A stretch of DNA of 64,000 nucleotides from Brenneria bubanii (lineage in GTDB: Bacteria > Pseudomonadota > Gammaproteobacteria > Enterobacterales > Enterobacteriaceae): the NCBI RefSeq assembly GCF_022378355.1, contig NZ_JAKMAJ010000004.1:1-64000 (forward strand). Direction: 5' to 3'. Below, piece by piece: positions 1-64,000 of this stretch. The notes below the pieces were generated by a model, which saw only the letters and a program-made list of their open reading frames with translations, was not told the origin of the DNA and made no database searches. A program made the position numbers and the translations under genes. The stretch's first letter is position 1, and each line of letters opens with the position of its first letter.

Positions 1-5
1 AGTGA

Positions 6-188
6 TCTACTATTCTGAGAAGTTATTTAGGTGGCGCAAGACCTGATGTCTATAACCCTCAGACTGGTGAAGTTTTCGATTATAAATTTACCCGAAACTC
101 AAGAAGTCCTATCAGTCAACGCCAACAGCAAAATAACATTAATAATCTGCCTAAAGTCAGTTCGCAAACTGCAATACATCCGAGATAA
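6..188 (+). pseudogene. Rhs/CDI-type toxin C-terminal tip, remnant
   Basis: Frame 3 reads SYLGGARPDVYNPQTGEV, then FDYKF and a hydrophilic tail ending IHPR before TAA at 186-188. The stretch RPDV...EVFDYK resembles the D...(D/E)xK arrangement of restriction-endonuclease-fold toxin tips (family knowledge, from memory), so a nuclease tip is plausible. A TGA at 3-5 in the same frame shows it is broken at, or just before, the window edge. It lies directly before an immunity-type gene, the usual toxin-immunity order. Confidence 0.6.
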
Positions 189-192
189 TGAT

Positions 193-855
193 ATGAAAGC
201 ATTAACTACAACTGAAAAAAAGAGTGTTCTAGATGATTGGAAGAATGCTCTAAATGTTTATGAAAAATATAAAACTCTATATTTGATTAAGAGAAATGGC
301 CCTGTTTTATGTGGTGTTTATTTAAAGCCCGTTTATAGTGGTGAACATTATGTTCCTGTCTTTCATACTCATTCAGTGTTGAGCATTTTTCCTGCTGTAA
401 GTATGTGTACACCATTTGGTTTATTGAATAAAAAAGGTGTTGGTGATTCTATCAGCTTTAAGAGGCATAAAGAAAATTTACAAGATCTTGTTGATAAGTT
501 CAGGGAGCAATGTTCAATAGCGTTCTGCAGTGAGTTATCATTCAGTCAGCTTAATAAGTTGTATGAAGACGATATCAATACTTCTTTAATATATCCAGCT
601 CATACGATGAAAAGCCATGTGTTACTGGCGTTTTGGTTCGGATATACAGAAAAGAGTCACCAACTTCTTTTACGTTATAAAAATATTATTAAGTCTTGGC
701 CTGATGAAGCTAAACGGCGATTTAATGGTGATAATGCATGGGAAGAGGATGTAAGCTCACAAATGGATATTGATAAACTGCATAATACAGTTAATAAAGA
801 GTTGGCAAAATTTAAATTAACCAAGTTGAAAGATCATGGATTATTGCCTGATTAG
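193..855 (+). CDS. putative immunity protein for the preceding toxin tip
   Basis: This 220-residue protein starts at the ATG five bases after the stop of the toxin tip; the longer open frame back to base 31 is the tip read out of frame. It has no signal peptide or membrane segment and is AT-rich like the other orphan immunity genes here. I do not recognise the family. The immunity role rests only on position after a toxin tip and on the hairpin that follows. Expected action, if correct, is cytoplasmic binding and neutralisation of the cognate toxin domain. Confidence 0.6.
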   Translation: MKALTTTEKKSVLDDWKNALNVYEKYKTLYLIKRNGPVLCGVYLKPVYSGEHYVPVFHTHSVLSIFPAVSMCTPFGLLNKKGVGDSISFKRHKENLQDLVDKFREQCSIAFCSELSFSQLNKLYEDDINTSLIYPAHTMKSHVLLAFWFGYTEKSHQLLLRYKNIIKSWPDEAKRRFNGDNAWEEDVSSQMDIDKLHNTVNKELAKFKLTKLKDHGLLPD

Positions 856-873
856 TTAAGGTTAAAGTAAAAA

Positions 874-903
874 GCCGGAAGAGATCGCAACGATCTTTCC
901 GGC
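874..903 (+). terminator. immunity-cassette hairpin, copy 1
   Basis: The left arm GCCGGAAGAGATCG pairs with CGATCTTTCCGGC across a three-base loop, with one bulged base. It is followed by GTTTTACTTTATT. It starts 18 bases after the immunity stop and is the best-preserved member of the GCCGGAAG hairpins in this region (also near 2429, 10614 and 13426). Confidence 0.7.
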
Positions 904-933
904 GTTTTACTTTATTAGCGTTCAGGTCAGCCG

Positions 934-1196
934 CTACAAATTAATCTGTGTCTCAATAATAATCCTCCCCCTTACCACCGTGACGGTAACAGGCATCCCG
1001 GTAATAAATCCGGATTCTTCGAGCCAGCGGCCTTTAAGATTTATGGCGCAGGGCGGGTTGGATTTACCATTATGCGGGGCGTACCCCACCGCGTAGTAAC
1101 GTCCTGTTTAACGGTGGCGGCTGACTTTATAGGTAACTACTCTTGTTAGTTGCTTGTGGTGAGCGGGCTGGCGTGTTGCAAGCACGTCAGTTCCGC
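934..1196 (-). pseudogene. SymE-like toxin remnant, internal stop
   Basis: The minus strand reads YAVGYAPHNGKSNPP, then INLKGRWLEESGFITGMPVT and VVRGRIIIETQINL before TAG at 934-936. This matches the SymE family pattern (INLKGxWLExAGFxTGxPVxV; SymE is a SOS-induced endoribonuclease with an AbrB-like fold). A TAA at about 1110 interrupts VSRHR-TGRYY, where the family usually has Lys, and no start codon is visible upstream. SymE genes are common neighbours of rhs loci in enterics. Confidence 0.8.
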
Positions 1197-1206
1197 GTTA
1201 ACTGCG

Positions 1207-1572
1207 TTACTTTGCCAGCGCCTGTAACTGCTTTTTGGTTAAAAAGGCATCCAGCAACTTCTTAATCACTTCTTTATCCTCATCAGGCAACTGCTCGACT
1301 TCCTGAAACTGCCGCAGTAGTTCGCGGTCTTCAAATCTTGCCTTAGCCGCTTCATCGGTTGCCCCTTTCAGCAGCTAATCCCTGGTAACATCCAGCGTAT
1401 AGGCCAAACGTTTTAACGTGTCGTCGCCCGGTCGGGATGTGCCGCGCTCGAAGCGGCCAATATGGGTGTAATGCAGGTCGGCCAGCTTGCCGAGTTCAGA
1501 CTGTGAAAGTCCTTTTTGTCTGCGCAGGTCGCGCAGGCGTTGTGCAAATCCGGTGTCGTTCACGTCTGTCAT
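1207..1572 (-). pseudogene. XRE-family transcriptional regulator, nonsense mutation
   Basis: It starts at an ATG preceded by GAGG. Residues 9-65 form a Cro/C1 helix-turn-helix (LRDLRRQKGLSQSELGKLAD, then HIGRFERGTSRP). Translation stops at TAG (1375-1377) just after LDVTRD, but the same frame resumes immediately with LLKGATDEAAKARFEDRELL and continues to TAA at 1207-1209. The intact protein would have about 121 residues with an acidic helical tail typical of small antitoxin-like regulators. The truncated product still contains the full HTH, so residual DNA binding is possible. Confidence 0.8.
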
Positions 1573-1740
1573 ATCAAGCACCTCAGTCATCATGGTGGTA
1601 TCAAAAAAAGCCATGTTGCCGTCATCATCCATGCTTTGGTGCATTAATATGGACTTTACATGCTTGATTTGATGAATGATGAAAGCTACCTCATCAAGCA
1701 TAAATGCTTTATCAGAAATATTTTTATAAGGATATGAGTC

Positions 1741-1806
1741 ATGGCACGCATCCCCGAATCCGAGCTGCAGCACCTGAAGGCCGCCGAGTTCCAGTACGTG
1801 GATTGA
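1741..1806 (+). mobile_element. 5' fragment of a P4-type phage primase gene
   Basis: ATG followed by MARIPESELQHLKAAE then FQYVD and a stop. The MARIPExELQxLK start is that of CHC2 zinc-finger (P4 alpha-like) primases of satellite phages and integrative elements (recognised from memory). Only about 16 residues match before divergence. This suggests that an integrative element once occupied the site. Confidence 0.5.
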
Positions 1807-1941
1807 TCCGCTGGGGTTAGTGGAATTATTCACTTTACAGAATATTCGGCCTTCATGCTGCTGGAGGAACGCTCCGCACAACTATCGAACAAGGGCGAAA
1901 AGCGTTACCTTCTGGAAAGATAACCAATTTAAGGCTGCCAT

Positions 1942-2421
1942 ATGGTTGACATAAATGAAGAGATAAAAAAAATAGAAGCTGCTAACTTTTTCTCAAAAAT
2001 GGGGGCTAACGACCTCCATGGAGGAGATGTGATACTTATCGAAAATGTAAGGAAAGTATTTATTGAACCATTAGATGCTGATTTTAAAGGGAGCTATAAA
2101 AAAATAGAGTGGCTCCCGACGTCACCCACTCAGGATGACCCATTTTATAAAAAACAAGTTAATTAAAAAGATCTTATTGAATTACGTAAAGAGATAAATA
2201 AAAATATAATGGCCGCAACAAGAGAACTCAATAAAGCCGATTTTATTTCTTCTCCTCATGATTTTAGTGTTGCAGCAAGAAATGCAATTTGCTATGCATT
2301 TAGGCAGCTTATCACGGAGAGATATTTTTCTCTTGGTGGCAGATGGGAGAAGATCACTAATATTTATTATTCGGGTCATTGGCCTGTAGGTTTTACAAAA
2401 GAAAAATATATAGTGATTTAA
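1942..2421 (+). pseudogene. orphan immunity-type gene split by an in-frame TAA
   Basis: The frame opens at ATG 1942 ([10 protein letters not shown]) and is interrupted by TAA at 2164-2166. The same frame continues without shift to TAA at 2419-2421, giving about 159 residues in all. The C-terminal half ends with SGHWPVG, similar to the GGWPCG ending of the immunity gene at 10078-10599, which supports reading it as one gene. An internal ATG (2209) could start the second half alone. Family not recognised. Hairpin copy 2 follows 7 bases later. Confidence 0.65.
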
Positions 2422-2428
2422 ATAACAA

Positions 2429-2465
2429 GCCGGAAGTGATCCCAATGATCCTTCCGGCTATTTTT
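2429..2465 (+). terminator. immunity-cassette hairpin, copy 2
   Basis: GCCGGAAGTGATC pairs with GATCCTTCCGGC around a short CCAAT loop (one bulge) and is followed by TATTTTTAC. The stem base is the same as copy 1, while the upper stem differs in sequence but keeps its pairing. Confidence 0.7.
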
Positions 2466-2830
2466 ACCTACTGTTTAGTTCAACGATCAGGGATTAATCT
2501 CTGTCTCAATCACCTGTCTCCCCCGCTCAGCTGCAGCTATCCGGCGCAAGCCTATAATCGCTCTGGTCTGGTCAGCTCTGAACGGCTTAACTGGCAGGAA
2601 ATGCTCAGCGACTACGATGCGAGCGGTTAGCGTGCGCAGGTCGATGACTGCTGGAGCGTCAGGCGCTGGTCAACCGCGGCAGCGGCGAGCCGCACCATCT
2701 GGAACGGGGCTATCGTTACGGCGTGCTGGATCGTCTGGTGGGATAAAGGACGTTATCAGATAGAGCTCGCCGTTATCCCGTATCCAGTCGACGCCAATAT
2801 AAATGATATTGCTGTACCTCACTCAGTCTG
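2466..2830. pseudogene. SymE C-terminal scrap and Rhs core remnants
   Basis: On the minus strand, bases about 2490-2525 read GRQVIETEINP and a stop, the same C-terminus type as the SymE remnant at 934. On the plus strand, AYNRSGLVSSERLNWQEMLS followed by DYDASG, and further on LERGYRYGVLDRLVG with GRYQIEL, match the RHS repeat pattern (YDxxGxL ... YxYDAxxRL). Stops and shifts separate the pieces. These are fragments of the long extracellular Rhs shell, not an active gene. Confidence 0.6.
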
Positions 2831-2984
2831 TATTTATATTACCGTGTAATTTACAATAACTTTGTGCAGATAAAACTATCAGGGTAGGGCGGTAGCATAT
2901 GAACGATGATGCGAAGCGTTGGGTAATTTACAACCGAAATTGATGTCATGACTCGACGGATGAACAGAATTCGTATCTGGCCTG

Positions 2985-3327
2985 ATAGGGTTAGCGAGAG
3001 GCCTGAGACCGCAAGCGTATGTTCACAATCCACTGGGGTTGGCTGCATCTGGATGCCATGGCATAGAAAAACCTAAGAAAGTATCTAATTCTAACTTACC
3101 ACATGCCATAGATAGAGCCGTTGAGCTCGGTATTTATCCAGATGGAAAAACTGCTTCTGATGCTTTAAAAGATTTAGGAAATTGATAATAATGACTTTCC
3201 TAGAGAAACTATATGGGATGCGGATCGTGTATTAGTTCCGACTGAAAATAATGGCATGGTTGTATATAAAATAGCGAAAAATGGTACCGCTAAAATAAAA
3301 AAGTATTTAATGCATAGCCGGATATGA
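2985..3327 (+). pseudogene. Rhs core end plus toxin tip, frameshifted
   Basis: One frame reads IGLARGLRPQAYVHNPLGLA, which is the conserved Rhs core end (DPIGLAGGxxxYxYVxNPxxWxDPLGL) with WVDP lost, and continues into a tip (CHGIEKPKKV ... DALKDLGN) to TGA at 3183-3185. The next frame carries on with NDFPRETIWDADRVLVPTEN and stops at 3325-3327, so a single frameshift at about 3180 splits the tip. The toxin family is not recognised. No immunity gene follows within 500 bases. Confidence 0.6.
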
Positions 3328-3364
3328 GATGAAAAAAATAAAATCAATCTAGAAGTAAGTGCTG

Positions 3365-3601
3365 CTGGTGATGTGGTTTACCTCGCTCTGCCAGTAACGC
3401 GCGATATTGATGTTCTCACTGAGCCGGGTCAGCACCAGCCCCTTGGGGTACGGGCTGATACGAAATAATGTCACCGACGGTGAAGCCCTCCGGGAAAGGT
3501 GTTCAGCCACTGTGCAGCGACGCGTTCATTGAACGGCTGCAGGCTGAGTCTTTCGAGACAGGGCCACAACTCCCGGGGTTTAAGTATTTAATCCTGGCGA
3601 T
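3365..3601. other. unassigned debris between toxin scraps
   Basis: The minus strand has an open stretch without a start: VTLFRISPYPKGLVLTRLSE and further to a stop near 3365. Another minus frame reads LQPFNERVAAQWLNTFP, resembling the EQPFDERAADWIRDNG tail of the SymE-like remnant at 9640-9790. No intact gene is visible. Confidence 0.3.
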
Positions 3602-3604
3602 TGA

Positions 3605-3877
3605 GTTATCAGTCGCAGGACAGCGCGTTTGGCAGGAAAAAATGAGAATGTGCATAAGTATTTAACGTCGGAAACATATCATCAGGAAAATAAACCGAGA
3701 GCTATCCAGTATATCCAATATGTTAAAACAACAAAATCAGGCATTACTTGTAAATTAGTGCATCGTGTTAGTCGCTTCGCTTCTCAAAAAATTTAGGGGA
3801 CGGACAAACGGGAGCTTTATCGTGATGTCAATGGAAAAGACGTCGTTTGCAATATGGTAAGTGATGGTAGGTTATAG
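3605..3877 (+). pseudogene. polymorphic toxin tip with an in-frame TAG
   Basis: The frame reads AGKNENVHKYLTSETYHQEN, ... HRVSRFASQKI, TAG at 3794-3796, then GTDKRELYRDVNGKDVVCNM and a final TAG at 3875-3877. The next base starts the following immunity ORF, the tight junction usual for a toxin and its immunity gene. A TGA at 3602 closes the frame upstream, so the tip has been cut from its delivery protein. Catalytic family unknown. Confidence 0.55.
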
Positions 3878-4345
3878 ATGATCAATATTAATGCGAATAT
3901 AATTTCTAACCAATCCATTGGTGGTATTTCGTTAAGAGATAATGTGAAATTTTATTTAAATGATATACATTCAAATCATACTGTCAGGTTTTTTGATTAT
4001 TTGTTACCTGATAATGAAAAAAGAATGGCTTATGTTATTGATGAAACAATTACTGTGGCTACGTTAGCAGATGGTTTAATTACATCGATAGGATGCAATG
4101 AGAAATATAAAGGTTTTTATATGAACGCATTGCATACAGGAATGAAAATCTCTGATGTAATTAAACGTACTGATAATCAACGTATATTTAATGGCTGTAT
4201 CATAGTTAATGATGATTTTGGGTTCTCGATTGATCTCCCGTCACCTTATGATGAAATAGCAGATGATATTGATCATATTCCTTTAGATCTTATTTTGAAC
4301 GAGATGAGAGTTTCTGATTATTATTTATGGAAACCTAAAAAATAA
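3878..4345 (+). CDS. putative immunity protein (155 aa)
   Basis: The ATG abuts the stop codon of the toxin tip at 3605-3877, so it is probably the cognate immunity gene. The protein is acidic, with an especially acidic C-terminal third (SPYDEIADDIDHIPLDLIL). It has no signal peptide or membrane helix. I do not recognise the family. The frame is open and codon use is AT-rich like the neighbouring orphan immunity genes. The toxin partner is itself broken, so this is an orphan resistance gene at most. Confidence 0.65.
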   Translation: MININANIISNQSIGGISLRDNVKFYLNDIHSNHTVRFFDYLLPDNEKRMAYVIDETITVATLADGLITSIGCNEKYKGFYMNALHTGMKISDVIKRTDNQRIFNGCIIVNDDFGFSIDLPSPYDEIADDIDHIPLDLILNEMRVSDYYLWKPKK

Positions 4346-4522
4346 ATAAGATCAAAAACAACAGTGACAATCCTTAAAAATTTATTTTGACTTTCATTTA
4401 TTACGATAATACTCAATATCAGTGATTAATCTAAATCAAGATCCCGTCCGATGCTAGTGGCTATTGGTATGTCGGTCATAAATATATTGGCTAGGCTGTT
4501 GAACTCACAATAAGGGCATGTT

Positions 4523-4936
4523 ATGTCAAGTTTTTATTATATTGAACCCGAAGTTAATGGGGAGCTTGGTGACGGAACCATAATGGATACATGCGTATAT
4601 CCGCCTGTTGTAAAAAAGCTGATTTTGTGTTTTTCGGGATGGCTTGGTGATGATTTATTGGAGTGTTATCCATGTTTTGTGGTAACGGAAAGATTAGCTG
4701 ATGAATTGAAAATCGTAGTTAAAGATGATGTTTTTTTTGAAAAAATAAATATCAAAAAATCAGATGAGTTTGATGAGGTCTATCCGGAAAAACTGTTGCC
4801 CCATTTTTATTGGATGAAAATTCTTAATGGAAGAGATATCTTCTTGTCAGAAGATAAAAGGTTAGCCGTATCTGAACGTATAATGAATATTCTAAGTGCT
4901 TTTAATATATCTAACGCTATGATAGAAAAAGCGTAA
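4523..4936 (+). CDS. putative immunity protein, Imm11/DUF1629-like
   Basis: This 137-residue protein starts MSSFYYIEPEVNGELGDG. It carries YPCFVVTERLADEL near residue 50 and a C-terminal DIFLSEDKRLAVSERIMNIL. The paired pattern (a VSERL-type segment, then DxFLxEDxRLxVSER) resembles the Imm11/DUF1629 immunity family as I remember it; this is a tentative family call. It is cytoplasmic, with no signal peptide. The 180 bases before it contain no readable toxin tip. Confidence 0.6.
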   Translation: MSSFYYIEPEVNGELGDGTIMDTCVYPPVVKKLILCFSGWLGDDLLECYPCFVVTERLADELKIVVKDDVFFEKINIKKSDEFDEVYPEKLLPHFYWMKILNGRDIFLSEDKRLAVSERIMNILSAFNISNAMIEKA

Positions 4937-5148
4937 ATTATGCCAGATGCGATCTAAACTAACCCTGCGGTTTTTATTGTCTGTTATTTATTACGTGCTA
5001 TATACTCAATATACGCAGGTTAGCAAAGGCGCTGCGGCAGCCCCAGGTACTGGATATCCTGCTGCAGTTATCAAGCGGTGTGTACTAATTATAGGTAACC
5101 TGTTCTCTGCGTTACCCAATGGCACAATGATTAAAGTAGAGATTATTA

Positions 5149-5637
5149 ATGAATTCAAAATATACTCAGATGATTGATTTACTGATATCCCATAGCCAAA
5201 TTCAAGTGCGTTCCAGGGCATTTGATGAGAAATCAAGCCAATGGGGTGAAATAAACATTAAGCAAGGTGCAATTATTCATGAGGACAACGACTATTTGGT
5301 TTTTGACCCTTTGCCTGAAGATACTTTTGGCGCAAATGTTCATTTGATTTTAACAAATAAATTTGAAGCGGATGAAAACGCCCAGCGTTGTATAATTGTT
5401 CCATTTTTTATTATAAATAAAAATGAGGTTAAAATCGCCTCAGCATCTGAGATGTTTAATGTAGAGCTGAATTTTGAAGAGGGTTTTTATTCTCTTTATT
5501 ATGAAGTCTGTGAAGGGGATGAGGTTTATTATAAGTTAACTTTCATTCCTTCAGAAATGCCAATACAGCCAATGTATTTACTGGACGATCCCTGGGGTGG
5601 GGAGAAGGATAAATCTCTTGTCATAGGACAGGCTTAG
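5149..5637 (+). CDS. ComJ-like nuclease-inhibitor immunity protein
   Basis: The protein has 162 residues. The pattern LISHSQIQVRSRAFDEKSSQ with WGE, a central IIVPF strand, FYSLYYEVCEGDEVYYKLTF, and the end MYLLDDPWGGEKDKSLVIG fits the ComJ (competence nuclease inhibitor) family, which also occurs as immunity in polymorphic toxin loci. If so, it would bind and block a nuclease toxin tip. No matching toxin is left nearby. The start ATG sits in an AT-rich stretch without a strong ribosome site. Confidence 0.65.
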   Translation: MNSKYTQMIDLLISHSQIQVRSRAFDEKSSQWGEINIKQGAIIHEDNDYLVFDPLPEDTFGANVHLILTNKFEADENAQRCIIVPFFIINKNEVKIASASEMFNVELNFEEGFYSLYYEVCEGDEVYYKLTFIPSEMPIQPMYLLDDPWGGEKDKSLVIGQA

Positions 5638-5681
5638 AATCGATGTCCGGGAATATCTTTACTTGGCTCATCCCAGACTTT

Positions 5682-5830
5682 TTATTCCGCCAGCATTATC
5701 CTAAACTCTGCCCGAATAACCATCTTACCTGGCCGCCGCTCAATCTGCGGCGATCGACAGGGCAATTCGCTGCGGATCAGACCGCCGCCGGCAAGATTCA
5801 GCTCGCCGTTATCCCGTGTCCCGTACGCGC
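5682..5830 (-). pseudogene. possible SymE-like C-terminal scrap
   Basis: The minus strand reads QIERRPGKMVIRAEFRIMLA and E before TAA at 5682-5684. The PGxMVIRAE pattern resembles the last strand of SymE proteins, and SymE scraps follow other immunity genes here. The upstream part (NGELNLAGGGLIRSE) does not align with SymE. The bases from here to 6023 show no gene. Confidence 0.3.
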
Positions 5831-6023
5831 TCTGGTAGTCGTTGCTGCACAGTACTGCAACTGCGGGCGATATCGGCATAGGAACGGCGGCGTAGCCTGT
5901 TCCAGACCATAAGCGCACTCGCCCCTGGCGCACAGAGCAGAGCAAACTGGCGCCGAATCCTGGCGGGCCTCGCGCTGCACGTGGTCGTGGATGTGAAGCA
6001 ACGCGACACAACACAACCGCTCA

Positions 6024-6935
6024 TCAGGCCGCGAGTACCAGCTGCGCGTCGCGAAAAGCGTTGTGCAGTAGCCGCCACATATGATGAGCCGCGGGCGAAA
6101 ATCGGCGGTCGGAGTTACGTAACAAGTGGCACTGGGCACTGTTGGCAATGGGGTGGTCGATGGGCACTGCCGTCAGGAAGCCATGGCTGATCGCTTCACG
6201 GGCGGCGTATTCGGTCATAAAAGAGATCCCCAATCCTGCCTGGCTCAAATTCATAGCGGTCGAAAAGAGGTTACAGCGATAAGCCGGGTGAAATTGCCTT
6301 CCTGCGGTTTTGAACATGGCGTTCATATGGCGCTGTAGGCCAAAATTTTCAGTCAGCGCGATCAGGCGGTATTGAGTTAATTCATCGATAGTGACGATGG
6401 GCTGAATAGCGATGGGATGCTGCGGAGAGACCACTGCGCAGATGGGACCCCACTGAAAGCTGTGGCGTTTGAGTTCCGGGTTGCCAATGGGACCGAAGGC
6501 GATCGCCATATCCGCTTCGCCGCTGACGATATCATTGAGCATCTCCTGCATGCTGCAGACAATAATATCAACGAACACGTTAGGGTAGCATTGAGAAAAT
6601 GTACTCATCACACCTTCAATAAAGGTAGTGACCAGTCCTCCGCCTATCCGCACCGAGATGGTCCCGCCGCGCATATGGCGCAAATCTTTCAGGTGGCTTT
6701 CCAGCTTTTCCCGTCGCTGACGGCTTTCGCAATAGTCTTCCGCCAGTAGACGCCCTGCTTCGGTGAGCACTACATTTCTCCCTCTTCGCTCCAGCAGAGG
6801 TAGCTCCAGCGCCCGTTCCAGTTGCGCTATCTGGCGGCTGATGACTGACGGATTGATCCCTAAAATATCAGCGGCTCGTCGAATGCCGCCCTGAATGCCG
6901 ACTTCATACAGATAGCTCATGGGTCTCTCGTGTAA
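6024..6935 (-). CDS. LysR-family transcriptional regulator
   Basis: A 303-residue LysR-type regulator. The N-terminal winged HTH includes GGIRRAADILGINPSVISRQ with IAQLERALELPLLERRGRNV, and the rest is a substrate-binding domain of the usual length. The ATG at 6935 was chosen because AAAGGAG lies nine bases upstream; a longer frame to 7034 would translate through a palindrome and lacks a ribosome site. It is divergent from the yjiH-like gene at 7309, the classic arrangement for a LysR protein controlling the neighbouring transporter-hydrolase operon. The effector cannot be told from sequence. Confidence 0.9.
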   Translation of the reverse strand, partial: LHERPMSYLYEVGIQGGIRRAADILGINPSVISRQIAQLERALELPLLERRGRNVVLTEAGRLLAEDYCESRQRREKLESHLKDLRHMRGGTISVRIGGGLVTTFIEGVMSTFSQCYPNVFVDIIVCSMQEMLNDIVSGEADMAIAFGPIGNPELKRHSFQWGPICAVVSPQHPIAIQPIVTIDELTQYRLIALTENFGLQRHMNAMFKTAGRQFHPAYRCNLFSTAMNLSQAGLGISFMTEYAAREAISHGFLTAVPIDHPIANSAQCHLLRNSDRRFSPAAHHMWRLLHNAFRDAQLVLAA

Positions 6936-6954
6936 CATCGTTTCTCGCTCCTTT

Positions 6955-6971
6955 GTTGACCTAAGGTCAAC
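6955..6971. promoter_or_regulatory. perfect 17-bp palindrome upstream of the LysR gene
   Basis: GTTGACCT-A-AGGTCAAC has 8-base arms around one central base. It lies 20-36 bases upstream of the LysR start, just before its ribosome site. LysR proteins usually autoregulate through dyad sites in the divergent region, so this is a good candidate operator. No binding data are implied. Confidence 0.5.
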
Positions 6972-7308
6972 AATAACATCCTTTAATAGGCATTTATCAT
7001 CCTGACTAGTTATAGATAATCGTAATTCCGACAAAAAAACCGGAATGGAGGAAAACGCAGGGCAGATAAGACAGATACGCTAATAAGACAGGCAAACTCA
7101 GGCTGTCAAAGAATAAGATATCGCTATGACGCTAGCGAGGATGAATAAGGGAGGAGGATGCCTGCCAGCCTCTTTTCAGATCAACGAATCGTTCTTATTT
7201 ATCGATAGATCTATTAGCTAAATAATAAAACAAAAATAACAAAAAATTAACAACGGTTCAAATGGCAAGCAATCGGACAGATGATTTTATTATGTAAGAG
7301 GGTAGGGT
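6972..7308. promoter_or_regulatory. divergent intergenic region between LysR gene and yjiH-like gene
   Basis: About 340 bases, AT-rich from 7195 to 7290. It must hold promoters for the divergent genes. Apart from the palindrome at its LysR end I see no clear operator or small gene. Confidence 0.5.
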
Positions 7309-7992
7309 ATGAGTGAAAATAAAACGTTGGAATGTTCCTCCGACAAAACGGCAAATGAGTGGAAAGTCGGGCCCGGAGCCTGGATTTCACTGGTTGTAGT
7401 ATTAATTGTTTTCTCAGGATTGCTTTTTAAAGTTGAAGGGATGCCTTGGCTAGGGGCTTTTGACTTCACCACGCTTGGCGGCACGTTTGGAACCATGAAA
7501 ACGCCGGAAACCAACTCCTTTATTGGCAGTGGCGGCATCAGCGCCAAGGCAGGGTTCTTATTTGCACTATCGCTGGTACCCACGGTAATGCTGGCTCTGG
7601 GACTGTTGGAGATTTTTACCCACTATGGCGCGATTCGCGCGGCGCATAAGCTGCTAACGCCGTTGTTACGGCCATTACTTGGGATTCCCGGTTATACCGG
7701 ACTGGCCTTGATTACCGATTTACAGAGTACCGATGCCGGTGCCGCTTTGACTAAAGAGTTGTATGACAGTAAAAAAATCACTCGTAAAGATGTCATCATC
7801 ATGGGGTCCTGGCAATATTCCGGCGCGGGCCTGATTAATAACTATTTCTCTATTGGTTCGGCGCTGTTCGCTTCATTGACCATTCCCATTATTATCCCAC
7901 TACTTTTAATGTTTGTGCTGAAATTCGTCGGTGCGGCAATCACCAGAATGGTTCTGAATTCTGCCTATAAAGGAGATTTTGAAAATGAGTAA
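7309..7992 (+). CDS. yjiH: YjiH-type nucleoside-recognition (Gate) domain membrane protein
   Basis: An integral inner-membrane protein of 227 residues with a membrane segment at about 27-45, a Gate domain (LITDLQSTDAGAALTKELYD in the middle) and several later helices. It pairs with the YjiG-type protein encoded next, with a four-codon overlap region. In E. coli yjiH-yjiG precede iadA (isoaspartyl dipeptidase) and are presumed to form a two-part transporter; here an M20 hydrolase takes iadA's place. The start ATG follows AGGGTAGGGT. The substrate is unknown but is probably the compound cleaved by the hydrolase. Confidence 0.8.
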   Translation: MSENKTLECSSDKTANEWKVGPGAWISLVVVLIVFSGLLFKVEGMPWLGAFDFTTLGGTFGTMKTPETNSFIGSGGISAKAGFLFALSLVPTVMLALGLLEIFTHYGAIRAAHKLLTPLLRPLLGIPGYTGLALITDLQSTDAGAALTKELYDSKKITRKDVIIMGSWQYSGAGLINNYFSIGSALFASLTIPIIIPLLLMFVLKFVGAAITRMVLNSAYKGDFENE

Positions 7993-8452
7993 TTCGGCAA
8001 AAGTCTCCAGTAACCCGTTTGATATTTTCGTTATCGGTGCGCGGAAAGGATTTAATATCGCCATCAACAATCTGATGCCGAATGTATTAATGGCTTATGT
8101 TATCGCTGAAATGCTGAATTTGCTCGGCGTGATGCAAATAATCGGCCACCTCTGCGAACCCTTGATGGGGCTGTTCGGTCTGCCAGGCGAAGCGATTACC
8201 GTCCTGCTGACCTCCTGGCTTTCAGCCTCTGCGGGTACCGGCGTGGCGGTAAGCCTGTTGAGCAAAGGTACCCTCAATGTGACAGATATAACTATTCTGA
8301 TCCCGGCCATCTTCCTGATGGGTTCGCAGCTCCAGTACATGGGGCGTCTGCTTGGGGTCGCGGATGTTCCAAAAAAATATTGGCCGCTGCTGATGGTGGT
8401 TAGCGTGATCAACGCCGTTATCGCCATGCTGGTCATGCGCGTGATTGCATAA
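7985..8452 (+). CDS. yjiG: YjiG-type Gate domain membrane protein
   Basis: A 155-residue membrane protein with 4-5 hydrophobic helices and the Gate-domain signature LTSWLSASAGTGVAVSLLSK. The ATG at 7985 lies nine bases after AAAGGAG and overlaps the end of the yjiH-like gene by eight bases, so translation is probably coupled. A TTG at 7979 is too close to the ribosome site. It presumably forms the second half of the transporter with the preceding protein. Confidence 0.8.
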   Translation: MSNSAKVSSNPFDIFVIGARKGFNIAINNLMPNVLMAYVIAEMLNLLGVMQIIGHLCEPLMGLFGLPGEAITVLLTSWLSASAGTGVAVSLLSKGTLNVTDITILIPAIFLMGSQLQYMGRLLGVADVPKKYWPLLMVVSVINAVIAMLVMRVIA

Positions 8453-8472
8453 TAACAGGCAAGGAGTAAGAC

Positions 8473-9576
8473 GTGTCGCGAACTTTAGATCATTTCAATT
8501 CTCTGCATCAAATCCCTGAACTGGGCTTTGAAGAGTACAAAACGTCCGCTTATATCGGCGATGCCTTAGAAGCAGCGGGATTTCAGGTTTATCGCAACGT
8601 CGGCGGTACCACCGGAATTGTCGCGGAAGTCGATAGCGGCAAGCCGGGACCGGTAGTGGCGCTGCGGGCAGATATGGATGCGCTGGGCCATATTATCGAT
8701 GGTCGCGTAGAGGCTCGCCATACCTGCGGCCATGATGGGCACTCTTCGGTGATGCTGACCGCCGCAGAAGAGATCCTCGCAGAAGGTCTGGTGAAGCGCG
8801 GGAAGCTGAAAATACTGTTCCAGCCCGCCGAAGAACTGGGTGCCGGGGCGATAGCGCTGACGGAAGCCGGCGTACTGGATGATGTCGACATGCTGTTTGG
8901 TTTCCATCTCAGACCGCAGGAAGAGTGCCCGATGGGTAAGGCGGTGGCGGCGATGTATTATTCCGCCTCCGCGACAGTGATGGTCGACTTCCACGGCAAA
9001 GCCGCGCATGCGGCCCGCCCTCATCTGGGCATTAACGCGCTGGATGCCGCGTCACACGCGGTGCAGGCCGTGAACGGTATTCATCTGGCTCCTTCGCTGA
9101 CCTGGAGCGCGAAAGCCACGCGTTTTATCTGCGATGCAGGCGTGACGAACTCGGTGCCGGCGAAAGCGCACGTGTGCTGGGATCTGCGCAGCGCGGAAAA
9201 TGACGGCATGGCGACGCTAAAAGATCGCGTGCTCAGGGCGATAGAGAGCAGCGCAGCGGCTTACGGCGGCACTGTAGATATCAACATCATCAAAGAGATG
9301 CCCGCCGCAATTATTGATGACGGCGCTACGGCTATCGTTAGCCAGGCGATCAGGGAAACCTTTGGCGATGCGGGCTTAATCGACGCTAAGAGTACGCCGG
9401 GGAGCGAAGATTTTTTCCACTACCTGCGCCTGCGCCCGGAAGTGAAAGGTGCGTTTTGGGGACTGGGCTGCAACCTGCAGCCGGGCCTGCATCATCCTGA
9501 TATGCATTTTGAACGCACCGCGCTGGCCGATGGCGTGCGGGTGTTTAAATCCTGCATCCGGCAGGTGCTCGGTTAA
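8473..9576 (+). CDS. M20-family amidohydrolase / peptidase
   Basis: A cytoplasmic zinc hydrolase of 367 residues, GTG start after AAGGAG. Seen motifs are HQIPELGFEE (12-21), ALRADMDAL (63-71), H83-TCGHDGH-90 with the metal Cys and His, FQPAEELGAGA with the catalytic Glu, a lid domain with FHGKAAHAARPHLG, and TPGSEDFFHY near the C-terminus. This is the M20D type (N-acyl-amino-acid amidohydrolase, hippurate hydrolase, AbgA/B). As third gene of the yjiHG-like operon it probably hydrolyses the imported N-acyl or dipeptide substrate. The precise substrate is not readable. Confidence 0.85.
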   Translation: MSRTLDHFNSLHQIPELGFEEYKTSAYIGDALEAAGFQVYRNVGGTTGIVAEVDSGKPGPVVALRADMDALGHIIDGRVEARHTCGHDGHSSVMLTAAEEILAEGLVKRGKLKILFQPAEELGAGAIALTEAGVLDDVDMLFGFHLRPQEECPMGKAVAAMYYSASATVMVDFHGKAAHAARPHLGINALDAASHAVQAVNGIHLAPSLTWSAKATRFICDAGVTNSVPAKAHVCWDLRSAENDGMATLKDRVLRAIESSAAAYGGTVDINIIKEMPAAIIDDGATAIVSQAIRETFGDAGLIDAKSTPGSEDFFHYLRLRPEVKGAFWGLGCNLQPGLHHPDMHFERTALADGVRVFKSCIRQVLG

Positions 9577-9639
9577 AGGGGAAATCCCGAAGATTGAGAG
9601 AATGTGTTCGCAGTTCTCCCTGGGGGCGGCTAGCCCCCT

Positions 9640-9790
9640 ATTTCAGAGCCGTTATCGCGTATCCAGTCGGCGGCGCGTTCATCGAATGGTTGCTCGGTGG
9701 TAAATCCGGCATTCTTCAGCCATTGTTCGGCGATGTTGATAGCCGGATATCGTGGCTGCCTTTAACCGGTCGATAGCCGACACGGGGAAA
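9640..9790 (-). pseudogene. SymE-like remnant
   Basis: The minus strand reads RYPAINIAEQWLKNAGFTTE then QPFDERAADWIRDNG. The PAINIxxQWLxxAGFxT part matches the SymE core, but the C-terminal strand is replaced by an unrelated tail and stops lie upstream. This marks the return of graveyard sequence right after the metabolic cassette. Confidence 0.55.
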
Positions 9791-9839
9791 GCGCCCGGCC
9801 AGCAGATTTTAAAAACGGGCGGATCTGGCATAGAATTCA

Positions 9840-10062
9840 TGTCCACCCTGAGCTATGGACTGTGGATGGGCGGTAGCGTGAGCGATTTTTTGTACGATGA
9901 TGAGGGAATGAAGGTCACTTACCGCCGAAACGAGTAATGAGATTCAAGCGTCGGATAGATTGCTGCACTTACCCGATAAAGTTGACGGGGGAACTTTATC
10001 TTGGCCAGTATGTGCCGAATCCCTTGGGGATAGTTTCTGTTCGAGGCAACGACTATTTCTAG
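9840..10062 (+). pseudogene. Rhs core scrap
   Basis: Bases 9979-10062 read KLTGELYLGQYVPNPLGIVS then VRGNDYF and TAG, matching the end of the Rhs shell (PDPIKLTGGLNLxQYVPNPxxWVDPLG). Bases 9840-9937 hold a short open stretch ending DDEGMKVTYRRNE whose DNA resembles that near 12703-12745, probably another piece of the same core. Confidence 0.6.
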
Positions 10063-10077
10063 CAATGGCGAATGGCG

Positions 10078-10599
10078 ATGAATGATAAGATGATAATTGA
10101 ACCTATAGAATTTATTTTTACAACGGGATTTTTTAAAGGTTTGTCTGATATAGCGACAAATAATGAAATAATAATTAAAAATACCGATGATGCTTTTTGT
10201 TTTGCCTTCGAACAAGAACTGCCATCTGATTATAAGGTTTGGAACGATATACATGATGAGTATCGTAAAAAGCTTAGGCAACATGCTGCTTTTCAAAAAG
10301 CATTTAATTTTGCCAATGATAGTCTGAAAACTCTCCAGCAAAAAAACTCTTCTTACTTTCTTGATTATAGAAAGAAGAAAGTAAAAAAATCAAATAATAA
10401 ACATGATGATTTTGTTTTTTCTGAGGCAAGAGAGGATGCCTACTCTGTATTATCCACTATAGCAATTAACAGATACTTGAATAGTTTTATTAATGATGGC
10501 GTTCTTGAGAAAATATTTAGTCTTTATCAGTGTGGTGGATGGCCCTGTGGTATGAAAGGTGATGCTATTTTGGTTTTCGATCCAGCAGTACTCATGTAA
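10078..10599 (+). CDS. putative orphan immunity protein (173 aa)
   Basis: A 173-residue cytoplasmic protein with a Lys-rich middle (DYRKKKVKKSNNK) and the ending CGGWPCGMKGDAILVFDPAV. The GGWPxG ending resembles the SGHWPVG ending of the split gene at 1942-2421. Start could be ATG 10072 or 10078; neither has a good ribosome site, and the Rhs scrap stops only 10-15 bases upstream. The family is unnamed to me. Role inferred from its place behind an Rhs core end. Confidence 0.55.
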   Translation: MNDKMIIEPIEFIFTTGFFKGLSDIATNNEIIIKNTDDAFCFAFEQELPSDYKVWNDIHDEYRKKLRQHAAFQKAFNFANDSLKTLQQKNSSYFLDYRKKKVKKSNNKHDDFVFSEAREDAYSVLSTIAINRYLNSFINDGVLEKIFSLYQCGGWPCGMKGDAILVFDPAVLM

Positions 10600-10613
10600 T
10601 CTAAAAAATAGAA

Positions 10614-10776
10614 GCCGGAAGAAGGCATCTATGATGCAATGGATGAGAAAGATGAGTTTATTATAGAGGAATTGAAAGTGGATTGTTTTTTATCAAAATA
10701 TAGGCAACCAGTTTCTTCTTGTTATAGAGTTTATAGAAATATAAAAAATACATTTCCTGATGTAAATATCGAATGA
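10614..10776 (+). pseudogene. half hairpin joined to the 3' end of another immunity-type gene
   Basis: GCCGGAAG, the left arm of the cassette hairpin (copy 3), begins 14 bases after the preceding stop but has no matching right arm. From 10621 an open frame without start reads EEGIYDAMDEKDEFIIEELK and ends NTFPDVNIE, TGA 10774-10776. The join suggests that recombination at the hairpin replaced the right arm by the tail of a different cassette. Confidence 0.45.
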
Positions 10777-10975
10777 ATATTCTGTGATTCATTTAGATCG
10801 AATTTTTTGAACTCAAGCAACGAAAGCGAGATTACTGTGGCAAGATACTCTATATGAAAATACTGGTATAATTACGAAAATAATCGATAGCTGTCAGAAA
10901 ATCTAATGAGATAAATTAATTTAATCATCACTTACATCTCTTTTAAATATATTTAACTTCTTTGGGGAAGGATTT

Positions 10976-11461
10976 ATGGAGTTTGTTAACTTTTTTAAAA
11001 AATATAAGCCATTGGCTTTGTTTTCGTTTCCTTCTGGTTGGGTTTCTCTAAAAAATAATATGTATGATATCGATCCCGCCATTTTTGATTCTGGCTCGAG
11101 TCATGAGTTATCGTGTCTGGAAGATCTTTTCTTTGGGGAAGATGTTTTCATGGCTAGATGTGAAATGCCATTGACTAATGCAGTAAATATCATGGCTGTG
11201 TTATCGATCGGATGCAGATTGATGAAAGATGATTTATCTGGATTACCCTCGCACTGTTTTTATGATGTGGAAGTTACTCTTTACTCTATAAAAAGTAAGA
11301 GGAAAAACTCTTTTTTTGAAAAGAAAGAGATTTTATCTAATAGATATGATGCAGCAAAAAAAACATCAGAGTATATGATGCTCTTTTCGAATTATATTTA
11401 TCCCGACTTACAAGATGGAATTTTAGATCTCAATGGTGATTTAGATACGTACTTTTCTTAG
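10976..11461 (+). CDS. putative orphan immunity protein (161 aa)
   Basis: A 161-residue cytoplasmic protein starting MEFVNFFKKYKPLALFSFPS at an ATG nine bases after GGGGAAGGA, one of the better ribosome sites in this region. No signal peptide. Family not recognised. No readable toxin tip precedes it. A GTCGGAG hairpin follows. The frame is intact, so it could still be expressed and confer resistance. Confidence 0.6.
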   Translation: MEFVNFFKKYKPLALFSFPSGWVSLKNNMYDIDPAIFDSGSSHELSCLEDLFFGEDVFMARCEMPLTNAVNIMAVLSIGCRLMKDDLSGLPSHCFYDVEVTLYSIKSKRKNSFFEKKEILSNRYDAAKKTSEYMMLFSNYIYPDLQDGILDLNGDLDTYFS

Positions 11462-11492
11462 GGAATTATGCATTAAATCCACTATCTTAAAA

Positions 11493-11520
11493 GTCGGAGG
11501 TGTTATCTCCGACCCTTGCT
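11493..11520 (+). terminator. stem-loop after immunity gene
   Basis: GTCGGAG and CTCCGAC form a 7-bp stem with a 7-base loop, 30 bases after the immunity stop. The following bases lack a run of T, so termination would be weak. Confidence 0.45.
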
Positions 11521-11721
11521 GATTTTATCTACCGACCCGATAGACTCTCACAGGGGAATAAGGCCACTATCGTAGGTGTATAACTCCCCAGCGTTAAGTG
11601 AGAAGACGCCCTTAGCTCAAGAAACCTGGAAACAAAGATGTTCAGGTGAAAAAACAGCGATGTGATGAGTTAAGCATAAATACTGTGCACAAGTTCCTCG
11701 AGTGTCAAAGGGGGGAATAGC

Positions 11722-11874
11722 ATGGACGGATTGAATAAAACCGGTAAAGGTAAAAACCGGGAAGAGATGAAATCGAAAAGAGTGAAAATATTAGGCAGAA
11801 AGCATTCTGATGATACAACTTATTGGTTTGACATGCTGAAGATGGTTAATCTGGCGTTTCAGAAAATCATTTGA
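11722..11874 (+). CDS. small basic ORF of unknown function (50 aa)
   Basis: ATG preceded by AAAGGGGGGAA at good spacing. It encodes a Lys-rich 50-residue peptide (MDGLNKTGKGKNREEMKSKR, ending NLAFQKII). Its stop lies 50 bases before the next immunity-type gene. It could be a leftover of a toxin tip with a chance start. No family recognised. Confidence 0.35.
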   Translation: MDGLNKTGKGKNREEMKSKRVKILGRKHSDDTTYWFDMLKMVNLAFQKII

Positions 11875-11924
11875 GTAGGTATATTCATACTGATGACTGT
11901 AAATACGAAGAGTTTATTTTTTAC

Positions 11925-12554
11925 ATGAAAAAAAATGAAAGGATTATAAAATTCCCTCTTCCTGACTGGAATAAGCCATTCGTTTCTAATGATGATTTAG
12001 ATGCTTATTGTGTTTGTTATCAATATGACGTGAATGAATATGGGTATGGCCCTTATGGATTTGACACTGAAAATAGTAAAAAAATAATTGATAAGGTTTT
12101 TGATGATGACCTGTTTCAGTTGAGTGAATCGGGGATGGAAAAAATCAGTAATGTAAAATTAATGAAGAAAAAAGGATTTTATGTTTATTCAAAATTAAGT
12201 TCCGTAGTGAGTTTGCATTGTGAGGTCGAGAGCTATAAAAAATCATTCTTAAAAATAAAATTAAAAAAAACAAATCATTACCATTATCGCCTGAACCAAT
12301 AAAACCAAGTATTTTAAATTTAATGAAAGGTGATATTTTTTATAGTAAAAATATATCTAGAATCCTAGGTATGGGCTATGGCGTTTTTATCACTAATCAC
12401 TATATGCCAAAGGCCGGTGAGTCTTTTATTTTTTTTTGATAGGGATGCCTACCGTTTATTTGAGAAATATGCGATTGATTCAGGTGTTGGTTGCCTGGTT
12501 GTAGATTCAATCGATAAATTAAAGTCATGGTGGATTTTTAATCAAAAAGCCTAA
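11925..12554 (+). pseudogene. orphan immunity gene with two homopolymer frameshifts (paralogue of 15721-16320)
   Basis: ATG 11925 begins MKKNERIIKFPLPDWNKPF, matching MKNQIIKFPFPLWDN of the gene at 15721. The frame breaks in an A-rich run at about 12262-12270. The next frame reads PSILNLMKGDIFYSKN ... HYMPKAGESFIFF, parallel to LILNVHSTSGYDIE ... FYTPQAGESLVFF in the paralogue. A second break in a T run at 12429-12437 leads to DRDAYRLFEKYAIDSGVGCL and TAA at 12552-12554. Restored, it would have about 209 residues. Sequencing error in homopolymers cannot be excluded. Confidence 0.7.
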
Positions 12555-12699
12555 TAAGTTAGGCGGTGTTTCCTATTTTTTATCTTATTATCTGATTGTG
12601 TTATTAAAAATAAATCTTAATAATACGCCGTGCTGGTCGCTAGCCCTCTGAAATAAATCCTGAAGCCGCGGACGGGTTGGACCTGCCATTGTCCGCTAG

Positions 12700-12793
12700 C
12701 CTGAGCGATTGTCTATATGATAACGACTGAATGAAGGCAACGATAATCGAACCAAGCGCTTTTCTTGACTGGATAGATCCCTTGGGATGGTAA
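12700..12793 (+). pseudogene. Rhs core scrap (DWIDPLG)
   Basis: Bases 12767-12793 read DWIDPLGW and stop, the diagnostic end of Rhs cores. The preceding DNA (12703-12745) resembles that at 9870-9915. The rest of 12555-12962 holds no recognisable gene. Confidence 0.55.
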
Positions 12794-12962
12794 AGAACTT
12801 ATGAGGGGCGCTGATATGTCTCGGCATGTTAGCAGCCATAATGTCTTTGATGAGGATGAATTGTCGGAGGTGAACCTGTGGCAGCATGCAGGAATGATCT
12901 CCTGGAGAAATCCAGGCTAGTTCTATCAGAGATAATAGAAGATATAAAAGTATGGTGATTAT

Positions 12963-13419
12963 ATGAATAAAGAATATATTTTTTAGCGCTGCATTATCTG
13001 ATGTGGCAGAAAAGAATTACGCGGCTGGCGTGGGTCATGAAGAAGCAAAGCTATTTGTAGAGAAAATTTTTAATCTATACAAGGAGTCAGGACTAGCTAC
13101 ACCCAATATTAATTGGATAGATAAAGTACCTGCAAATGTGAAGGCATGGATGAAAGATGCGCTTGGCAATGAATTGCATTATATGAAAGAGCCACCAGGT
13201 TGGTTGCATGAAGCAAGCTGGCGGTTTATCAATGAAGAACCCATGATATTTATCTCTCAAGTTGAATTTATTGATAATGAAGTTATGGATAATAATTTAT
13301 TCACTGACGATGTTTTATATACCTTTGCCGGTAGAAAAAAAACAAATGATGGATGGTCGTTCGTTGTAAAAATGGTCAAGCAGAGTAAAAATACTATTGG
13401 TACTACTTATATTTACTAA
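12963..13419 (+). pseudogene. orphan immunity-type gene, frameshift near its start
   Basis: ATG 12963 reads MNKEYIF and hits TAG after a run of six T (about 12979-12984). One base of shift restores a frame that reads FSAALSDVAEKNYAAGVGHE and continues to TAA 13417-13419, about 151 residues in all. Without the upstream part, translation could start only at GTG 13003. The protein is cytoplasmic, with WLHEASWRFINEEPMIFISQ in the middle. Family not recognised. Confidence 0.55.
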
Positions 13420-13425
13420 ACAGAA

Positions 13426-13452
13426 AGCCGGAAGCGGTCTAACTGCTTTTCA
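13426..13452 (+). repeat. immunity-cassette hairpin, copy 4, right arm decayed
   Basis: GCCGGAAGCGGT is followed by ACTGCTTTT, giving only a short upper stem. The expected TTCCGGC right base is missing and unrelated sequence (CAACTATGGG) begins there. Confidence 0.45.
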
Positions 13453-13621
13453 ACTATGGGTTTAAATGATGAAGTAATCATATCAACGAAGATATTCTAA
13501 ATTTTATAAAATTGATCAATAACGGCAATCTTCAGGAAAAATACACGTATTAGAGTTGGGGTAAATACTTGTTAAAAGCATATGAATTATCATGATTGAC
13601 TAGTGAAAAAGGAGTAATGTG

Positions 13622-13990
13622 ATGATTAGTAATGACCTTGTCGATATGGATAAGACACTGTCTTCGCCTTTTTTCTTTGATTTTTTGAAAAATATAGATG
13701 TAGACAGTGTTTTGGATTTACGGGACTCTCATCTTTTTGATACTCAATGGATGATTGATTTCAATAGATTGAAAAATGAATCTTACAATCAGGAAGATTT
13801 AGATTTTATTAATATTCTTCGTGAAAAATCCTTCAAACTATCATTTGAAGTTATAAAAAACCATGAGATTGCCTCAAGAATATCAGACGATATTGAAATA
13901 ATTGCAAAAGATATATTACAAAGAAGTCATGGTGATTGGCCAGCTAAATATCTTTGGGAATCATATAAAAATAAAAAATTCCCAGATTGA
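13622..13990 (+). CDS. putative orphan immunity protein (122 aa)
   Basis: The ATG at 13622 follows AAAAAGGAG by seven bases; a GTG one codon earlier is less likely. The protein is 122 residues, acidic and helical, ending SHGDWPAKYLWESYKNKKFP. The layout (helical body, then a xxHGDWPxxY tail) recalls small helical immunity proteins and the fragment at 14720 (SRCHPKWLGDYYIHMI). No signal peptide. Family not named. Confidence 0.6.
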   Translation: MISNDLVDMDKTLSSPFFFDFLKNIDVDSVLDLRDSHLFDTQWMIDFNRLKNESYNQEDLDFINILREKSFKLSFEVIKNHEIASRISDDIEIIAKDILQRSHGDWPAKYLWESYKNKKFPD

Positions 13991-14039
13991 TAACATAAAA
14001 TCAGGCAGCGAGCGACGTATTCCTTTCTTCTTATATAGT

Positions 14040-14156
14040 TTCACCGCCGGGTTATGTCATCAATGTCAACGCCGGGGGGATGCTATAATCGCATCGGTCA
14101 GGTTATCGCTGAATGTGGCAATAGACGCAGCGACTATGATGCCTCTATTTTCATAA
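14040..14156 (+). pseudogene. Rhs repeat scrap
   Basis: Reads YNRIGQVIAECGNRRSDYDA in the plus frame, parallel to YNRSGLVSSERLNWQEMLS plus DYDASG at 2535-2630 and to the RHS repeat consensus. It separates two orphan immunity genes. Confidence 0.45.
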
Positions 14157-14169
14157 CGAGGGTTATTTG

Positions 14170-14571
14170 ATGCAAGATTTTATTAATGCTCTTACAACAG
14201 AACCCATTGTTGATGTTATTGTTTCTGGTTTTCTCGATGCTAAGCAACCGTTAATATTTCATCCTATGTACGAACGTTTGTATTTTCTTTTTAATAGTAT
14301 GAAATTTGAGTTGTGTATTGATGAATTTGGAACTATCAATGCTAATAGTTTAACTGAAATAAATACATGGTTTGATCTTGATGAAGATGATAGCTTTTCT
14401 TTGATGTCTTGCTATTCTCAATTGTTCAAAACTGAGCAAGAGATATTGATTACATCCGTTACTCATCAGTCTGCACCATTTGATTGTTTAACGCTTAGTT
14501 ACCGAGACGGATTTATTGACAGACAGTTAAGTTTAGATCCATGCAATTTTTTCGGGTTCACTTTTTTATGA
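14170..14571 (+). CDS. putative orphan immunity protein (133 aa)
   Basis: ATG 14170 follows ACGAGGG; the upstream in-frame TTG is too close to that site. The protein is acidic (MQDFINALTTEPIVDVIVSG ... WFDLDEDDSFSLMSCYSQLF) with no membrane segment. Acidic immunity proteins often neutralise basic nuclease tips, but no toxin tip is legible upstream and I do not recognise the family. Confidence 0.6.
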   Translation: MQDFINALTTEPIVDVIVSGFLDAKQPLIFHPMYERLYFLFNSMKFELCIDEFGTINANSLTEINTWFDLDEDDSFSLMSCYSQLFKTEQEILITSVTHQSAPFDCLTLSYRDGFIDRQLSLDPCNFFGFTFL

Positions 14572-14719
14572 AAAATCAGAATGCGTCTCATCTATAGCTA
14601 TTTTTCTTATGATGAGCGCTAATACGACTTACTTTCTACATTATCACCAAGAAGTGAAGGTGGCTTACTGTTGAAAAAGTCAGTGTGAATCGCCAGAGGA
14701 CACCAACGCGATTACTAAT

Positions 14720-14977
14720 TTGAAAGAATGTTCTGAAAAAACAAGTGATTTATTATTACAGTCTTCTTATCAAAAGGAGGCCAATGAAATCAAGCTCCTT
14801 GTTAATAGAATATTGATTCTTGACAAGGGGAACAGTGAACGAACATCAATAATAAAAAATCTAATATCTCGTTGCCATCCTAAATGGTTGGGGGATTATT
14901 ATATTCATATGATCAGTTATAAAGAATGGACTGATCTTGTTACCGAGCTTAGAAATAAATTAAAAAAAGAAATATAA
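14720..14977 (+). pseudogene. probable 5'-truncated immunity gene
   Basis: The frame has no ATG at its beginning; it runs in from a stop near 14670 and the first possible start is TTG 14720 with no ribosome site. The readable part (about 85 residues) is helical and charged and ends SRCHPKWLGDYYIHMISYKE. It looks like the C-terminal part of an immunity gene whose 5' end was lost. Confidence 0.4.
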
Positions 14978-15079
14978 AATAAAACCAAATACGGCACAGA
15001 GTATTGATGATAAAGTCCGCCTGCGTCAGTCCACCGCCGATGAGTGTGAACTTCGCTTCCTGTTGTCAAGCTAGCTGAA

Positions 15080-15206
15080 AATTTCATTGGCGGCTGCCCA
15101 CTATGTTGCTGGTTTGTGTAATCTATTGGGTAGTGAAGAATATGGCCGAAATGGTATAAAATGCCACTTAGACGAATTAATCATTAACGTTAAAAATACG
15201 GGGTGA
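15080..15206 (+). pseudogene. toxin-tip or immunity 3' remnant overlapping the next gene
   Basis: The frame, closed upstream by TAG, reads LKISLAAAHYVAGLCNLLGS then EEYGRNGIKCHLDELIINVK and ends TGA 15204-15206. Its stop overlaps the GTG start of the following gene, the tight coupling typical of toxin tip and immunity. Confidence 0.45.
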
Positions 15207-15649
15207 TAAATGTGAATGCAGATGAGGCATTAGATTTCCTTTCTCAAAATCAGCCTATGCCTTCTGATGATATTTTATCTAAGCATGAAATTGATAAATA
15301 TGATGAGGTTAGGCGCTATTTTATTCACGCGCCTGATGTCAGAGCTATTGGTCTGTTTTTAAGATCTTACGGTGAAGGTAATGGTTGGGGAGTATATCAA
15401 TTAGTTGAGGATTTTTTCTATCAGTGTAATCCCAATGACGTAAGGCAAGAAATCCAAAATATTCTTGAAGATCGAGATACCCCTGCGAGTGTCAGGTATT
15501 GGGTGACCCAAGTATCCGCAGCTTTCAGTAATGAGATATTAAGGCCGGGGCTTGAAATATCATTAGAGTCTGAAAATATCGACATAAAAGAAGCGGCAAA
15601 AATAGCCTTATCTATACTGAATGAATTTCTTTCTAATGATATCAAGTGA
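15203..15649 (+). CDS. HEAT-repeat-like immunity protein
   Basis: A 148-residue all-helical acidic protein. The start MINVNADEALDFLSQNQPMP resembles immunity proteins of the form VDEALxLLSxxQPMPxD (from memory). Later helices (FYQCNPNDVRQEIQNILED, SVRYWVTQVSAAF, ENIDIKEAAKIALSILNEFL) have the HEAT-repeat look. GTG start at 15203, with GTG 15212 as an alternative after GGGGTGA. It probably belongs to the toxin remnant whose stop it overlaps. Confidence 0.6.
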   Translation: MINVNADEALDFLSQNQPMPSDDILSKHEIDKYDEVRRYFIHAPDVRAIGLFLRSYGEGNGWGVYQLVEDFFYQCNPNDVRQEIQNILEDRDTPASVRYWVTQVSAAFSNEILRPGLEISLESENIDIKEAAKIALSILNEFLSNDIK

Positions 15650-15720
15650 ATTTTATGCTCCTCCTTGCCTTCTGTTTCTACCTCTCTGCCTGATTGGTTA
15701 TATCTTTTACATGGTGAATA

Positions 15721-16320
15721 ATGAAAAACCAAATTATAAAGTTTCCATTTCCTTTATGGGATAATATCACCAATTCTGACTCCCTATTGATTTGTAAACC
15801 ATATTGCATTTGTTTTAGAAGCGATTTTTCTGAGTCAAGCGAAGGTGATTTTGGATTTAAAAATGAAAAGGCGTGTTTGTTTTTTAATGAATTGCTAAAA
15901 AGAATTATTTTGATAAAAGAAAATAATATTGAGTTAATGAAAAAAAACATGCCGACTGAAAGCGGTCTTTACTTGTATGACGATGATAATATATTTAAAT
16001 CTCTTGAGAAGGAGTTGCTTTTTTACTTGAAAAATAAAAAGAAAAATGAGCTCTTATTAAAAAGAGGGCAAGAAGGTGAAAAAATAGAAATGCCGTTAAT
16101 ATTAAACGTTCATTCAACGAGTGGATATGATATTGAAATCGTTAATCATGCTATAGAAAATAGTTATCCATTCTTTTTAAGGTGTTTCTACACGCCACAG
16201 GCCGGTGAGTCTCTGGTTTTCTTCAATGATAATTTCGATGCTAAAATAAAAAAATTATCGTTAAGTATGGATATTGATTATATGGAAGTATCTACAATGA
16301 ATAATATTCCATACCTATAA
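15721..16320 (+). CDS. putative immunity protein (199 aa), intact paralogue of 11925-12554
   Basis: ATG follows ATGGTGAATA. The protein starts with an IIKFPFPLWDN motif, has a long Lys-rich helical middle (about 60-125) and a C-terminal module with FLRCFYTPQAGESLVFFND. It aligns along its length with the frameshifted gene at 11925-12554, so the two are duplicated or independently acquired members of one family. The family is not known to me. Intact frame, no signal peptide. Confidence 0.65.
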   Translation: MKNQIIKFPFPLWDNITNSDSLLICKPYCICFRSDFSESSEGDFGFKNEKACLFFNELLKRIILIKENNIELMKKNMPTESGLYLYDDDNIFKSLEKELLFYLKNKKKNELLLKRGQEGEKIEMPLILNVHSTSGYDIEIVNHAIENSYPFFLRCFYTPQAGESLVFFNDNFDAKIKKLSLSMDIDYMEVSTMNNIPYL

Positions 16321-16453
16321 ATCTATCGGTGCTGAGAGTGAATGTTAAACTAAATATCAGATGGTATTATAACTGTACCTCTCTTTAGTATAGATGCCGT
16401 GGCCCCTAATAAGAGCCGATTTTTTTTGTATTTGATCGCTGTCAGGTGAATGT

Positions 16454-16840
16454 GTGGTAACTGTTATGGATATATATAAAGTTATAGAAAAGTTAAAATC
16501 CATTGAAAATCGCTTGGGTAAAAAATTACCTAATGCATATAAAAAGTTTTTATCTGAAGAAGTGGGCAGTAAAGAATGCTATGAAATAAATAATGGAGGG
16601 TGTGTTGTTTATATTTATAACGTCCTTGATTTGATTGAAAGAAATCAGACTTATGCCATACAGAATGTAGAGCCTGATTATCTTTTGATCGGCCAGGATG
16701 GTGATCTGGGTTATTTTATTTGTCTGGGCGATAATGACGATAAAATATATAGTTTAGATCTTGGCGCTCTTGGTAGTTTAGAGCTGGATGAAGAGGCTAA
16801 GGATCTGTATAGCTTAGGTGCTGGCAGTGGTTGTTCATAA
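16454..16840 (+). CDS. SMI1/KNR4 (SUKH) family immunity protein
   Basis: A 128-residue protein (or 124 from ATG 16466). The pattern IENRLGKKLPNAYKKFLSEE near residue 20, then YLLIGQDGDLGYFICLGDND (about 77-96) and DLGALGSLELDEEAKDL, is that of SUKH-superfamily immunity proteins, which inactivate many polymorphic toxins. The GTG at 16454 has AGGTGA four bases upstream; ATG 16466 is the alternative. No toxin tip is legible upstream. Confidence 0.75.
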   Translation: MVTVMDIYKVIEKLKSIENRLGKKLPNAYKKFLSEEVGSKECYEINNGGCVVYIYNVLDLIERNQTYAIQNVEPDYLLIGQDGDLGYFICLGDNDDKIYSLDLGALGSLELDEEAKDLYSLGAGSGCS

Positions 16841-16897
16841 AGCGTTGAAACGCGATCATCTGCAAAGGCTGAAGAAGCGCTTTACTAAAAGTAGATG

Positions 16898-17052
16898 TCA
16901 CTATAATTTTTGCAGTAAGCCATCGTTATCTTGTAGAAAAGATAGTCGGGATACTTCATGATAAAATACCAGGAATATCTTTTTCGAACATATTAGGCAT
17001 TAAATCTATGTGTGAAAAAGTCGCTGACCTTTCCAACAACGAGAATCACTGA
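16898..17052 (+). pseudogene. 3' remnant coupled to the pentapeptide gene
   Basis: An open frame without start reads VTIIFAVSHRYLVEKIVGIL ... CEKVADLSNNENH and its TGA (17050-17052) overlaps the next ATG by one base. This is the expected junction of a toxin tip or preceding immunity gene with the pentapeptide-repeat gene. Family unknown. Confidence 0.4.
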
Positions 17053-17534
17053 TGATAATCATAAAATTTGAATCTGGTGGTGCTTTGAAAATTAAAGAAT
17101 CTACTCTCGATAGCTTTAATTTTGACAAGATGCTGCTGCATACGGCTATTTTTGAAGGCTACTCATTGCGGAAAGCCAGCCTCCGACAGGCAAATTTGCG
17201 CAGCGCTAATTTTGCATATTGTATTTTAGATGAGGCGGACTTCACTGACGCGCTGTTGATGAATACCAATTTCATCGGCGCATCATTGATAAAATCAAAT
17301 TTATCTAACTCTAAGTTTAACGGGGCTTGTTTTTCAGGCGCAAATTTACAGGGAGCAAACCTTTGTAGCGCGGATCTGTTTAGTGCAAACCTGGATGATA
17401 CGAATTTAAAAGGCGCTAATCTAGATTCGTTAAGGATAGACTATGCCAGCTTCATTGGCGCTATATATGACCACGATACTCGATGGCCCAAAAATTTCTT
17501 TCCTGAAAGAAAAGGCGCAATCTTAAAGGCATAA
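17052..17534 (+). CDS. pentapeptide-repeat protein, probable immunity protein
   Basis: 160 residues. From about residue 45 on, tandem A(N/D)Lxx repeats are clear (LRQANLRSANFAYCILDEAD, FSGANLQGANLCSADLFSAN, LKGANLDSL), with about 16 pentapeptide steps forming a right-handed quadrilateral beta-helix. Such proteins mimic DNA and can shield gyrase (Qnr, McbG, AlbG types). In this place, with a one-base overlap to an upstream remnant, it is probably an immunity gene. The N-terminal 40 residues are non-repeat. Gyrase as target is inference. Confidence 0.8.
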   Translation: MIIIKFESGGALKIKESTLDSFNFDKMLLHTAIFEGYSLRKASLRQANLRSANFAYCILDEADFTDALLMNTNFIGASLIKSNLSNSKFNGACFSGANLQGANLCSADLFSANLDDTNLKGANLDSLRIDYASFIGAIYDHDTRWPKNFFPERKGAILKA

Positions 17535-17598
17535 TGCACCGCCCCGGTAATCCTGGAGGCTAAACACCCTGAGAGAGGTAAACAGGATAACTATAAAT

Positions 17599-17745
17599 AT
17601 GCCCTTTCCTCCGGAGGTCAGTCAGCGCGCTGTCCGTATGGATTTGGAGGGACGGAACCAATATGACTCATTATGGGCGGTCATCAGCTCGACCGGCTTA
17701 AAGATGGGGTGTTCGCCGGTGAGCCGGCGTACCTGGCCGCTGTAG
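17599..17745 (+). mobile_element. IS3-family OrfA remnant
   Basis: ATG then MPFPPEVSQRAVRMDLEGRN and QYDSLWAVISSTGLKMGCSP, matching OrfA of IS3-family transposases (RAVRMVLExxxEYxSxWxAIxSIAxKIGCxPETL). It diverges and stops after about 48 residues. The upstream leader (ACCCTGAGAGAGGTAAACAGG) also looks like an IS3-family left end. No OrfB is present, so it is inactive. The next 90 bases contain another open scrap (AYLAAVAEAERERILERQLI). Confidence 0.6.
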
Positions 17746-17844
17746 CAGAAGCAGAACGTGAGCGTATTCTGGAGCGCCAACTAATATGGGCGGATGGCTG
17801 CTGGCGTTAAATTTGGCAGAAAACCGCACTCGGCAACCTATCTG

Positions 17845-17876
17845 CCCGGCCTTAATTGGGCCGGGACTTTCTTTTA
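17845..17876 (+). terminator. strong stem-loop after the IS remnant
   Basis: CCCGGCC and GGGCCGGG pair around TTAATT, followed by ACTTTCTTTT. It insulates the graveyard from the hydrolase gene at 17977. Confidence 0.55.
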
Positions 17877-17976
17877 AGGCTGTCCAGGCGAAAACGGCGA
17901 TTTCCCGGGCTATGTATTTCAGGTTAAAAAAAGAGAGTTTGACCAGTTAATTCCATTTTATTGTTGAAGGTACCAT

Positions 17977-18718
17977 ATGAATTCTAATGTAAAGAATGAT
18001 TATTTATATAATCAAACAAAAGGAAATGGTCCGCTCGTCGTGCTGTTGCATGGCTTATTGATGGATGGAAATTCCTGGATTTCGAATGGACTGGTTGAAG
18101 CGCTAAGTCAGAACTTTTGTGTCGCCTATCCTGATATGCTGGGACACGGAATGAGTGCTAAGCCAGAAGAGGCCAGCCAGTATGACCAGGAACAACAGGC
18201 GTCAAATATAAATCAATTAATCAATGCGTTAGGGTATGCTCAGGCTCATGTTATAGGCTATTCCTCAGGAGCCTGGCTGGCTGCGGGATTAGTAAAATAC
18301 CATCCGAAATCCCTGTCTTCACTGGTTATTGGGGGATGGGATGTTGAAAATGGCCTCCCTGAGGGACCCAATGGGAAACTGGATTTTGATACATTTTTTT
18401 CGTAACGCAAAAATGACTGCTCCTGAATTAACTGACGGGATAACACCGGCTACAGAGCCGGCAGTGTGTGCATATTTCAATGCAATCAGCGCGTACGATG
18501 GTTTTTATGATTCGGAACAGCTTACTCGGATCAATATTCCTAAATTATTTTGGGCCGGACAGGAAGATGTTTACTATCGACAACTGAATTCATGGAGTAA
18601 TGCGCACAAATATGCGTTTATTTCGGTAGCCGGTGATCATGTAAGCGCGATACTTCAGCCGGAACCTGTAATCATCAGTAAAATTTGTGAATTTGTAACA
18701 CAAGCGGGGTTCAGGTAA
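17977..18718 (+). pseudogene. alpha/beta hydrolase, frameshifted
   Basis: The 5' part reads VVLLHGLLMDGNSWISNGLV (oxyanion loop), YPDMLGHGMSAKP and HVIGYSSGAWLAAGL, with the nucleophile Ser in GYSSG. It stops at TAA after a run of seven T (about 18394-18400). The next frame takes over inside KLDFDTFF and supplies the rest, including IPKLFWAGQEDVYY (acid) and VAGDHVSAI (catalytic His), to 18718. Restored length is about 246 residues. One base in a T run, a possible sequencing error, separates it from a full enzyme. Substrate unknown. Confidence 0.75.
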
Positions 18719-18762
18719 TTACCATTTTCTTCTCAGGCATAAGCAAAACGGATAAAATAAGT

Positions 18763-19320
18763 ATGGAAATTATTCTAATGCGCCACGGTAAACCTGGCTT
18801 TACCGACGCCCAAAAAGTAGCAGCCCATGAAATGCCCGCATGGATTGAGCATTACGACCTTTCAGATATCAGTGATAATCAACCGCCCGAAGCCTGCCGA
18901 TTAATGGCGCGTAAGGCGCGAATGGTTGCCAGCAGCCACCTTCCCAGAGCAATATCCTCAGGAGCTGTGCTTAATTTAAATCCTCAACTTGTGGATGACA
19001 TTTTCAGAGAAGCCGAACTGCCAATATATCTTATCCCTATCCTCAGGCTATCCCCTTTTAGTTGGATTATTTTGTTTCGTCTGATATGGCTTTGTGGCAT
19101 GTCAAAAGAGGCTGAATCTTTATCTATGGCGAAAAGGCGTGCCCGACGAGCTGCTGACATACTTATCAGTCATGCCAGAGAACACGACGGACCCATCCTC
19201 CTGATGGGACACGGGATTATCAATCGGCTTATAGCGAAGGAGTTAACATCATTAGGCTGGAAAAAACGCACTCGGGCCGGAAAAGGATACTGGAGTACTG
19301 GCGTTTTTCAGCTTTCGTAG
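18763..19320 (+). CDS. histidine phosphatase family protein
   Basis: 185 residues with the RHG motif at the very N-terminus (MEIILMRHGKPGF, phospho-accepting His8) and the second catalytic His in GPILLMGHGIINRLI near residue 150. A hydrophobic stretch (YLIPILRLSPFSWIILFRLI) at about 88-108 is unusual for the family and may be membrane-associated or buried. It starts 44 bases after the broken hydrolase on the same strand. It may act on a small phosphorylated metabolite or phosphohistidine protein; the substrate cannot be called. Confidence 0.75.
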   Translation: MEIILMRHGKPGFTDAQKVAAHEMPAWIEHYDLSDISDNQPPEACRLMARKARMVASSHLPRAISSGAVLNLNPQLVDDIFREAELPIYLIPILRLSPFSWIILFRLIWLCGMSKEAESLSMAKRRARRAADILISHAREHDGPILLMGHGIINRLIAKELTSLGWKKRTRAGKGYWSTGVFQLS

Positions 19321-19575
19321 CATTATGCAAAAGTCTGCTCTTGGCATACAACGGGCTGTCAGATTAAGCCTGTTTCTTAAGCAGTCATTTGACGGTTAAA
19401 CGCCTGATTCTGATTGAGAGGATGAATAATATCATCGTTAAGTACTATCCGGGAATGCTGGCTAAGCCACGCTAATGTTATTGGCGATGAAAAAATTTAC
19501 TTACACCAGCCGTTACATCATCTTTTAGGATATGTGGTTCTTAGTGAGAGGGTTTGCGTAACTCATGATTTTATA

Positions 19576-19652
19576 TGGTACGCCCTACAGGATTCGAACC
19601 TGTGACCTACGGCTTAGAAGGCCGTTGCTCTATCCAACTGAGCTAAGGGCGC
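19576..19652 (-). tRNA. argU: tRNA-Arg (anticodon UCU)
   Basis: The minus strand folds as a full tRNA: acceptor GCGCCCT/AGGGCGT, D-arm TTAGCTCAGTTGGATAGAGC, anticodon stem ACGGC-CTTCTAA-GCCGT with anticodon TCT, T-arm with GGTTCGAATCC, and an encoded CCA end. Its 3' end points to the graveyard at lower coordinates. argU is a known integration site of enteric prophages and islands, so it plausibly anchored the accessory region; no flanking repeat of its 3' end was found by eye. Confidence 0.93.
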
Positions 19653-19908
19653 ATACAGGCAGGGTTGCTGCGTAATGCGGTTTGGATTATACGGAGCGGG
19701 CAAGTTGAGTCAATGGATTTTCTTCTTGTTGCTCAGATGGTAAGCAAAAGCCGATTATTCAGCCGCCTGCCTGGCTGTTCCTTTGATACAGGCCAGGCGA
19801 TGCCGGTTTTTTATTTATGATGAAAGTCAGCCGGGTGGTGGTAGCCGGCGCTGAGCAAGTCATTCGCCGTTTTGCCATAGCGATAGTTCCCGTCGCCTCT
19901 GTGGAGGG

Positions 19909-22272
19909 TTAGCCCGGTTGCAGCACAATTCTCTGAAGCATGTGGGCGGCGATCTTGTCTTCGCTGTAGAGCAGCGGGACATACTCCCCATTCGACCAGG
20001 CGTTCGCCAAATCCCGATAGTGGGCAGAGCGCGGATCGCCTGACTGGCCGGGGGCGTTGATACATACCGAATTATCCCAGTGACCCACATCTATCACTAG
20101 GCGCACCGAGGCGCCCGACGTTACTCTGAAATCGTTAATGCGGTAACTGGCCAGCATGGGCGTTGAACGGCTGCCGCCGAGCGGCAGCGGGCCGGTATTC
20201 CATTGCTGACTGCGTCCGTAGCCGGTGCGGCTAACGGCATGTTCGAATAGCGTCTGATGCAGTTGGCCCCATCGCCATTGTTGCGTATCATCGCCCAGGC
20301 GCTGGCGACATTCGTCCCAGGCGGCGGTCAGGCTGTCGCGCATCAGCCGGTTGCGCTCCTGTTCGGCATTGTCGCCGAAACGGTTATCCGGCGTTTCAAT
20401 CAGCCGCAGGATGGTCCCCAGGTCACCCGGCTGTAGCAGTATCCGTAGCGCGGGGTCCGGAACCAGATGAGCAAACAGCGCCGGGCGCAGGTGTTTCATC
20501 CACCAGACTTCAAACAGCGCCGCCGGCGCGCTGTGCGCTTCGATCTGGTGATCCCACTTCGCCAACAGCTGAGTTGCCTGCTGTAGCGTCACGCTCATTT
20601 CCTGCTGTTGTTTGATTTGAGCCAAAAGCCGGCACAAGCGACGTGCCGGCAGTGAATAGGTATCGTTTTGCAGCGCCTGTGCCGCCGCTATTGAGTGAGT
20701 CGGGTCGGCGCCCAGTACCTGTTTGATGCGCGCCGCCCGACTGTCATCGGCCCATTCGTGTCCGATGGACGGGGCATCGGCATCCGGCTCGGCGGGGAGA
20801 TTCATTTCATTGGCGGTGGCGAAAAAACCGGCGGCGGGATTGATGCTGCGCGGCAGTTTATCCGCTGACAGATAGCCATTCCACTCGTAGCGTCCATCGC
20901 CCGGCACCGGCAACAGGCCGTGCCAATTGCGTCTGACCGGCGTGAATCCGGCGGTAAACCAGCCGATATTGCCCGCGACATCGGCGCAAACGTGATTCAC
21001 CGACGGCGTTCCCCATGACGCCAGAGCGGCGCCGAATGCCTCAACGCTGGCGGCGCGCATGGCGGACAGGCTGCCGAGATAAGCGGCGGCGCCCGGGGAC
21101 AGCCATACCGTTCGTAGGGCGATGGCGCGCTGACCTGCCGGGTCTTCGAACAGGATGGGGCCATGGCGGGTAAAAGAGAGGGGCAGCGTTTGCGGGGCGT
21201 GGCCTTTAACGGCGAAACGTTCCTCCACACGTTCGATCCGCTCCCAGCCGTCCTGATAACGGTAGCGATCGGCGTCTCCCGGTTTGGTCTGATAAACATA
21301 GACGTCTTCCTGATCGGCGCCGAAAATGGTCAGGCCAAAAGCGGTATGACCATTATGTCCGAGCGAAATGCCGGGCGCGCTGGGTTCGCCGGCGCCGATA
21401 GCATTAAATCCCGGCGCATGCAGATGAACCAGATAGCGTAGCGACGGCGCCGCATGGGCGCGGTGCGGGTCGCTTGCCAACAGCGGTCGACCGCTGGCGG
21501 TGCGGGCGCCCTGTACCACCCAGTTGTTGGATCCCTCTTCGCTGACGGCCCGCACAATGTCGCCTAAATCGGTGACTTCGCTCCATGCTTCGGCCTGCTC
21601 AAGGCCGGCAGCCAGTCGTTCATCTTCAAAACTTACCGGGGCGGTGGCCAGCTTGAACAGTTTCAGCGCCTGCAGCGGAATATCCGTCGCCTCCAGGCCG
21701 TCCGCCAGTTGTGGTTTCACCGGCGGCCTGATGTCGGCGCGCAGCAAATCGGTGGCGGCATCGCTGCGCGCCAGCACATTGGCGCGTAAAATTTCCGAAG
21801 CGCCGTTGCGCGTCAGCGCATGGGTACGGATGCGCACCACATCCTCCGGCTGCCAGAACGCCGGCCGGGTGCCGAACAGGGCGAATTCCGGCGGCAACCG
21901 TTCGGGTTGGCGCTGGCATAGGGCAATCCAGGCATTGATCCCGGCAACGAAGGCGGTACAGATTTCTTGCGCATCCTCGGCATAGGCGCGCCACTCCGCC
22001 GCCATATCGCCGCGAAAAAGAAAATGACGCGCGGCGTGATCCTGCGCCAGATAGCCGGGGCCGAAATCGGCGGCCAGAACGCCAAGGCCGCGCTTACGCC
22101 ACAGATCCAACTGCCATAGGCGGTCGCGGGCGGCATTGACGCCTTGGGCAAAGAACAGGTCCTGTTGATTAGCAGCATGAATATGGCTGATACCCCAGCG
22201 GTCGATGCGCAGTTCGCAGGCCGCTTTCAGACCCGGTAATGACAGCGTTTCAGTTCTGATAACCTGATTCAT
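19909..22272 (-). CDS. penicillin acylase family N-terminal-nucleophile hydrolase
   Basis: 787 residues, the last gene of a minus-strand operon. Family signs: an N-terminal alpha-chain-like region (RWGISHIHAANQQDLFFAQG, LWQLDLWRKRGLG), then EEGSNNWVV, where Ser at about 248 is the autocatalytically exposed nucleophile, and DPHR soon after. A C-terminal FRVTSGASVRLVIDVGHWDN block is typical. The start at 22272 has AGAGG eight bases upstream; no signal peptide is visible, so it may act in the cytoplasm, unlike classic periplasmic acylases. Known members cleave amides of penicillin G, N-acyl-homoserine lactones or aculeacin. With the linked ABC importer it probably deacylates an imported amide. 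Confidence 0.85.
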   Translation of the reverse strand: MNQVIRTETLSLPGLKAACELRIDRWGISHIHAANQQDLFFAQGVNAARDRLWQLDLWRKRGLGVLAADFGPGYLAQDHAARHFLFRGDMAAEWRAYAEDAQEICTAFVAGINAWIALCQRQPERLPPEFALFGTRPAFWQPEDVVRIRTHALTRNGASEILRANVLARSDAATDLLRADIRPPVKPQLADGLEATDIPLQALKLFKLATAPVSFEDERLAAGLEQAEAWSEVTDLGDIVRAVSEEGSNNWVVQGARTASGRPLLASDPHRAHAAPSLRYLVHLHAPGFNAIGAGEPSAPGISLGHNGHTAFGLTIFGADQEDVYVYQTKPGDADRYRYQDGWERIERVEERFAVKGHAPQTLPLSFTRHGPILFEDPAGQRAIALRTVWLSPGAAAYLGSLSAMRAASVEAFGAALASWGTPSVNHVCADVAGNIGWFTAGFTPVRRNWHGLLPVPGDGRYEWNGYLSADKLPRSINPAAGFFATANEMNLPAEPDADAPSIGHEWADDSRAARIKQVLGADPTHSIAAAQALQNDTYSLPARRLCRLLAQIKQQQEMSVTLQQATQLLAKWDHQIEAHSAPAALFEVWWMKHLRPALFAHLVPDPALRILLQPGDLGTILRLIETPDNRFGDNAEQERNRLMRDSLTAAWDECRQRLGDDTQQWRWGQLHQTLFEHAVSRTGYGRSQQWNTGPLPLGGSRSTPMLASYRINDFRVTSGASVRLVIDVGHWDNSVCINAPGQSGDPRSAHYRDLANAWSNGEYVPLLYSEDKIAAHMLQRIVLQPG

Positions 22273-22282
22273 GGGAACCTCT

Positions 22283-23260
22283 TTAAACATGATGGCAGGC
22301 GACGTGGGCGCCGTCCGGACGCGGCGTCAGCGACGGGCGTAGCCGAGCGCATAGTTCTGTTGCCATTGGACAGCGGGTATGGAAGGCGCAGCCCGCCGGA
22401 ATGCGCGCCGGACTTGGCAGTTCGCCGCTCAGAATAAAGCGCGGCCTGTGACGTTGTACGTCGGGATCCGCCTGCGGCACCGCTGCGATCAGCGCCTGGC
22501 TGTAAGGGTGTTTCGGGTTGGCGAAAAAGGTGTCGCGCGGCGCGATTTCGACAAAACGGCCCAGATACATCACCACCACCCGATCGCAGATATGACGCAC
22601 CACCGCCAGATCGTGCGAAATAAACAGGTAGGCGACGCCGGTACGTCGCTGCAATGCCACCAGCAGATTGAGGATTTGCGCGCGCACGGAGACATCCAGC
22701 GCCGATACCGGCTCATCGCATATCACTAACGCCGGTTCCAGCGCCAGCGCCCGGGCGATCACCACCCGCTGGCGCTGGCCGCCGGAAAACTGATGCGGAT
22801 AGCGATCGGCATGCTCCGGCCGCATGCCAACCTGAATCAGTAATTCGCTCACCCGCTCGCGCAATGCGCTGCCGCGGGCCAGACCGCACGCCAATAACGG
22901 TTCGCCAATCGCCGCGCCGATAGTGGCGCGCGGATCGAGGGAGAGCGCCGGATCCTGAAAAATCATCTGTACCCGACGGCGTATCGCCTTCAGCGCTTTG
23001 GCCTTCGCGCCCACCACTTGTTCGCCGCCGATCAGTACGCTGCCGGCCACCGGTTGTTGCAGACCGACCAGCGTATTGGCCAATGTGGATTTACCGCAGC
23101 CGGATTCGCCCACCAGCGCGACGGTTTCGCCGCCGGCGATATCCAGGTTGACGCCGTTAACCGCGCGCACCACCGCTGCGGGCGGGCCGAAAAAAGTGCC
23201 GCGGCCGCCGAAATGCACCGCCACATCCCGTACCTTCAGGATCATGTCGTCGTCGCTCAT
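22283..23260 (-). CDS. dipeptide/oligopeptide ABC transporter ATPase (DppF-like)
   Basis: 325 residues. Walker [10 protein letters not shown] near 53-61, signature LSGG-type QFSGGQRQRV, Walker B ALVICDEPVSALD, H-loop LFISHDLAVV, and the C-terminal oligopeptide-ATPase extension with CAFHTRCPMA, Cys-rich and iron-sulfur-like. It overlaps the stop of the upstream ATPase gene by four bases (ATGA) and its own stop lies 11 bases beyond the acylase start, so all three are translated as a unit. It energises import of the substrate. Confidence 0.92.
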   Translation of the reverse strand: MSDDDMILKVRDVAVHFGGRGTFFGPPAAVVRAVNGVNLDIAGGETVALVGESGCGKSTLANTLVGLQQPVAGSVLIGGEQVVGAKAKALKAIRRRVQMIFQDPALSLDPRATIGAAIGEPLLACGLARGSALRERVSELLIQVGMRPEHADRYPHQFSGGQRQRVVIARALALEPALVICDEPVSALDVSVRAQILNLLVALQRRTGVAYLFISHDLAVVRHICDRVVVMYLGRFVEIAPRDTFFANPKHPYSQALIAAVPQADPDVQRHRPRFILSGELPSPARIPAGCAFHTRCPMATELCARLRPSLTPRPDGAHVACHHV

Positions 23261-24249
23261 CGCGTCACCTCGCTGATTTCCTGTATCCGTCCGCTGTGCC
23301 AGCAGGCGGCGCGGTGACCTGCGCCACAGTCGAGCAGCGGCGGCCGTTCATCCCGGCAAATCGGCGTCGCCAGGGGGCAACGCTCGACGAAACGGCAGCC
23401 TTTGATAAATTGCTCGGCCGTCGGCACGCTGCCTTCAATCGTGGCTAACTGAGCCTTAGGCACATCATTAAGTCGCGGAACGCTGGCCAACAGCAGGGCG
23501 GTATATGGGTGCGCCGGCGAGCGGAACAGCGTATGCACCGGCGCGATTTCGGCGATACGGCCGGCGTACATCACCGCGACATGGTCCGCCATATCGGCCA
23601 CGACGCCCATATCATGGGTGATCAGTACGATCGAGGTTCCCCGCTTTGCCACCAGGCGCTTCATCAAATCCAGAATCTGCGCCTGAATGGTCACATCTAG
23701 GGCGGTGGTCGGCTCGTCGGCCACCAATACCCTTGGATCGCAGATTAGCGCGATGGAGATCATAATGCGTTGGCACATGCCGCCCGACAGCTCAAAGGGG
23801 TATTGATGCAGACGACGGTCGGGATCGGCGATGCCGACGGCTACCAGCATCTGCCGCGCTTGCGCCAGCGCCGCCTGGCGGGAAACCTGATGATGCACGC
23901 GGTAGGCGGCGGCGATCTGCTTGCCTACCGTGGTCAACGGATCCAGACAGGCGCTGGGCTCCTGAAAGATAATGGCAATATCTTTGCCGCGCGCTCTGCG
24001 CAACTGGCGTTCGGGCAGCGCGGCCAAATCGGTCTGTTCCAGCATAATGCGACCGCCGATACGCCGTGCCGCCGGCGGCAAAAGCCCCAGCAGGGCAGAG
24101 GCGGTCAGCGATTTGCCGCAGCCGGATTCGCCGACCAACGCCATCACCTGGCCAGGCGCGACATCAAAGGAAACATCGTCCAGCACGCGCGAATCGCCGA
24201 TATCGATCGACAAACTCTCTACCCGCAGCAACCGGTGGCTTGCCGTCAT
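23257..24249 (-). CDS. dipeptide/oligopeptide ABC transporter ATPase (DppD-like)
   Basis: 330 residues. Walker [13 protein letters not shown], signature [12 protein letters not shown], Walker [18 protein letters not shown]-loop [13 protein letters not shown], and the C-terminal [10 protein letters not shown] cluster of the OppD/DppD family. It partners the DppF-like ATPase in the heterodimeric motor. The start ATG is ten bases after the end of the SDR gene. Confidence 0.92.
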
Positions 24250-24258
24250 AACCTGTCC

Positions 24259-25053
24259 TCAACTGTTGGTTTGATTTGCCGGGGCCGTCGGTCGGGGGCG
24301 CTGATAGCTACCGATGGAATTGCCGCCGTCCACGCTGAGTACCGCCCCGGTGACAAAACCGGCTCGCTCGGAGCACAGGTAGCCAATGGCCGCCGGCGCG
24401 TCTTCGGGGCCGCTGGCTCGTCCCAGCGGGATCCGCGCCAGCATGGTATTGACATAGTCCTGAGACAGCTGACTCACCTCGCTGCCCGGCGCAAAGCCCG
24501 GCTCGACCACATTAACGCGGATGCCGTACTCGGCCAGCTCCAATGCAAAGCCTTTGGATAACCGCTCCAGCGCGCTTTTTGACGTACAGTAGGGCGCTGA
24601 ATTCTGGTTCATCTTGCGCGCCGCGCCGGAGGAGATATTGACGATGCTGCCTTGGCGCCCGGCGTCGATCATCAGCCGGGCCATTTCCCGCGTCAGCACG
24701 AACGGCGCGCGCAGATTAACGTCGAATACGCGATCCCAATCGGCTAAATCCATCTCCAGCAGGCCGAAGCGGGTATAAATGCCGGCGTTGTTAATAAGAA
24801 TATCCGGCGCTTGCCAGGCGCGGCGCACCAGCGCGACCAGATCCAGCAGCGAGCGTTCTTCGGTCAGTTCGGTGGCATGCCATAACGTGGCGTTTGCATC
24901 CAGACCCAGTTCGCGTACCGTGGCCTCAAGCGCCTCGGCCCGGTTATCGCTCAGGCACAGACTGGCGCCCTCGCGGGCAAACCAGGCGGCAATCCAGCGT
25001 CCGAAAATACCGGCGGCGCCGGTAATCACAACTTTTTTATTTTCAAATTCCAT
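24259..25053 (-). CDS. short-chain dehydrogenase/reductase (SDR)
   Basis: A classical SDR of 264 residues: TGAAGIFG cofactor loop (TGxxxGxG), NNAG at about 88, Ser-Tyr-Lys triad in VNISSGAARK and YCTSKSALE, and LSVDGGNSIG at the end. The acidic residue DNRAEAL after beta 2 suggests NAD(H) preference. The start ATG at 25053 follows GAGGG; the ORF runs further to 25065 without support. It sits between permease and ATPase genes of the transporter operon, so it probably oxidises or reduces the imported compound or the product of the acylase. Confidence 0.85.
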   Translation of the reverse strand: MEFENKKVVITGAAGIFGRWIAAWFAREGASLCLSDNRAEALEATVRELGLDANATLWHATELTEERSLLDLVALVRRAWQAPDILINNAGIYTRFGLLEMDLADWDRVFDVNLRAPFVLTREMARLMIDAGRQGSIVNISSGAARKMNQNSAPYCTSKSALERLSKGFALELAEYGIRVNVVEPGFAPGSEVSQLSQDYVNTMLARIPLGRASGPEDAPAAIGYLCSERAGFVTGAVLSVDGGNSIGSYQRPRPTAPANQTNS

Positions 25054-25061
25054 ACTAGCCC

Positions 25062-25925
25062 TCAACGAATTCGAGAACGGGGGTCTATCTGGTCGCGCAA
25101 CCAGTCGCCCAGCACGTTAACGGAAAACACCAGCAGAAACAGACAGGCGCCGGGGAAGGCAACAATCCACCAGGCGCGCTCGATATATTGCCGGCCGACG
25201 CTCATGATCGAACCCCAGCTGGATGCCGGCGGCTGTATACCCAGCCCGAGAAACGACAAGCCGGCTTCCATCAGGATCATCAGGCCAAATTCGGCCGTGG
25301 CGACAATCAGCAACGGACCGGCGATATTCGGTAAAATATGGCGCAGCAGAATACGTGCCGCGTTGGCGCCGGCCAGTTCGGAAGCCTTGATAAACGGGAG
25401 GTTGGCGATCTGCAGCGTCTGGGCGTAGGCGACCCGGGTATAGCGCGGCCAGCGGGTTAACGCCAGTACCAGCACCAGCTTGAGAAAACCCGGACCCAGT
25501 ACCGCCACGGTCAGCACCGCCAGCAGAATCGCCGGGATCGACATCATCATCTCCACCAGCCGCATGATCAGCGTTTCGACGGCGCCGCGGAACCAGCCGG
25601 CTATCATGCCGAGCGTCACCCCGACCAGGGTCGACACCATTACCGACAGCACTGCGACGCTGAGCGAAACGCCGGCGCCGTACAGGGTGCGCGATAGCAG
25701 ATCGCGCCCCAGATCATCGGTGCCGAACCAGAATGTCATCCCTCTGGCCTCAAAGCCCGGCGGCTTCAGCCGCGCCAGCAGATTTTGCCGCGCCGGATCG
25801 AGCGGGGCGATCCACGGCGCGAATAGCGCCAACAGCACGATAACCGCCAGAATGATCGCAACGATCAGGACGGAGAGCGGCACTTTCCGCCGGCGTCTGC
25901 CGACGGCCGGAAAAACGGATTGCAT
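25062..25925 (-). CDS. ABC transporter permease (DppC-like)
   Basis: 287 residues with a first membrane helix at about 17-37 after a basic start (GRRRRKV), a long periplasmic loop with FWFGTDDLGRDLLSRTLYGA (hallmark of DppC/OppC), five further helices and the EAA loop ASELAGANAARILLRHILPN. ATG 25925 lies seven bases after AAAGGAG; the longer frame to 25976 lies inside the upstream gene. The stop overlaps the SDR start. Confidence 0.9.
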   Translation of the reverse strand: MQSVFPAVGRRRRKVPLSVLIVAIILAVIVLLALFAPWIAPLDPARQNLLARLKPPGFEARGMTFWFGTDDLGRDLLSRTLYGAGVSLSVAVLSVMVSTLVGVTLGMIAGWFRGAVETLIMRLVEMMMSIPAILLAVLTVAVLGPGFLKLVLVLALTRWPRYTRVAYAQTLQIANLPFIKASELAGANAARILLRHILPNIAGPLLIVATAEFGLMILMEAGLSFLGLGIQPPASSWGSIMSVGRQYIERAWWIVAFPGACLFLLVFSVNVLGDWLRDQIDPRSRIR

Positions 25926-25938
25926 GTCGTGGCTCCTT

Positions 25939-26859
25939 TCAGCGCGCCAGCCGGATACGGGGGTCGACCAGCACATATACCAGATCGGCGAGAATACTGG
26001 TCATCACATAAACAAAGGAAATCAGCAGGACGATAACCTGAACCACCAGAAAATCCCGCGACTGGATTGATTGGATCGCCAACTGGCCGATGCCCGGCCA
26101 GGCGAAAACGGTTTCGACAATCACCGCCCCGGCCAGTAGATTGCCTATTTCCAGCGCCGCGATGGTGATCACCGGAATGGCGGCGTTGCGCAGCACATGG
26201 CGCCGCACGATGGCGCCGCGCGACAGTCCTCTGGCCAGCGCGGCTCTGACATACTCTTTGCCCAGCTCGTCAAGCACCGAGATACGCGTCATGCGGGCGA
26301 AGGTCGACATCGAAATCGCGCCGAGAGCGATAGCGGGCATGATCAGCGCCGACAGCTCCTGCGAGCCAGAGGTCGGCAGCCAGCGCAAGGTGACGGCAAA
26401 AATGAAAATCAACAAGATCCCCGACAGAAAGGTAGGGACGCTTTGTCCGGTGACCACGACGGCGGTCAATAATCGTTCCAGCCACCCGCCGCGCCGTACG
26501 GCCATCAGAATACCGATTGGCACCCCGACGCCGATGGCCACCAGCAGCGCGCCGGCCGCCAGCATTAAGGTGTAGGGCAGTCGGGAGGCGACGATTTCCA
26601 ACGCCGGCATGCGCTGCACCACGGAAATACCAAAATCCAGATGGGCTAGATCGCTAAGATAGGCCAGATACTGCACTCCCAGCGGCCGGTCAAAGCCAAG
26701 CTGACGGCGCAGGGCGTCAACCATCTCGGCGGACGCATCCTGCGGCACCAGCAGCAGCGTGGGGTCGCCGGACAGGTGCATAATCATGAATACGATGGTC
26801 AACACCCCGAGGATGGCGATGGCGGCATGCAGCAGCCGTCCGGCAACGTATTTCAACAC
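25939..26859 (-). CDS. ABC transporter permease (DppB-like)
   Basis: 306 residues, six membrane helices. First helix at about 10-30, a periplasmic loop with DPTLLLVPQDASAEMVDALR and RQLGFDRPLGVQYLAYL (typical of DppB/OppB), then the EAA motif KEYVRAALARGLSRGAIVRR and ending VDPRIRLAR. It lies 13 bases before the DppC-like gene and 14 bases after the binding protein. Confidence 0.9.
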   Translation of the reverse strand: MLKYVAGRLLHAAIAILGVLTIVFMIMHLSGDPTLLLVPQDASAEMVDALRRQLGFDRPLGVQYLAYLSDLAHLDFGISVVQRMPALEIVASRLPYTLMLAAGALLVAIGVGVPIGILMAVRRGGWLERLLTAVVVTGQSVPTFLSGILLIFIFAVTLRWLPTSGSQELSALIMPAIALGAISMSTFARMTRISVLDELGKEYVRAALARGLSRGAIVRRHVLRNAAIPVITIAALEIGNLLAGAVIVETVFAWPGIGQLAIQSIQSRDFLVVQVIVLLISFVYVMTSILADLVYVLVDPRIRLAR

Positions 26860-26873
26860 GGCGAGCCCTCCGG

Positions 26874-28370
26874 CTACGGCTTCCAGCGCATATCGGTCAC
26901 GAACATCGCCTCGTTGGCGCTCGGCTGCCAGTCAAGGTGCTTACTGGCGCCGTATACCGCATAAGATTGGTACAATCCTAAGCCAGGAACATCGTCGCGC
27001 AGGATTTGATAGGCCTGACGGTATTTTTCCAGCCGCTGTTGAACATCAAGGATCGAACGGGCGCTGTCCACCAGGGCATCGAAGTCGGCATTGTGGTATT
27101 TGGCCCATAGGCTGCCGCTGCGAAATAACGGGAAGATTACGCCGTCCGCATCCTGACAGGCGCACGACCAGGCGCCGAGCGCCAGGCTGCCGGCATTGGC
27201 CGCCTCGCCCTGGCGGCGTTTAAGAAAGGTCGGCTGATCGCTGGACTGGATCTCCACGTTCAGACCGACATCATTAATCATTTGTTGGATGGCTTCGACC
27301 ATGGCGCGGCTGTATATCGGCGAGGTGAGAAAGGTGATAGTGGCGCCTTTGGCGCCGGCCGCATTGACCAGCTCGCGCGCCTTATCCGGATCGAACGCAT
27401 AGCCCGCTACCTGGTCGGTATAGCCGAATACCGGGGGCGCCCCCAGCACGTTGACCGGCGCGCCATAGCCTTCCAGCAGCGCTTCGATCAGCGCCTGCCG
27501 GTCGATGGCGTAGGCGATAGCCTGACGCACGCGCACATCGCGGGTGGGGCCGGCCTCGGCGTTAATAAACAAATACCCTATCCGTTCGGTGGGCGCCGAC
27601 AGCACCTGCGTGCCTGCGTTGGAGCTCACCGCCGCGGTCTGATCCGGCGGCAGATCGCGGATCAGATCCGCCTTGCCGGTCTGTAGGTCGGCAATCCGGG
27701 TGGCTACATCGGGCACCGCCCGGAAGACCACGCGCCGAAACGGCGGCGTAACCCGCCAGTAATGCGCATTCGCCTGGAGTTCAATCTGGACGCCCTTTTG
27801 CCAGTTAACCAAGCGATAGGGGCCGCTGCCCAGAGGGTGCTGATTGAACTGCTGATCGCCGACCTTCTCCACATAGGCCTGCGGCACGATGGACAGTTTG
27901 ACCAACTGCGCCAGCAGCGCCGGATAAGGCGATTTGGTGGTTATTCTTACTCGGTTCGGGGCGGTTACTTCGGCGCGATGAATCTGATCAAATTGCGATA
28001 GCTGCGGGCTTTTCAACGCCGGATTGGTGATGCGCTTGATACTGTAAACAACATCGGCGGCGCTGAGTTTGCTGCCATCCTGAAAGCTGACATCCTCGCG
28101 GATGGTAAAGTCGATGGTCGTATCGTTGACATAAGTCCAGGCGCTGGCGATCTGCGGCACGATCTTGCCCTCGGCATCGCGGGTCAGCAAATTATCAAAT
28201 AGGTTGCGATAAACGCTGTAACTGTCGGTATTCCACTGTAAGTGAGGGTCGAGCGTCGCCGCATCGCCCGGTAAATCGATGGTCAGGGTCTCTTTGGCCG
28301 GTTGAGCGACGGCGAATGTCGTCACTAACGCCAGGGCGGCCGCAGCGGCCCATCTCAATATTTTAGACAT
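26874..28370 (-). CDS. periplasmic substrate-binding protein of the ABC transporter (DppA/SBP family 5)
   Basis: 498 residues starting MSKILRWAAAAALALVTTFA with a signal peptide cleaved after AVAQ. Family 5 features: LDPHLQWNTDSYSVYRNLFD, ADVVYSIKRITNP, GSGPYRLVNWQKG, FINAEAGPTRDVRVRQAIAY and the C-terminal DDVPGLGLYQS. It would capture the substrate in the periplasm; family members bind peptides, glutathione, nickel or opines. The longer frame to 28496 lacks a signal peptide and was rejected. Confidence 0.9.
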   Translation of the reverse strand: MSKILRWAAAAALALVTTFAVAQPAKETLTIDLPGDAATLDPHLQWNTDSYSVYRNLFDNLLTRDAEGKIVPQIASAWTYVNDTTIDFTIREDVSFQDGSKLSAADVVYSIKRITNPALKSPQLSQFDQIHRAEVTAPNRVRITTKSPYPALLAQLVKLSIVPQAYVEKVGDQQFNQHPLGSGPYRLVNWQKGVQIELQANAHYWRVTPPFRRVVFRAVPDVATRIADLQTGKADLIRDLPPDQTAAVSSNAGTQVLSAPTERIGYLFINAEAGPTRDVRVRQAIAYAIDRQALIEALLEGYGAPVNVLGAPPVFGYTDQVAGYAFDPDKARELVNAAGAKGATITFLTSPIYSRAMVEAIQQMINDVGLNVEIQSSDQPTFLKRRQGEAANAGSLALGAWSCACQDADGVIFPLFRSGSLWAKYHNADFDALVDSARSILDVQQRLEKYRQAYQILRDDVPGLGLYQSYAVYGASKHLDWQPSANEAMFVTDMRWKP

Positions 28371-28416
28371 GTTCGTCACTCTCTTCAGACCAGAAAACAA
28401 GGGTTGCGCCGAAAGG

Positions 28417-29349
28417 TTATCGCGGCGTATTGCGCTCCAGGCCGGCGCTGGCGGCGCAGAATAGCGCCAGTTCCGCGTGGGTGGTAAACCAGACATCGCC
28501 TTTGGACTGCGCCAGGCGGATAATTTCCTCCAGCAAAAACAGACGTGAACGATGTCCTGAATGATGGGGATGGAGCGTCAGTTGGAACAGGCCGCCTTCC
28601 TGATAAGCCATGTCCAGCTCACGCTGCAAAATGCCCAACACCATAAGCGGATCGCCATAGGGACGGGCGCCGCTCATCCGGTCCATGGCGAAGTAGGGCG
28701 CATCGTCGCGGATCCACTCCACCGGAATTTCGACGATGCCGGTCGGTCGGCCATTTTCCAGCAGTTCATAGGGTTCATCGTCGGCCATCAGAGAAGAGTC
28801 GTAAAGCAACGCCATTTCGCGGGCGATACCGAGCGTGGCGGCACTGAAATCCCAGGATGCGGTACGCATACCCACCGGTCTGTCGCCGGATAATCGCGCA
28901 AGTGCGTCGGCGGCTCGCAACGCCAGCTCACGTTCGGTAGCGGCATCGAGGCTGGAATTGAATTCATGGATCCAGCTGTGCATCGCGATTTCATGACCTG
29001 CCGCCGCGATATCACGGACTTGGTCGGCATTAATCATCGCCGATACCGCCGGCACAAAAAAAGATGCCGGCACGCCGTATTTTTCCAGCAGGCGTAGAAT
29101 GCGGGGCATACCGGCGCGAGCGCCATACTGTCCCTGACTCATTCGCCCCGCGGATAGGCCGCCGTTGCGCAATTCAAAGGTTTCATGGTCGGCATCAAAA
29201 GAGAGGGCGACGGCCATGCGCGCGCCGCCTTTCCAGACGGCGGGCTTCAATGACCGGCCGGCGCGCACGCGGTTCACCTGTCGTCGCCAACGTTCATCCG
29301 GCCACAGCCACGGTTTATCGTCCGTGCGCGCCTCTCCCGACTTAGGCAT
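28417..29349 (-). CDS. polysaccharide deacetylase (NodB-like) family protein
   Basis: 310 residues with the NodB fold: motif 1 SFDADHE (metal Asp pair, near 50), motif 2 HSWIHEF (metal His), ASFFVPA, and motif 5 LTLHPHHSGH. It has no signal peptide. The sequence type is that of PuuE/HP0310-like cytoplasmic deacetylases and amidases rather than secreted chitin deacetylases. As first gene of the operon, starting after AAGGAAA, it probably removes an acyl or formyl group from, or opens, the imported compound. Confidence 0.8.
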   Translation of the reverse strand: MPKSGEARTDDKPWLWPDERWRRQVNRVRAGRSLKPAVWKGGARMAVALSFDADHETFELRNGGLSAGRMSQGQYGARAGMPRILRLLEKYGVPASFFVPAVSAMINADQVRDIAAAGHEIAMHSWIHEFNSSLDAATERELALRAADALARLSGDRPVGMRTASWDFSAATLGIAREMALLYDSSLMADDEPYELLENGRPTGIVEIPVEWIRDDAPYFAMDRMSGARPYGDPLMVLGILQRELDMAYQEGGLFQLTLHPHHSGHRSRLFLLEEIIRLAQSKGDVWFTTHAELALFCAASAGLERNTPR

Positions 29350-29808
29350 GCTATGTTTCCTTGTTGTTTCTCATTTTTTAATAAAAAGTGAGAAATGAGG
29401 TTTGATGGCGATGAAATGGAATAACAAGATAATTCATATAACCATATGAACTATTTGATGGTCAAGTAGTGACCGATGCGAGGAACGCGATCTATCCAGG
29501 TCCGATGCCGAATGAGGCAAAACGGCGTTGCGCTGATGCGATGGCTGCGCCGATTGCCGCCGCGGGGCGACTATTCCCGGCATAGATCCATGTTTTTTAC
29601 CTTATGGGGTGCGGCGTCGTAAATTTGGCGCTAATTTCATCTTTATCTGCTGCGCATATTCAGCAATTCTTTGTAAGTTATAGCGAGGCATATTCGTTAG
29701 AATCTGCCGTCGATGCGCCAGCACTGCTGGTAAAATCTAATCACGCCGGCGAATTGTGGCCATTTTGCAAATCCGCTATTTCTGTTGGACTTGGGAACCT
29801 TTCAATTT
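29350..29808. promoter_or_regulatory. divergent intergenic region
   Basis: About 460 bases between the deacetylase operon and the mechanosensitive channel gene. Bases 29350-29460 next to the operon are AT-rich, as expected of a promoter. No regulator gene, clear operator or RNA gene is visible. Confidence 0.4.
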
Positions 29809-32247
29809 ATGCATACTTTGTTATCTGCACTATTGCGCATTTTCCTGTTGACGATGCTGGCGGCGCCCGCCGGGTATGCGGCGGATCCGGCGACGCCGCC
29901 TGCGCAGTCTGAAGCGAGGACGAAAATAGATATTGATGCTGAATTGGTGAACCTGCAAAAGCAGCTGGACGGTATTAAACAGCAGGTATCGGGCGCCAAT
30001 AGCGACAGCAAGTTTGGGGCGTTGAATGATACCTCGCAGCAACTGGCCAGCCGCGCGGACGACCTGTCTGCGGCTGTGACGCCGCTTCGGGCGCAGCTAC
30101 AGGCTCAGTTGGATGTGCTGGGCCCGGCGCCGGCGTCGGATTCTACTATCAATGAAACCAGTGAAGTCACGCGCAAACGCAATAATCTGAATGAGCAGAA
30201 GACGAAGATGGATGCGCAGATTGAACAAATTCAGGCGTTGCGCACCAGCGCTTCCAACCTTTCCGCGCAGATTATTACGCTACGTCGTAATGCGTTGAAA
30301 ACCCAGTTGGCCTTGAATTCCGGCAGCATTCTCGGCGCGCGTTTCTGGTCTCCGATTGTGACGCCGCAGGCGGAAGATCTGCGGCGGCTCAGCGAATTTC
30401 AGTCGCAGTTAAGCGATGCGTTTGTTGCTTCTTGGGCGCCCGAATGGCGGTATGGTTCCGCTTTCTTTCTGTTGATTGCCGCCGCGCTGGTTACCGTCGG
30501 ACGTCGATATATGGAGAAGTACCTGGCCTGGGCCGGCATTCATCAGTTGCCGGAAGGGCGTCTGAGACGAAGTTTTCTGGCGACCGCCAGCGTCATTTCC
30601 ACCGTATTGACCATCGGCATCGCCGCAAATCTGCTTGATTATACGTTTACCCGCCATGGTCAATCGACTGAACGGGTGGCTTCGTTTCTGGATACACTGG
30701 CACAGCTCTCTGTTTTCTGTTCGATGATTGCCGGTCTTGGCCGCGCATTTCTTTCAAATCAGCGGCCTTCCTGGCGTCTTCCGGCTATCGCCAACCCGGT
30801 CGCCGAGGCGATGAATCCTTTTCCGCTGATCGCGGCGCTCCTGATTTTAGCGTTTGGCATCATTGAACAGGTGACGGCCACGGTAGGAACCTCGGTGTCG
30901 GCGACCATTATGGTCAATGGTCTATCCGCGCTATTTCTGGCGCTGACGGTGGGGGGAATTGCGCTGCGAAGCGACCAGGTTCGTCGTCAGATGGTGCACG
31001 AAGGCGCGCAGCCTGAAGCGCGTTCAACGCTGGCCGGCATTGTTCACCTGGCGGTGTTGGCGACCGCGTTCGCCGTTTTGGTCTCGCTGGTGATTGGCTA
31101 CATCTCGCTGGCGCGTTTCCTGACTTATGAGCTGGTGTGGATTGGCATGGTTCTTTCGTGCCTTTATTTATTCTCGACCTTTATCGTCGACATCTGCGAA
31201 AGCGTATTTTCACCCAACAATTCCAGCGGACGTCGTATCAAGAACTCGCTTAATCTCGACGATCGGCACCTGGCGCAGGCGACGGCTCTGCTTTCCGCCT
31301 GCGGAAAGGTTTTTTTGATTTTGATGGCTGCCGTCGCCTTGCTGAACGGCACGTTCGGTACCACAACGCCGTTGGAGCTGGTGCAGAAAGCCATTGAGAT
31401 ATGGGGCGGAAAAGGGCTGGAGACGCTGAGCATTGTGCCGGCGCATTTAGTGAACGCCGTGCTTTTTCTGCTTATCGGCGTTTATGTCCTGCGTTCATCA
31501 AAACGCTGGCTGGAGGATGAATTCCTGCCCAAAACGATGCTCGATCGCGGTATCCGTGCGTCGCTGGTGACCTTGTTCAGCAACATCGGTTATATCCTGA
31601 TTATTTTGCTGACGTTGGCCACGCTGGGTATTCAGTGGAGCAAGCTGGCATGGATTGTCAGCGCACTGTCGGTCGGTATCGGTTTTGGTTTGCAGGAAAT
31701 CGTGAAAAACTTTATTTCCGGTTTGATTCTGCTTACCGAACGTCCGGTCAAGGTCGGCGACCTGGTGAATATCAGCGGCGTCGAAGGGGATATCCGACGC
31801 ATTAACGTGCGGGCGACGGAAATTCAGTTGGCTGACCGTTCAACGGTTATCGTGCCGAACTCGCAGTTTATCTCGCAGAATGTGCGCAACATCACCATGG
31901 GAAATGCGCTTGGGGTGGCTACGCTGGCATTGACGTTTCCGCTCGATGTCGATCCCGAGGAAGTCAGAACCATTCTGCTTGATGCCTACACGCAACATGA
32001 GTCGATCCTGGAATCGCCGGCGCCGTCCGTTACCTTCAGTCAGCTAACCCCGACCGGAATGGTGCTGAGCGTGACCGGCTATGTCAACAGCCCGCGTCTG
32101 GTCGTCGGCGCAAAAAGCGATCTGCTGTTTGATATTATCCGCCGCTTGCGGACGTCGGCTATTCCTTTGGCGGTGCCGCAGAGAATGGTGCTGGAAAATC
32201 CGATCGCCGGCTTGCCAGAAAGCATCGAGATTGAAGACAAGCCGTAG
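29809..32247 (+). CDS. MscS-family mechanosensitive channel with DUF3772 periplasmic domain
   Basis: 812 residues. ATG 29809 begins a signal peptide (MHTLLSALLRIFLLTMLAAP, cleaved near GYAA). A coiled-coil periplasmic domain (about 30-175, LQKQLDGIKQQV and SNLSAQIITLRRNALKTQLA) precedes some ten membrane helices, then the MscS pore helix (SVGIGFGLQEIVKNFISGLI) and beta domain (LTERPVKVGDLVNISGVEGD, VIVPNSQFIS). It belongs to the large YbiO/MscK-like class and acts as an osmotic-downshock emergency valve in the inner membrane. It is monocistronic, with a terminator 70-100 bases downstream. A TTG at 29785 is a less likely start. Confidence 0.88.
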   Translation: MHTLLSALLRIFLLTMLAAPAGYAADPATPPAQSEARTKIDIDAELVNLQKQLDGIKQQVSGANSDSKFGALNDTSQQLASRADDLSAAVTPLRAQLQAQLDVLGPAPASDSTINETSEVTRKRNNLNEQKTKMDAQIEQIQALRTSASNLSAQIITLRRNALKTQLALNSGSILGARFWSPIVTPQAEDLRRLSEFQSQLSDAFVASWAPEWRYGSAFFLLIAAALVTVGRRYMEKYLAWAGIHQLPEGRLRRSFLATASVISTVLTIGIAANLLDYTFTRHGQSTERVASFLDTLAQLSVFCSMIAGLGRAFLSNQRPSWRLPAIANPVAEAMNPFPLIAALLILAFGIIEQVTATVGTSVSATIMVNGLSALFLALTVGGIALRSDQVRRQMVHEGAQPEARSTLAGIVHLAVLATAFAVLVSLVIGYISLARFLTYELVWIGMVLSCLYLFSTFIVDICESVFSPNNSSGRRIKNSLNLDDRHLAQATALLSACGKVFLILMAAVALLNGTFGTTTPLELVQKAIEIWGGKGLETLSIVPAHLVNAVLFLLIGVYVLRSSKRWLEDEFLPKTMLDRGIRASLVTLFSNIGYILIILLTLATLGIQWSKLAWIVSALSVGIGFGLQEIVKNFISGLILLTERPVKVGDLVNISGVEGDIRRINVRATEIQLADRSTVIVPNSQFISQNVRNITMGNALGVATLALTFPLDVDPEEVRTILLDAYTQHESILESPAPSVTFSQLTPTGMVLSVTGYVNSPRLVVGAKSDLLFDIIRRLRTSAIPLAVPQRMVLENPIAGLPESIEIEDKP

Positions 32248-32318
32248 TTTTCCCGCAGAGGCGGCGGTATCGGCGAATGTGCCGTATCCCGCGGAGTAAC
32301 GACCGATGGGTAAAAAGA

Positions 32319-32351
32319 AAAGGCTCCGGCATTGATGCGGGAGCCTTTTTT
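32319..32351. terminator. bidirectional terminator
   Basis: AAAGGCTCC and GGAGCCTTT pair around a 12-base loop, with T6 on the plus side and an A run on the other. It lies between the convergent channel gene and the transaminase gene and can serve both. Confidence 0.85.
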
Positions 32352-32369
32352 GATGAAGCAAGCCGCGTT

Positions 32370-33230
32370 TTATTTAACCTGTTGCCTCACCATTGCAATA
32401 TAAATTTCTCTCAGGCGGCGGGCGACCGGACCCGGTTTACCATCGCCAATGGTTTTGCCGTCAAGCGAGACAACCGGTAATACGAAGGTCGTCGCCGAGC
32501 TGATGAAGATCTCACTGGCATGATAGGCTTCTTCCGGAGTGAAAAGCCGCTCCTCCAGTTTGATGTGATCATCCGACGCCAGTTTCAACAGCGACTGCCG
32601 AGTAATCCCGTGCAGAATGTCGTTGCTTAACGGGCGCGTCACCACGGTTTTATCGTGCAGGACGATATAGCAGTTGCAGGAGCTGCCTTCGGTAACAAAT
32701 CCATTTTCCACCATAAAGGCGTCATCGGCATGCTGGGAATGGGCGTACTCTTTCGCCAGACAGGCCGCCAACAGGCTGACCGTTTTGATATCCCGGCGAT
32801 GCCAGCGGATATCCGGGCAGGTGACGACGTGCAGGCCGGTATCCGCTTTCGGATTTTTCAACACCTCACGCGCCTGAGTGAACAGCACCAGCGTGGGCTT
32901 CACCTCGGACGACGGAAAATGGAAATCGCGATCGCCGGCGTTGCCGCGGCTTAGCTGCAAGTAAATTGCGCCTTCTTCCAAACCGTTTTTTTCGATCAGG
33001 GCATGATGAATTTCTTTCAGTTCGGCCGGCGTGACGGGCAAGGTCAGCGACAGTTCACGGCAGGAACGCTGGAGACGCCTCACATGGCCGTCGAATTCGG
33101 CCAATTTACCGTTCACGACCGCGGTTACTTCATATACGGCATCGGCAAAGAGAAAACCACGGTCAAATACCGAAACGTTAGCCTCGCTTTCCGGCACATA
33201 TTGCCCATCAACATAAACAAGACGTTGCAT
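32370..33230 (-). CDS. dat: D-amino-acid transaminase (class IV)
   Basis: 286 residues of the fold-type IV PLP transaminases. The catalytic Lys149 lies in RRDIKTVSLLAACLAK, as in Bacillus D-amino-acid transaminase (TRDIKSLNLL context). FVTEGSSCNCYIV holds the typical EGSSxN phosphate-binding motif. It interconverts D-alanine and D-glutamate with their 2-oxo acids. ATG 33230 follows GAGGAG. It is the third gene of an operon with dgcN and dgcA, 49 bases after dgcA, so its D-glutamate product or substrate is shared with them. Confidence 0.88.
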   Translation of the reverse strand: MQRLVYVDGQYVPESEANVSVFDRGFLFADAVYEVTAVVNGKLAEFDGHVRRLQRSCRELSLTLPVTPAELKEIHHALIEKNGLEEGAIYLQLSRGNAGDRDFHFPSSEVKPTLVLFTQAREVLKNPKADTGLHVVTCPDIRWHRRDIKTVSLLAACLAKEYAHSQHADDAFMVENGFVTEGSSCNCYIVLHDKTVVTRPLSNDILHGITRQSLLKLASDDHIKLEERLFTPEEAYHASEIFISSATTFVLPVVSLDGKTIGDGKPGPVARRLREIYIAMVRQQVK

Positions 33231-33279
33231 TACAACACTCCTCAATCCTCAATAGTCTTTTAATGCAGCTTAATGCATT

Positions 33280-34260
33280 TTAGCCCCACAGCGCGGCTTC
33301 CGATGCTTGTATCAGGCTGCCGTCGTAACGCAATCCGTTGCTTCGGTCGCGCTGTAATAACAGGGGGCCATCCAGATCGACAACCTGTGCGCCCTGAGCC
33401 ACGATAAAGGCCGGCGCCATCGACAACGAGGTGCTTACCATACAGCCGACCATGATCTGCATTCCCCGGTCCAACGCGCAGGCCCGCAGGCGAAGAGCTT
33501 CTGTCAGACCGCCGGTTTTGTCCAGCTTGATGTTGATCATGTCATAACACCCGGCGATCGCTGCCAGCGAATGGCTGTCATGGCAGGACTCATCGGCGCA
33601 TATCGGGATCGGGTGAGGAAGCTCGGCCAGCACGCCGTCTTTACCGGCCGGCAGCGGCTGTTCGATCATCGCAACGCCCAAGGCGGCCAGTTCCGGCACC
33701 AGTTTCAGATAAAGCTCTGCATCCCACCCTTCATTGGCATCGACAATCAAGCGTGACGAGGGCGCGCCGTTGCGTACCGCGGCCACCCTGGCCAAGTCGT
33801 CTTTGTCCGCCAGTTTCAGCTTCAAGAGCGGGCGGCGAGCGTTTTGCTGCGCGGCTTGCTGCATGCGCGACGGCGTATCCAGCGATAGGGTATACGCCGT
33901 TTGCAGAACGTCGGGCGCCGGTAAAGTCAGACGCTGCCAGATCCGCTGATTATGCTGTTTGCATTCGAGATCCCAGAAGGCGCAGTCGATTGCATTACGC
34001 GCCGCGCCCGCCGGCAGTCTGGTTTGCAGATGCTCACGATCCAGGCCCTGACGAAGATCGTCGCGCAGCGCGGCGATATCAGCCGTCACGCTTTCGATGG
34101 ATTCGCCGTAGCGCGCATAGGGGACGCACTCGCCATAGCCGGTAACATCACCGGCGCGCAGAGCCACCACCACCACGTCAGCCTGACTTTTGCTGCCGCG
34201 CGAAATGGTAAATGTTCCCTGGAGCGGCCAGCTTTCATGGCAAAGTTCGAGTTCGATCAT
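33280..34260 (-). CDS. dgcA: N-acetyl-D-glutamate racemase, enolase superfamily
   Basis: 326 residues of the dipeptide-epimerase subgroup. Visible are the KxK pair Lys147/Lys149 (RRPLLKLKL), metal ligands Asp174 (VDANEGWD), Glu200 (MIEQPL) and Asp223 (CADES), and the second acid-base Lys in NIKLDKTGG (245-248). By itself it would be called L-Ala-D/L-Glu epimerase; paired with a DUF1611 gene (ATGA overlap) it fits DgcA, which racemises N-acetyl-D-glutamate in the D-glutamate catabolic pathway described in marine gammaproteobacteria. Confidence 0.8.
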   Translation of the reverse strand: MIELELCHESWPLQGTFTISRGSKSQADVVVVALRAGDVTGYGECVPYARYGESIESVTADIAALRDDLRQGLDREHLQTRLPAGAARNAIDCAFWDLECKQHNQRIWQRLTLPAPDVLQTAYTLSLDTPSRMQQAAQQNARRPLLKLKLADKDDLARVAAVRNGAPSSRLIVDANEGWDAELYLKLVPELAALGVAMIEQPLPAGKDGVLAELPHPIPICADESCHDSHSLAAIAGCYDMINIKLDKTGGLTEALRLRACALDRGMQIMVGCMVSTSLSMAPAFIVAQGAQVVDLDGPLLLQRDRSNGLRYDGSLIQASEAALWG

Positions 34261-35258
34261 AGACTGGCCAATTGGTCAACGATGCGTCCTACGCCCTGAC
34301 GGAAGGGATCCACCACGGGCAAGCCGAATTTTTTCTCCAGATCCGCCATCAGCTGCAATGCGTCAGCTTCGTCCAGCGCCGCGGTATTGACGGAAATCCC
34401 GACAAAACGCGCTTTAGGATTGGTGAGGTGCGCGGCCGATAAATTCAGCGCCATACAGTCGGCGATATCAGGAATGGGATAATCAACGCCGCGCATGGTT
34501 TTGCGGGTCGGTTCATGGCACAACACCAGCGCATCCGGCTGAGCGCCATGAATAATCCCGATGGTTACGCCGGCAAACGACGGATGGAACAGCGACCCCT
34601 GACCTTCGATAACATCCCAGTGATCTTCGTCATTGGCCGGGGCGATAGTTTCGACCGCGCCGGCGACAAAATCGGACACTACGGCATCGATGCTGACGCC
34701 AGCGCCGCTAATCAGGATCCCGGTTTGGCCGGTAGCCCGGAAGGTGGCTTTATCGCCGCGGGATAAAATTTCCTTTTCGATGGCCAGGGCGGTGTACATC
34801 TTGCCGCAGGAGCAGTCGGTACCGACCGGCAGGAGACGCTTCCCTGAGCGTTTGCGTCCGCTGGCTACCGGGAAGGTTTGCGACGGATGACGAACGTCGA
34901 ACAGTGAACGGCCCAGTTTGGCGGCCAGCTCGCTGAGTTCAGGAACATCGGCCAAACGATTGTGCAGGCCCGCGGCCAAATCCATGCCGCTTTTCAGCGC
35001 TTCACTTAATACGGCGACCCACTGTTCTGAAATGATGCCGCCACGGTTGGCGACGCCAATGACCAACGTTTGCGCGCCTGCCGCGCGGGCAGCGCTGATA
35101 TCCATATCGGGTACGCCGCAGTCGGCATGACAGCCATCCATGCGGTATTGACCAACACAATATTCCGGGTGCCATTGCTTAATCCCGATAGCAACCTTTG
35201 CTGCTAACTGATCGTGCGCGTCACCAAGGAATAATAAATAAGGTTTTTTGATATCCAT
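34257..35258 (-). CDS. dgcN: D-glutamate N-acetyltransferase (DUF1611)
   Basis: 333 residues of the DUF1611 family with a P-loop-like segment VGTDCSCGKMYTALAIEKE in the C-terminal half and an N-terminal Rossmann-like part (YRMDGCHADCGVPDMDISAA). DgcN acetylates D-glutamate, which DgcA then racemises to N-acetyl-L-glutamate. It is first in the dgcN-dgcA-dat operon and overlaps dgcA by four bases. The assignment rests on the DUF1611-epimerase gene pair rather than on active-site proof. Confidence 0.78.
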   Translation of the reverse strand: MDIKKPYLLFLGDAHDQLAAKVAIGIKQWHPEYCVGQYRMDGCHADCGVPDMDISAARAAGAQTLVIGVANRGGIISEQWVAVLSEALKSGMDLAAGLHNRLADVPELSELAAKLGRSLFDVRHPSQTFPVASGRKRSGKRLLPVGTDCSCGKMYTALAIEKEILSRGDKATFRATGQTGILISGAGVSIDAVVSDFVAGAVETIAPANDEDHWDVIEGQGSLFHPSFAGVTIGIIHGAQPDALVLCHEPTRKTMRGVDYPIPDIADCMALNLSAAHLTNPKARFVGISVNTAALDEADALQLMADLEKKFGLPVVDPFRQGVGRIVDQLASL

Positions 35259-35958
35259 TATTCATCCTCACAAGTATTAAGCGTAAGTCATTAATTAAGT
35301 GGCTGGATAAAACTCAATTAAGTATAAGCATCATCTGCCGATTGATAATAACTGTAGCCATATAATTGTCAATAACCCATATTGTTAAGTGATAACTTCT
35401 GATGTTTTTACAGTTTAATGGGATCAAGTTCAGTTTTTTTGTGTTTTTTTGAAATTAAATCCTGTCATTGTCTTCTATTTTTTAATGCTGAGGTTTTTTA
35501 TAAAAAAGCGGTGTTGTTATTTGCGTGAAATATTTTATTTTATTGATTTTATTATTGTTTTTGTTTTTATTGGGAGCGAGGTTCGCTCTATTTTGGTGAG
35601 GTGACTTATTATGGTGCCCCAAAATAATGCATTTGCCTTATTTGTTTTTTATTTGTTAATTAAAACCTATAAGTCACGGCGCTTTTAATATCACTAATTC
35701 TAATATCATCAGCCGCGACCAATAACCAGATTAATGTTATTCGCCAGACAATTGATAAATGAAAATAATGAAGTATTGCCTTTGCCGATCTGACGCCAGG
35801 GGGGGCGACAGCCACTCCCCGGCGGCTCATGCGGAGCAAAAATTTATGCACGCCGTATCGACAGATTATCGAATCTGATATAGCTTGAACAACGGGTCCG
35901 ACATCGGACCCAGGCGTCGCTCGGACGGTCCGGGCGCTCACGTTACTTCGAGGATGTT
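35259..35958. promoter_or_regulatory. 700-bp divergent intergenic region, dgcN to alaC
   Basis: AT-rich next to dgcN (35280-35690), GC-richer near alaC. Contains an inverted repeat ATTTTGG (35590-35596) / CCAAAAT (35619-35625) and a palindrome at 35894-35911. No protein gene is supported; the short minus ORFs at 35660-36162 have no ribosome site or homology and one runs antisense into alaC. Confidence 0.5.
35894..35911 (+). promoter_or_regulatory. perfect hairpin in the alaC leader
   Basis: GGGTCCGA-CA-TCGGACCC: 8-base arms with a two-base centre, 48 bases before the alaC start, followed by further GC-rich dyads (CTCGGACGGTCCGGGCG). It may be an operator or an RNA stem affecting translation. 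No T run follows, so it is not a standard attenuator. Confidence 0.4.
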
Positions 35959-37194
35959 ATGGCTGATTCTACTTCTTCGCGCCACTTTACGCGCATCGAT
36001 CGTCTTCCCCCTTATGTATTCAATATTACCGCTGAGTTGAAAATGGCCGCCCGCCGCCGTGGCGAAGACATCATCGATTTCAGTATGGGTAACCCTGATG
36101 GTCCAACGCCGCCGCACATCGTAGAAAAGCTCTGTACGGTTGCGCAACGTGAGGACACGCACGGCTACTCGACGTCCAGAGGGATCCCCCGCCTGCGCCG
36201 GGCGATTTCACGCTGGTATGCCGACCGTTATCAGGTAGAGATCGATCCGGAAAGCGAGGCGATCGTCACCATCGGTTCCAAAGAGGGGTTGGCGCATCTG
36301 ATGCTGGCGACTCTGGATCATGGTGATACCGTTTTGGTGCCGAATCCCAGCTACCCGATTCACATTTATGGCGCGGTAATCGCCGGCGCTCAGGTTCGTT
36401 CGGTGCCGTTGGTTGAGGGGGTGGATTTTTTCAATGAACTGGAACGGGCAATCCGTGAAAGTATCCCTAAACCGAAAATGATGATTCTGGGTTTTCCATC
36501 CAACCCTACGGCGCAGTGCGTCGAGCTGGATTTCTTCGAGCGGGTGGTGGCTCTGGCGAAACAATATGGCGTGCTGGTGGTTCATGATTTGGCCTATGCC
36601 GATATTGTTTATGATGGCTGGAAAGCGCCATCGATTATGCAGGTGCCCGGCGCCAAAGATATTGCGGTCGAGTTTTTCACGCTGTCGAAAAGCTACAATA
36701 TGGCCGGTTGGCGCATCGGTTTCATGGTGGGAAATCCGCAATTGGTCAATGCGCTGGCGCGAATCAAGAGCTATCACGATTACGGCACCTTCACACCGCT
36801 TCAGGTTGCGGCGATTGCCGCGCTGGAAGGCGACCAGCAGTGCGTGCTGGATATTGCGGAGCAGTATCGCCAGCGACGTAATGTGCTGGTTCGTGGTTTG
36901 CATGAAGCCGGCTGGATGGTGGATGAGCCCAAGGCTTCTATGTATGTCTGGGCGAAAATTCCGCAGGCTTATGCGCATTTAGGATCGCTGGAATTCGCCA
37001 AGCGTTTGCTGGCGGATGCGAAAGTCTGCGTGTCGCCGGGGATCGGATTCGGCGACTATGGCGATACCCATGTGCGGTTCGCGCTGATTGAAAATCAGGA
37101 TCGCATCCGTCAGGCGGTTCGCGGTATTAAGGCGATGTTCCGCGCCGATGGCATTCTGTCCTCGTCAAAATCATCCTCCGGCAAGACGGCTTAA
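35959..37194 (+). CDS. alaC: glutamate-pyruvate aminotransferase AlaC
   Basis: 411 residues of class I PLP aminotransferases, very close to E. coli AlaC (YfdZ) in start (DIIDFSMGNPDGPTPPHIVE) and active site. PLP Lys244 lies in TLSKSYNMAGWRIGF; NPSYP, SNPTAQ and the C-terminal FALIENQDRIRQAVRGIK are present. It makes L-alanine from pyruvate and glutamate. ATG follows GAGGATGTT. The gene next to it, ypdK on the opposite strand, is conserved with E. coli. Confidence 0.92.
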   Translation: MADSTSSRHFTRIDRLPPYVFNITAELKMAARRRGEDIIDFSMGNPDGPTPPHIVEKLCTVAQREDTHGYSTSRGIPRLRRAISRWYADRYQVEIDPESEAIVTIGSKEGLAHLMLATLDHGDTVLVPNPSYPIHIYGAVIAGAQVRSVPLVEGVDFFNELERAIRESIPKPKMMILGFPSNPTAQCVELDFFERVVALAKQYGVLVVHDLAYADIVYDGWKAPSIMQVPGAKDIAVEFFTLSKSYNMAGWRIGFMVGNPQLVNALARIKSYHDYGTFTPLQVAAIAALEGDQQCVLDIAEQYRQRRNVLVRGLHEAGWMVDEPKASMYVWAKIPQAYAHLGSLEFAKRLLADAKVCVSPGIGFGDYGDTHVRFALIENQDRIRQAVRGIKAMFRADGILSSSKSSSGKTA

Positions 37195-37291
37195 GCCGAA
37201 AGCCTGAGAGCGTCATACCACCGTCGTGGTTTGGTCGACGGCGGTATGGCGATTTAACGGTGTAACAGGCGAAACGGCGGCGGGTTAATGA

Positions 37292-37324
37292 AAACGGGTT
37301 GAAAGACATTGCTTCAACCCGTTT
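37292..37324. terminator. stem-loop between alaC and ypdK
   Basis: AAACGGGTTGAA and TTCAACCCGTTT form an 11-12 bp stem with a 9-base loop. A second dyad, CATACCACCGTCG / CGACGGCGGTATG, stands at about 37213-37248. Together they close the convergent alaC and ypdK units. Confidence 0.65.
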
Positions 37325-37416
37325 ATGGCGCCGGAATCGGCGGCTGTAGCCTGTTGCGCGACGGCCGCTTATCGGCTCGCCGTCGTCTTATTTTGTCCCT
37401 GTCAGGCAATGATTGG

Positions 37417-37491
37417 TTATTCCAACATCAGCATAAAAGCACTCATCCAGACGACCAGACAGAATGAGATGCCCATAAAAAAATACTTCAC
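37417..37491 (-). CDS. ypdK: small membrane protein YpdK
   Basis: A 24-residue ORF with GTG start: MKYFFMGISF followed by a hydrophobic CLVVWMSAFMLMLE. It matches the E. coli small membrane protein YpdK (MKYFFMGISF..., from memory) in sequence and in its place next to alaC. GGAG stands nine bases before the GTG. It is a single membrane-spanning peptide of unknown function in the inner membrane. It is easily missed by automatic gene calling because of its length and GTG start. Confidence 0.82.
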   Translation of the reverse strand: MKYFFMGISFCLVVWMSAFMLMLE

Positions 37492-38175
37492 CGCTATATT
37501 CTCCAGAAGAAAACACGCCAGCAACGATCCCGATTGTGCGTTTTATTATCAAACAGAAACGTTGTGCCGTTGCATCGTGCAATCGGACACAGGTTTCCAG
37601 ATGGTCATCACCAGGGCTCACGCCAGTTATGACGGGAGCGGCGCTCAATCTACGCTGAGTGAGGGATATAATTCAAGTGGCCTCAGACACTATATTGGCT
37701 GAAATAGCATTAAAAGGCGTTGGCTATGCGCAGAGGTCGTCAGGCGGGGAATTCGCGTCCCGGCAGCGCGTGGATCAGCCGGCGTTTTTTGTACTATGCA
37801 ACTTTGCCACCACTCAGTTAGCTTCTGTCGCCTATCTGATTCGTTCAGGGCATAGCGGCATGCTACCCATGACGGTCCGTCAGCCCGCTCCGCAGGCCAT
37901 GCCGATAGCCGAACCTTGCGCGGTGAAAGCCGCATACATGCTGGCGACGCTTAAGTCGGTACGCGATAAAGCACGGCGCTTGTCGGGTTCTCTTTTGTCT
38001 CCGCCGGCCAGCGATTTCTGGTTAAAAACCGCTTTTCGTCGATATTTTAGTCACCAACCGGCATGTAAATCGGGCAATAGCGATCTTCTCTGTTATCATT
38101 GCCGCAAATCACGCGTCGGCTCGTCGAGCTGGCGTCGCCTTTCTTATGTTGCCTTTGGTAATAAGAGTAATCATT
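37492..38175. other. intergenic region ypdK to dbpA, no gene seen
   Basis: About 680 bases between divergent ypdK and dbpA. The open stretches here lack ribosome sites and recognisable sequence. It presumably holds the promoters of both genes. Confidence 0.4.
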
Positions 38176-39558
38176 GTGAGTACAACCTCTTTTTCTTCCC
38201 TCGCGCTGCCGGCCGAGCAGTTATCCAACCTGAGCGAGCTGGGTTATAGCGCCATGACGCCGGTGCAGGCGGCGACGTTGCCGGCCATCCTGCAGGGCGC
38301 CGATGTTCGCGCCAAAGCGAAAACCGGCAGCGGTAAAACGGCCGCGTTTGGCATCGGTCTGCTTAATCATATCGCCGTCGGCGAATTTACGACTCAGGCG
38401 CTGGTACTGTGCCCGACGCGGGAACTGGCCGATCAGGTGAGCAAAGAGCTACGCCGTCTGGCCAGATTCACGCAGAATATCAAGATTCTTACCCTGTGCG
38501 GCGGCCAGCCGATGGGGCATCAGATCGATTCGTTGGTTCATGCGCCGCATATCGTGGTCGGAACGCCGGGCCGTATTCAGGATCACCTGCGCAGAAGGTC
38601 GTTGTCGCTGGACGCCATGAAGATACTGGTGCTGGACGAAGCCGATCGTATGCTGGATATGGGCTTCACCGAAGCCATTGACGACGTGATCGGCTATACG
38701 CCGGCTCAGCGTCAAACGTTGCTGTTTTCCGCGACCTATCCGGCGGAAATTGAGAAAATCAGCGCGCGGGTACAGCGCCAGCCATTAAATTTCGAAGTCG
38801 CCGACGACGGCGATGAACCGGCCATCGAGCAGCGTTTTTATGAAACCAGCAAGGAACAGCGCCTGCCGCTGCTGATTGCGTTGTTAAGTCACTTTCAGCC
38901 GGCCTCCTGCGTCGTGTTCTGCAACACCAAAAGAGATTGCCAAAGCGTCTTTGACGCGCTGGATGCGCGCGGCATCAGCGTGCTGGCGCTGCATGGCGAT
39001 TTGGAGCAGCGCGATCGCGATCAGGTGCTGGTGCGTTTCGCCAACCATAGCTGCCGAGTCCTGGTAGCTACGGATGTGGCGGCGCGCGGACTGGATATTA
39101 AAGATTTGGCCCTGGTGGTGAATTTTGAGCTGGCTTTCGATCCAGAAGTGCATGTCCACCGTATTGGCCGTACTGGGCGCGCCGGCATGGAAGGGCTTGC
39201 CGTCAGCCTGTGTACGCCGCAGGAAATGAGCCGCGCCCATCTGATAGAAGACTATCTGGGGATGCGCATTAGCTGGACGCCGACGGCAGAGCTCGCTCGT
39301 AGCGAAGCGGCGGCGCTGGAGCCGGAAATGATGACGCTGTGCATCGACGGCGGGCGCAAAGCCAAAATTCGCCCCGGTGATATTCTTGGCGCGCTGACCG
39401 GCGATGCGGGGTTAACGGCGGCGGAAGTCGGAAAAATCGATATGTTCCCGGTGCATGCCTATGTGGCGATTCGCAAGGCCAGCGCGAAACGGGCTCTGAA
39501 GCAGCTGCAGCAGGGAAAAATCAAAGGCAAGAACTGCAAAGTGAGATTGTTGAAATAG
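38176..39558 (+). CDS. dbpA: ATP-dependent 23S rRNA helicase DbpA
   Basis: 460 residues, DEAD-box helicase. Q motif in LGYSAMTPVQAATLP, Walker A AKTGSGKT, PTRELA, TPGRIQDH, DEAD (VLDEADRMLDMGF), SATYP, ARGLDIKDLALVVNFE and HRIGRTGRAG. The C-terminal domain (MTLCIDGGRKAKIRPGDILG ... KGKNCKVRLLK) is the DbpA RNA-binding domain that recognises hairpin 92 of 23S rRNA; it acts in assembly of the large subunit. GTG 38176 was chosen over the ATG at 38146 from homology with DbpA N-termini and the AAGAG site. Confidence 0.93.
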   Translation: MSTTSFSSLALPAEQLSNLSELGYSAMTPVQAATLPAILQGADVRAKAKTGSGKTAAFGIGLLNHIAVGEFTTQALVLCPTRELADQVSKELRRLARFTQNIKILTLCGGQPMGHQIDSLVHAPHIVVGTPGRIQDHLRRRSLSLDAMKILVLDEADRMLDMGFTEAIDDVIGYTPAQRQTLLFSATYPAEIEKISARVQRQPLNFEVADDGDEPAIEQRFYETSKEQRLPLLIALLSHFQPASCVVFCNTKRDCQSVFDALDARGISVLALHGDLEQRDRDQVLVRFANHSCRVLVATDVAARGLDIKDLALVVNFELAFDPEVHVHRIGRTGRAGMEGLAVSLCTPQEMSRAHLIEDYLGMRISWTPTAELARSEAAALEPEMMTLCIDGGRKAKIRPGDILGALTGDAGLTAAEVGKIDMFPVHAYVAIRKASAKRALKQLQQGKIKGKNCKVRLLK

Positions 39559-39646
39559 AGTGATGAAAACGCCGTTCAGGACTCGTGCTGCTTCTGAGCG
39601 GCTGACCGGTATTGTTTTCTTCTTATTCCCTCTCTGCGCAAGATGA

Positions 39647-39685
39647 CGACAATTTCGCCACTGGACGACAGCGGCGAAATTGTCG
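39647..39685. repeat. perfect 13-bp inverted repeat downstream of dbpA
   Basis: CGACAATTTCGCC (39647-39659) and GGCGAAATTGTCG (39673-39685) with a 13-base spacer. It lies 89 bases after the dbpA stop. No T run follows. It could be a transcript-end stem, a protein-binding dyad or an isolated mobile repeat. Confidence 0.55.
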
Positions 39686-40824
39686 CATTGACTGTGTGTG
39701 GGTGAAGCGGTAAATCTTGATGAAGAACGATGGTATTATCTGCATCAACCATGCACTCCACGCTGCTTTGAACGCAGCATGCCGCATCTGAAGGATAGGT
39801 ATCGCCGCAGGAAGTCGGCGGGCGGTGATGAGGAAAAGACAGGCGGGTAATAATACTGATACAAACCATATGTTGTGTGGTAGTCTGAGAAAAAGATGGG
39901 TTTTCCGACTATGTCACAATTGATATCGGACCATTGCAAACAATGGAGAGCGCGTTGGCATAATTATTATTCAAAAGGATCAATGACAAGCGTAAATGGC
40001 TTTGTCTATTAAACCCCACACGATAGGTGTGTTTGTTGATTTTTTTATGTTCATAAAACATCCGTTTTATTAAACAGGAATAATAGTTCATTGTATTTTA
40101 ATTTTTTTATATATTATTTTAATTCAATTCAGTATTGTAAATATATTAACGTGCTGTTTTTTGCTTGATTTTCTTTCTTCCATAACAATAACTTCTTTCA
40201 GACAAAGTGTTGCAGAACCTTATTTTGATGGTATAAACAGGGAGAGGAATACGGCTTTTTCATTATATCAATTTCATTTATTTGCTAAATATCTATATTC
40301 TGAATGATTTGCCTCGCGGCAAGGGGCGGTGCGAGTAGGCGCTCCGGCGCGCATCTCACCTGCAGCTTGACGTACGATAAATGGATTTCGCGGTGCGGGA
40401 CAAAAAGATAACGATTTAAACCATAGGGCGATTTTTCCCATTACGGGGACAGCTCATGAATGAGGCTGGTAACGCGGCAAGCCAATTTGCGCAGCCAGCG
40501 GTCGGCATGCGGCAAGGTACGGGTTTGTATCTCATTCAATGCCTTAATCTTGATCAGGTCAGTCATCGGGAAAGCCTGTCGAAGGCGGACTTGAATATGG
40601 TCTGACATCGGCTTTCAGATTCAGGGTGAGCAGATCCATTTAGTAAAGTAAATAACGCGATAATCTAAGCGAAAAATATAAAAATAGTCTTTTAACCCAT
40701 TAATAATGGATTAAAGCGTCTCGAATTCTTCTTCTTTGACCGTACATGCTCTTTTTATTTTTTGCTGCAATATATTTCACTCTCAACTACATGCACATTT
40801 GTAACGGATGAAGAGTTTTGGCTG
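39686..40824. other. long intergenic region with probable decayed sequence
   Basis: About 1.1 kb without a supported gene. Bases 39990-40310 are very AT-rich. On the minus strand 40441-40566 has a 41-residue ORF (MTDLIKIKALNEIQTRTLPH ... ITSLIHELSP-like end) that may be the start of a lost gene; it is not recognised. The last 150 bases before 40825 presumably hold the promoter of the GGDEF-EAL gene. Confidence 0.35.
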
Positions 40825-43029
40825 ATGATATCCCGGATCCGAGTAACTAAGGAATCAAACGAAGAAATGCCGGATGAAGAAAGTTACGTTCCCCTGTATC
40901 GACAGCAAGGCTGGCATCGTTCGATTTTAGGGCGTGTCACTTTATTTCTGCTCATCGGTATCATTGTTTCATATGGCGTCGGCGCGGCGGCGGGCTGGTT
41001 TATTGTTGATAAAAGTTCGCAGGAGCAGTGGCGGCGTCAGGCCGACACCAATGCCCACATCATCAGTTATATCGTCCGAAGCATATATACGTCGGTCGTT
41101 GCCCGTATGGATGAGTCCGGTTTGATCAAGAGTATTGAGACGGACAGGTTTCTGGGCGATGACGAATCCATTTTGCAAACCGGGTTTAATCCTGTCGATG
41201 TGCTTTCTCTGGCTGCGATGCAGACCAATAACCGAGTTTGGCTATTTCGCTATCACGCCAGTGAGGGCTTTGTCAGCGTCACGGACGCGAAAGGCGACGA
41301 CGGCGGAAATCTTCTGCAACTGGAGGAGAGAAAACCCGTCACGCCCGATACGTTAACGACGACATTCTCCGGTTTTGTCTACATTGACGGCAAAACCTAT
41401 TTTGCCAGCGTACTTCCCATCCTGGCGCCATCAGGAAAATTACTGGGCGCATTGGTGAGCAGCGTCGGTGAGAAGCAGGATCTTTACCTCATCCACAATA
41501 CGCTGCTACGCAACTCGCTTATCGGACTATGGATTGTCTTGGTGGTGATGGGGGTGACCATCAGCCTGCTCATGAGGCAGTTTTTTCATTCTGTGCCGAC
41601 GCTGATTCAGGCCTTGACGCGTATTGCCCATGGCGATACTGCGAATATCACGCCGCTCCTGCAACGAGACGATGAAATCGGTCATCTGGCGGCGGCCATC
41701 GAAAAACTACGCAAGGCGATGGTGGAACGGGATCACCTCCAGCAAATCAAAGATACCGCGCAGAAAATGGAATACATGGCTCATCATGATCAACTGACCG
41801 GTCTTCCTAACCGTACTTTTTTAAGCGGCGCGTTGGAAAGCGCTATCGCGCGGTTGCAGTCGAAAAACGCGCGCTTTAATTTGATGCTGCTCGATCTCGA
41901 CTATTTCAAAAACGTCAATGACACCTATGGCCACCCGGTGGGGGATTCCCTGCTGATTAACGTCAGTGAGCGGGTTTCCCTGTTGGTCGGTAATGAAGAC
42001 GTTGTCGCGCGGCTGGGGGGCGATGAGTTCGCCTTGATCCAGCATGTGAAGGAAAAACCGATAAAGGAGGCGCGACAGCTGGCGGAGAATATCATCTCGG
42101 CAATTTCCGCGCCTTTTTATTGTCAGGGGCACGAATTCTGCGTGGGCATCAGCATTGGCATCGCCAGTGCGCCGCTGCATGGCGAGACATCGCAAATCCT
42201 GATGAAGAATGCGGACGTGGCGCTCTATGCCTCTAAACGCGCCGGCCGGAATAATTATCACTATTTCGAATATGGCATGGCGATGCCGAGTTCGGTGCAG
42301 AACATAAAGGAGCTGGATATTGAAGGCGCCTTGTCCCGCAATGAATTCGAACTTTATTATCAACCGCTGATGCGCCTTTCGGACAATACCGTTATCGGCT
42401 ATGAGGCGCTGGTTCGCTGGCGTCATGATTCCCGGCAATTACTGATGCCGGATGTGTTTATCGAATTGGCGGAGAAAAACGGCCTGATCGTCAAGCTGGG
42501 CGAATGGATCATTCATCAGGCTTGTCATGACGCCATGACCCATTTTTCCGAGCATCAGTGCGTTTCTGTGAACATCTCGGGCATTCAGGTTCATCACCCC
42601 GGATTAACGGAGATTCTGGCAAGGGCGCTGGCAAGCAGCGGGCTGCCTGCTTCGCGCATCGCGCTTGAGGTCACGGAATCCATTTTGCTGGATCGCAAGG
42701 GGGCGCTGCCTGTATTACAGCAAATAGAATCCATGGGTATTGCGATAGCGCTGGATGATTTAGGCACCGGCTATTCATCGCTGGATTATCTTGCCGATTT
42801 CCCGTTCACCTGGGTCAAGCTGGATAAAGGCCTGGTGGCCGGCATGGAAGAAAGCGAGTCGAAACGGATTATTGTGAGCAGCATTATTGCGCTGGTGAAA
42901 CAGCTGGATATGAAATGCATCGCCGAAGGGGTGGAAACCGATCGGCAATTGAATCTGTTGCGTCATGTAGGGTGTGAATATGCACAGGGCCACCGAATAG
43001 GTGCGGCGCTACCGGTAACGGCAATATAG
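40825..43029 (+). CDS. membrane-bound GGDEF-EAL c-di-GMP signalling protein
   Basis: About 734 residues. One membrane helix at about 37-57 (VTLFLLIGIIVSYGVGAAAG), a periplasmic sensor region of some 160 residues, a second helix (IGLWIVLVVMGVTISLLM), a HAMP-like linker (RIAHGDTANITPLLQRDDEI), a GGDEF domain with intact LTGLPNR, DLDYFKNVNDTYGH and RLGGDEF, then an EAL domain with YEALVRW, VTES, DDLGTGYSSLDYL, KLDKG and AEGVET. Catalytic residues for both synthesis and hydrolysis appear present. ATG 40825 is chosen; 40867 is an alternative. Two binding-protein genes follow at once, probably its sensory partners. Confidence 0.88.
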   Translation: MISRIRVTKESNEEMPDEESYVPLYRQQGWHRSILGRVTLFLLIGIIVSYGVGAAAGWFIVDKSSQEQWRRQADTNAHIISYIVRSIYTSVVARMDESGLIKSIETDRFLGDDESILQTGFNPVDVLSLAAMQTNNRVWLFRYHASEGFVSVTDAKGDDGGNLLQLEERKPVTPDTLTTTFSGFVYIDGKTYFASVLPILAPSGKLLGALVSSVGEKQDLYLIHNTLLRNSLIGLWIVLVVMGVTISLLMRQFFHSVPTLIQALTRIAHGDTANITPLLQRDDEIGHLAAAIEKLRKAMVERDHLQQIKDTAQKMEYMAHHDQLTGLPNRTFLSGALESAIARLQSKNARFNLMLLDLDYFKNVNDTYGHPVGDSLLINVSERVSLLVGNEDVVARLGGDEFALIQHVKEKPIKEARQLAENIISAISAPFYCQGHEFCVGISIGIASAPLHGETSQILMKNADVALYASKRAGRNNYHYFEYGMAMPSSVQNIKELDIEGALSRNEFELYYQPLMRLSDNTVIGYEALVRWRHDSRQLLMPDVFIELAEKNGLIVKLGEWIIHQACHDAMTHFSEHQCVSVNISGIQVHHPGLTEILARALASSGLPASRIALEVTESILLDRKGALPVLQQIESMGIAIALDDLGTGYSSLDYLADFPFTWVKLDKGLVAGMEESESKRIIVSSIIALVKQLDMKCIAEGVETDRQLNLLRHVGCEYAQGHRIGAALPVTAI

Positions 43030-43037
43030 GTTGAACT

Positions 43038-44015
43038 ATGCGGTATTTATTGAATGGATTTCAAATTCGGCTAAACAGATATGCCCGAACGGTCTATCGA
43101 CTGACGTCAAATTTTATCATTGGGTCGAGCCGCAACGCGGCGATGATCATGGTGCTGTTTGCGCCGCTGCAACAGAGTGCCGCCGTCGAACCGATGGATA
43201 ATACGCTGATGCGGATTTCCCAGACCAAGACGATAAAGCTAGGCCACCGTTTGGATGAGCCCCCGTTTTCCTACCAGGTCGACGGCAAGATCATCGGCTA
43301 TTCGGTCGACCTCTGTCTGCAAATCGCCGACGGCGTAAAAAGATATCTGAAACAGGATGATATACAGATTGTGTTTGTTCCGGTAACCACGGCGACGCGT
43401 TTTCTTCTGATTCGTAATCACGGCATCGATCTGGAGTGCGCCGCAACGACGAATAATCGCGAAAGGCGGAAAATGGCCGAGTTTTCCTATCCTCATTTCG
43501 TCACCTCGACTCGTTTTGTGGCGTTAAAGCGTTCCGGTATCAGGCGAATTGAACAGCTGGCCGGGCGCAGCGTGTCAGCGAGCAGCGGTACGGTTAACCT
43601 TGAGCAGTTGAATGCGGCGAATAGCCGTATGAAGCTCAATATCTCCGTGGTGCTGAAAAAAGTGAATAAGGACGCCTTTGATCTGGTGGCGAACGGTAGC
43701 GTATCGGCTTTTGTTATGGATGATATTCTGCTGGCGGGGTTGGTCGCGTCCTCTCCCACTCCGTCCGATTTTGTGTTGTCTGAAGATTATTTAAGCCAGC
43801 CGGAACCCTACGGCATCCTGATGCCGCCCGGCGATTTGGTATTCAAAAAAGTCGTGAACGAGGAACTGCGCACTCTTTTTACCCAGGGCGAAATCGACGC
43901 CATTTACGATAAATGGTTTCTTTCTCCTATTCCGCCGGACGGCGTCAATCTTCGTTTCCCTATGCCACAGACCCTCAAGACGTTTTTGGCGCAGCCGCAA
44001 GACTATCTGGACTAA
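43038..44015 (+). CDS. solitary amino-acid-type periplasmic binding protein (GltI-like)
   Basis: 325 residues, family 3 solute-binding fold: IKLGHRLDEPPFSYQVDGKI, GYSVDLCLQIADGVK, IDLECAATTNNRERRKMAEF and AFVMDDILLAG resemble the glutamate/aspartate binder GltI. An unusually long N-terminus (about 50 residues with AAMIMVLFAPLQQSAAVEPM) precedes it, so the signal sequence is atypical or acts as an anchor. The start is 8 bases after the GGDEF-EAL stop. No permease or ATPase gene is near, so it is likelier a ligand sensor than a transporter part. Confidence 0.8.
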   Translation: MRYLLNGFQIRLNRYARTVYRLTSNFIIGSSRNAAMIMVLFAPLQQSAAVEPMDNTLMRISQTKTIKLGHRLDEPPFSYQVDGKIIGYSVDLCLQIADGVKRYLKQDDIQIVFVPVTTATRFLLIRNHGIDLECAATTNNRERRKMAEFSYPHFVTSTRFVALKRSGIRRIEQLAGRSVSASSGTVNLEQLNAANSRMKLNISVVLKKVNKDAFDLVANGSVSAFVMDDILLAGLVASSPTPSDFVLSEDYLSQPEPYGILMPPGDLVFKKVVNEELRTLFTQGEIDAIYDKWFLSPIPPDGVNLRFPMPQTLKTFLAQPQDYLD

Positions 44016-44029
44016 AGGAGAACTGAGCG

Positions 44030-44935
44030 ATGTGCGGATACGGCAAACGCTTACGTCATTTTCTTATCGTCTTGTTTATCGTCATCGCCACGGAAAGCCA
44101 TTCATCCTGGGCGGTTGATATTATTCCCACCTTAGAGCGTATCCGCCAGACAAAGACTATCAAGTTGGGATATGGCGACGCTTTGCCATTTGCTTATGTC
44201 GGTCCGGCAGGCGTGGTGAACGGCTATTCAATCGATTTGTGCCAGCGTATTGTCGAAAAGCTCCGGGTCAGACTTGGGCTCAACAAGATCGACATCGAAT
44301 ACGTGTTTCGGACTCCCGCAAATCGGGTGCAGTTGCTCACCAGCGGAGCGATAGATATTGAATGCGACACCACGACCAATACGGCGGAACGGCGCCGCAA
44401 CGTGGCGTTTTCCATTAGCTATTTTCTGGTGGATACCCGCTATGTTTCTCTGCGTAAAAATAATCTCAACACTCTGGAGGACTTACGCGGCAGAAGCGTT
44501 AGCATCGTGCTGGGAACCAACAATGTCGCTCAGATCAATCAGGTGAACCGGGAAAAGAAACTGAACCTTTCCATCGTTTCCACGGATACCCTACAGAAAG
44601 CCTTCGACATGGTGACGCAGGAAAAGGTTTTTGCCTATGCGATGGATGATGTCTTGCTGCATGCGATGGTTGCCCGATCGGGCAACCCGCACCAGTATGA
44701 GATCTCAAGCGAGCCGGTGTATGGCCAGACCGAATATGGCTTTATGATGCGCCGCGGCGATGAGGGGTTCATCAACGCGGTAAACGACGCGCTGCGGCAG
44801 CTTTACGCCAGTAATGAGATAGACGCGATTTATGCACGCTGGTTTAATCAACCGCTGCCTGGGGGGCATATTAATCTTCATTTTCCCATGAGTGAACGTT
44901 TGCAACGGCTATATCGTTCCCCCGGCGCGCCTTAA
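44030..44935 (+). CDS. second solitary GltI-like binding protein
   Basis: 301 residues, paralogue of the preceding protein (IKLGYGDALPFAYVGPAGVV, GYSIDLCQRIVEKLR, IDIECDTTTNTAERRRNVAF, FAYAMDDVLLHAM). An N-terminal signal-like segment (LRHFLIVLFIVIATESHSSW) points to the periplasm. TAAAGGAGAACTGAGCG precedes the ATG, a strong ribosome site 15 bases after the first paralogue. It presumably binds a glutamate-like ligand and works with the GGDEF-EAL protein. Confidence 0.82.
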   Translation: MCGYGKRLRHFLIVLFIVIATESHSSWAVDIIPTLERIRQTKTIKLGYGDALPFAYVGPAGVVNGYSIDLCQRIVEKLRVRLGLNKIDIEYVFRTPANRVQLLTSGAIDIECDTTTNTAERRRNVAFSISYFLVDTRYVSLRKNNLNTLEDLRGRSVSIVLGTNNVAQINQVNREKKLNLSIVSTDTLQKAFDMVTQEKVFAYAMDDVLLHAMVARSGNPHQYEISSEPVYGQTEYGFMMRRGDEGFINAVNDALRQLYASNEIDAIYARWFNQPLPGGHINLHFPMSERLQRLYRSPGAP

Positions 44936-44971
44936 GCGAATATTCATCCTGGTTTGGCGTCAGACGCTCGT

Positions 44972-46372
44972 TTACGTCGCCCGACACCATTGCGCCAGGT
45001 GCCGCAACGCCTGATCGACTTCCTCGCTCCAGCCGAATCCGGCATTCAGCCGCAGGCAGTGATCGTAGCGTCGGTCGGTGGAGAACAGGTAACCGGGCGC
45101 AATCCCGATGCCGTGTTCCCGCGCTTTGATAAACAGATCATGCGCCGCAATGCAGCCAGGCGGCAGTTCGACCCATAATACATAGCCGCCCAGCGGTTTC
45201 GACACCCGCGTACCCGGTGGGAAGTGAGTTAACACCGCGTTGCGCAGCCGCGTGATTTGCCGCGCCAATTCACGTCGTAGCTGGCGTAGATGGGCATCGT
45301 AACCCCCGGTTTTCAGGAATTCGGCGATGGCGGTTTGCGGCAGCGTGGTGGTTCCCATGGTGGATGTGTACTTCAGTGATGCTATTTTCCGGTTCCATTT
45401 CCCGCCGTTCAGCCAGCCGATTCGAATCCCCGGCGCCACCGTTTTGGAAAAATCACTGAACAGTATGACGTTGGCGCTGAAGGCGCGGAGTGGGAAAGGG
45501 CGCACGGCGCCGAATGCAGTATCTCCGAAAGTATCGTCCTCAATAATGGCGATATCGTGCTCATCGGCCAACTGAGCGAGATAGGCTTTTTTATCGTCGT
45601 CGATAATGCTGCCGATCGGATTGTTGACGTTGGCGAGCGCGACCCAGGCTTTGACCACCCGCTGGCTGAACAGCGCGGCCAACTGCCTGGCATCGGTTGT
45701 GCCGCCGTCCTCTTGTTCCACCTCCACCACCCGCAGCCCCAGATTACGCAGCATTTGCAGCAGAACAAAATAGCAGGGCGAGTCCACCGCCACGCTGTCG
45801 CCGGGTTCGGTTGCGGCGCGCAGCGCGAGGGAAAGCGCTTCGAGGCAGCCATTGGTGACGATGATTTCGTCGGCTTTCAGGCTGCAACCATAGTCCAGCG
45901 CCCGACGAGCGATTTCCGCCTGTAGCGGCGGATAACCGGTTCCTTTTACGGCGTGCCCCAGCAATTGTGGCTGACGGTAGCTGAACTGACGCATCAGCAG
46001 ACTGATTTTGCGAATAGGGTAGAGGCTGGCGTCGCCGTTGGCCAGATCCAACCGCACGCGACAATCACTGCCGACCATCGCCAAATGCAATTCGGTTTGC
46101 GGATCCAGCGGCGTAATCGTCACCGGCTGTAGCGGCGCCGGCGGCGCATTGTCCGGGAGACGGGCATAGAAACCGGACTGGGGGCGAGCTTGAGCATAGT
46201 GCTCGTCTTCAAGGGTGCGCAATGCCTTTAACGTCGTCGTGACGCTCACGCCATATTGTGCCGACAGCTTTCTGACCGACGGGAGTCGTTGGCCCGGCGC
46301 CAGGGTGCCGTCGACAATCGCCTGTTTGATCCTGTCGGCTATCCACCGGTAGCGGCACGTCTGGTCTGCCAT
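44972..46372 (-). CDS. MocR-type GntR/aminotransferase regulator
   Basis: 466 residues: a GntR winged HTH at 5-75 (IADRIKQAIVDGTLAPGQRL, LSAQYGVSVTTTLKALRTLE) fused to a class I aminotransferase-like domain with NVNNPIGS and the PLP Lys in SDFSKTVAPGIRIGW. MocR proteins (GabR, PdxR types) sense PLP adducts. ATG 46372 has GAGG nine bases upstream. It is divergent from the serine hydroxymethyltransferase gene at 46563, which it probably controls. Confidence 0.9.
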   Translation of the reverse strand: MADQTCRYRWIADRIKQAIVDGTLAPGQRLPSVRKLSAQYGVSVTTTLKALRTLEDEHYAQARPQSGFYARLPDNAPPAPLQPVTITPLDPQTELHLAMVGSDCRVRLDLANGDASLYPIRKISLLMRQFSYRQPQLLGHAVKGTGYPPLQAEIARRALDYGCSLKADEIIVTNGCLEALSLALRAATEPGDSVAVDSPCYFVLLQMLRNLGLRVVEVEQEDGGTTDARQLAALFSQRVVKAWVALANVNNPIGSIIDDDKKAYLAQLADEHDIAIIEDDTFGDTAFGAVRPFPLRAFSANVILFSDFSKTVAPGIRIGWLNGGKWNRKIASLKYTSTMGTTTLPQTAIAEFLKTGGYDAHLRQLRRELARQITRLRNAVLTHFPPGTRVSKPLGGYVLWVELPPGCIAAHDLFIKAREHGIGIAPGYLFSTDRRYDHCLRLNAGFGWSEEVDQALRHLAQWCRAT

Positions 46373-46405
46373 CTGTTCTGCCTCATATCGCGCCCGACTG
46401 TTCAT

Positions 46406-46562
46406 ATCGCCGGGAAAGCTTTAAATGTACATTTTCTCCTACGCCAACGGCGAAAAAAAGATGATGTAATCATTTAACTATCAATAAATTAATGCCATCT
46501 GCCGGTAGCGCGATGCGGCGTATGGAAAGCCGTGTCGGCGTATATACGACCGCTGGCTGATT
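46406..46562. promoter_or_regulatory. divergent promoter region, MocR gene and glyA paralogue
   Basis: About 190 bases from the MocR ATG to the SHMT start, AT-rich at 46440-46495. It must carry the MocR operator, which in this family is usually a pair of direct repeats; none is obvious by eye. Confidence 0.4.
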
Positions 46563-47843
46563 ATGGGTAATCAGATTTTAATGGAAAAATACATGAAACT
46601 TTCAACTATCGATCCTGATATCGCGCCTTTGCTGGTTCGTGAGCTGGCAAGACAGGAAAATAATATCGAGCTTATCGCGTCAGAGAATTACGTTAGTCCG
46701 GCCGTTTTGGCGGCTCAGGGATCGGTGCTGACCAATAAGTATGCCGAAGGCTATCCCGGCCGACGTTATTATGGCGGCTGTCATATTGTCGATGAGGTTG
46801 AAACGCTGGCGATAGAACGCGCCAAATCGCTGTTTAACGCCGAGTACGCCAATGTTCAGCCTCACTCAGGTTCTCAAGCCAATCAGGCGGTTTTTCTCAC
46901 GGTATTGAAGCCTGGTGATACGATCCTCGGCATGGCTCTGTCTGATGGCGGTCATTTAACCCACGGCGCCAGCGTAAATTTTTCCGGTCGCCTATACCGC
47001 GCCTTTTCCTATGGACTGGAACCGGACAAGGATGAAATTGATTATCAGCAGCTAGAACGGTTGGCGAAAGCGCATCGGCCAAGGTTGATTATCGCTGGCG
47101 CGTCCGCCTATTCGCGCACCATTGATTACGCCCGTTTTCGCCGTATCTGCGACGATATCGGCGCTTATCTTATGGTGGATATGGCTCACTACGCCGGACT
47201 GGTGGCCGCCGGGGTTTACCCGTCGCCGGTCGGCATCGCCGATTTTGTCACCTCGACCACGCATAAAACGCTGCGCGGACCGCGCGGCGGGCTGATCCTG
47301 GCTAAAAAAGAGTTTGGCGCCGCGTTGGATAAAACGCTATTCCCACTCTATCAGGGCGGTCCCTTGATGCACGTCATCGCCGCCAAAGCGATCGCTTTTC
47401 GTGAAGCGGCGACGGATGGTTTCAAAGACTATCAGCGACAGGTTGTTGCCAATGCCCGCGCGATGGCTGAGGTGCTTGACCAGCGAGGGCTGCGCATTAT
47501 TTCCGGGGGGACGGACTGCCATATGTTTCTGGTGGATTTGCGCAGCAAAGACATCAGCGGAAAAGCCGCGGAAGCGCTGCTGGAACAGGCCCATATTACG
47601 CTCAACAAAAACGCCATCCCCGGCGATACGCAGAAAGCGAGCGTCACCAGCGGTATTCGTATCGGCACTCCGGCCCTTACCACGCGGGGATTCGGCGAAA
47701 AAGAATCGCGCCTGTTGGCGGAGTTGATCGCCGATCTGCTGGATAATGCCCAGGATGCGGCGGTGCTGACTCGCGTGACTCGCGTGCGTGATGCGGCGCT
47801 GACGCTGTGCGCGCAATTTCCGGTATATGCCGCCGCGGGTTGA
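46563..47843 (+). CDS. glyA: serine hydroxymethyltransferase paralogue
   Basis: 426 residues with the SHMT core: [62 protein letters not shown] and the PLP Lys235 in [14 protein letters not shown]. It converts serine and tetrahydrofolate to glycine and methylene-THF, or cleaves other beta-hydroxy amino acids. The housekeeping glyA of enterics stands beside hmp, not next to a MocR gene, so this is probably a second, regulated copy. Start could also be ATG 46581 or 46593; [12 protein letters not shown] resembles a usual N-terminus. Confidence 0.88.
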
Positions 47844-47916
47844 AAAGAACGCGTATTGGCGACTAACCAGCATGCATGGCGTCAAGGGGCGGGGCGGGCG
47901 AGAATACGCCTGCGCG

Positions 47917-47940
47917 CACCCGCGTAAAGCGGGTGTCTTC
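47917..47940 (+). terminator. weak stem-loop after the SHMT gene
   Basis: CACCCGC and GCGGGTG pair around GTAAA, followed by TCTTCCT. It lies 74 bases past the stop. Confidence 0.4.
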
Positions 47941-48002
47941 CTGACGTCGGCCGCTGTATTTCAGGCTTTGGCGTCGACCGGGCAGCGAGGCTCGTTGCTG
48001 AT

Positions 48003-48428
48003 TCAAACCTGCTTGCTTTTCAGTACGGCGGCGGATAGGCGATGATGCGTCGACGTTGACGATAGCGGCGAAACTTTTACCTTACGGCGTTTGCGGGGTT
48101 TGATTTCGCGTTCGTTGTAGAGTTTTAACCCAATGACCAGCAGGGCCAGTAACGTGGTGATGCCGTTCGCGGTCATCACCGGCACGTCCTGTACTTTAAA
48201 ACCGTAAGCCGTCCAGCAGGAAACCCCGAAGAATAATGCGGCATACATGCCCAGGGAAATACCGGTGGTATCTTTGTTACGAATAATGTGGACCACCTGT
48301 AAAAAGAAAGAACCGGTGGTAACCCAGGCCGCCAGCGTACCCAGCGCCATCGACCAGTTATACAGCACCAATATCGACAATGCTGCGGCGACAAATGTCC
48401 CCGACACAATCATTAAATCTTTTTTCAT
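48003..48428 (-). CDS. SemiSWEET-family sugar transporter with basic C-terminal tail
   Basis: 141 residues. Three membrane helices (about 5-25, 35-55 and 65-90) with VHIIRNKDTTGISLGMYAAL, the MtN3/SWEET loop, as in dimeric SemiSWEET sugar facilitators of about 90 residues. An extra 45-residue tail is strongly basic (EREIKPRKRRKVKV) and absent from typical members. AAGGGGAAATGAC precedes the ATG, and the stop of the upstream polyol dehydrogenase ends one base before it, so the two are translationally coupled. It probably imports or exports the sugar handled by that enzyme. Confidence 0.8.
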   Translation of the reverse strand: MKKDLMIVSGTFVAAALSILVLYNWSMALGTLAAWVTTGSFFLQVVHIIRNKDTTGISLGMYAALFFGVSCWTAYGFKVQDVPVMTANGITTLLALLVIGLKLYNEREIKPRKRRKVKVSPLSSTSTHHRLSAAVLKSKQV

Positions 48429-48429
48429 G

Positions 48430-49839
48430 TCATTTCCCCTTAGGTAACGCATGGAAGATGGTCTGAACCTCATCAACGGCGGCGCGCAGATGGTCGGTAA
48501 AACCCTCCTGGCGACGAACCATGCCGAACAGTGCGGACTGATTAGCGAATGCGGCCAGCGGATCGTCCGCGGTGAAAATGCTCTCCACATCTAAGCTGTC
48601 AATCGCGCGGTCTTCATAGCTGAACGGCAGCGCGTTCTTGTGGTATTGCTGCATAAACAGAAAAAACAGCGCGGGTAAACGCAGAGTGGCCCGCGGCACT
48701 TTACCCTGACGGTAACAATCCTTCAGGGTAGGAACGATAAAACCGTGCAGCTTGGCGATGCTATCGGACGACACGCGTGCGACCGTATCCCGAACCCAGC
48801 GATTGCCAAAACGGTCGAGTACGCTGGCGCATTCGGTCGGCAGATCGAGATCGATCCCTCGCTGTTGCAGCGCGAAACCGACATCTTGCAGGACGTAATC
48901 GCGGATCCAGCCGGTGACGAACTCAGGCTGGCTTTCATCAATATAGCGTTTACCCAGCAAGGCGCCGGCCCAGGCGATGCCGCTGTGGCTGGCGTTGAGC
49001 AGACGAATTTTGGCTTCTTCGATCGGCGTCACGTCGTCAACAAATTCAACGCCGACCTGTTCCAGCGCCGGGCGTTTACCGGCAAAGCGTTCTTCAATCA
49101 CCCAGCGGGCAAAACTTTCGCAAGACAAGGGCGCGGCATCACCGGTGATCCCCTGCTGTTCGATGCGTTCATAGAGCGCATCGTCAAATTTCGGGGTGAT
49201 GCGATCGACCATGCTGTTCGGCGCCGTGGTCTGATCCGCCATCCAGTCAATCAGCTCGTCACATTTTTTCGCCGCTAAAAACTCACGCATCCCCTGGGAA
49301 AAGCTGTCGCCGTTCTGACTCAGGTTATCGCAGCAAAGTAGCGTGACCGGGCCGCTTTTTTGCTGCTGGCGAGCGGTCAAGATCAGCGTCAGCGCTCCGT
49401 ATAAAGTATTTATTTCACCTTCATCGTGAAGGTCGGCCTTAATGGCGGGATGAGATAAATCGAGATGACCATCGTCATCCAGAAAATATCCACCCTCGGT
49501 AACGGTGAAAGAAATAATTTCAGTGCTTGGGGCTGCCCCCACGGCGACGGTTGAAGCGAGACGACTATCCCACAGCAGGATCTGATCTACCGCGTCGATG
49601 GTTTCATAGCAGCGTTCTCCAGCCGGAGAGATCGTTTCGAGTGTATAAAGGCCGTTTTGAGATTTGAGCTGTTGCAGTGTTTTTTGAGTGGAGCTGTTGC
49701 GGATATTGGATAACGCCATATGCCAATGGTTGTCACCCTGTCGTCGCAACTGATTAAGATACCAGGCTTGATGAGCCCGGAAAAACGCACCTGCACCAAG
49801 GTGCAGCCAAGTAGAAGTGTTTTTTGTCAATATAGGCAA
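48430..49839 (-). CDS. dalD: mannitol-dehydrogenase-family polyol dehydrogenase (D-arabinitol 4-dehydrogenase-like)
   Basis: 469 residues of the long-chain polyol dehydrogenases. WLHLGAGAFFRAHQAWYLNQ is the NAD-binding start seen in D-arabinitol dehydrogenase (DalD); TLLCCDNLSQNG and KIRLLNASHSGIAWAGALLG hold the family's catalytic Lys-Asn-His. It would oxidise D-arabinitol (or a related polyol) to the ketose. The frame begins with TTG (49839) after AAGGATAAGG; a second TTG lies at 49830, and no ATG is available. It forms an operon with the SemiSWEET gene. Exact substrate is inference. Confidence 0.8.
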   Translation of the reverse strand: MPILTKNTSTWLHLGAGAFFRAHQAWYLNQLRRQGDNHWHMALSNIRNSSTQKTLQQLKSQNGLYTLETISPAGERCYETIDAVDQILLWDSRLASTVAVGAAPSTEIISFTVTEGGYFLDDDGHLDLSHPAIKADLHDEGEINTLYGALTLILTARQQQKSGPVTLLCCDNLSQNGDSFSQGMREFLAAKKCDELIDWMADQTTAPNSMVDRITPKFDDALYERIEQQGITGDAAPLSCESFARWVIEERFAGKRPALEQVGVEFVDDVTPIEEAKIRLLNASHSGIAWAGALLGKRYIDESQPEFVTGWIRDYVLQDVGFALQQRGIDLDLPTECASVLDRFGNRWVRDTVARVSSDSIAKLHGFIVPTLKDCYRQGKVPRATLRLPALFFLFMQQYHKNALPFSYEDRAIDSLDVESIFTADDPLAAFANQSALFGMVRRQEGFTDHLRAAVDEVQTIFHALPKGK

Positions 49840-49875
49840 ACCTTATCCTTACTCCATTGGAGATTATTTATCCAC

Positions 49876-49915
49876 TGTTAAGGTTAACATTTTTTTTTGC
49901 ATAATAAAAATGCAA
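49876..49915. promoter_or_regulatory. two dyads upstream of the polyol dehydrogenase gene
   Basis: TGTTAA-GG-TTAACA (49876-49889) is a perfect palindrome 37-50 bases before the start. TTGCAT / ATGCAA (49897-49915) with a 7-base spacer is next to it. They are candidate operators for a sugar-responsive repressor. The remaining bases to 50276 are AT-rich without a gene. Confidence 0.4.
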
Positions 49916-50276
49916 TGATTATTAATGAGTTAGTTTTATAACGGTCGGTTTTTTAACGTTTTTTGATTAATAAGTGAGCGGTGCGTTTGTGAACGCCGTG
50001 ATTTTTAGCTGGATTCACTATGCCGCAGATTTAATAATGCTCGTTTGTTTTTAAGTTATTGATTTTTTGTATTAATATATAAATATTTCGTCGTCCCTGG
50101 CCGGCGGCGTCCACTTTTGCGTCGGTGAGTGAAAAATCATCGCCCGGCGCATAAAGTTAGCCATGGCTGGTGAGGCGTGAATGGGAATCTGTAAGGATTC
50201 CGTCTATGATGATTTTGCACCTGCGGGGCTTACGCATGCCCCTGAGATAATTAATACGGATAATGAGGAAAACACT

Positions 50277-51185
50277 TTGGCTGGAGCTAGTTTATTGACG
50301 CTTCTGGATGATATCGCCACGTTGCTGGATGATATTTCCGTGATGGGCAAAATGGCCGTTAAAAAGACGGCCGGCGTGTTAGGAGACGATCTTTCTCTGA
50401 ATGCTCAACAGGTAAGCGGCGTTAAAGCAAACCGCGAGTTACCAGTGGTCTGGCGTGTGGCGCAAGGTTCTTTGCTCAATAAGGTGTTTTTGGTTCCGGT
50501 AGCCTTACTGATCAGCGCATTTATTCCCTGGGCGATTACGCCTCTCTTGATGGTCGGCGGCGCCTATCTGTGCTACGAGGGCGTGGAGAAGGTGGTGCAC
50601 CAGTTGCGTCACGGTAAAGAGGAGAAAACGCCGGAGGCCCGGCAGCAACGCTTGATGGCGGCGGCCCAGGCTGATGCCTCTGCTTATGAAAACGACAAAG
50701 TAAAGGGCGCGATCCGTACCGACTTCATTCTCTCTGCCGAGATTGTCGCGATTACGCTGGGTATTGTGTCTGATGCGCCGTTGCTTAATCAGGTCGTGGT
50801 GCTGTCGGGCATAGCGCTACTGGTGACTATTGGCGTGTACGGTATCGTGGCAGGTATTGTTAAGCTCGACGACCTGGGGATGTGGCTGGAGCAACGGGCT
50901 TCGGCCATTGCCAAAAAAATCGGCGCCGGGCTGTTGGCGCTGGCGCCCTGGCTGATGAAATTTCTTTCCGTGGTCGGCACATTGGCGATGTTTTTAGTGG
51001 GGGGCGGCATTATCGTACATGGCGTCCCGTTGCTTCATCACGCGATTGCTGATTTTGACGCCCGATTCGGTGGCGCGGCCGCCGTATTGATGACGAATCT
51101 GGCCAATCTGGTGATCGGCTTTATCGTCGGTTCGGTTGTGTTGTTGGCGGTAAGTCTGATTTCCCGCTTGCGAAACAAAGCATAA
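50277..51185 (+). CDS. yedI: DUF808 family inner-membrane protein YedI
   Basis: 302 residues, 5-6 membrane helices. [60 protein letters not shown] and [11 protein letters not shown] are near-identical in pattern to E. coli YedI. The start is TTG at 50277, six to seven bases after GAGGAA and aligned with the known N-terminus; the ATG at 50181 would add 32 unconserved residues. Function unknown. Confidence 0.88.
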
Positions 51186-51409
51186 CACCGTTTTTTGACC
51201 AGATTCCCCGCGCAGTTCGGGGCGTCTGGCGAATGCGCGTCGCGGACAACGGTGATGTCGCAAAGGGAAGGCTTTGGCATGGGGCGAATAATGAGCAACC
51301 ACGCTATACGGCTAACTACGATGGGTATATGAGGGCGAAAACGACGTCCATAAATATATACCCATAAAGGCTCGATGTTGCTCACCCGCGGGAGCGCGTG
51401 TTGTTGGTT

Positions 51410-51667
51410 TTAAGGCGTGTTTGATTTATTGTCCCGGCGATAAAGCGTCCACTCTTCGATACGCTCTCCGCCCGGCAGCAAACAATAACTGACGGTGCCC
51501 TTATCCGCTTCAACCCTCTGTGATTTACCGCCTTGTTCCTGACAATATACCGATGCCGGGTTAGGCATACCGATCGGTTCGGGGGGGCCATCCTTAGCTC
51601 TGGCGCTACAGCCCACCACCACCGTTAGCGCGATATATACGCCGGCGAGCTTCATTTCAGATTTCAT
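51410..51667 (-). CDS. DUF333 lipoprotein
   Basis: 85 residues with a lipoprotein signal (lipobox VVVGC, Cys20) and a DUF333 domain: NPASVYCQEQGGKSQRVEAD then GTVSYCLLPGGERIEEWTLY and RR. Paired Cys suggest a disulfide. These small outer-membrane lipoproteins (often misnamed haemolysins) have no firm function. ATG follows AAGGAA. Preceded by about 200 bases without features after yedI. Confidence 0.85.
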   Translation of the reverse strand: MKSEMKLAGVYIALTVVVGCSARAKDGPPEPIGMPNPASVYCQEQGGKSQRVEADKGTVSYCLLPGGERIEEWTLYRRDNKSNTP

Positions 51668-52024
51668 CCAAATAATTCCTTACGTATTCCCATATTGCGC
51701 TATCACCATGGTAACGGCGAGGTATTGTTCATATACATAAACACGCCTGTCAACAGGGAGATAACAACAATCAATATAAATGTAAGTCTCAAAAATAACT
51801 CCTATTACGCCAATCACCTTTAGCCACTGCCCGCAGGGTGACTGCCTAAATTAACAATTACGCCCACAAATTTAAAGGCAATCATCAGTTTATTCATGCG
51901 TTGCGTTTGGCCGACAGATATCTCGCGTTGCCGTGGGACAGCGATGCGTCAGCGTTTATTGGTTGTGAATTTCACCTTGATTCGCGCCACTGAAAATCAG
52001 GCCGGCTTTTGGCTTTCAGACGAT
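51668..52024. other. intergenic region, no gene seen
   Basis: About 360 bases upstream of the DUF333 gene and downstream of the esterase terminator. It presumably carries the lipoprotein promoter; no small gene with a ribosome site was found. Confidence 0.4.
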
Positions 52025-52056
52025 AAAAAATAGCCATCGAAGATACGATGGCTATT
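52025..52056 (-). terminator. terminator of the carboxylesterase gene
   Basis: On the minus strand AATAGCCATCG pairs with CGATGGCTATT across six bases and is followed by TTTT. It lies 40 bases past the esterase stop. Confidence 0.8.
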
Positions 52057-52095
52057 GATAAGCGTTATGAAAGGTTTTTTTTACTTTTTAATCCA

Positions 52096-53670
52096 TTATG
52101 GATTTTCATTTTTTCTGGCGATTAGGTCTTCTTCGCTTTTATTTAATAAATCACACATTTTAATCTCTTTATCCAGGCAGATAACGGATTTTTCATTCTG
52201 GCTGTAGCTTTTCCATACCGGCAAACCATGGCCGTTGGGATTACCGGTTGTCGCAAAATTGACCCAGTAAGAAGACATCGCGTTTTCCAGCGATTTATCC
52301 GTCGTATCCCATTGGCGACTGAGCTTTGATTGATTGTTCAACACATAGGGTAATTCACTGGAATGGAATACGCCAAAGTTGGCATGTTCTTTCCAGGGAA
52401 TCGCTTTGCCAAAAAAGTATAAATAATTGGGCTGATTGCCATAATGAATCCTAAGATCGGCCATCCATTTCATTGCGTATAGCCGTTCATCCCGTAGAAT
52501 ATTTTTTTGGGTTGCAGCGACATGACTGCTGTCTTTTGCCTTATATAAGGCATTAAATATACTCAGGTTTTCGCCATAATATTTTTTAGCATAAGAATCG
52601 AGATCGCTTAATGTCCATTTGCCATAGTCGGCTTCACTTCCTCTCTCATCCTTATTCATACCAGCCAGAACGGGAACGTCATTCTGACTACGATTTTTAT
52701 ACATCTCGGCTATCTGGGTCGGCAATAATGCGCCATCAATGACCGCGCCCTTGATTGGCGTATTTATCGCGTATTTATCAACCAGCTGACTGGCCGGCGC
52801 ATTTTTCAGATCGCTTAAAGAGGCATAGCCCGATGATTTGGCCCATTGCGCGGCTTTTCTTTCTGCATCTGCCAACGGAATACCCAGGGTTTCTGCCGGA
52901 CGTATACCGTAGTTGGAAATGGTACTGCCAGGAGCGCTGTCCATGATGGCTTTATTATACAAACCGTGCGCCAGCGGCGAAGCATTCAATACAACAATTG
53001 AATTAGCCCCGGCGGATTGCCCCATAATGGTAATATTATTACCGTCGCCGCCAAATTTATCGATGTTGTCTTTTATCCAATGCAGCGCCGCGATTTGATC
53101 ATAAAGGCCATAGTTGCCAGAAGTGCCGGATTCTTTCGTCAGCGCTTCATGCGCCAGAAAACCGAACACGCCTAATCTATAATTAAAGTTTACAAATATA
53201 ACGTTTTTGCGGGCCAGATTTTCCCCATCATATATTGGTACGCTGCCCGACCCTTCAACAAAACCGCCACCGTGAATAAATACAATTACGGGCAATTTAT
53301 CTTTGGCGGACTTAGCCGGACTCCAAATATTGAGGTACAGACAATCTTCGCTTATTGGACCTTGATGTAAAAATTCAGTCGTCCAGGGAAGTTTGTCTCC
53401 CGTCACGGCTTTTTGCATGCAGCCTGCCGCGAAAGCATCCGTATTCTTAACGCCGCTCCATGGATTTACCGGTTGCGGTTTTTTCCACCTTAATTCACCT
53501 ATCGGCGGTGCCGCATACGGAATACCCTGAAATAGGGCGAGCTGTTTATCGCCGGACAGCTTACCTTCGATCATTCCACCGGTAACGTTAATTGGCCCCT
53601 GGATAGCGCCTACGGCGCCGATTGAATATAAAGATAAAGTAAGTAATAACCCTTGATACGTTTTTTTCAT
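52096..53670 (-). CDS. secreted type-B carboxylesterase
   Basis: 524 residues. A signal peptide (MKKTYQGLLLTLSLYSIGAV) is followed by FQGIPYAAPPIGELRWKKPQ, SEDCLYLNIWSP, the oxyanion FIHGGGF, catalytic Ser219 in GQSAGA, and HSSELPYV with the catalytic His. A Cys pair (84 and 110) matches the family disulfide. Para-nitrobenzyl-esterase-like enzymes hydrolyse small carboxylic esters; in plant-associated bacteria the periplasmic form may act on plant esters (inference). Start at 53670; the frame opens five codons earlier without better support. Confidence 0.88.
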   Translation of the reverse strand: MKKTYQGLLLTLSLYSIGAVGAIQGPINVTGGMIEGKLSGDKQLALFQGIPYAAPPIGELRWKKPQPVNPWSGVKNTDAFAAGCMQKAVTGDKLPWTTEFLHQGPISEDCLYLNIWSPAKSAKDKLPVIVFIHGGGFVEGSGSVPIYDGENLARKNVIFVNFNYRLGVFGFLAHEALTKESGTSGNYGLYDQIAALHWIKDNIDKFGGDGNNITIMGQSAGANSIVVLNASPLAHGLYNKAIMDSAPGSTISNYGIRPAETLGIPLADAERKAAQWAKSSGYASLSDLKNAPASQLVDKYAINTPIKGAVIDGALLPTQIAEMYKNRSQNDVPVLAGMNKDERGSEADYGKWTLSDLDSYAKKYYGENLSIFNALYKAKDSSHVAATQKNILRDERLYAMKWMADLRIHYGNQPNYLYFFGKAIPWKEHANFGVFHSSELPYVLNNQSKLSRQWDTTDKSLENAMSSYWVNFATTGNPNGHGLPVWKSYSQNEKSVICLDKEIKMCDLLNKSEEDLIARKNENP

Positions 53671-53915
53671 GATAATCATCACCATTAATAAAATACCGCG
53701 TATTTATTTCACTTATCAAAATAAATATCCGTGATCTGATTCGCACTTTTTTGGTGCGTAAATATATTTCTGGAGATTGTTTTATTAACGTGATTGTTTC
53801 TTTTGTGAACGTATCAACCATCATTTCTAATGAATGAACTGAGTCGTCAGCGATGGTTTTGATGGGCAATTAATGCCACGTCGAGAATCGTGGCATTGGC
53901 ATATGGCTGGTTAGC

Positions 53916-54314
53916 TTAGAGCTCAAAAGATTTGAGAGATTTACCATTATCAAGCGCTTCCTTGATAATTTTGGGGGTACGTCCCTGACCCGTCCATGTT
54001 TGTTCATTACCGTCTTCATCGGTGTATTTATATTTGGCCGGTCTGGGCGTCCGTTTTGCTTTAGCGGGTTTTGATTTTATGCTATCAAGCAGTTCGGCGG
54101 GATCAATGCCATCTTCAAGCAATTGAGCTCGAATGGCATCCAGTTTAGCCAGACGTTCGGCTTGTTCCTGCTGAATACTGGCTTCTTCTTCCCGGCGATC
54201 TTCAACAATGGCTGTGAGTTTTTCCAGCATCTCTTCCAGCGTTTCCAAATCGATTTCACGCGCCTGGGCACGCAGCGTTCGAATATTGTTTAAGATTTTA
54301 AGCGCGTCAGTCAT
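53916..54314 (-). CDS. H-NS family nucleoid protein (H-NS/StpA paralogue)
   Basis: 132 residues: N-terminal oligomerisation helices ([20 protein letters not shown], coiled coil to about 65), linker, and the C-terminal DNA-binding domain [20 protein letters not shown] with the AT-hook-like QGR loop. It silences AT-rich foreign DNA such as the graveyard in this window. The C-terminus ([11 protein letters not shown]) differs from housekeeping H-NS (QGKSLDDFLI), so it may be a paralogue. ATG follows GGGATGAAAATA. Confidence 0.9.
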
Positions 54315-54964
54315 TTATTTTCATCCCTATCGTTAAAAAGACTTCATCAGCATACAAGATATTTCATGATAAAACGAAGCGTTCTAGCGCTATATATAGA
54401 AGGATTTCTGATAACAGATACCGGTTACGTTCACCGATGGCGTAATGAGCATTACAACCTATATCCCTATTTATCAATAAAGCGCTTTTTCTCATTTCCC
54501 CATGAAATATTGATATGCTTTTTATTGCATCCCGGTTTCATTTCTACTGTATATATCAGTCGGGACATTGATACTGCCACAAATACCGCTTCAGAGATAT
54601 TTATCAAACTAATTTATATCAAAAATAAAGTAATAAAGGTAAATGATGAAGGATAATTAATCTGTTCGGCTATTCATTGAGCGATTGAATAATAAGAGGA
54701 AAGGTATTGGTTAAGACAAGCGACAGATATTATCGTATTGCGATAGTGAGTCGTCCAGTCTGATAAAACCATTGGTTTCTCAATGTTATCGCCATGACGT
54801 ACAGAGTCTTTGGGGGGAATGAAGCCTGGCTATCTGGTCGGCGGTAATGTTGACCTCTTTGCCGTGTCTTTCAACCGCAGAAGTTTTACTCAGAATGTCC
54901 GGGGTGGGTCAATTTTTTAAAAATCAGTAAGATAGGTTTTTGCGGCGGTTTGATGTGCGCTTTT
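54315..54964. other. 650-bp gap between the H-NS-type gene and argW
   Basis: AT-rich up to about 54660. The one ORF of note (54366-54656) has no ribosome site and no recognisable sequence. This is the 3' flank of argW, where prophages integrate in E. coli, so it may be a scar of past insertions; no integrase or repeat was seen. Confidence 0.4.
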
Positions 54965-55039
54965 TGGTGTCCCCGACTGGAATCGAACCAGTAACTAGCC
55001 CTTAGGAGGGGCTTGTTATATCCGTTTAACTACGGGGAC
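54965..55039 (-). tRNA. argW: tRNA-Arg (anticodon CCU)
   Basis: Minus strand: acceptor GTCCCCG/CGGGGAC, anticodon stem AGCCC-CTCCTAA-GGGCT with anticodon CCT, T-arm with GGTTCGATTCC, and encoded CCA. Its place beside yfdC and mlaA matches argW of E. coli, a known prophage attachment site. Confidence 0.93.
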
Positions 55040-55145
55040 CAGCTGCCGGGTCATTATACTCATTTTGACCCGGATAATAAGCACTTAACTGCGCGTTTGC
55101 TTAAACTGTCAGCAGTTAGGGCGGTTTTTGTGGTTGTCTGACGGG

Positions 55146-56075
55146 TTACTTTTTCTGATTCGCCGCGCTGTTAAGGTTCTTCTTGCTCATGTCGTTACGG
55201 ATTTGGGCATGGCTCATCAGGGCAAAAATAAAGGTGCCGCCGATAATGTTGCCTGCCAGCGTCGGTAAAGCGAAAGGCCAGATGAAGTCCTGCCAGGCGA
55301 TATTGCCGATAAACACCAGGTAAAAAATCTCCGAGGCGCCGGCAACGATATGGGTGAGATTACTGAATGCGATCATCCAGGTCATGATAATGACGACCCA
55401 TAATTTAGCTGAACCTGAATGCGGTATCATCCACACCATGCTGGCGACAATCCAGCCGGAGACCACCGCGTTGGCAAACATTTCCGTCGGCGAGTTTTTC
55501 ATTACCTTCATCGACAGTTCGATCAGCGCGTCGCGGGTGGCGCCGTCAAAAACCGGCATATAGGTAAATGCCAGCGCGGCAAGCGCCGTACCAGCCAGAT
55601 TGCCCGCCAGCACGACACCCCATAGCCGGAATAGTAAATAAAAGTTATGACGAGAGGGGGCCTGCATAATCGGCAGCACCGCGGTTACGGTGTTCTCGGT
55701 AAACAGCTGTTGGCGAGCCATGATAACGATGACAAAGCCGATGGTGTAGCCGAAACACTGTACTAAAAAGCCGCCGGGTACGCCCACCAGACTGGTATGC
55801 AGCATGCCGATGGCCATAAACGAGGTTCCCATTGAAAGACCGGCGGCCACCGCCGACAAGAACAACGCCATGGCATCGCGTTCCAGCTCTTTCTGTCCTT
55901 CCTGCCGAATTTCTTCGTGTATGGCGGCGGCTGGCGACGGCAGCGTGTCTTCATTGATCTCGATTTCTTTCCCCTGACGTTTTTCTTTGCTTTCGACTTC
56001 GTCGTTTTGGTGAGCGTGAGGATGCAGGTTGCTTTTTGCTTGCTGAGCGGAATGTTTCGCCGAAGGTTGATGCAT
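55146..56075 (-). CDS. yfdC: formate/nitrite transporter family protein YfdC
   Basis: 309 residues, about the length of E. coli YfdC. A charged N-terminal tail of 60 residues (HPHAHQNDEVESKEKRQGKE) precedes six membrane helices of the FNT fold, with GGFLVQCFGYTIGFVIVIMA, QLFTENTVTAVLPIM and GNIIGGTFIFALM. It is a pentameric anion or small-molecule channel family, with uncertain substrate for YfdC. It sits between argW and mlaA as in E. coli. Confidence 0.9.
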   Translation of the reverse strand: MHQPSAKHSAQQAKSNLHPHAHQNDEVESKEKRQGKEIEINEDTLPSPAAAIHEEIRQEGQKELERDAMALFLSAVAAGLSMGTSFMAIGMLHTSLVGVPGGFLVQCFGYTIGFVIVIMARQQLFTENTVTAVLPIMQAPSRHNFYLLFRLWGVVLAGNLAGTALAALAFTYMPVFDGATRDALIELSMKVMKNSPTEMFANAVVSGWIVASMVWMIPHSGSAKLWVVIIMTWMIAFSNLTHIVAGASEIFYLVFIGNIAWQDFIWPFALPTLAGNIIGGTFIFALMSHAQIRNDMSKKNLNSAANQKK

Positions 56076-56445
56076 CTGAACTCTCTCTTTTTATCTTCCT
56101 ATTGCCATAAGCGTAGTCGTTTTCAGGACAGACTGTAGCGCGTGAGCGCCATCGGGTTGCCGACCCTATGCTATATTTGCGTCATGCCAATCTGAGTTTT
56201 GCGCCGGGTGCCGATTGCCGCGCCGGAGGTGATTTGCGCATCCGGCGCTTGCGGATGGATTGGGAATGGTCTGGTAAATGCTGCAAATGGTATGAATGTA
56301 CAAGCCAACGTAGATGCAAGGCAATAAAATGTTACACTGTCGGCAAATATCCCGCCTTGGTTTCCCCTCTCGTGGGTTGAGCAGGCGCTGGGAATTCCCC
56401 ATTCCCGGCCGCGGGTGTAACACAATATGATCAGGGAGAACAGAT

Positions 56446-57207
56446 ATGAATTACCGCCTGAGCGGGGTGGTGCTTGCCAGTATGTTGCTTATCGGCTGCG
56501 CCAGCACCGGGGATCGGTCTCAAGACGGGCGCTCAGACCCGCTTGAAGGTTTTAACCGTACCATGTTCAGCTTTAACTACAATGTGCTGGATCCCTATCT
56601 GGTGAGACCGGCGGCCGTTGTGTGGCGGGATTATCTTCCTTCACCCGCACGCAATGGGCTGAATAACTTTTTTGGCAACCTGTCTGAGCCTGCGACGATG
56701 GTGAACTATTTCGCCGAAGGCAAACCCTATAAAGCGATGGTGCATTTCAACCGCTTTTTCCTCAATACCCTGTTAGGGATGGGCGGACTGATTGATGTGG
56801 CATCGATGGCCAACCCTAAACTGGCCAAGGAGGAGCCGCGTCGCTTCGGCAGTACGCTCGGCGCTTACGGCATGGGTTATGGACCGTACGTCGTGTTGCC
56901 CGGCTATGGCAGCGCCACGATCCGTGAAGATGGCGGCAATATGGTCGACACGCTTTATCCGCCGTTAAGCTACCTGACATTCTGGATGTCGGCGGGTAAA
57001 TGGGTGCTGGAGGGCGTGGAGTCGCGAGCTCAGTTGCTGGATTCAGATGGCCTGCTGCGCAACTCGTCCGATCCTTACCTGATGGTGCGCGAAGCCTATT
57101 TTCAGCGGCATGATTTCCTGTCAAGCGACGGAAAAATCACTCCGTCGGCGAACCCGAACGCAGCGTCGATAGAGGACTCGCTTGATGAGATCGACGCCGC
57201 CAAATAG
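56446..57207 (+). CDS. mlaA: outer-membrane lipid asymmetry lipoprotein MlaA
   Basis: 253 residues, lipobox LLIGC (Cys18). DPLEGFNRTMFSFNYNVLDP, RNGLNNFFGNLSEPATMVNY, FFLNTLLGMGGLIDVA and the C-terminal RAQLLDSDGLLRNSSDPYLM are MlaA signatures. It forms the outer-membrane donut that strips mislocalised phospholipids and passes them to MlaC. It is divergent from yfdC across 370 bases of promoter DNA and ends in its own terminator. Confidence 0.95.
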   Translation: MNYRLSGVVLASMLLIGCASTGDRSQDGRSDPLEGFNRTMFSFNYNVLDPYLVRPAAVVWRDYLPSPARNGLNNFFGNLSEPATMVNYFAEGKPYKAMVHFNRFFLNTLLGMGGLIDVASMANPKLAKEEPRRFGSTLGAYGMGYGPYVVLPGYGSATIREDGGNMVDTLYPPLSYLTFWMSAGKWVLEGVESRAQLLDSDGLLRNSSDPYLMVREAYFQRHDFLSSDGKITPSANPNAASIEDSLDEIDAAK

Positions 57208-57230
57208 CGGTGGCGTTTTTTCATTTTCTC

Positions 57231-57253
57231 AAAGGCACCTTAGGGTGCCTTTT
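57231..57253 (+). terminator. mlaA terminator
   Basis: AAAGGCACC and GGTGCCTTT with a four-base loop, TTTT run, 23 bases after the mlaA stop. Confidence 0.85.
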
Positions 57254-57441
57254 GCATTGATTGGGGCGGTCAGCCGTATTCCCGTCGCCCGACTAGTCAG
57301 GTTGTTTCGTAAACGTTACTTTATTGTTGTTGATTTATTTAATTACAAAAGTGTCTTTTCTCGTCATAGGTAACAATAATGTTACGCTGACAGCCGTAAC
57401 TGGCGCCTCTTGATGCTGAAAAGAGTCAGCTTATTGATTTT

Positions 57442-57465
57442 TTTGTTAAAATCCTCATTAACAAA
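57442..57465. promoter_or_regulatory. inverted repeat upstream of mqo
   Basis: TTTGTTAA and TTAACAAA with an 8-base spacer, about 115-135 bases before the mqo start. It contains GTTAA elements as in ArcA sites, and mqo is ArcA-repressed in E. coli (known), so an ArcA role is possible. Sequence match is loose. Confidence 0.35.
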
Positions 57466-57578
57466 AGGGTCATAGGTGACGGTTTTCTCCACAAGGGTGA
57501 GAGTATGCTGACGGTAGGGGATGTCTGGATGGTGTATTTGCCTGCAATTATAAAAATTCAATGAATAGAGATACAAGC

Positions 57579-59162
57579 ATGAAGAAACTACTCACTATGA
57601 TTTTATGCCTAGGTGTGGCTGGAGTTTCCCAGCAAGTCACGGCGGAAGAAAATAACGCAACGGAGAAAACCACGGACGTTGTGTTGATTGGCGGTGGGAT
57701 TATGAGTTCGACGCTGGGCGTTTATTTGCAAGAGCTCCAGCCGGACTGGTCAATCGACATGATCGAACGCATGGATAACGTAGCGGAAGAGAGCTCCAAT
57801 GGTTGGAACAACGCCGGTACCGGCCATTCCGCCTTTATGGAGTTGAACTACACGCCCGACAACCCGAATGGTCCTATCGACATCAGCAAGGCCGTCGAAA
57901 TCAGCGAAGCTTTTGAAATTTCTCGCCAGTTCTGGTCGTATCAGGTACGAAACGACGTGCTTCACGATCCCAACTCCTTCATTAACAGCGTTCCCCACAT
58001 CAGCTTCGTCTGGGGGGATGTCAATAGCGATTTCCTGAATAGGCGCTATCAGGCGCTGCAACACAGTACGCTGTTCCGTGGCATGGAGTTTTCTGAAGAC
58101 GCCAATAAAATTAAAGAGTGGGCGCCGTTAACCATAGAAGGCCGCGACCCGGCACAGCGAATCGCGGCGACCCGCATGCCGATTGGCACCGATGTAAACT
58201 ATGGCGAAATTACCCGCCAGCTGGTGGACTCGCTGAAGAAAAAACAGAATTTCGCGCTGCATCTCAATTCTGAAGTCAGGGCGATCAGCCGTAATGCGGA
58301 CAATACCTGGAGCGTGACCTACGCCGATCTGAAAAACGGCGAGAAAGAAACGGTCATCAAGGCCAAGTTCGTCTTCATTGGCGCCGGTGGCGCGGCTTTA
58401 CCATTGTTACAGAAATCCGGCATTCCTGAGGCCGATGCCTATGGCGGTTTCCCGGTCGGGGGCGAGTTCCTGGTAACGGATAACCCTGAGGTGGTGAAAC
58501 GGCATATGGCGAAGGTTTATGGCCAGGCCTCTGTCGGCGCGCCGCCGATGTCGGTTCCACACCTGGATACCCGTATTTTTGACGGGAAACCGGTCGTGTT
58601 GTTTGGACCATTCGCCACCTTCTCCAGTAAGTTCCTGAAAAACGGTTCTCTGTGGGATCTGATTGGTTCGGTTACCTTGTCCAACGTCATGCCGATGACC
58701 CACGTCGGTCTGGATAACTTCGATCTGGTGAAATATTTGATTAGCCAGGTGATGATGGATGACGACGATCGCTTCGCCGCCTTACGGGAATATTTCCCCA
58801 ATGCGAAGAAAGAAGACTGGAAACTGATCGTCGCAGGGCAACGTGTCCAAGTTATCAAGAAGGATGCGGATAAAGGCGGCGTGCTGAAATTGGGCACCGA
58901 GATTGTCAGTTCGCAGGATGGCTCCATCGCCGCCTTGCTGGGCGCGTCTCCGGGCGCATCCACCGCCGCGCCGATCATGCTGAGTCTGATGGAGAAAGTG
59001 TTTAAAGATAAGGTCGCAACGCCGGAATGGCAGGCTAAATTGAAGGAAATCATCCCATCCTATGGCCATAAACTGAATGGAAACATTGAGATGACCAATG
59101 ATATTCGCCGCTATACCAGCAGTACCCTGCACTTGAACTACATCGAGGTAAAACCGGAATAA
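57579..59162 (+). CDS. mqo: malate:quinone oxidoreductase
   Basis: 527 residues. A signal-like N-terminus ([20 protein letters not shown]) as in E. coli Mqo, FAD-binding [73 protein letters not shown] and [14 protein letters not shown]. It oxidises malate to oxaloacetate and reduces quinone at the membrane, complementing malate dehydrogenase in the TCA cycle. Start ATG 57579; the frame extends six codons upstream. Monocistronic, ending in a strong terminator. Confidence 0.95.
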
Positions 59163-59182
59163 CGGTTGAGAGTACCGCCTGT

Positions 59183-59206
59183 AAGGCCGCGAAAGCGGCC
59201 TTTTTT
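59183..59206 (+). terminator. mqo terminator
   Basis: AAGGCCGC-GAAA-GCGGCCTT followed by T4-T6, a classic intrinsic terminator 21 bases after the stop, shared with the convergent fadL. Confidence 0.92.
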
Positions 59207-59224
59207 ACATGTCGAGCGGCGGCG

Positions 59225-60532
59225 TTAGAACGCGTAGTTAAGGTTTACGCCGTATAGCCAGGCTTTCCCTTTTGAGGTGAATTGGTAGCCGGCCGATCCC
59301 GACGAATCTGATATGGGTTCACTAACCGAAACTTTTCTGCCATACATATAGGACGCGCCGACATCAAGCGAGGCGTTTTTATTAAAGGCGTAGGTGCTAC
59401 CGGCGCTGAGCCAGAAACGATCCTGATCGGGAATGGAAATTGTACGGTTCTTTACCGGAACAGGACTGTCATCAAACGCGATACCGCTACGGAAGGTCCA
59501 GTTATCATCATGATAATAGGTGGCGCCTAACGCGATACGGTAAGCATCACGAAAATTCTCTGTTTTGTTGAATAAGGTCTGGCCGTCTCGTCCGGTGGCC
59601 CTTAACGCCTTGAACTGACGCCAACTGGTGTAAGCAAGGCCGTAATGAACCGCCCAACTGGCGGCGACGCGGTGGTAGAAGGAGGCCTCCCACATTTCCG
59701 GCAGCGTTAGCCGGAGTTGACCGGGAATGGTGGCGCCGTTGGTGCCGACGGGCGTGCCCGGAATGACGCTGGGCAGCGCGCTGCGATAATCGCCGTCAAA
59801 GTCGATATCGACTTTGGAACGATAGGTCAGTCCGAAACGGTGTTTGTCATTCACTTCGTATAAAATTCCGGCGTTCCACCCATAGCCCCATGATTGACCT
59901 TCCATTCGCGCGATTTCAGACGATGGTCCGGCCACGATGCCTTGCAGCCCGCCGGCCGCCGCCGGAATATCGGCGAGTTCTCCCGCACGCCGGCCAATTG
60001 CCGCATCCGCGTAGACGGCATTGAAGCCGAGACCCAGGCTAAAGTGCTGGTTCAGCCGATAAGCGGCGCTCAGGTTCAGATTGGCTGTACTCAGTTCGGT
60101 TTCCCCGCCGATAGAACCGGCGGCGTAGCTATCGTTAAAGTCGGTTGACAGGCCGTAGTTGGTTACGGCGAAAGCGCCGATCGCCCATTGCGCGTTCAGC
60201 GGCATAATGAAGTGCAGATTGGGCACCCAGGCGGGCGGCGCAATATTCTTCGCGCTGGTATTCTGGCCGGTGAGCGAGTTTTTACCCGTGACGTCAATCG
60301 CGGGATTGATGTCGGTCACGCCGCCAGAAAAAACCGGGCGGTCAAACCGGGTCATCGTTGCCGGATTACGGCTGCCGGACGCGGCGTTATCCGCAACGGC
60401 GCCCTCTCCGGAAAAAGCGCGTCCCAGTCCGGATGAGGAATATTCATTAAGCTGGAAGCCTGCGGCAGACGCATTCGCTGAAATTAGCGCTACGGCCACC
60501 GAGAGGCGCCGTAGCCGGTTTTTGGGGCTCAT
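59225..60532 (-). CDS. fadL: long-chain fatty acid outer-membrane transporter FadL
   Basis: 435 residues. Signal peptide ([17 protein letters not shown]), then the hatch domain [20 protein letters not shown] with [16 protein letters not shown] (NPA signature), followed by a 14-strand barrel ending in a C-terminal Phe (YGVNLNYAF). It imports long-chain fatty acids across the outer membrane. ATG 60532 has GAGG eight bases upstream. A FadR-like operator stands in its promoter. It is intact although fadI and fadJ next door are destroyed. Confidence 0.94.
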
Positions 60533-60609
60533 GACCAAAACCTCTTTTATGGGCTGGTTATGCCGACGAAATAGGGGATGCGCATTGTAGGGGGGCGCTC
60601 CGGCCTTAC

Positions 60610-60623
60610 AAATCAGACCAGTT
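60610..60623 (-). promoter_or_regulatory. FadR-like operator of fadL
   Basis: Read on the minus strand this is AACTGGTCTGATTT, close to the FadR consensus (AACTGGTCNGACCxxTT) and to the E. coli fadL operator as I remember it. It lies about 80 bases before the fadL start. FadR represses fadL until acyl-CoA binds. Confidence 0.6.
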
Positions 60624-61086
60624 GCACAGATCAGACGCGAAACTTTTCTCTGGTTTCAAAAAGATAGGGATGTGTGAATACATTAAAGATGAAGTGTCAT
60701 TTCAGGTAATACCCGCGTTATTTGACCTTGTGAGACGTAACGTTTTTTTTACGCCGGCATAACAATAAAGCATGGTGAACATCACTAAATCTCCCTGTGA
60801 ACAGTAAGTTCTAGTGTTGCGCCGACTCGGTGAGTAGAATGGAGCGGAATAACCATTTTTTTGAACCGGATCATATCTGTATACCCTGAGTAGTGCGAGT
60901 TGCAGGACAAATTCGTCCATGACTAATTTGACCGGCCGTCGGCTGGCCTCCGGTGAGAGACAGGATATCTTTCATTAATCCCGATCGGCTTACTGAAGTA
61001 AGCGGTCGGAATGACTGGGTGCCGTCAACGCACATGCAACCTGACGAATGACGGGTATATATAGGTTACTGCCTGTAGAGGAGCTC

Positions 61087-61386
61087 ATGATGACGAACCC
61101 GATCAACAAATGTAGTGCTGAAGAAACTGCCGCATGCTGCTGTGTCGATGTTGGCACGGTGATGGATAACACCGACTGCACCGCGTCTTACAGTAAAGTC
61201 TTTTCCGATCGCGCCGCGGCTGAAGCGACGCTGAAAGCATTGACTGAAAAAGCCCGCTCTGTGGAGTCCGATCCTTGCCAGATCAGCAGCAAGCTGGACG
61301 AGGCAGAGGGCGGAGTGAAGCTGGATGTCGACTTTACCTTCAGCTGTGAGGCTGAAACGCTGATTTTCCAACTGGGTCTGCGTTAA
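61087..61386 (+). CDS. yfcZ: DUF406 family protein YfcZ
   Basis: 99 residues, Cys-rich N-terminus (NKCSAEETAACCCVDVGTVM) and DCTASYSKVFSDRAAAEATL ... SCEAETLIFQLGLR, near-identical in pattern to E. coli YfcZ, which stands between fadL and fadI. ATG 61087 follows GAGGAG; ATG 61090 is equally possible. Function unknown; the Cys cluster could bind metal. Confidence 0.92.
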   Translation: MMTNPINKCSAEETAACCCVDVGTVMDNTDCTASYSKVFSDRAAAEATLKALTEKARSVESDPCQISSKLDEAEGGVKLDVDFTFSCEAETLIFQLGLR

Positions 61387-61555
61387 TTGCCGTCGTCCCT
61401 ATCGTAGCGGACGTTTTCGGGGGCTGAGACGGCCCCTATGTCTATCCCGCACGTTCTTCCCGTCGTTGCCTTCCTTCTCTTCCCGCCGCGATTAATACTC
61501 ACCGGTTTTAGCGCCTGCTGGTTTGCGTGATGCAAGTATCTGGTCAACAATAAGG

Positions 61556-61571
61556 TCAGGTCAGACCTGTT
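61556..61571 (+). promoter_or_regulatory. FadR-like operator upstream of the fadI relic
   Basis: TCAGGTCAGACCTGTT is a near-perfect dyad (CAGGTC-A-GACCTG) fitting the FadR consensus, 39-54 bases before the fadI relic start. It has been kept although the genes it controlled have collapsed. Confidence 0.6.
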
Positions 61572-61609
61572 GTGCCCTCGTTTAATCGTATCGGTAGGCG
61601 GGAGTGTTT

Positions 61610-61717
61610 ATGAGCAAGGTATTATCACCCATCTCCAGCCAAGGCCGCGTTCTGGGACACGCCACCGCGTGTGCGGCGGGAGGGCCGGAGCCGCAGGCGT
61701 GGGAGGCGACGTCATGA
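61610..61717 (+). pseudogene. fadI: fadI relic, 3-ketoacyl-CoA thiolase reduced to its ends
   Basis: A 35-residue [16 protein letters not shown] is a FadI-type N-terminus, and it jumps after about four residues to ATACAAGG, the C-terminal TACAAGG active-site loop that normally lies near residue 420. The tail reads [10 protein letters not shown]; two small compensating indels turn the usual GLGAAxVLEATS into this. GGAG precedes the ATG, and the stop overlaps the fadJ start as ATGA, exactly as in intact fadIJ. All catalytic core sequence is gone. Confidence 0.85.
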
Positions 61718-61991
61718 GCGATCGACAACCCTTATATTCCCCGCCTGCCGAAGTCTCTGCTTTTTCGCTCAGCGTTCGTGAAGATAATATCGGCGCGGTG
61801 TTCGGCATTGGTTTTCCGCCGTTCCTGGGCGGCCCTTTTCATTATATGGATCATCTGGGGGTCGAAACGGTAGTGAAGGCATTGCAGGTATTGCAGCAAG
61901 AGTCTTGCTCGCCATGCGTGACAATCAGCAAAGATTTCATCCGTCTAAGGGGCCGGACAGCGCTGCGCCGCCCCCAGGCGGAGCTAGTTAA
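61714..61991 (+). pseudogene. fadJ: fadJ relic, fatty-acid oxidation alpha subunit reduced to its ends
   Basis: Starts [11 protein letters not shown] then [13 protein letters not shown] (FadJ N-terminus) and jumps in frame to [20 protein letters not shown], which belongs near residue 650 of the roughly 715-residue protein. After [10 protein letters not shown] a frameshift occurs; the true C-terminal end ([13 protein letters not shown]) continues in another frame to TAA 61989-61991. The out-of-frame reading runs to 62151 antisense to the pilin gene. Crotonase and dehydrogenase domains are absent. Confidence 0.85.
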
Positions 61992-62949
61992 TCGTCACGG
62001 TAATGGTGACGATGTCGCTATAGGCGCCGGCCGGCTGATTGGGCTGACTGCCGTTGATGCGCGCGGTGTAGGGGATGCTCTGGGTCAAGCCGGTGCCGGT
62101 TGCGGCATAATCGGTGTTTTCGGTCCAGGCGGTATTATCCGCATGGTATAGCTGATATTGCAGATAATAGGCGCCGCCGTCGACGGCGGCGCTCATTCTG
62201 CGCCAGTTGGCGTCATCAGGATGCGTGCTGGTCAGCTTCACCGTATAGGCGCCCAGATTGGTACAGTTGACGCCCAGACTATTGCTGACCGCCGGGAACT
62301 CAGCCGGCAGCGCCGCCGAGCCGAAGCTGACATCCGGCGCGCGGGTGATCTGGCAGTCGTTGCTGATGGTCATCGACAAATTGAGCGTCGAGGTGAGCGT
62401 GCCGGTATCGTAGATGCACAGACCCAGCGCACCGACCGCGCAAAGACTGTAATCCCATTGAATGGTCACCGTATCGGTATAGGTTCCTGCCGACACATTG
62501 TTGCCTACGCTGGTTCGGATATATATCGGCAAGGTGCCGTCGCTGGCGTTGAACAGGCCTAATATGCCCAGAAAAGAGGTTTTCCTCCAGGTATAGCTTG
62601 AGCCAATGCCATAGAGCGTTCCGCAACCGGAGTCCATACACAGATCGTAAGCAATGGCGTCGTTGCCGCTGGCGCCGCCTTTCAACCTCATGGCGCCGCC
62701 GCTGGCGTTGGTATCGCCGATTACGGTGGCGGTGATGGTATTGGTGCTGATAAGGCTCAGCGCGCTGCCGCTACAGCTAAAACCGCTGCCTGATGTGATG
62801 ATTTGCGGCGTCCCGTTGGCGCCGACCACGGAAGAGGCGTATGCGCCCAGCGCGGTTGCGCTGGCGGGGACGGTGCAGCTTGCCATGGCGTAGTGCGCGC
62901 TAACCAGTCCCAACAGCATCACCAGCAGGCGAAGTCCTAATCTATTCAT
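61984..62949 (-). CDS. spore coat U domain tip adhesin of a Csu-type pilus (CsuE-like)
   Basis: 321 residues. Signal peptide ([18 protein letters not shown]), then two SCPU domains (about 25-170 and 190-321), each with paired Cys and the end motif [14 protein letters not shown] / [16 protein letters not shown]. Two-domain SCPU proteins such as CsuE are tip adhesins of archaic chaperone-usher pili, used for attachment to surfaces. It is the last gene of a minus-strand cluster; its stop overlaps the end of the fadJ relic by 8 bases, and its start overlaps the usher stop. Confidence 0.85.
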
Positions 62950-64000
62950 GTTGATCTCTTTGAGCCGATATCTGGCACGTCAACGGACCGATAAGGGACA
63001 TCATCTGGGCCGATTTCGGCAGGGAAAATTCCACCCGGCAGCGTTGACCGTCTTCCTGTTTGAAATGTAATCGATTAAGCGGACGAAGGTCGGAAAAATA
63101 GACCAACCCGTCATGGCCGCTAAGGGTGGTGGCGCCGCTGGATTCGTCGGTGATCCAGGTGCCGACCGCCAGCGGCTCGCCTTGGCTATTGCGTAAGGCG
63201 ATATTGGCGGAAAGCACGTTGCGCACCGGGAATTTCACCACAATGCCGCTGCCTTCTTTCACCGACACGCGCGCCTCTATGCTGGGCGTCTCTGCGTTCG
63301 CGGGGAGCGGCATCGGGTCGATCTCAACCTTTGCCGGATAGTTAGACGTCACCCAGGGCACCAGTAAATGACCGTTATCGTTGGTGGCGCCCACAAGCTG
63401 GTTTTCATATTTAACCGGCACGCCCGGGTAGCCTGCGGTATCGACGATGATAAATGCGTCGTTGATGCGATTGCTGGGGTAGATGCCGCCATCCATATAG
63501 ATCAACGAACCGCTGAGCTCTCCCCAGCGGGTGCTATCGCCTTCATTACCGTAAACCCCGCCCTGTACCAGGTTATAAGGTCCACGCCAGCTTACCGTTC
63601 CTTGCCGGTAGGGATTTCTGCCCGCGGCGTAGGCCATATTCCAGCCGAATCCGCCTTCGGACGGCGTGGCGTGCGTCACGCCGACTCGCGTCGAATAGTC
63701 GCCGTTGGCGTCGCGTTGAATCCCGGAACTGACGGTGTTTTTGGTGCCGAAGGGAATAACGAACTGAACTTGTACGCTGTAGTCATTTTCGCCCAGCGTT
63801 TTATTAAGCGCGGCGTAAACCGAACTGTTTTGCCATAGCTGCCGACTGTAAGACACATTCAGCAGCTTGACCTGCGAGCGGTCGAAAGACTGAATGTCGA
63901 AATAGCCGACGCCGACGGTGCCGTTTCCTTTACCGAACAGCTGGCTGCTCAGGGTTGCCTGATTGCTCTGGCGGCTGAGCCGCCCGCCATTATTGACGGC
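62942..64000 (-). CDS. outer-membrane usher of a Csu-type pilus (partial)
   Basis: C-terminal part of an usher that continues beyond the window. VQFVIPFGTKNTVSSGIQRD, GFGWNMAYAAGRNPYRQG, DGGIYPSNRINDAFIIVDTA (plug/barrel end), GVPVKYENQLVGATNDNGHL and the C-terminal IALRNSQGEPLAVGTWITDE belong to fimbrial ushers of the CsuD type. It forms the outer-membrane pore through which the pilus is assembled. The ATG seen at 63856 is internal; the frame is open to base 64000. Confidence 0.88.
   Translation of the reverse strand, partial: AVNNGGRLSRQSNQATLSSQLFGKGNGTVGVGYFDIQSFDRSQVKLLNVSYSRQLWQNSSVYAALNKTLGENDYSVQVQFVIPFGTKNTVSSGIQRDANGDYSTRVGVTHATPSEGGFGWNMAYAAGRNPYRQGTVSWRGPYNLVQGGVYGNEGDSTRWGELSGSLIYMDGGIYPSNRINDAFIIVDTAGYPGVPVKYENQLVGATNDNGHLLVPWVTSNYPAKVEIDPMPLPANAETPSIEARVSVKEGSGIVVKFPVRNVLSANIALRNSQGEPLAVGTWITDESSGATTLSGHDGLVYFSDLRPLNRLHFKQEDGQRCRVEFSLPKSAQMMSLIGPLTCQISAQRDQHE

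What the first reader, a model, noticed from the sequence alone, without database searches (positions are those of the whole stretch)
1..17534. Large orphan-immunity graveyard behind an Rhs locus
About fifteen small immunity-type genes stand in tandem over 17 kb, most of them separated by Rhs core scraps (QYVPNPLG, DWIDPLG, HNPLGLA, RHS repeats) and broken toxin tips. It looks like a record of successive toxin-tip replacement, with old immunity genes kept and slowly decaying. Several families (193-855, 3878-4345, 10976-11461, 13622-13990, 14170-14571, 15721-16320) are unrecognised and may be new immunity families with new toxin partners.
Basis: partly seen in the sequence, partly recalled or inferred. 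Interest (0 to 1): 0.75.

Follow-up and report, generated by a model that had tools for sequence, protein, structure and literature searches.

The report
Toxin-tip swapping element and its fossils
A bacterial chromosome holds a row of leftover protection genes from weapons it used to carry, and related genomes suggest that a site-specific recombinase element plugs new weapon tips into the same gene and pushes the old ones aside.

Summary
The graveyard is real but less regular than described: 16 small immunity-type genes in 1-17534, three of them broken, no intact toxin tip seen, and an unrelated block at 6024-9576. Homologues of I3, I4, I6, I7, I10 and I15 lie in toxin loci elsewhere; I8/I14, I9, I12 and I16 stay unproven.
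The main result is how such arrays arise. In this genus, Dickeya, Lonsdalea, E. coli and others a 6.5-7 kb unit repeats: DPIG codons, toxin tip, immunity gene, hairpin, antisense SymE, antisense XRE, CHC2 primase, XerC-like recombinase, right end. A right-end pattern that excludes DPIG gave 13 matches in 392 genomes (control 0); 12 of 12 with sequence behind them abut the Rhs DPIG site base for base. Tandem units have 98.5-98.8% identical backbones with unrelated tips. A circular 11.3 kb Lonsdalea record carries units without Rhs core and matches a chromosomal copy at 99.98%, starting exactly at DPIG. CdiA versions join at VENN. The window keeps one decayed unit and one clear and two weak right-end scars. 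Integration itself is inferred. Six paper searches with recombinase or integrase terms showed no description.

The parts
30..188 (+). 3' end of a toxin tip (GGARPDVYNPQTGEVFDYKF...), partner of I1
   Evidence: open frame directly before I1; same tip end in G001 L054
193..855 (+). I1, immunity-type gene, no Pfam/NCBIfam family
   Evidence: 96% identical in G001 L054:5546-6205
863..914 (.). conserved bidirectional hairpin after I1
937..1164 (-). SymE-family gene, decayed
   Evidence: relatives hit PF08845
1210..1572 (-). XRE / RstR-like regulator, decayed
1741..1785 (+). first 15 codons of the CHC2 primase-like gene, then fused to an Rhs core end
1789..1941 (+). Rhs core end (DPLGL) and scrap of a tip
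   Evidence: reading frame
1942..2421 (+). I2, immunity-type gene with one in-frame stop; full-length relative of I6
   Evidence: E 0.001 against I6
2430..2457 (.). conserved hairpin 9 nt after I2
2544..2743 (+). Rhs core scrap (YD repeats)
2889..2984 (+). weak right-end scar (GGCGGTAGC...), then Rhs core end
   Evidence: alignment only
2985..3330 (+). Rhs core end GLARGLRPQAYVHNPLGLA and a broken tip
3400..3575 (-). SymE-family scraps
3587..3868 (+). decayed toxin tip, partner of I3
   Evidence: 52% to tip ORF L056:11196-11633, E 4e-23
3878..4345 (+). I3, immunity gene (new family)
   Evidence: 75% homologue directly behind an Rhs tip in G008; alignment A2
4523..4936 (+). I4, immunity-type gene
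   Evidence: homologue in Vibrio campbellii pyocin/immunity array
5149..5637 (+). I5, ComJ family nuclease inhibitor
   Evidence: PF11033 63.1 bits, cut-off 25
5688..5876 (-). SymE-family scrap
6024..9576 (.). not part of the array: LysR regulator, Gate membrane protein, a further ORF, M20 peptidase
9672..9746 (-). SymE-family scrap
9869..10030 (+). clear right-end scar, then Rhs core end QYVPNPLG, start of the I6 cassette
   Evidence: 71-83% DNA matches to G003 rhs loci
10072..10599 (+). I6, immunity gene for an AHH nuclease tip
   Evidence: 67% homologue over residues 2-175 directly behind a PF14412 tip in G135 L111
10976..11461 (+). I7, immunity gene (new family)
   Evidence: 83% homologue directly behind Rhs core+tip in G001 L055
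11871..12555 (+). I8, frameshifted relative of I14
12686..12790 (+). weak right-end scar and Rhs core end DWIDPLG
   Evidence: reading frame and alignment only
13003..13419 (+). I9, immunity-type gene, 5' end broken
   Evidence: no relative in plasmids
13622..13990 (+). I10, immunity gene (new family)
   Evidence: homologues directly behind complete rhs in Dickeya undicola and P. frederiksbergensis
14072..14150 (+). Rhs YD-repeat scrap
14170..14571 (+). I11, immunity-type gene
   Evidence: homologue between Rhs scraps in G035, in a cluster of small genes in G189
14720..14977 (+). I12, small ORF, unproven
15203..15649 (+). I13, immunity-type gene
   Evidence: 47% homologue in an E. coli PAAR/SUKH-3/ISAs1 island; a second E. 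coli locus lacks the island
15721..16320 (+). I14, relative of I8, otherwise orphan
16454..16840 (+). I15, SMI1/KNR4 (SUKH) immunity
   Evidence: PF09346 35.7 bits, cut-off 25.4; 70% copy in an Rhs cassette of G003
17052..17534 (+). I16, pentapeptide-repeat protein, immunity role unproven
   Evidence: PF00805

Best explanation
Region 1-17534 is a fossil array of toxin-tip/immunity cassettes shed from an rhs gene. Shown: in related genomes the cassettes lie in a unit that starts at the DPIG codons of the Rhs core and runs tip - immunity - (usually) hairpin - antisense SymE - antisense XRE - CHC2 primase-like - XerC-like tyrosine recombinase - right end; the right end is joined at one fixed base to the DPIG codons of the next, displaced Rhs fragment. 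Inferred: the recombinase integrates a circular unit at the DPIG codons (joint CCCTAT-GACCCG-ATAGGG), so that the rhs frame reads into the new tip, and the old tip with its immunity gene is pushed downstream, where tips decay and immunity genes persist. Units pile up in tandem and then lose their backbone. The window retains one decayed unit (I1 - hairpin - SymE - XRE - first 45 bases of the CHC2 gene) and one clear and two weak right-end scars before three cassettes. Longer core fragments in the same loci indicate that homologous recombination, as proposed before, acts as well.
For: SymE-XRE-CHC2-XerC in the same order and orientation in 14 mapped loci. Right-end pattern without DPIG: 13 matches in 9 of 392 genomes, 7 genera, control 0; 12 of 12 with sequence behind them continue with G[AG][CT]CC[GA]ATAGGG, 11 of them DPIG and one GPIG. 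A local scan gave 11 of 11, but its pattern held the first 5 bases of the junction. G003 units of 6507 and 6465 bp: 98.8% identical over 5735 bp, first 0.73-0.77 kb (tip+immunity) without similarity. E. coli SCU-113 units of 6662 and 6633 bp: 98.5% over 5749 bp, first 0.9 kb without similarity; K-12 has no annotated xerC or primase between rhsC and ybgA. Circular Lonsdalea populi record, 11,289 bp: two units, right end|DPIG at both joints, core similarity only from DPIG on; 99.975% over 3944 bp to the G620 chromosome, beginning at the G of GACCCGATAGGG. Catalytic R-K-H-R-H-Y in 10 of 11 recombinases aligned, the 11th is cut short. Own genome: C42 has core-tip-imm-hairpin-SymE-XRE-CHC2 first half, C33 CHC2 second half-XerC-right end|DPIG. 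CdiA counterpart joined at VENN in an Enterobacter and a Salmonella plasmid.
Against: No intact unit lies in the window, and the long right end was not found there with up to 7 mismatches; the scars are of a shorter, decayed type whose element was not seen whole, and two of the three rest on alignment by eye. Many displaced cassettes in the same loci begin with longer core stretches (e.g. L051, L057), which fits homologous recombination. The hairpin is missing in some units (L155, L156, L157). In E. coli SCU-113 the rhs gene is annotated with an internal stop and the first xerC as frameshifted. The circles could be tandem arrays mis-assembled; the Shigella one also holds a longer core piece. 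No empty/filled pair of close strains was compared and no recombination was observed. Two unit-bearing genomes (G328, G339) show no core similarity at the units and no right-end match. Burkholderia homologues of I10 follow a gamma-glutamyltransferase gene, a Paraburkholderia homologue of I4 stands alone, and one E. coli homologue of I13 has no toxin genes beside it.
Confidence: 0.8

Rival explanations
1. Tips are displaced by RecA-type homologous recombination between core copies, through circles, without a dedicated recombinase; the CHC2-XerC genes are passengers that happen to sit in the loci.
For: Jackson 2009 (PMC2935791, passages) proposed this; longer core fragments precede many displaced cassettes.
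Against: One fixed base joins the right end to the DPIG site in 12 of 12 unbiased cases over 7 genera; by eye the right ends do not resemble the core upstream of DPIG; the break between circle and chromosome falls on the same base.
Confidence: 0.15
2. The row is a selected polyimmunity island, a store of defences against neighbours' toxins, rather than a decaying graveyard.
For: 13 of 16 immunity-type ORFs are open while no intact tip was seen; Zhang 2012 describes polyimmunity loci, several beside recombinases such as XerC/D (PMC3482391, passages); Kirchberger 2017 suggests protection as a reason for retention (PMC5361080, passages).
Against: Polyimmunity loci there are said never to be interrupted by toxin genes or cassettes; here scraps of tips and Rhs core intervene. 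Three genes are broken.
Confidence: 0.4
3. The circular records and tandem units are assembly artefacts.
For: Tandem arrays can be closed into false circles; G207:C39 is a 7259-bp contig that begins at GACCC and ends at CCCTAT, as an assembly graph would cut it.
Against: G003, G620 and E. coli SCU-113 have the same joints inside chromosome-size contigs; joints recur in 7 genera.
Confidence: 0.1
4. Some of the small genes (I9, I12, I14/I8, I16) are not immunity genes but unrelated cargo.
For: No toxin-linked relative found for I14/I8 or I9; I12 and I16 were searched only in Pfam, NCBIfam and the fetched loci.
Against: Similar size, strand, base composition and place as the supported ones.
Confidence: 0.35

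Closest known systems
Rhs C-terminal tip displacement (Jackson et al. 2009, PMC2935791; passages read)
   Same: Old tips with core fragments stand in arrays behind the intact gene; circular intermediate proposed.
   Different: [quoted passage not shown] here a recombinase gene is part of the unit and the joint is one fixed base.
V. cholerae T6SS orphan immunity arrays (Kirchberger et al. 2017, PMC5361080; passages read)
   Same: Sequential displacement leaves rows of orphan immunity genes.
   Different: They state that there is no evidence of an integrase; I saw no backbone module described in the passages.
Polyimmunity loci (Zhang et al. 2012, PMC3482391; passages read)
   Same: Rows of diverse immunity genes, in several cases near recombinases such as XerC/D.
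   Different: Those are said never to be interrupted by toxin genes or cassettes; a role of the recombinase was a conjecture.
Integron gene cassettes (recalled)
   Same: Tyrosine recombinase, circular cassettes, newest first, older ones pushed back.
   Different: Each unit here carries its own recombinase; insertion is inside a coding frame; the recombinase scores 126.4 bits against a cut-off of 265 for the integron integrase model, but 565.6 against 371 for XerC-type PRK01287.
Gamma-mobile-trio elements (recalled; only the NCBIfam model GmtY was seen)
   Same: Tyrosine-recombinase elements that carry antibacterial toxins (recalled).
   Different: Match to GmtY is 17.8 bits, cut-off 340; whole genes, not tips, are carried (recalled).

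Membership tests
Orphan immunity gene array | several diverse immunity genes in one orientation without intact cognate toxins | tested here: met
Orphan immunity gene array | genes confer protection against toxins | not testable with these tools
   no assay
Polyimmunity locus (Zhang 2012) | never interrupted by toxin genes or cassettes | tested here: not met
   tip and core scraps between genes
Site-specific integrative element of the tyrosine recombinase kind | recombinase with intact catalytic residues | tested here: met
   10 of 11 aligned; PF00589 130 bits
Site-specific integrative element of the tyrosine recombinase kind | fixed attachment site, flanking direct repeat | tested here: met
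   12 of 12 joints at the DPIG site; GACCCGATAGGG at both ends in L115, L052, L187
Site-specific integrative element of the tyrosine recombinase kind | circular form | tested here: inconclusive
   two deposited circular records, artefact not excluded
Site-specific integrative element of the tyrosine recombinase kind | recombination observed | not testable with these tools
   bench work needed
Integron | recombinase outside the cassettes, IntI-type integrase, attC cassettes | tested here: not met
   recombinase inside each unit; TIGR02249 126.4 of 265 bits; attC not tested
SUKH immunity (I15) | SMI1/KNR4 fold by profile | tested here: met
   PF09346 35.7 bits over cut-off 25.4
ComJ nuclease inhibitor (I5) | ComJ profile | tested here: met
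   PF11033 63.1 bits over cut-off 25

The most novel reading that the evidence does not exclude
A widespread class of XRE-CHC2 primase-XerC elements is an engine of polymorphic-toxin evolution: each circular unit carries one toxin tip and its immunity gene, and the recombinase integrates it in frame at the conserved junction codons of the delivery gene (DPIG in Rhs, VENN in CdiA). The conserved motifs at the border of variable tips are then attachment sites, and orphan immunity arrays are integration records read newest first.
Probability: 0.65. Interest if true: 0.93.

Novelty: new variant of a known kind. Interest (0 to 1): 0.85.

Why it matters
[quoted passage not shown] A recombinase that sits in the exchanged unit, with a fixed joint in the coding frame and candidate circular forms in public records, makes the question directly testable in named genomes such as E. 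coli SCU-113. It also gives a way to recognise unit ends, hence to pair orphan immunity genes with their lost tips.

Tried and rejected
Even-sampled order searches found few relatives because the families are rare: I3 3 of 217 genomes, I7 1, I14 1, I1 1, I11 3, I6 2 of 285, own genome included. A named-genome scan with I14 gave no relative; one with the I10 alignment gave 10 loci. Plasmid searches for I3, I6, I9, I11, I14 gave nothing. I first took the conserved hairpin for the 3' homology arm of tip exchange; it is specific (29 exact matches in 9 of 10 genus genomes, control 0), and in all 26 copies in fetched loci an ORF of 60 aa or more ends 7-46 nt upstream (in one copy that ORF is SymE, the other strand giving the immunity gene), but it lies inside the unit, so I read it as a shared bidirectional terminator. 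E. coli megablast with 9600-17600 gave nothing. In one search, 68 of 69 family genomes match the CHC2 protein; 6 have it at over 50% identity, the other 62 only at 22-30%, which I took for housekeeping DnaG. The regular expression for joints printed none at all, even known ones, so it was useless and joints are counted; the 22 joints listed as right ends were picked by a pattern that includes DPIG and are no test. The P. aeruginosa PA1609 tandem (8179 bp) starts at no VENN codons. Leptospira plasmid p6 has CHC2 and a recombinase but no toxin that I recognised.
Full report
WHAT IS THERE. Between 1 and 17534 I find 16 small + strand genes of immunity type, I1-I16 (coordinates in parts). Three are broken: I2 has one in-frame stop, I8 is a frameshifted relative of I14, and I9 is broken at its 5' end. 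Thirteen are open. I saw no intact toxin tip. The row is cut by 6024-9576, a LysR regulator, a Gate membrane protein, an unscanned ORF and an M20 peptidase. Rhs scraps are found at six places, not between most genes.

ARE THEY IMMUNITY GENES. By family: I5 is ComJ (PF11033, 63.1 bits) and I15 SMI1/KNR4 (PF09346, 35.7 bits). ComJ inhibits the competence nuclease ComI, which Zhang 2012 treats as a toxin-domain family (PMC3482391, passages). By place of homologues: I3 has a 75% homologue directly behind an Rhs tip in G008, and the decayed form of that same tip stands before I3 in the window (52%, E 4e-23). I7 has an 83% homologue directly behind an Rhs core plus tip in G001. I6 has a 67% homologue starting at the last base of a PF14412 AHH nuclease tip ORF in G135. 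I10 has homologues directly behind complete rhs genes in Dickeya undicola 2B12 (66%) and Pseudomonas frederiksbergensis, and close behind a DUF6531 protein and a tip ORF in Tenacibaculum; the three tips resemble each other by eye (HHVP..RK..GRPF...HDHWR) and have no family above cut-off where scanned. Against this, 11 Burkholderia homologues were found (3 plasmid, 8 genome records); in two annotated ones the gene follows a gamma-glutamyltransferase and no toxin, and in two unannotated ones the frame before it looks like the same gene. I4 has a homologue inside a pyocin and immunity array of Vibrio campbellii but stands alone in the one Paraburkholderia record inspected. I15 has a 70% copy in an Rhs cassette of G003. 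I11 lies between Rhs scraps in G035 and in a cluster of small genes in G189. I13 has a 47% homologue in E. coli, present in 154 of 5426 genomes; of two chromosomes inspected one has it in an island with PAAR, SUKH-3 and ISAs1 genes, the other between cusS and nrfB without toxin genes. I1 keeps the end of its tip in front of it; I2 follows an Rhs core end and is related to I6 (E 0.001). I8/I14, I9, I12 and I16 have no such support.

A REPEATING UNIT. A DNA search with 1-17800 matched 10 of 10 genus genomes; in nine of them pieces of the array match, mostly at rhs loci, in G002 only the M20 stretch. Mapping of components in the fetched loci showed one repeated order: Rhs core, DPIG codons, tip, immunity gene, usually a hairpin, antisense SymE (PF08845), antisense XRE (RstR-like), CHC2 primase-like protein of about 980 residues (PF01807, Toprim), XerC-like recombinase (PRK01287, PF00589) (families). 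SymE-XRE-CHC2-XerC stand in this order and orientation in 14 loci. The Dickeya undicola contig has the unit whole behind VgrG and a 1426-residue Rhs. The window has the first part in the same order and strand: I1, hairpin, SymE, XRE, and the first 15 codons of the CHC2 gene, cut and fused to an Rhs core end before I2. G001 has the I1 gene with a longer form of the unit, its recombinase cut. In the own genome, contigs C42 and C33 hold the two halves of a unit, one ending and one beginning at the same place in the CHC2 gene.

ONE FIXED JOINT. After XerC come 0.8-1 kb, then ...AAAAAGTACGACGGCGTCGGGATCGTCCCTAT, directly followed by GACCCGATAGGG, the DPIG codons of a truncated Rhs core end with its own tip. 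A local scan with this right end plus GAYCC found 11 of 11 at DPIG. To remove the bias I searched 392 family genomes with the 32 bases before GACCC only, three mismatches allowed: 13 matches in 9 genomes and 7 genera, none with the reversed control. One ends with its contig; the other 12 of 12 continue with the same codons base for base (11 DPIG, one GPIG), with different tips behind most. Intact genes have the Rhs core, not the right end, before these codons. The joint reads CCCTAT-GACCCG-ATAGGG, two 6-base arms around a 6-base spacer, the layout expected of Xer-type sites (recalled). The catalytic residues R, K, H, R, H, Y are kept in 10 of 11 recombinases; the other is cut.

SAME BACKBONE, DIFFERENT CARGO. 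In G003 two units in tandem (6507 and 6465 bp) are 98.8% identical over 5735 bp, while the first 0.73-0.77 kb, the tip and immunity gene, show no similarity. In E. coli SCU-113 two units (6662 and 6633 bp) are 98.5% identical over 5749 bp and their first 0.9 kb are unrelated. They lie between rhs and ybgA-phrB; the rhs gene is annotated with an internal stop and the first xerC as frameshifted. K-12 has rhsC, ybfB and H-repeat genes there and no annotated xerC or primase. In all, 60 of 5426 E. coli genomes match the XerC-to-right-end stretch, the 12 listed over 77% of it and none over 80%; I inspected one. In G620 units 2 and 3 are 95% identical including cargo, unit 1 differs.

CIRCLES. The Lonsdalea populi N-5-1 record NZ_CP072857.1 is a circle of 11,289 bp for which no replicon is typed: tip, immunity, SymE, HTH, primase, XerC, a toxin-antitoxin pair and a second tip set. 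It has right end|DPIG at both joints and core similarity only from DPIG on. Over 3944 bp it is 99.975% identical to the G620 chromosome, and the match begins at the G of GACCCGATAGGG of the chromosomal rhs. So one molecule has a right end, the other the Rhs core, to the left of the same base. A Shigella flexneri circle of 8,758 bp has one such joint but also a longer core piece. Mis-assembly is not excluded.

THE SAME IN CDIA. On Enterobacter plasmid pJBIWA003_2 the order is CdiA-type hemagglutinin, small gene, HTH, CHC2, XerC, toxin-antitoxin pair, then a fragment identical to the hemagglutinin gene from the VENN codons on (7685-bp repeat). The right end before VENN is nearly the same in a Salmonella plasmid stretch whose toxin gene is not annotated. 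HTH-CHC2-XerC genes also stand near large secreted or toxin-like genes in Providencia, Pseudomonas, Paraburkholderia and Janthinobacterium plasmids; I did not resolve their joints.

SCARS IN THE WINDOW. A shorter right end has the same GGCGGTAGC motif 102 bases before the DPIG site (146-147 in the long form). Of 23 motif matches listed, 12 are at 146-147, 5 at 102, 2 at other distances and 4 without the site in reach. The window has the motif at 9869; at about +101 stands TACCCGATAAAG, which I read as the decayed site. By alignment weaker scars lie at about 2889 and 12686. 9862-10029 or parts of it match G003 rhs loci at 71-83%. I did not see the element that belongs to this shorter form.

READING. 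The best account is an array left by repeated integration of recombinase units at the DPIG codons of an rhs gene, with later loss of the backbones, plus ordinary homologous recombination. Shown are the parts, the fixed joints, and the cargo change on one backbone; integration by this recombinase is inferred. That old immunity genes stay open while tips decay suggests that they are still useful, which I did not test.

LITERATURE. Passages read: PMC2935791, PMC5361080, PMC3482391. Six searches of the open library with CHC2, integrase, tyrosine recombinase, XerC, site-specific recombination or attachment-site terms together with Rhs gave 0 to 5 papers each; I saw only their titles and abstract starts, none of which describes such an element. 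Subscription papers and most preprints were not searchable.

Noticed in passing
window 1-30: The first 30 bases equal C41:701-730 of the own genome, inside what looks like another immunity-type gene; the contig may begin in a fused scrap of that gene.
   Followed up: partly
window 17600-17730: Reading frame resembles an IS3-type OrfA transposase scrap (recalled likeness), at the right edge of the array.
   Followed up: no
window 19576-19652: tRNA-Arg (tct) just beyond the array, a possible island boundary.
   Followed up: no
L188:11176-11765, L190:10176-10765, L184:29-630, L192:11248-11836, L186:10298-10863: A ParD/RelE/ParE-type toxin-antitoxin pair follows XerC in these five units, possibly an addiction module of the element.
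   Followed up: no
L157, L158 (G339) and L156 (G328): Tandem SymE-XRE-CHC2-XerC units of about 6.5-6.8 kb without Rhs core similarity at the units or right-end match; the target gene is unknown.
   Followed up: partly
L115:5561-5998, L099:5324-5941, L100:4583-4921: A tip family (HHVP...HDHWR...GPRQGDF) shared by Dickeya, Pseudomonas and Tenacibaculum, without a Pfam family above cut-off, partner of I10.
   Followed up: partly
L195 (Leptospira interrogans plasmid p6): HTH, CHC2 (39.8% identity) and tyrosine recombinase in the same order, beside ParA/ParB genes.
   Followed up: no
L178 (G207:C39): A 7259-bp contig that begins with GACCCGATAGGG and ends with TCCCTAT: exactly one unit.
   Followed up: no
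L112:5567-5989: In Photobacterium sp. GJ3 the ORF directly before the I4 homologue looks toxin-like by eye (HHAVEQQ).
   Followed up: no
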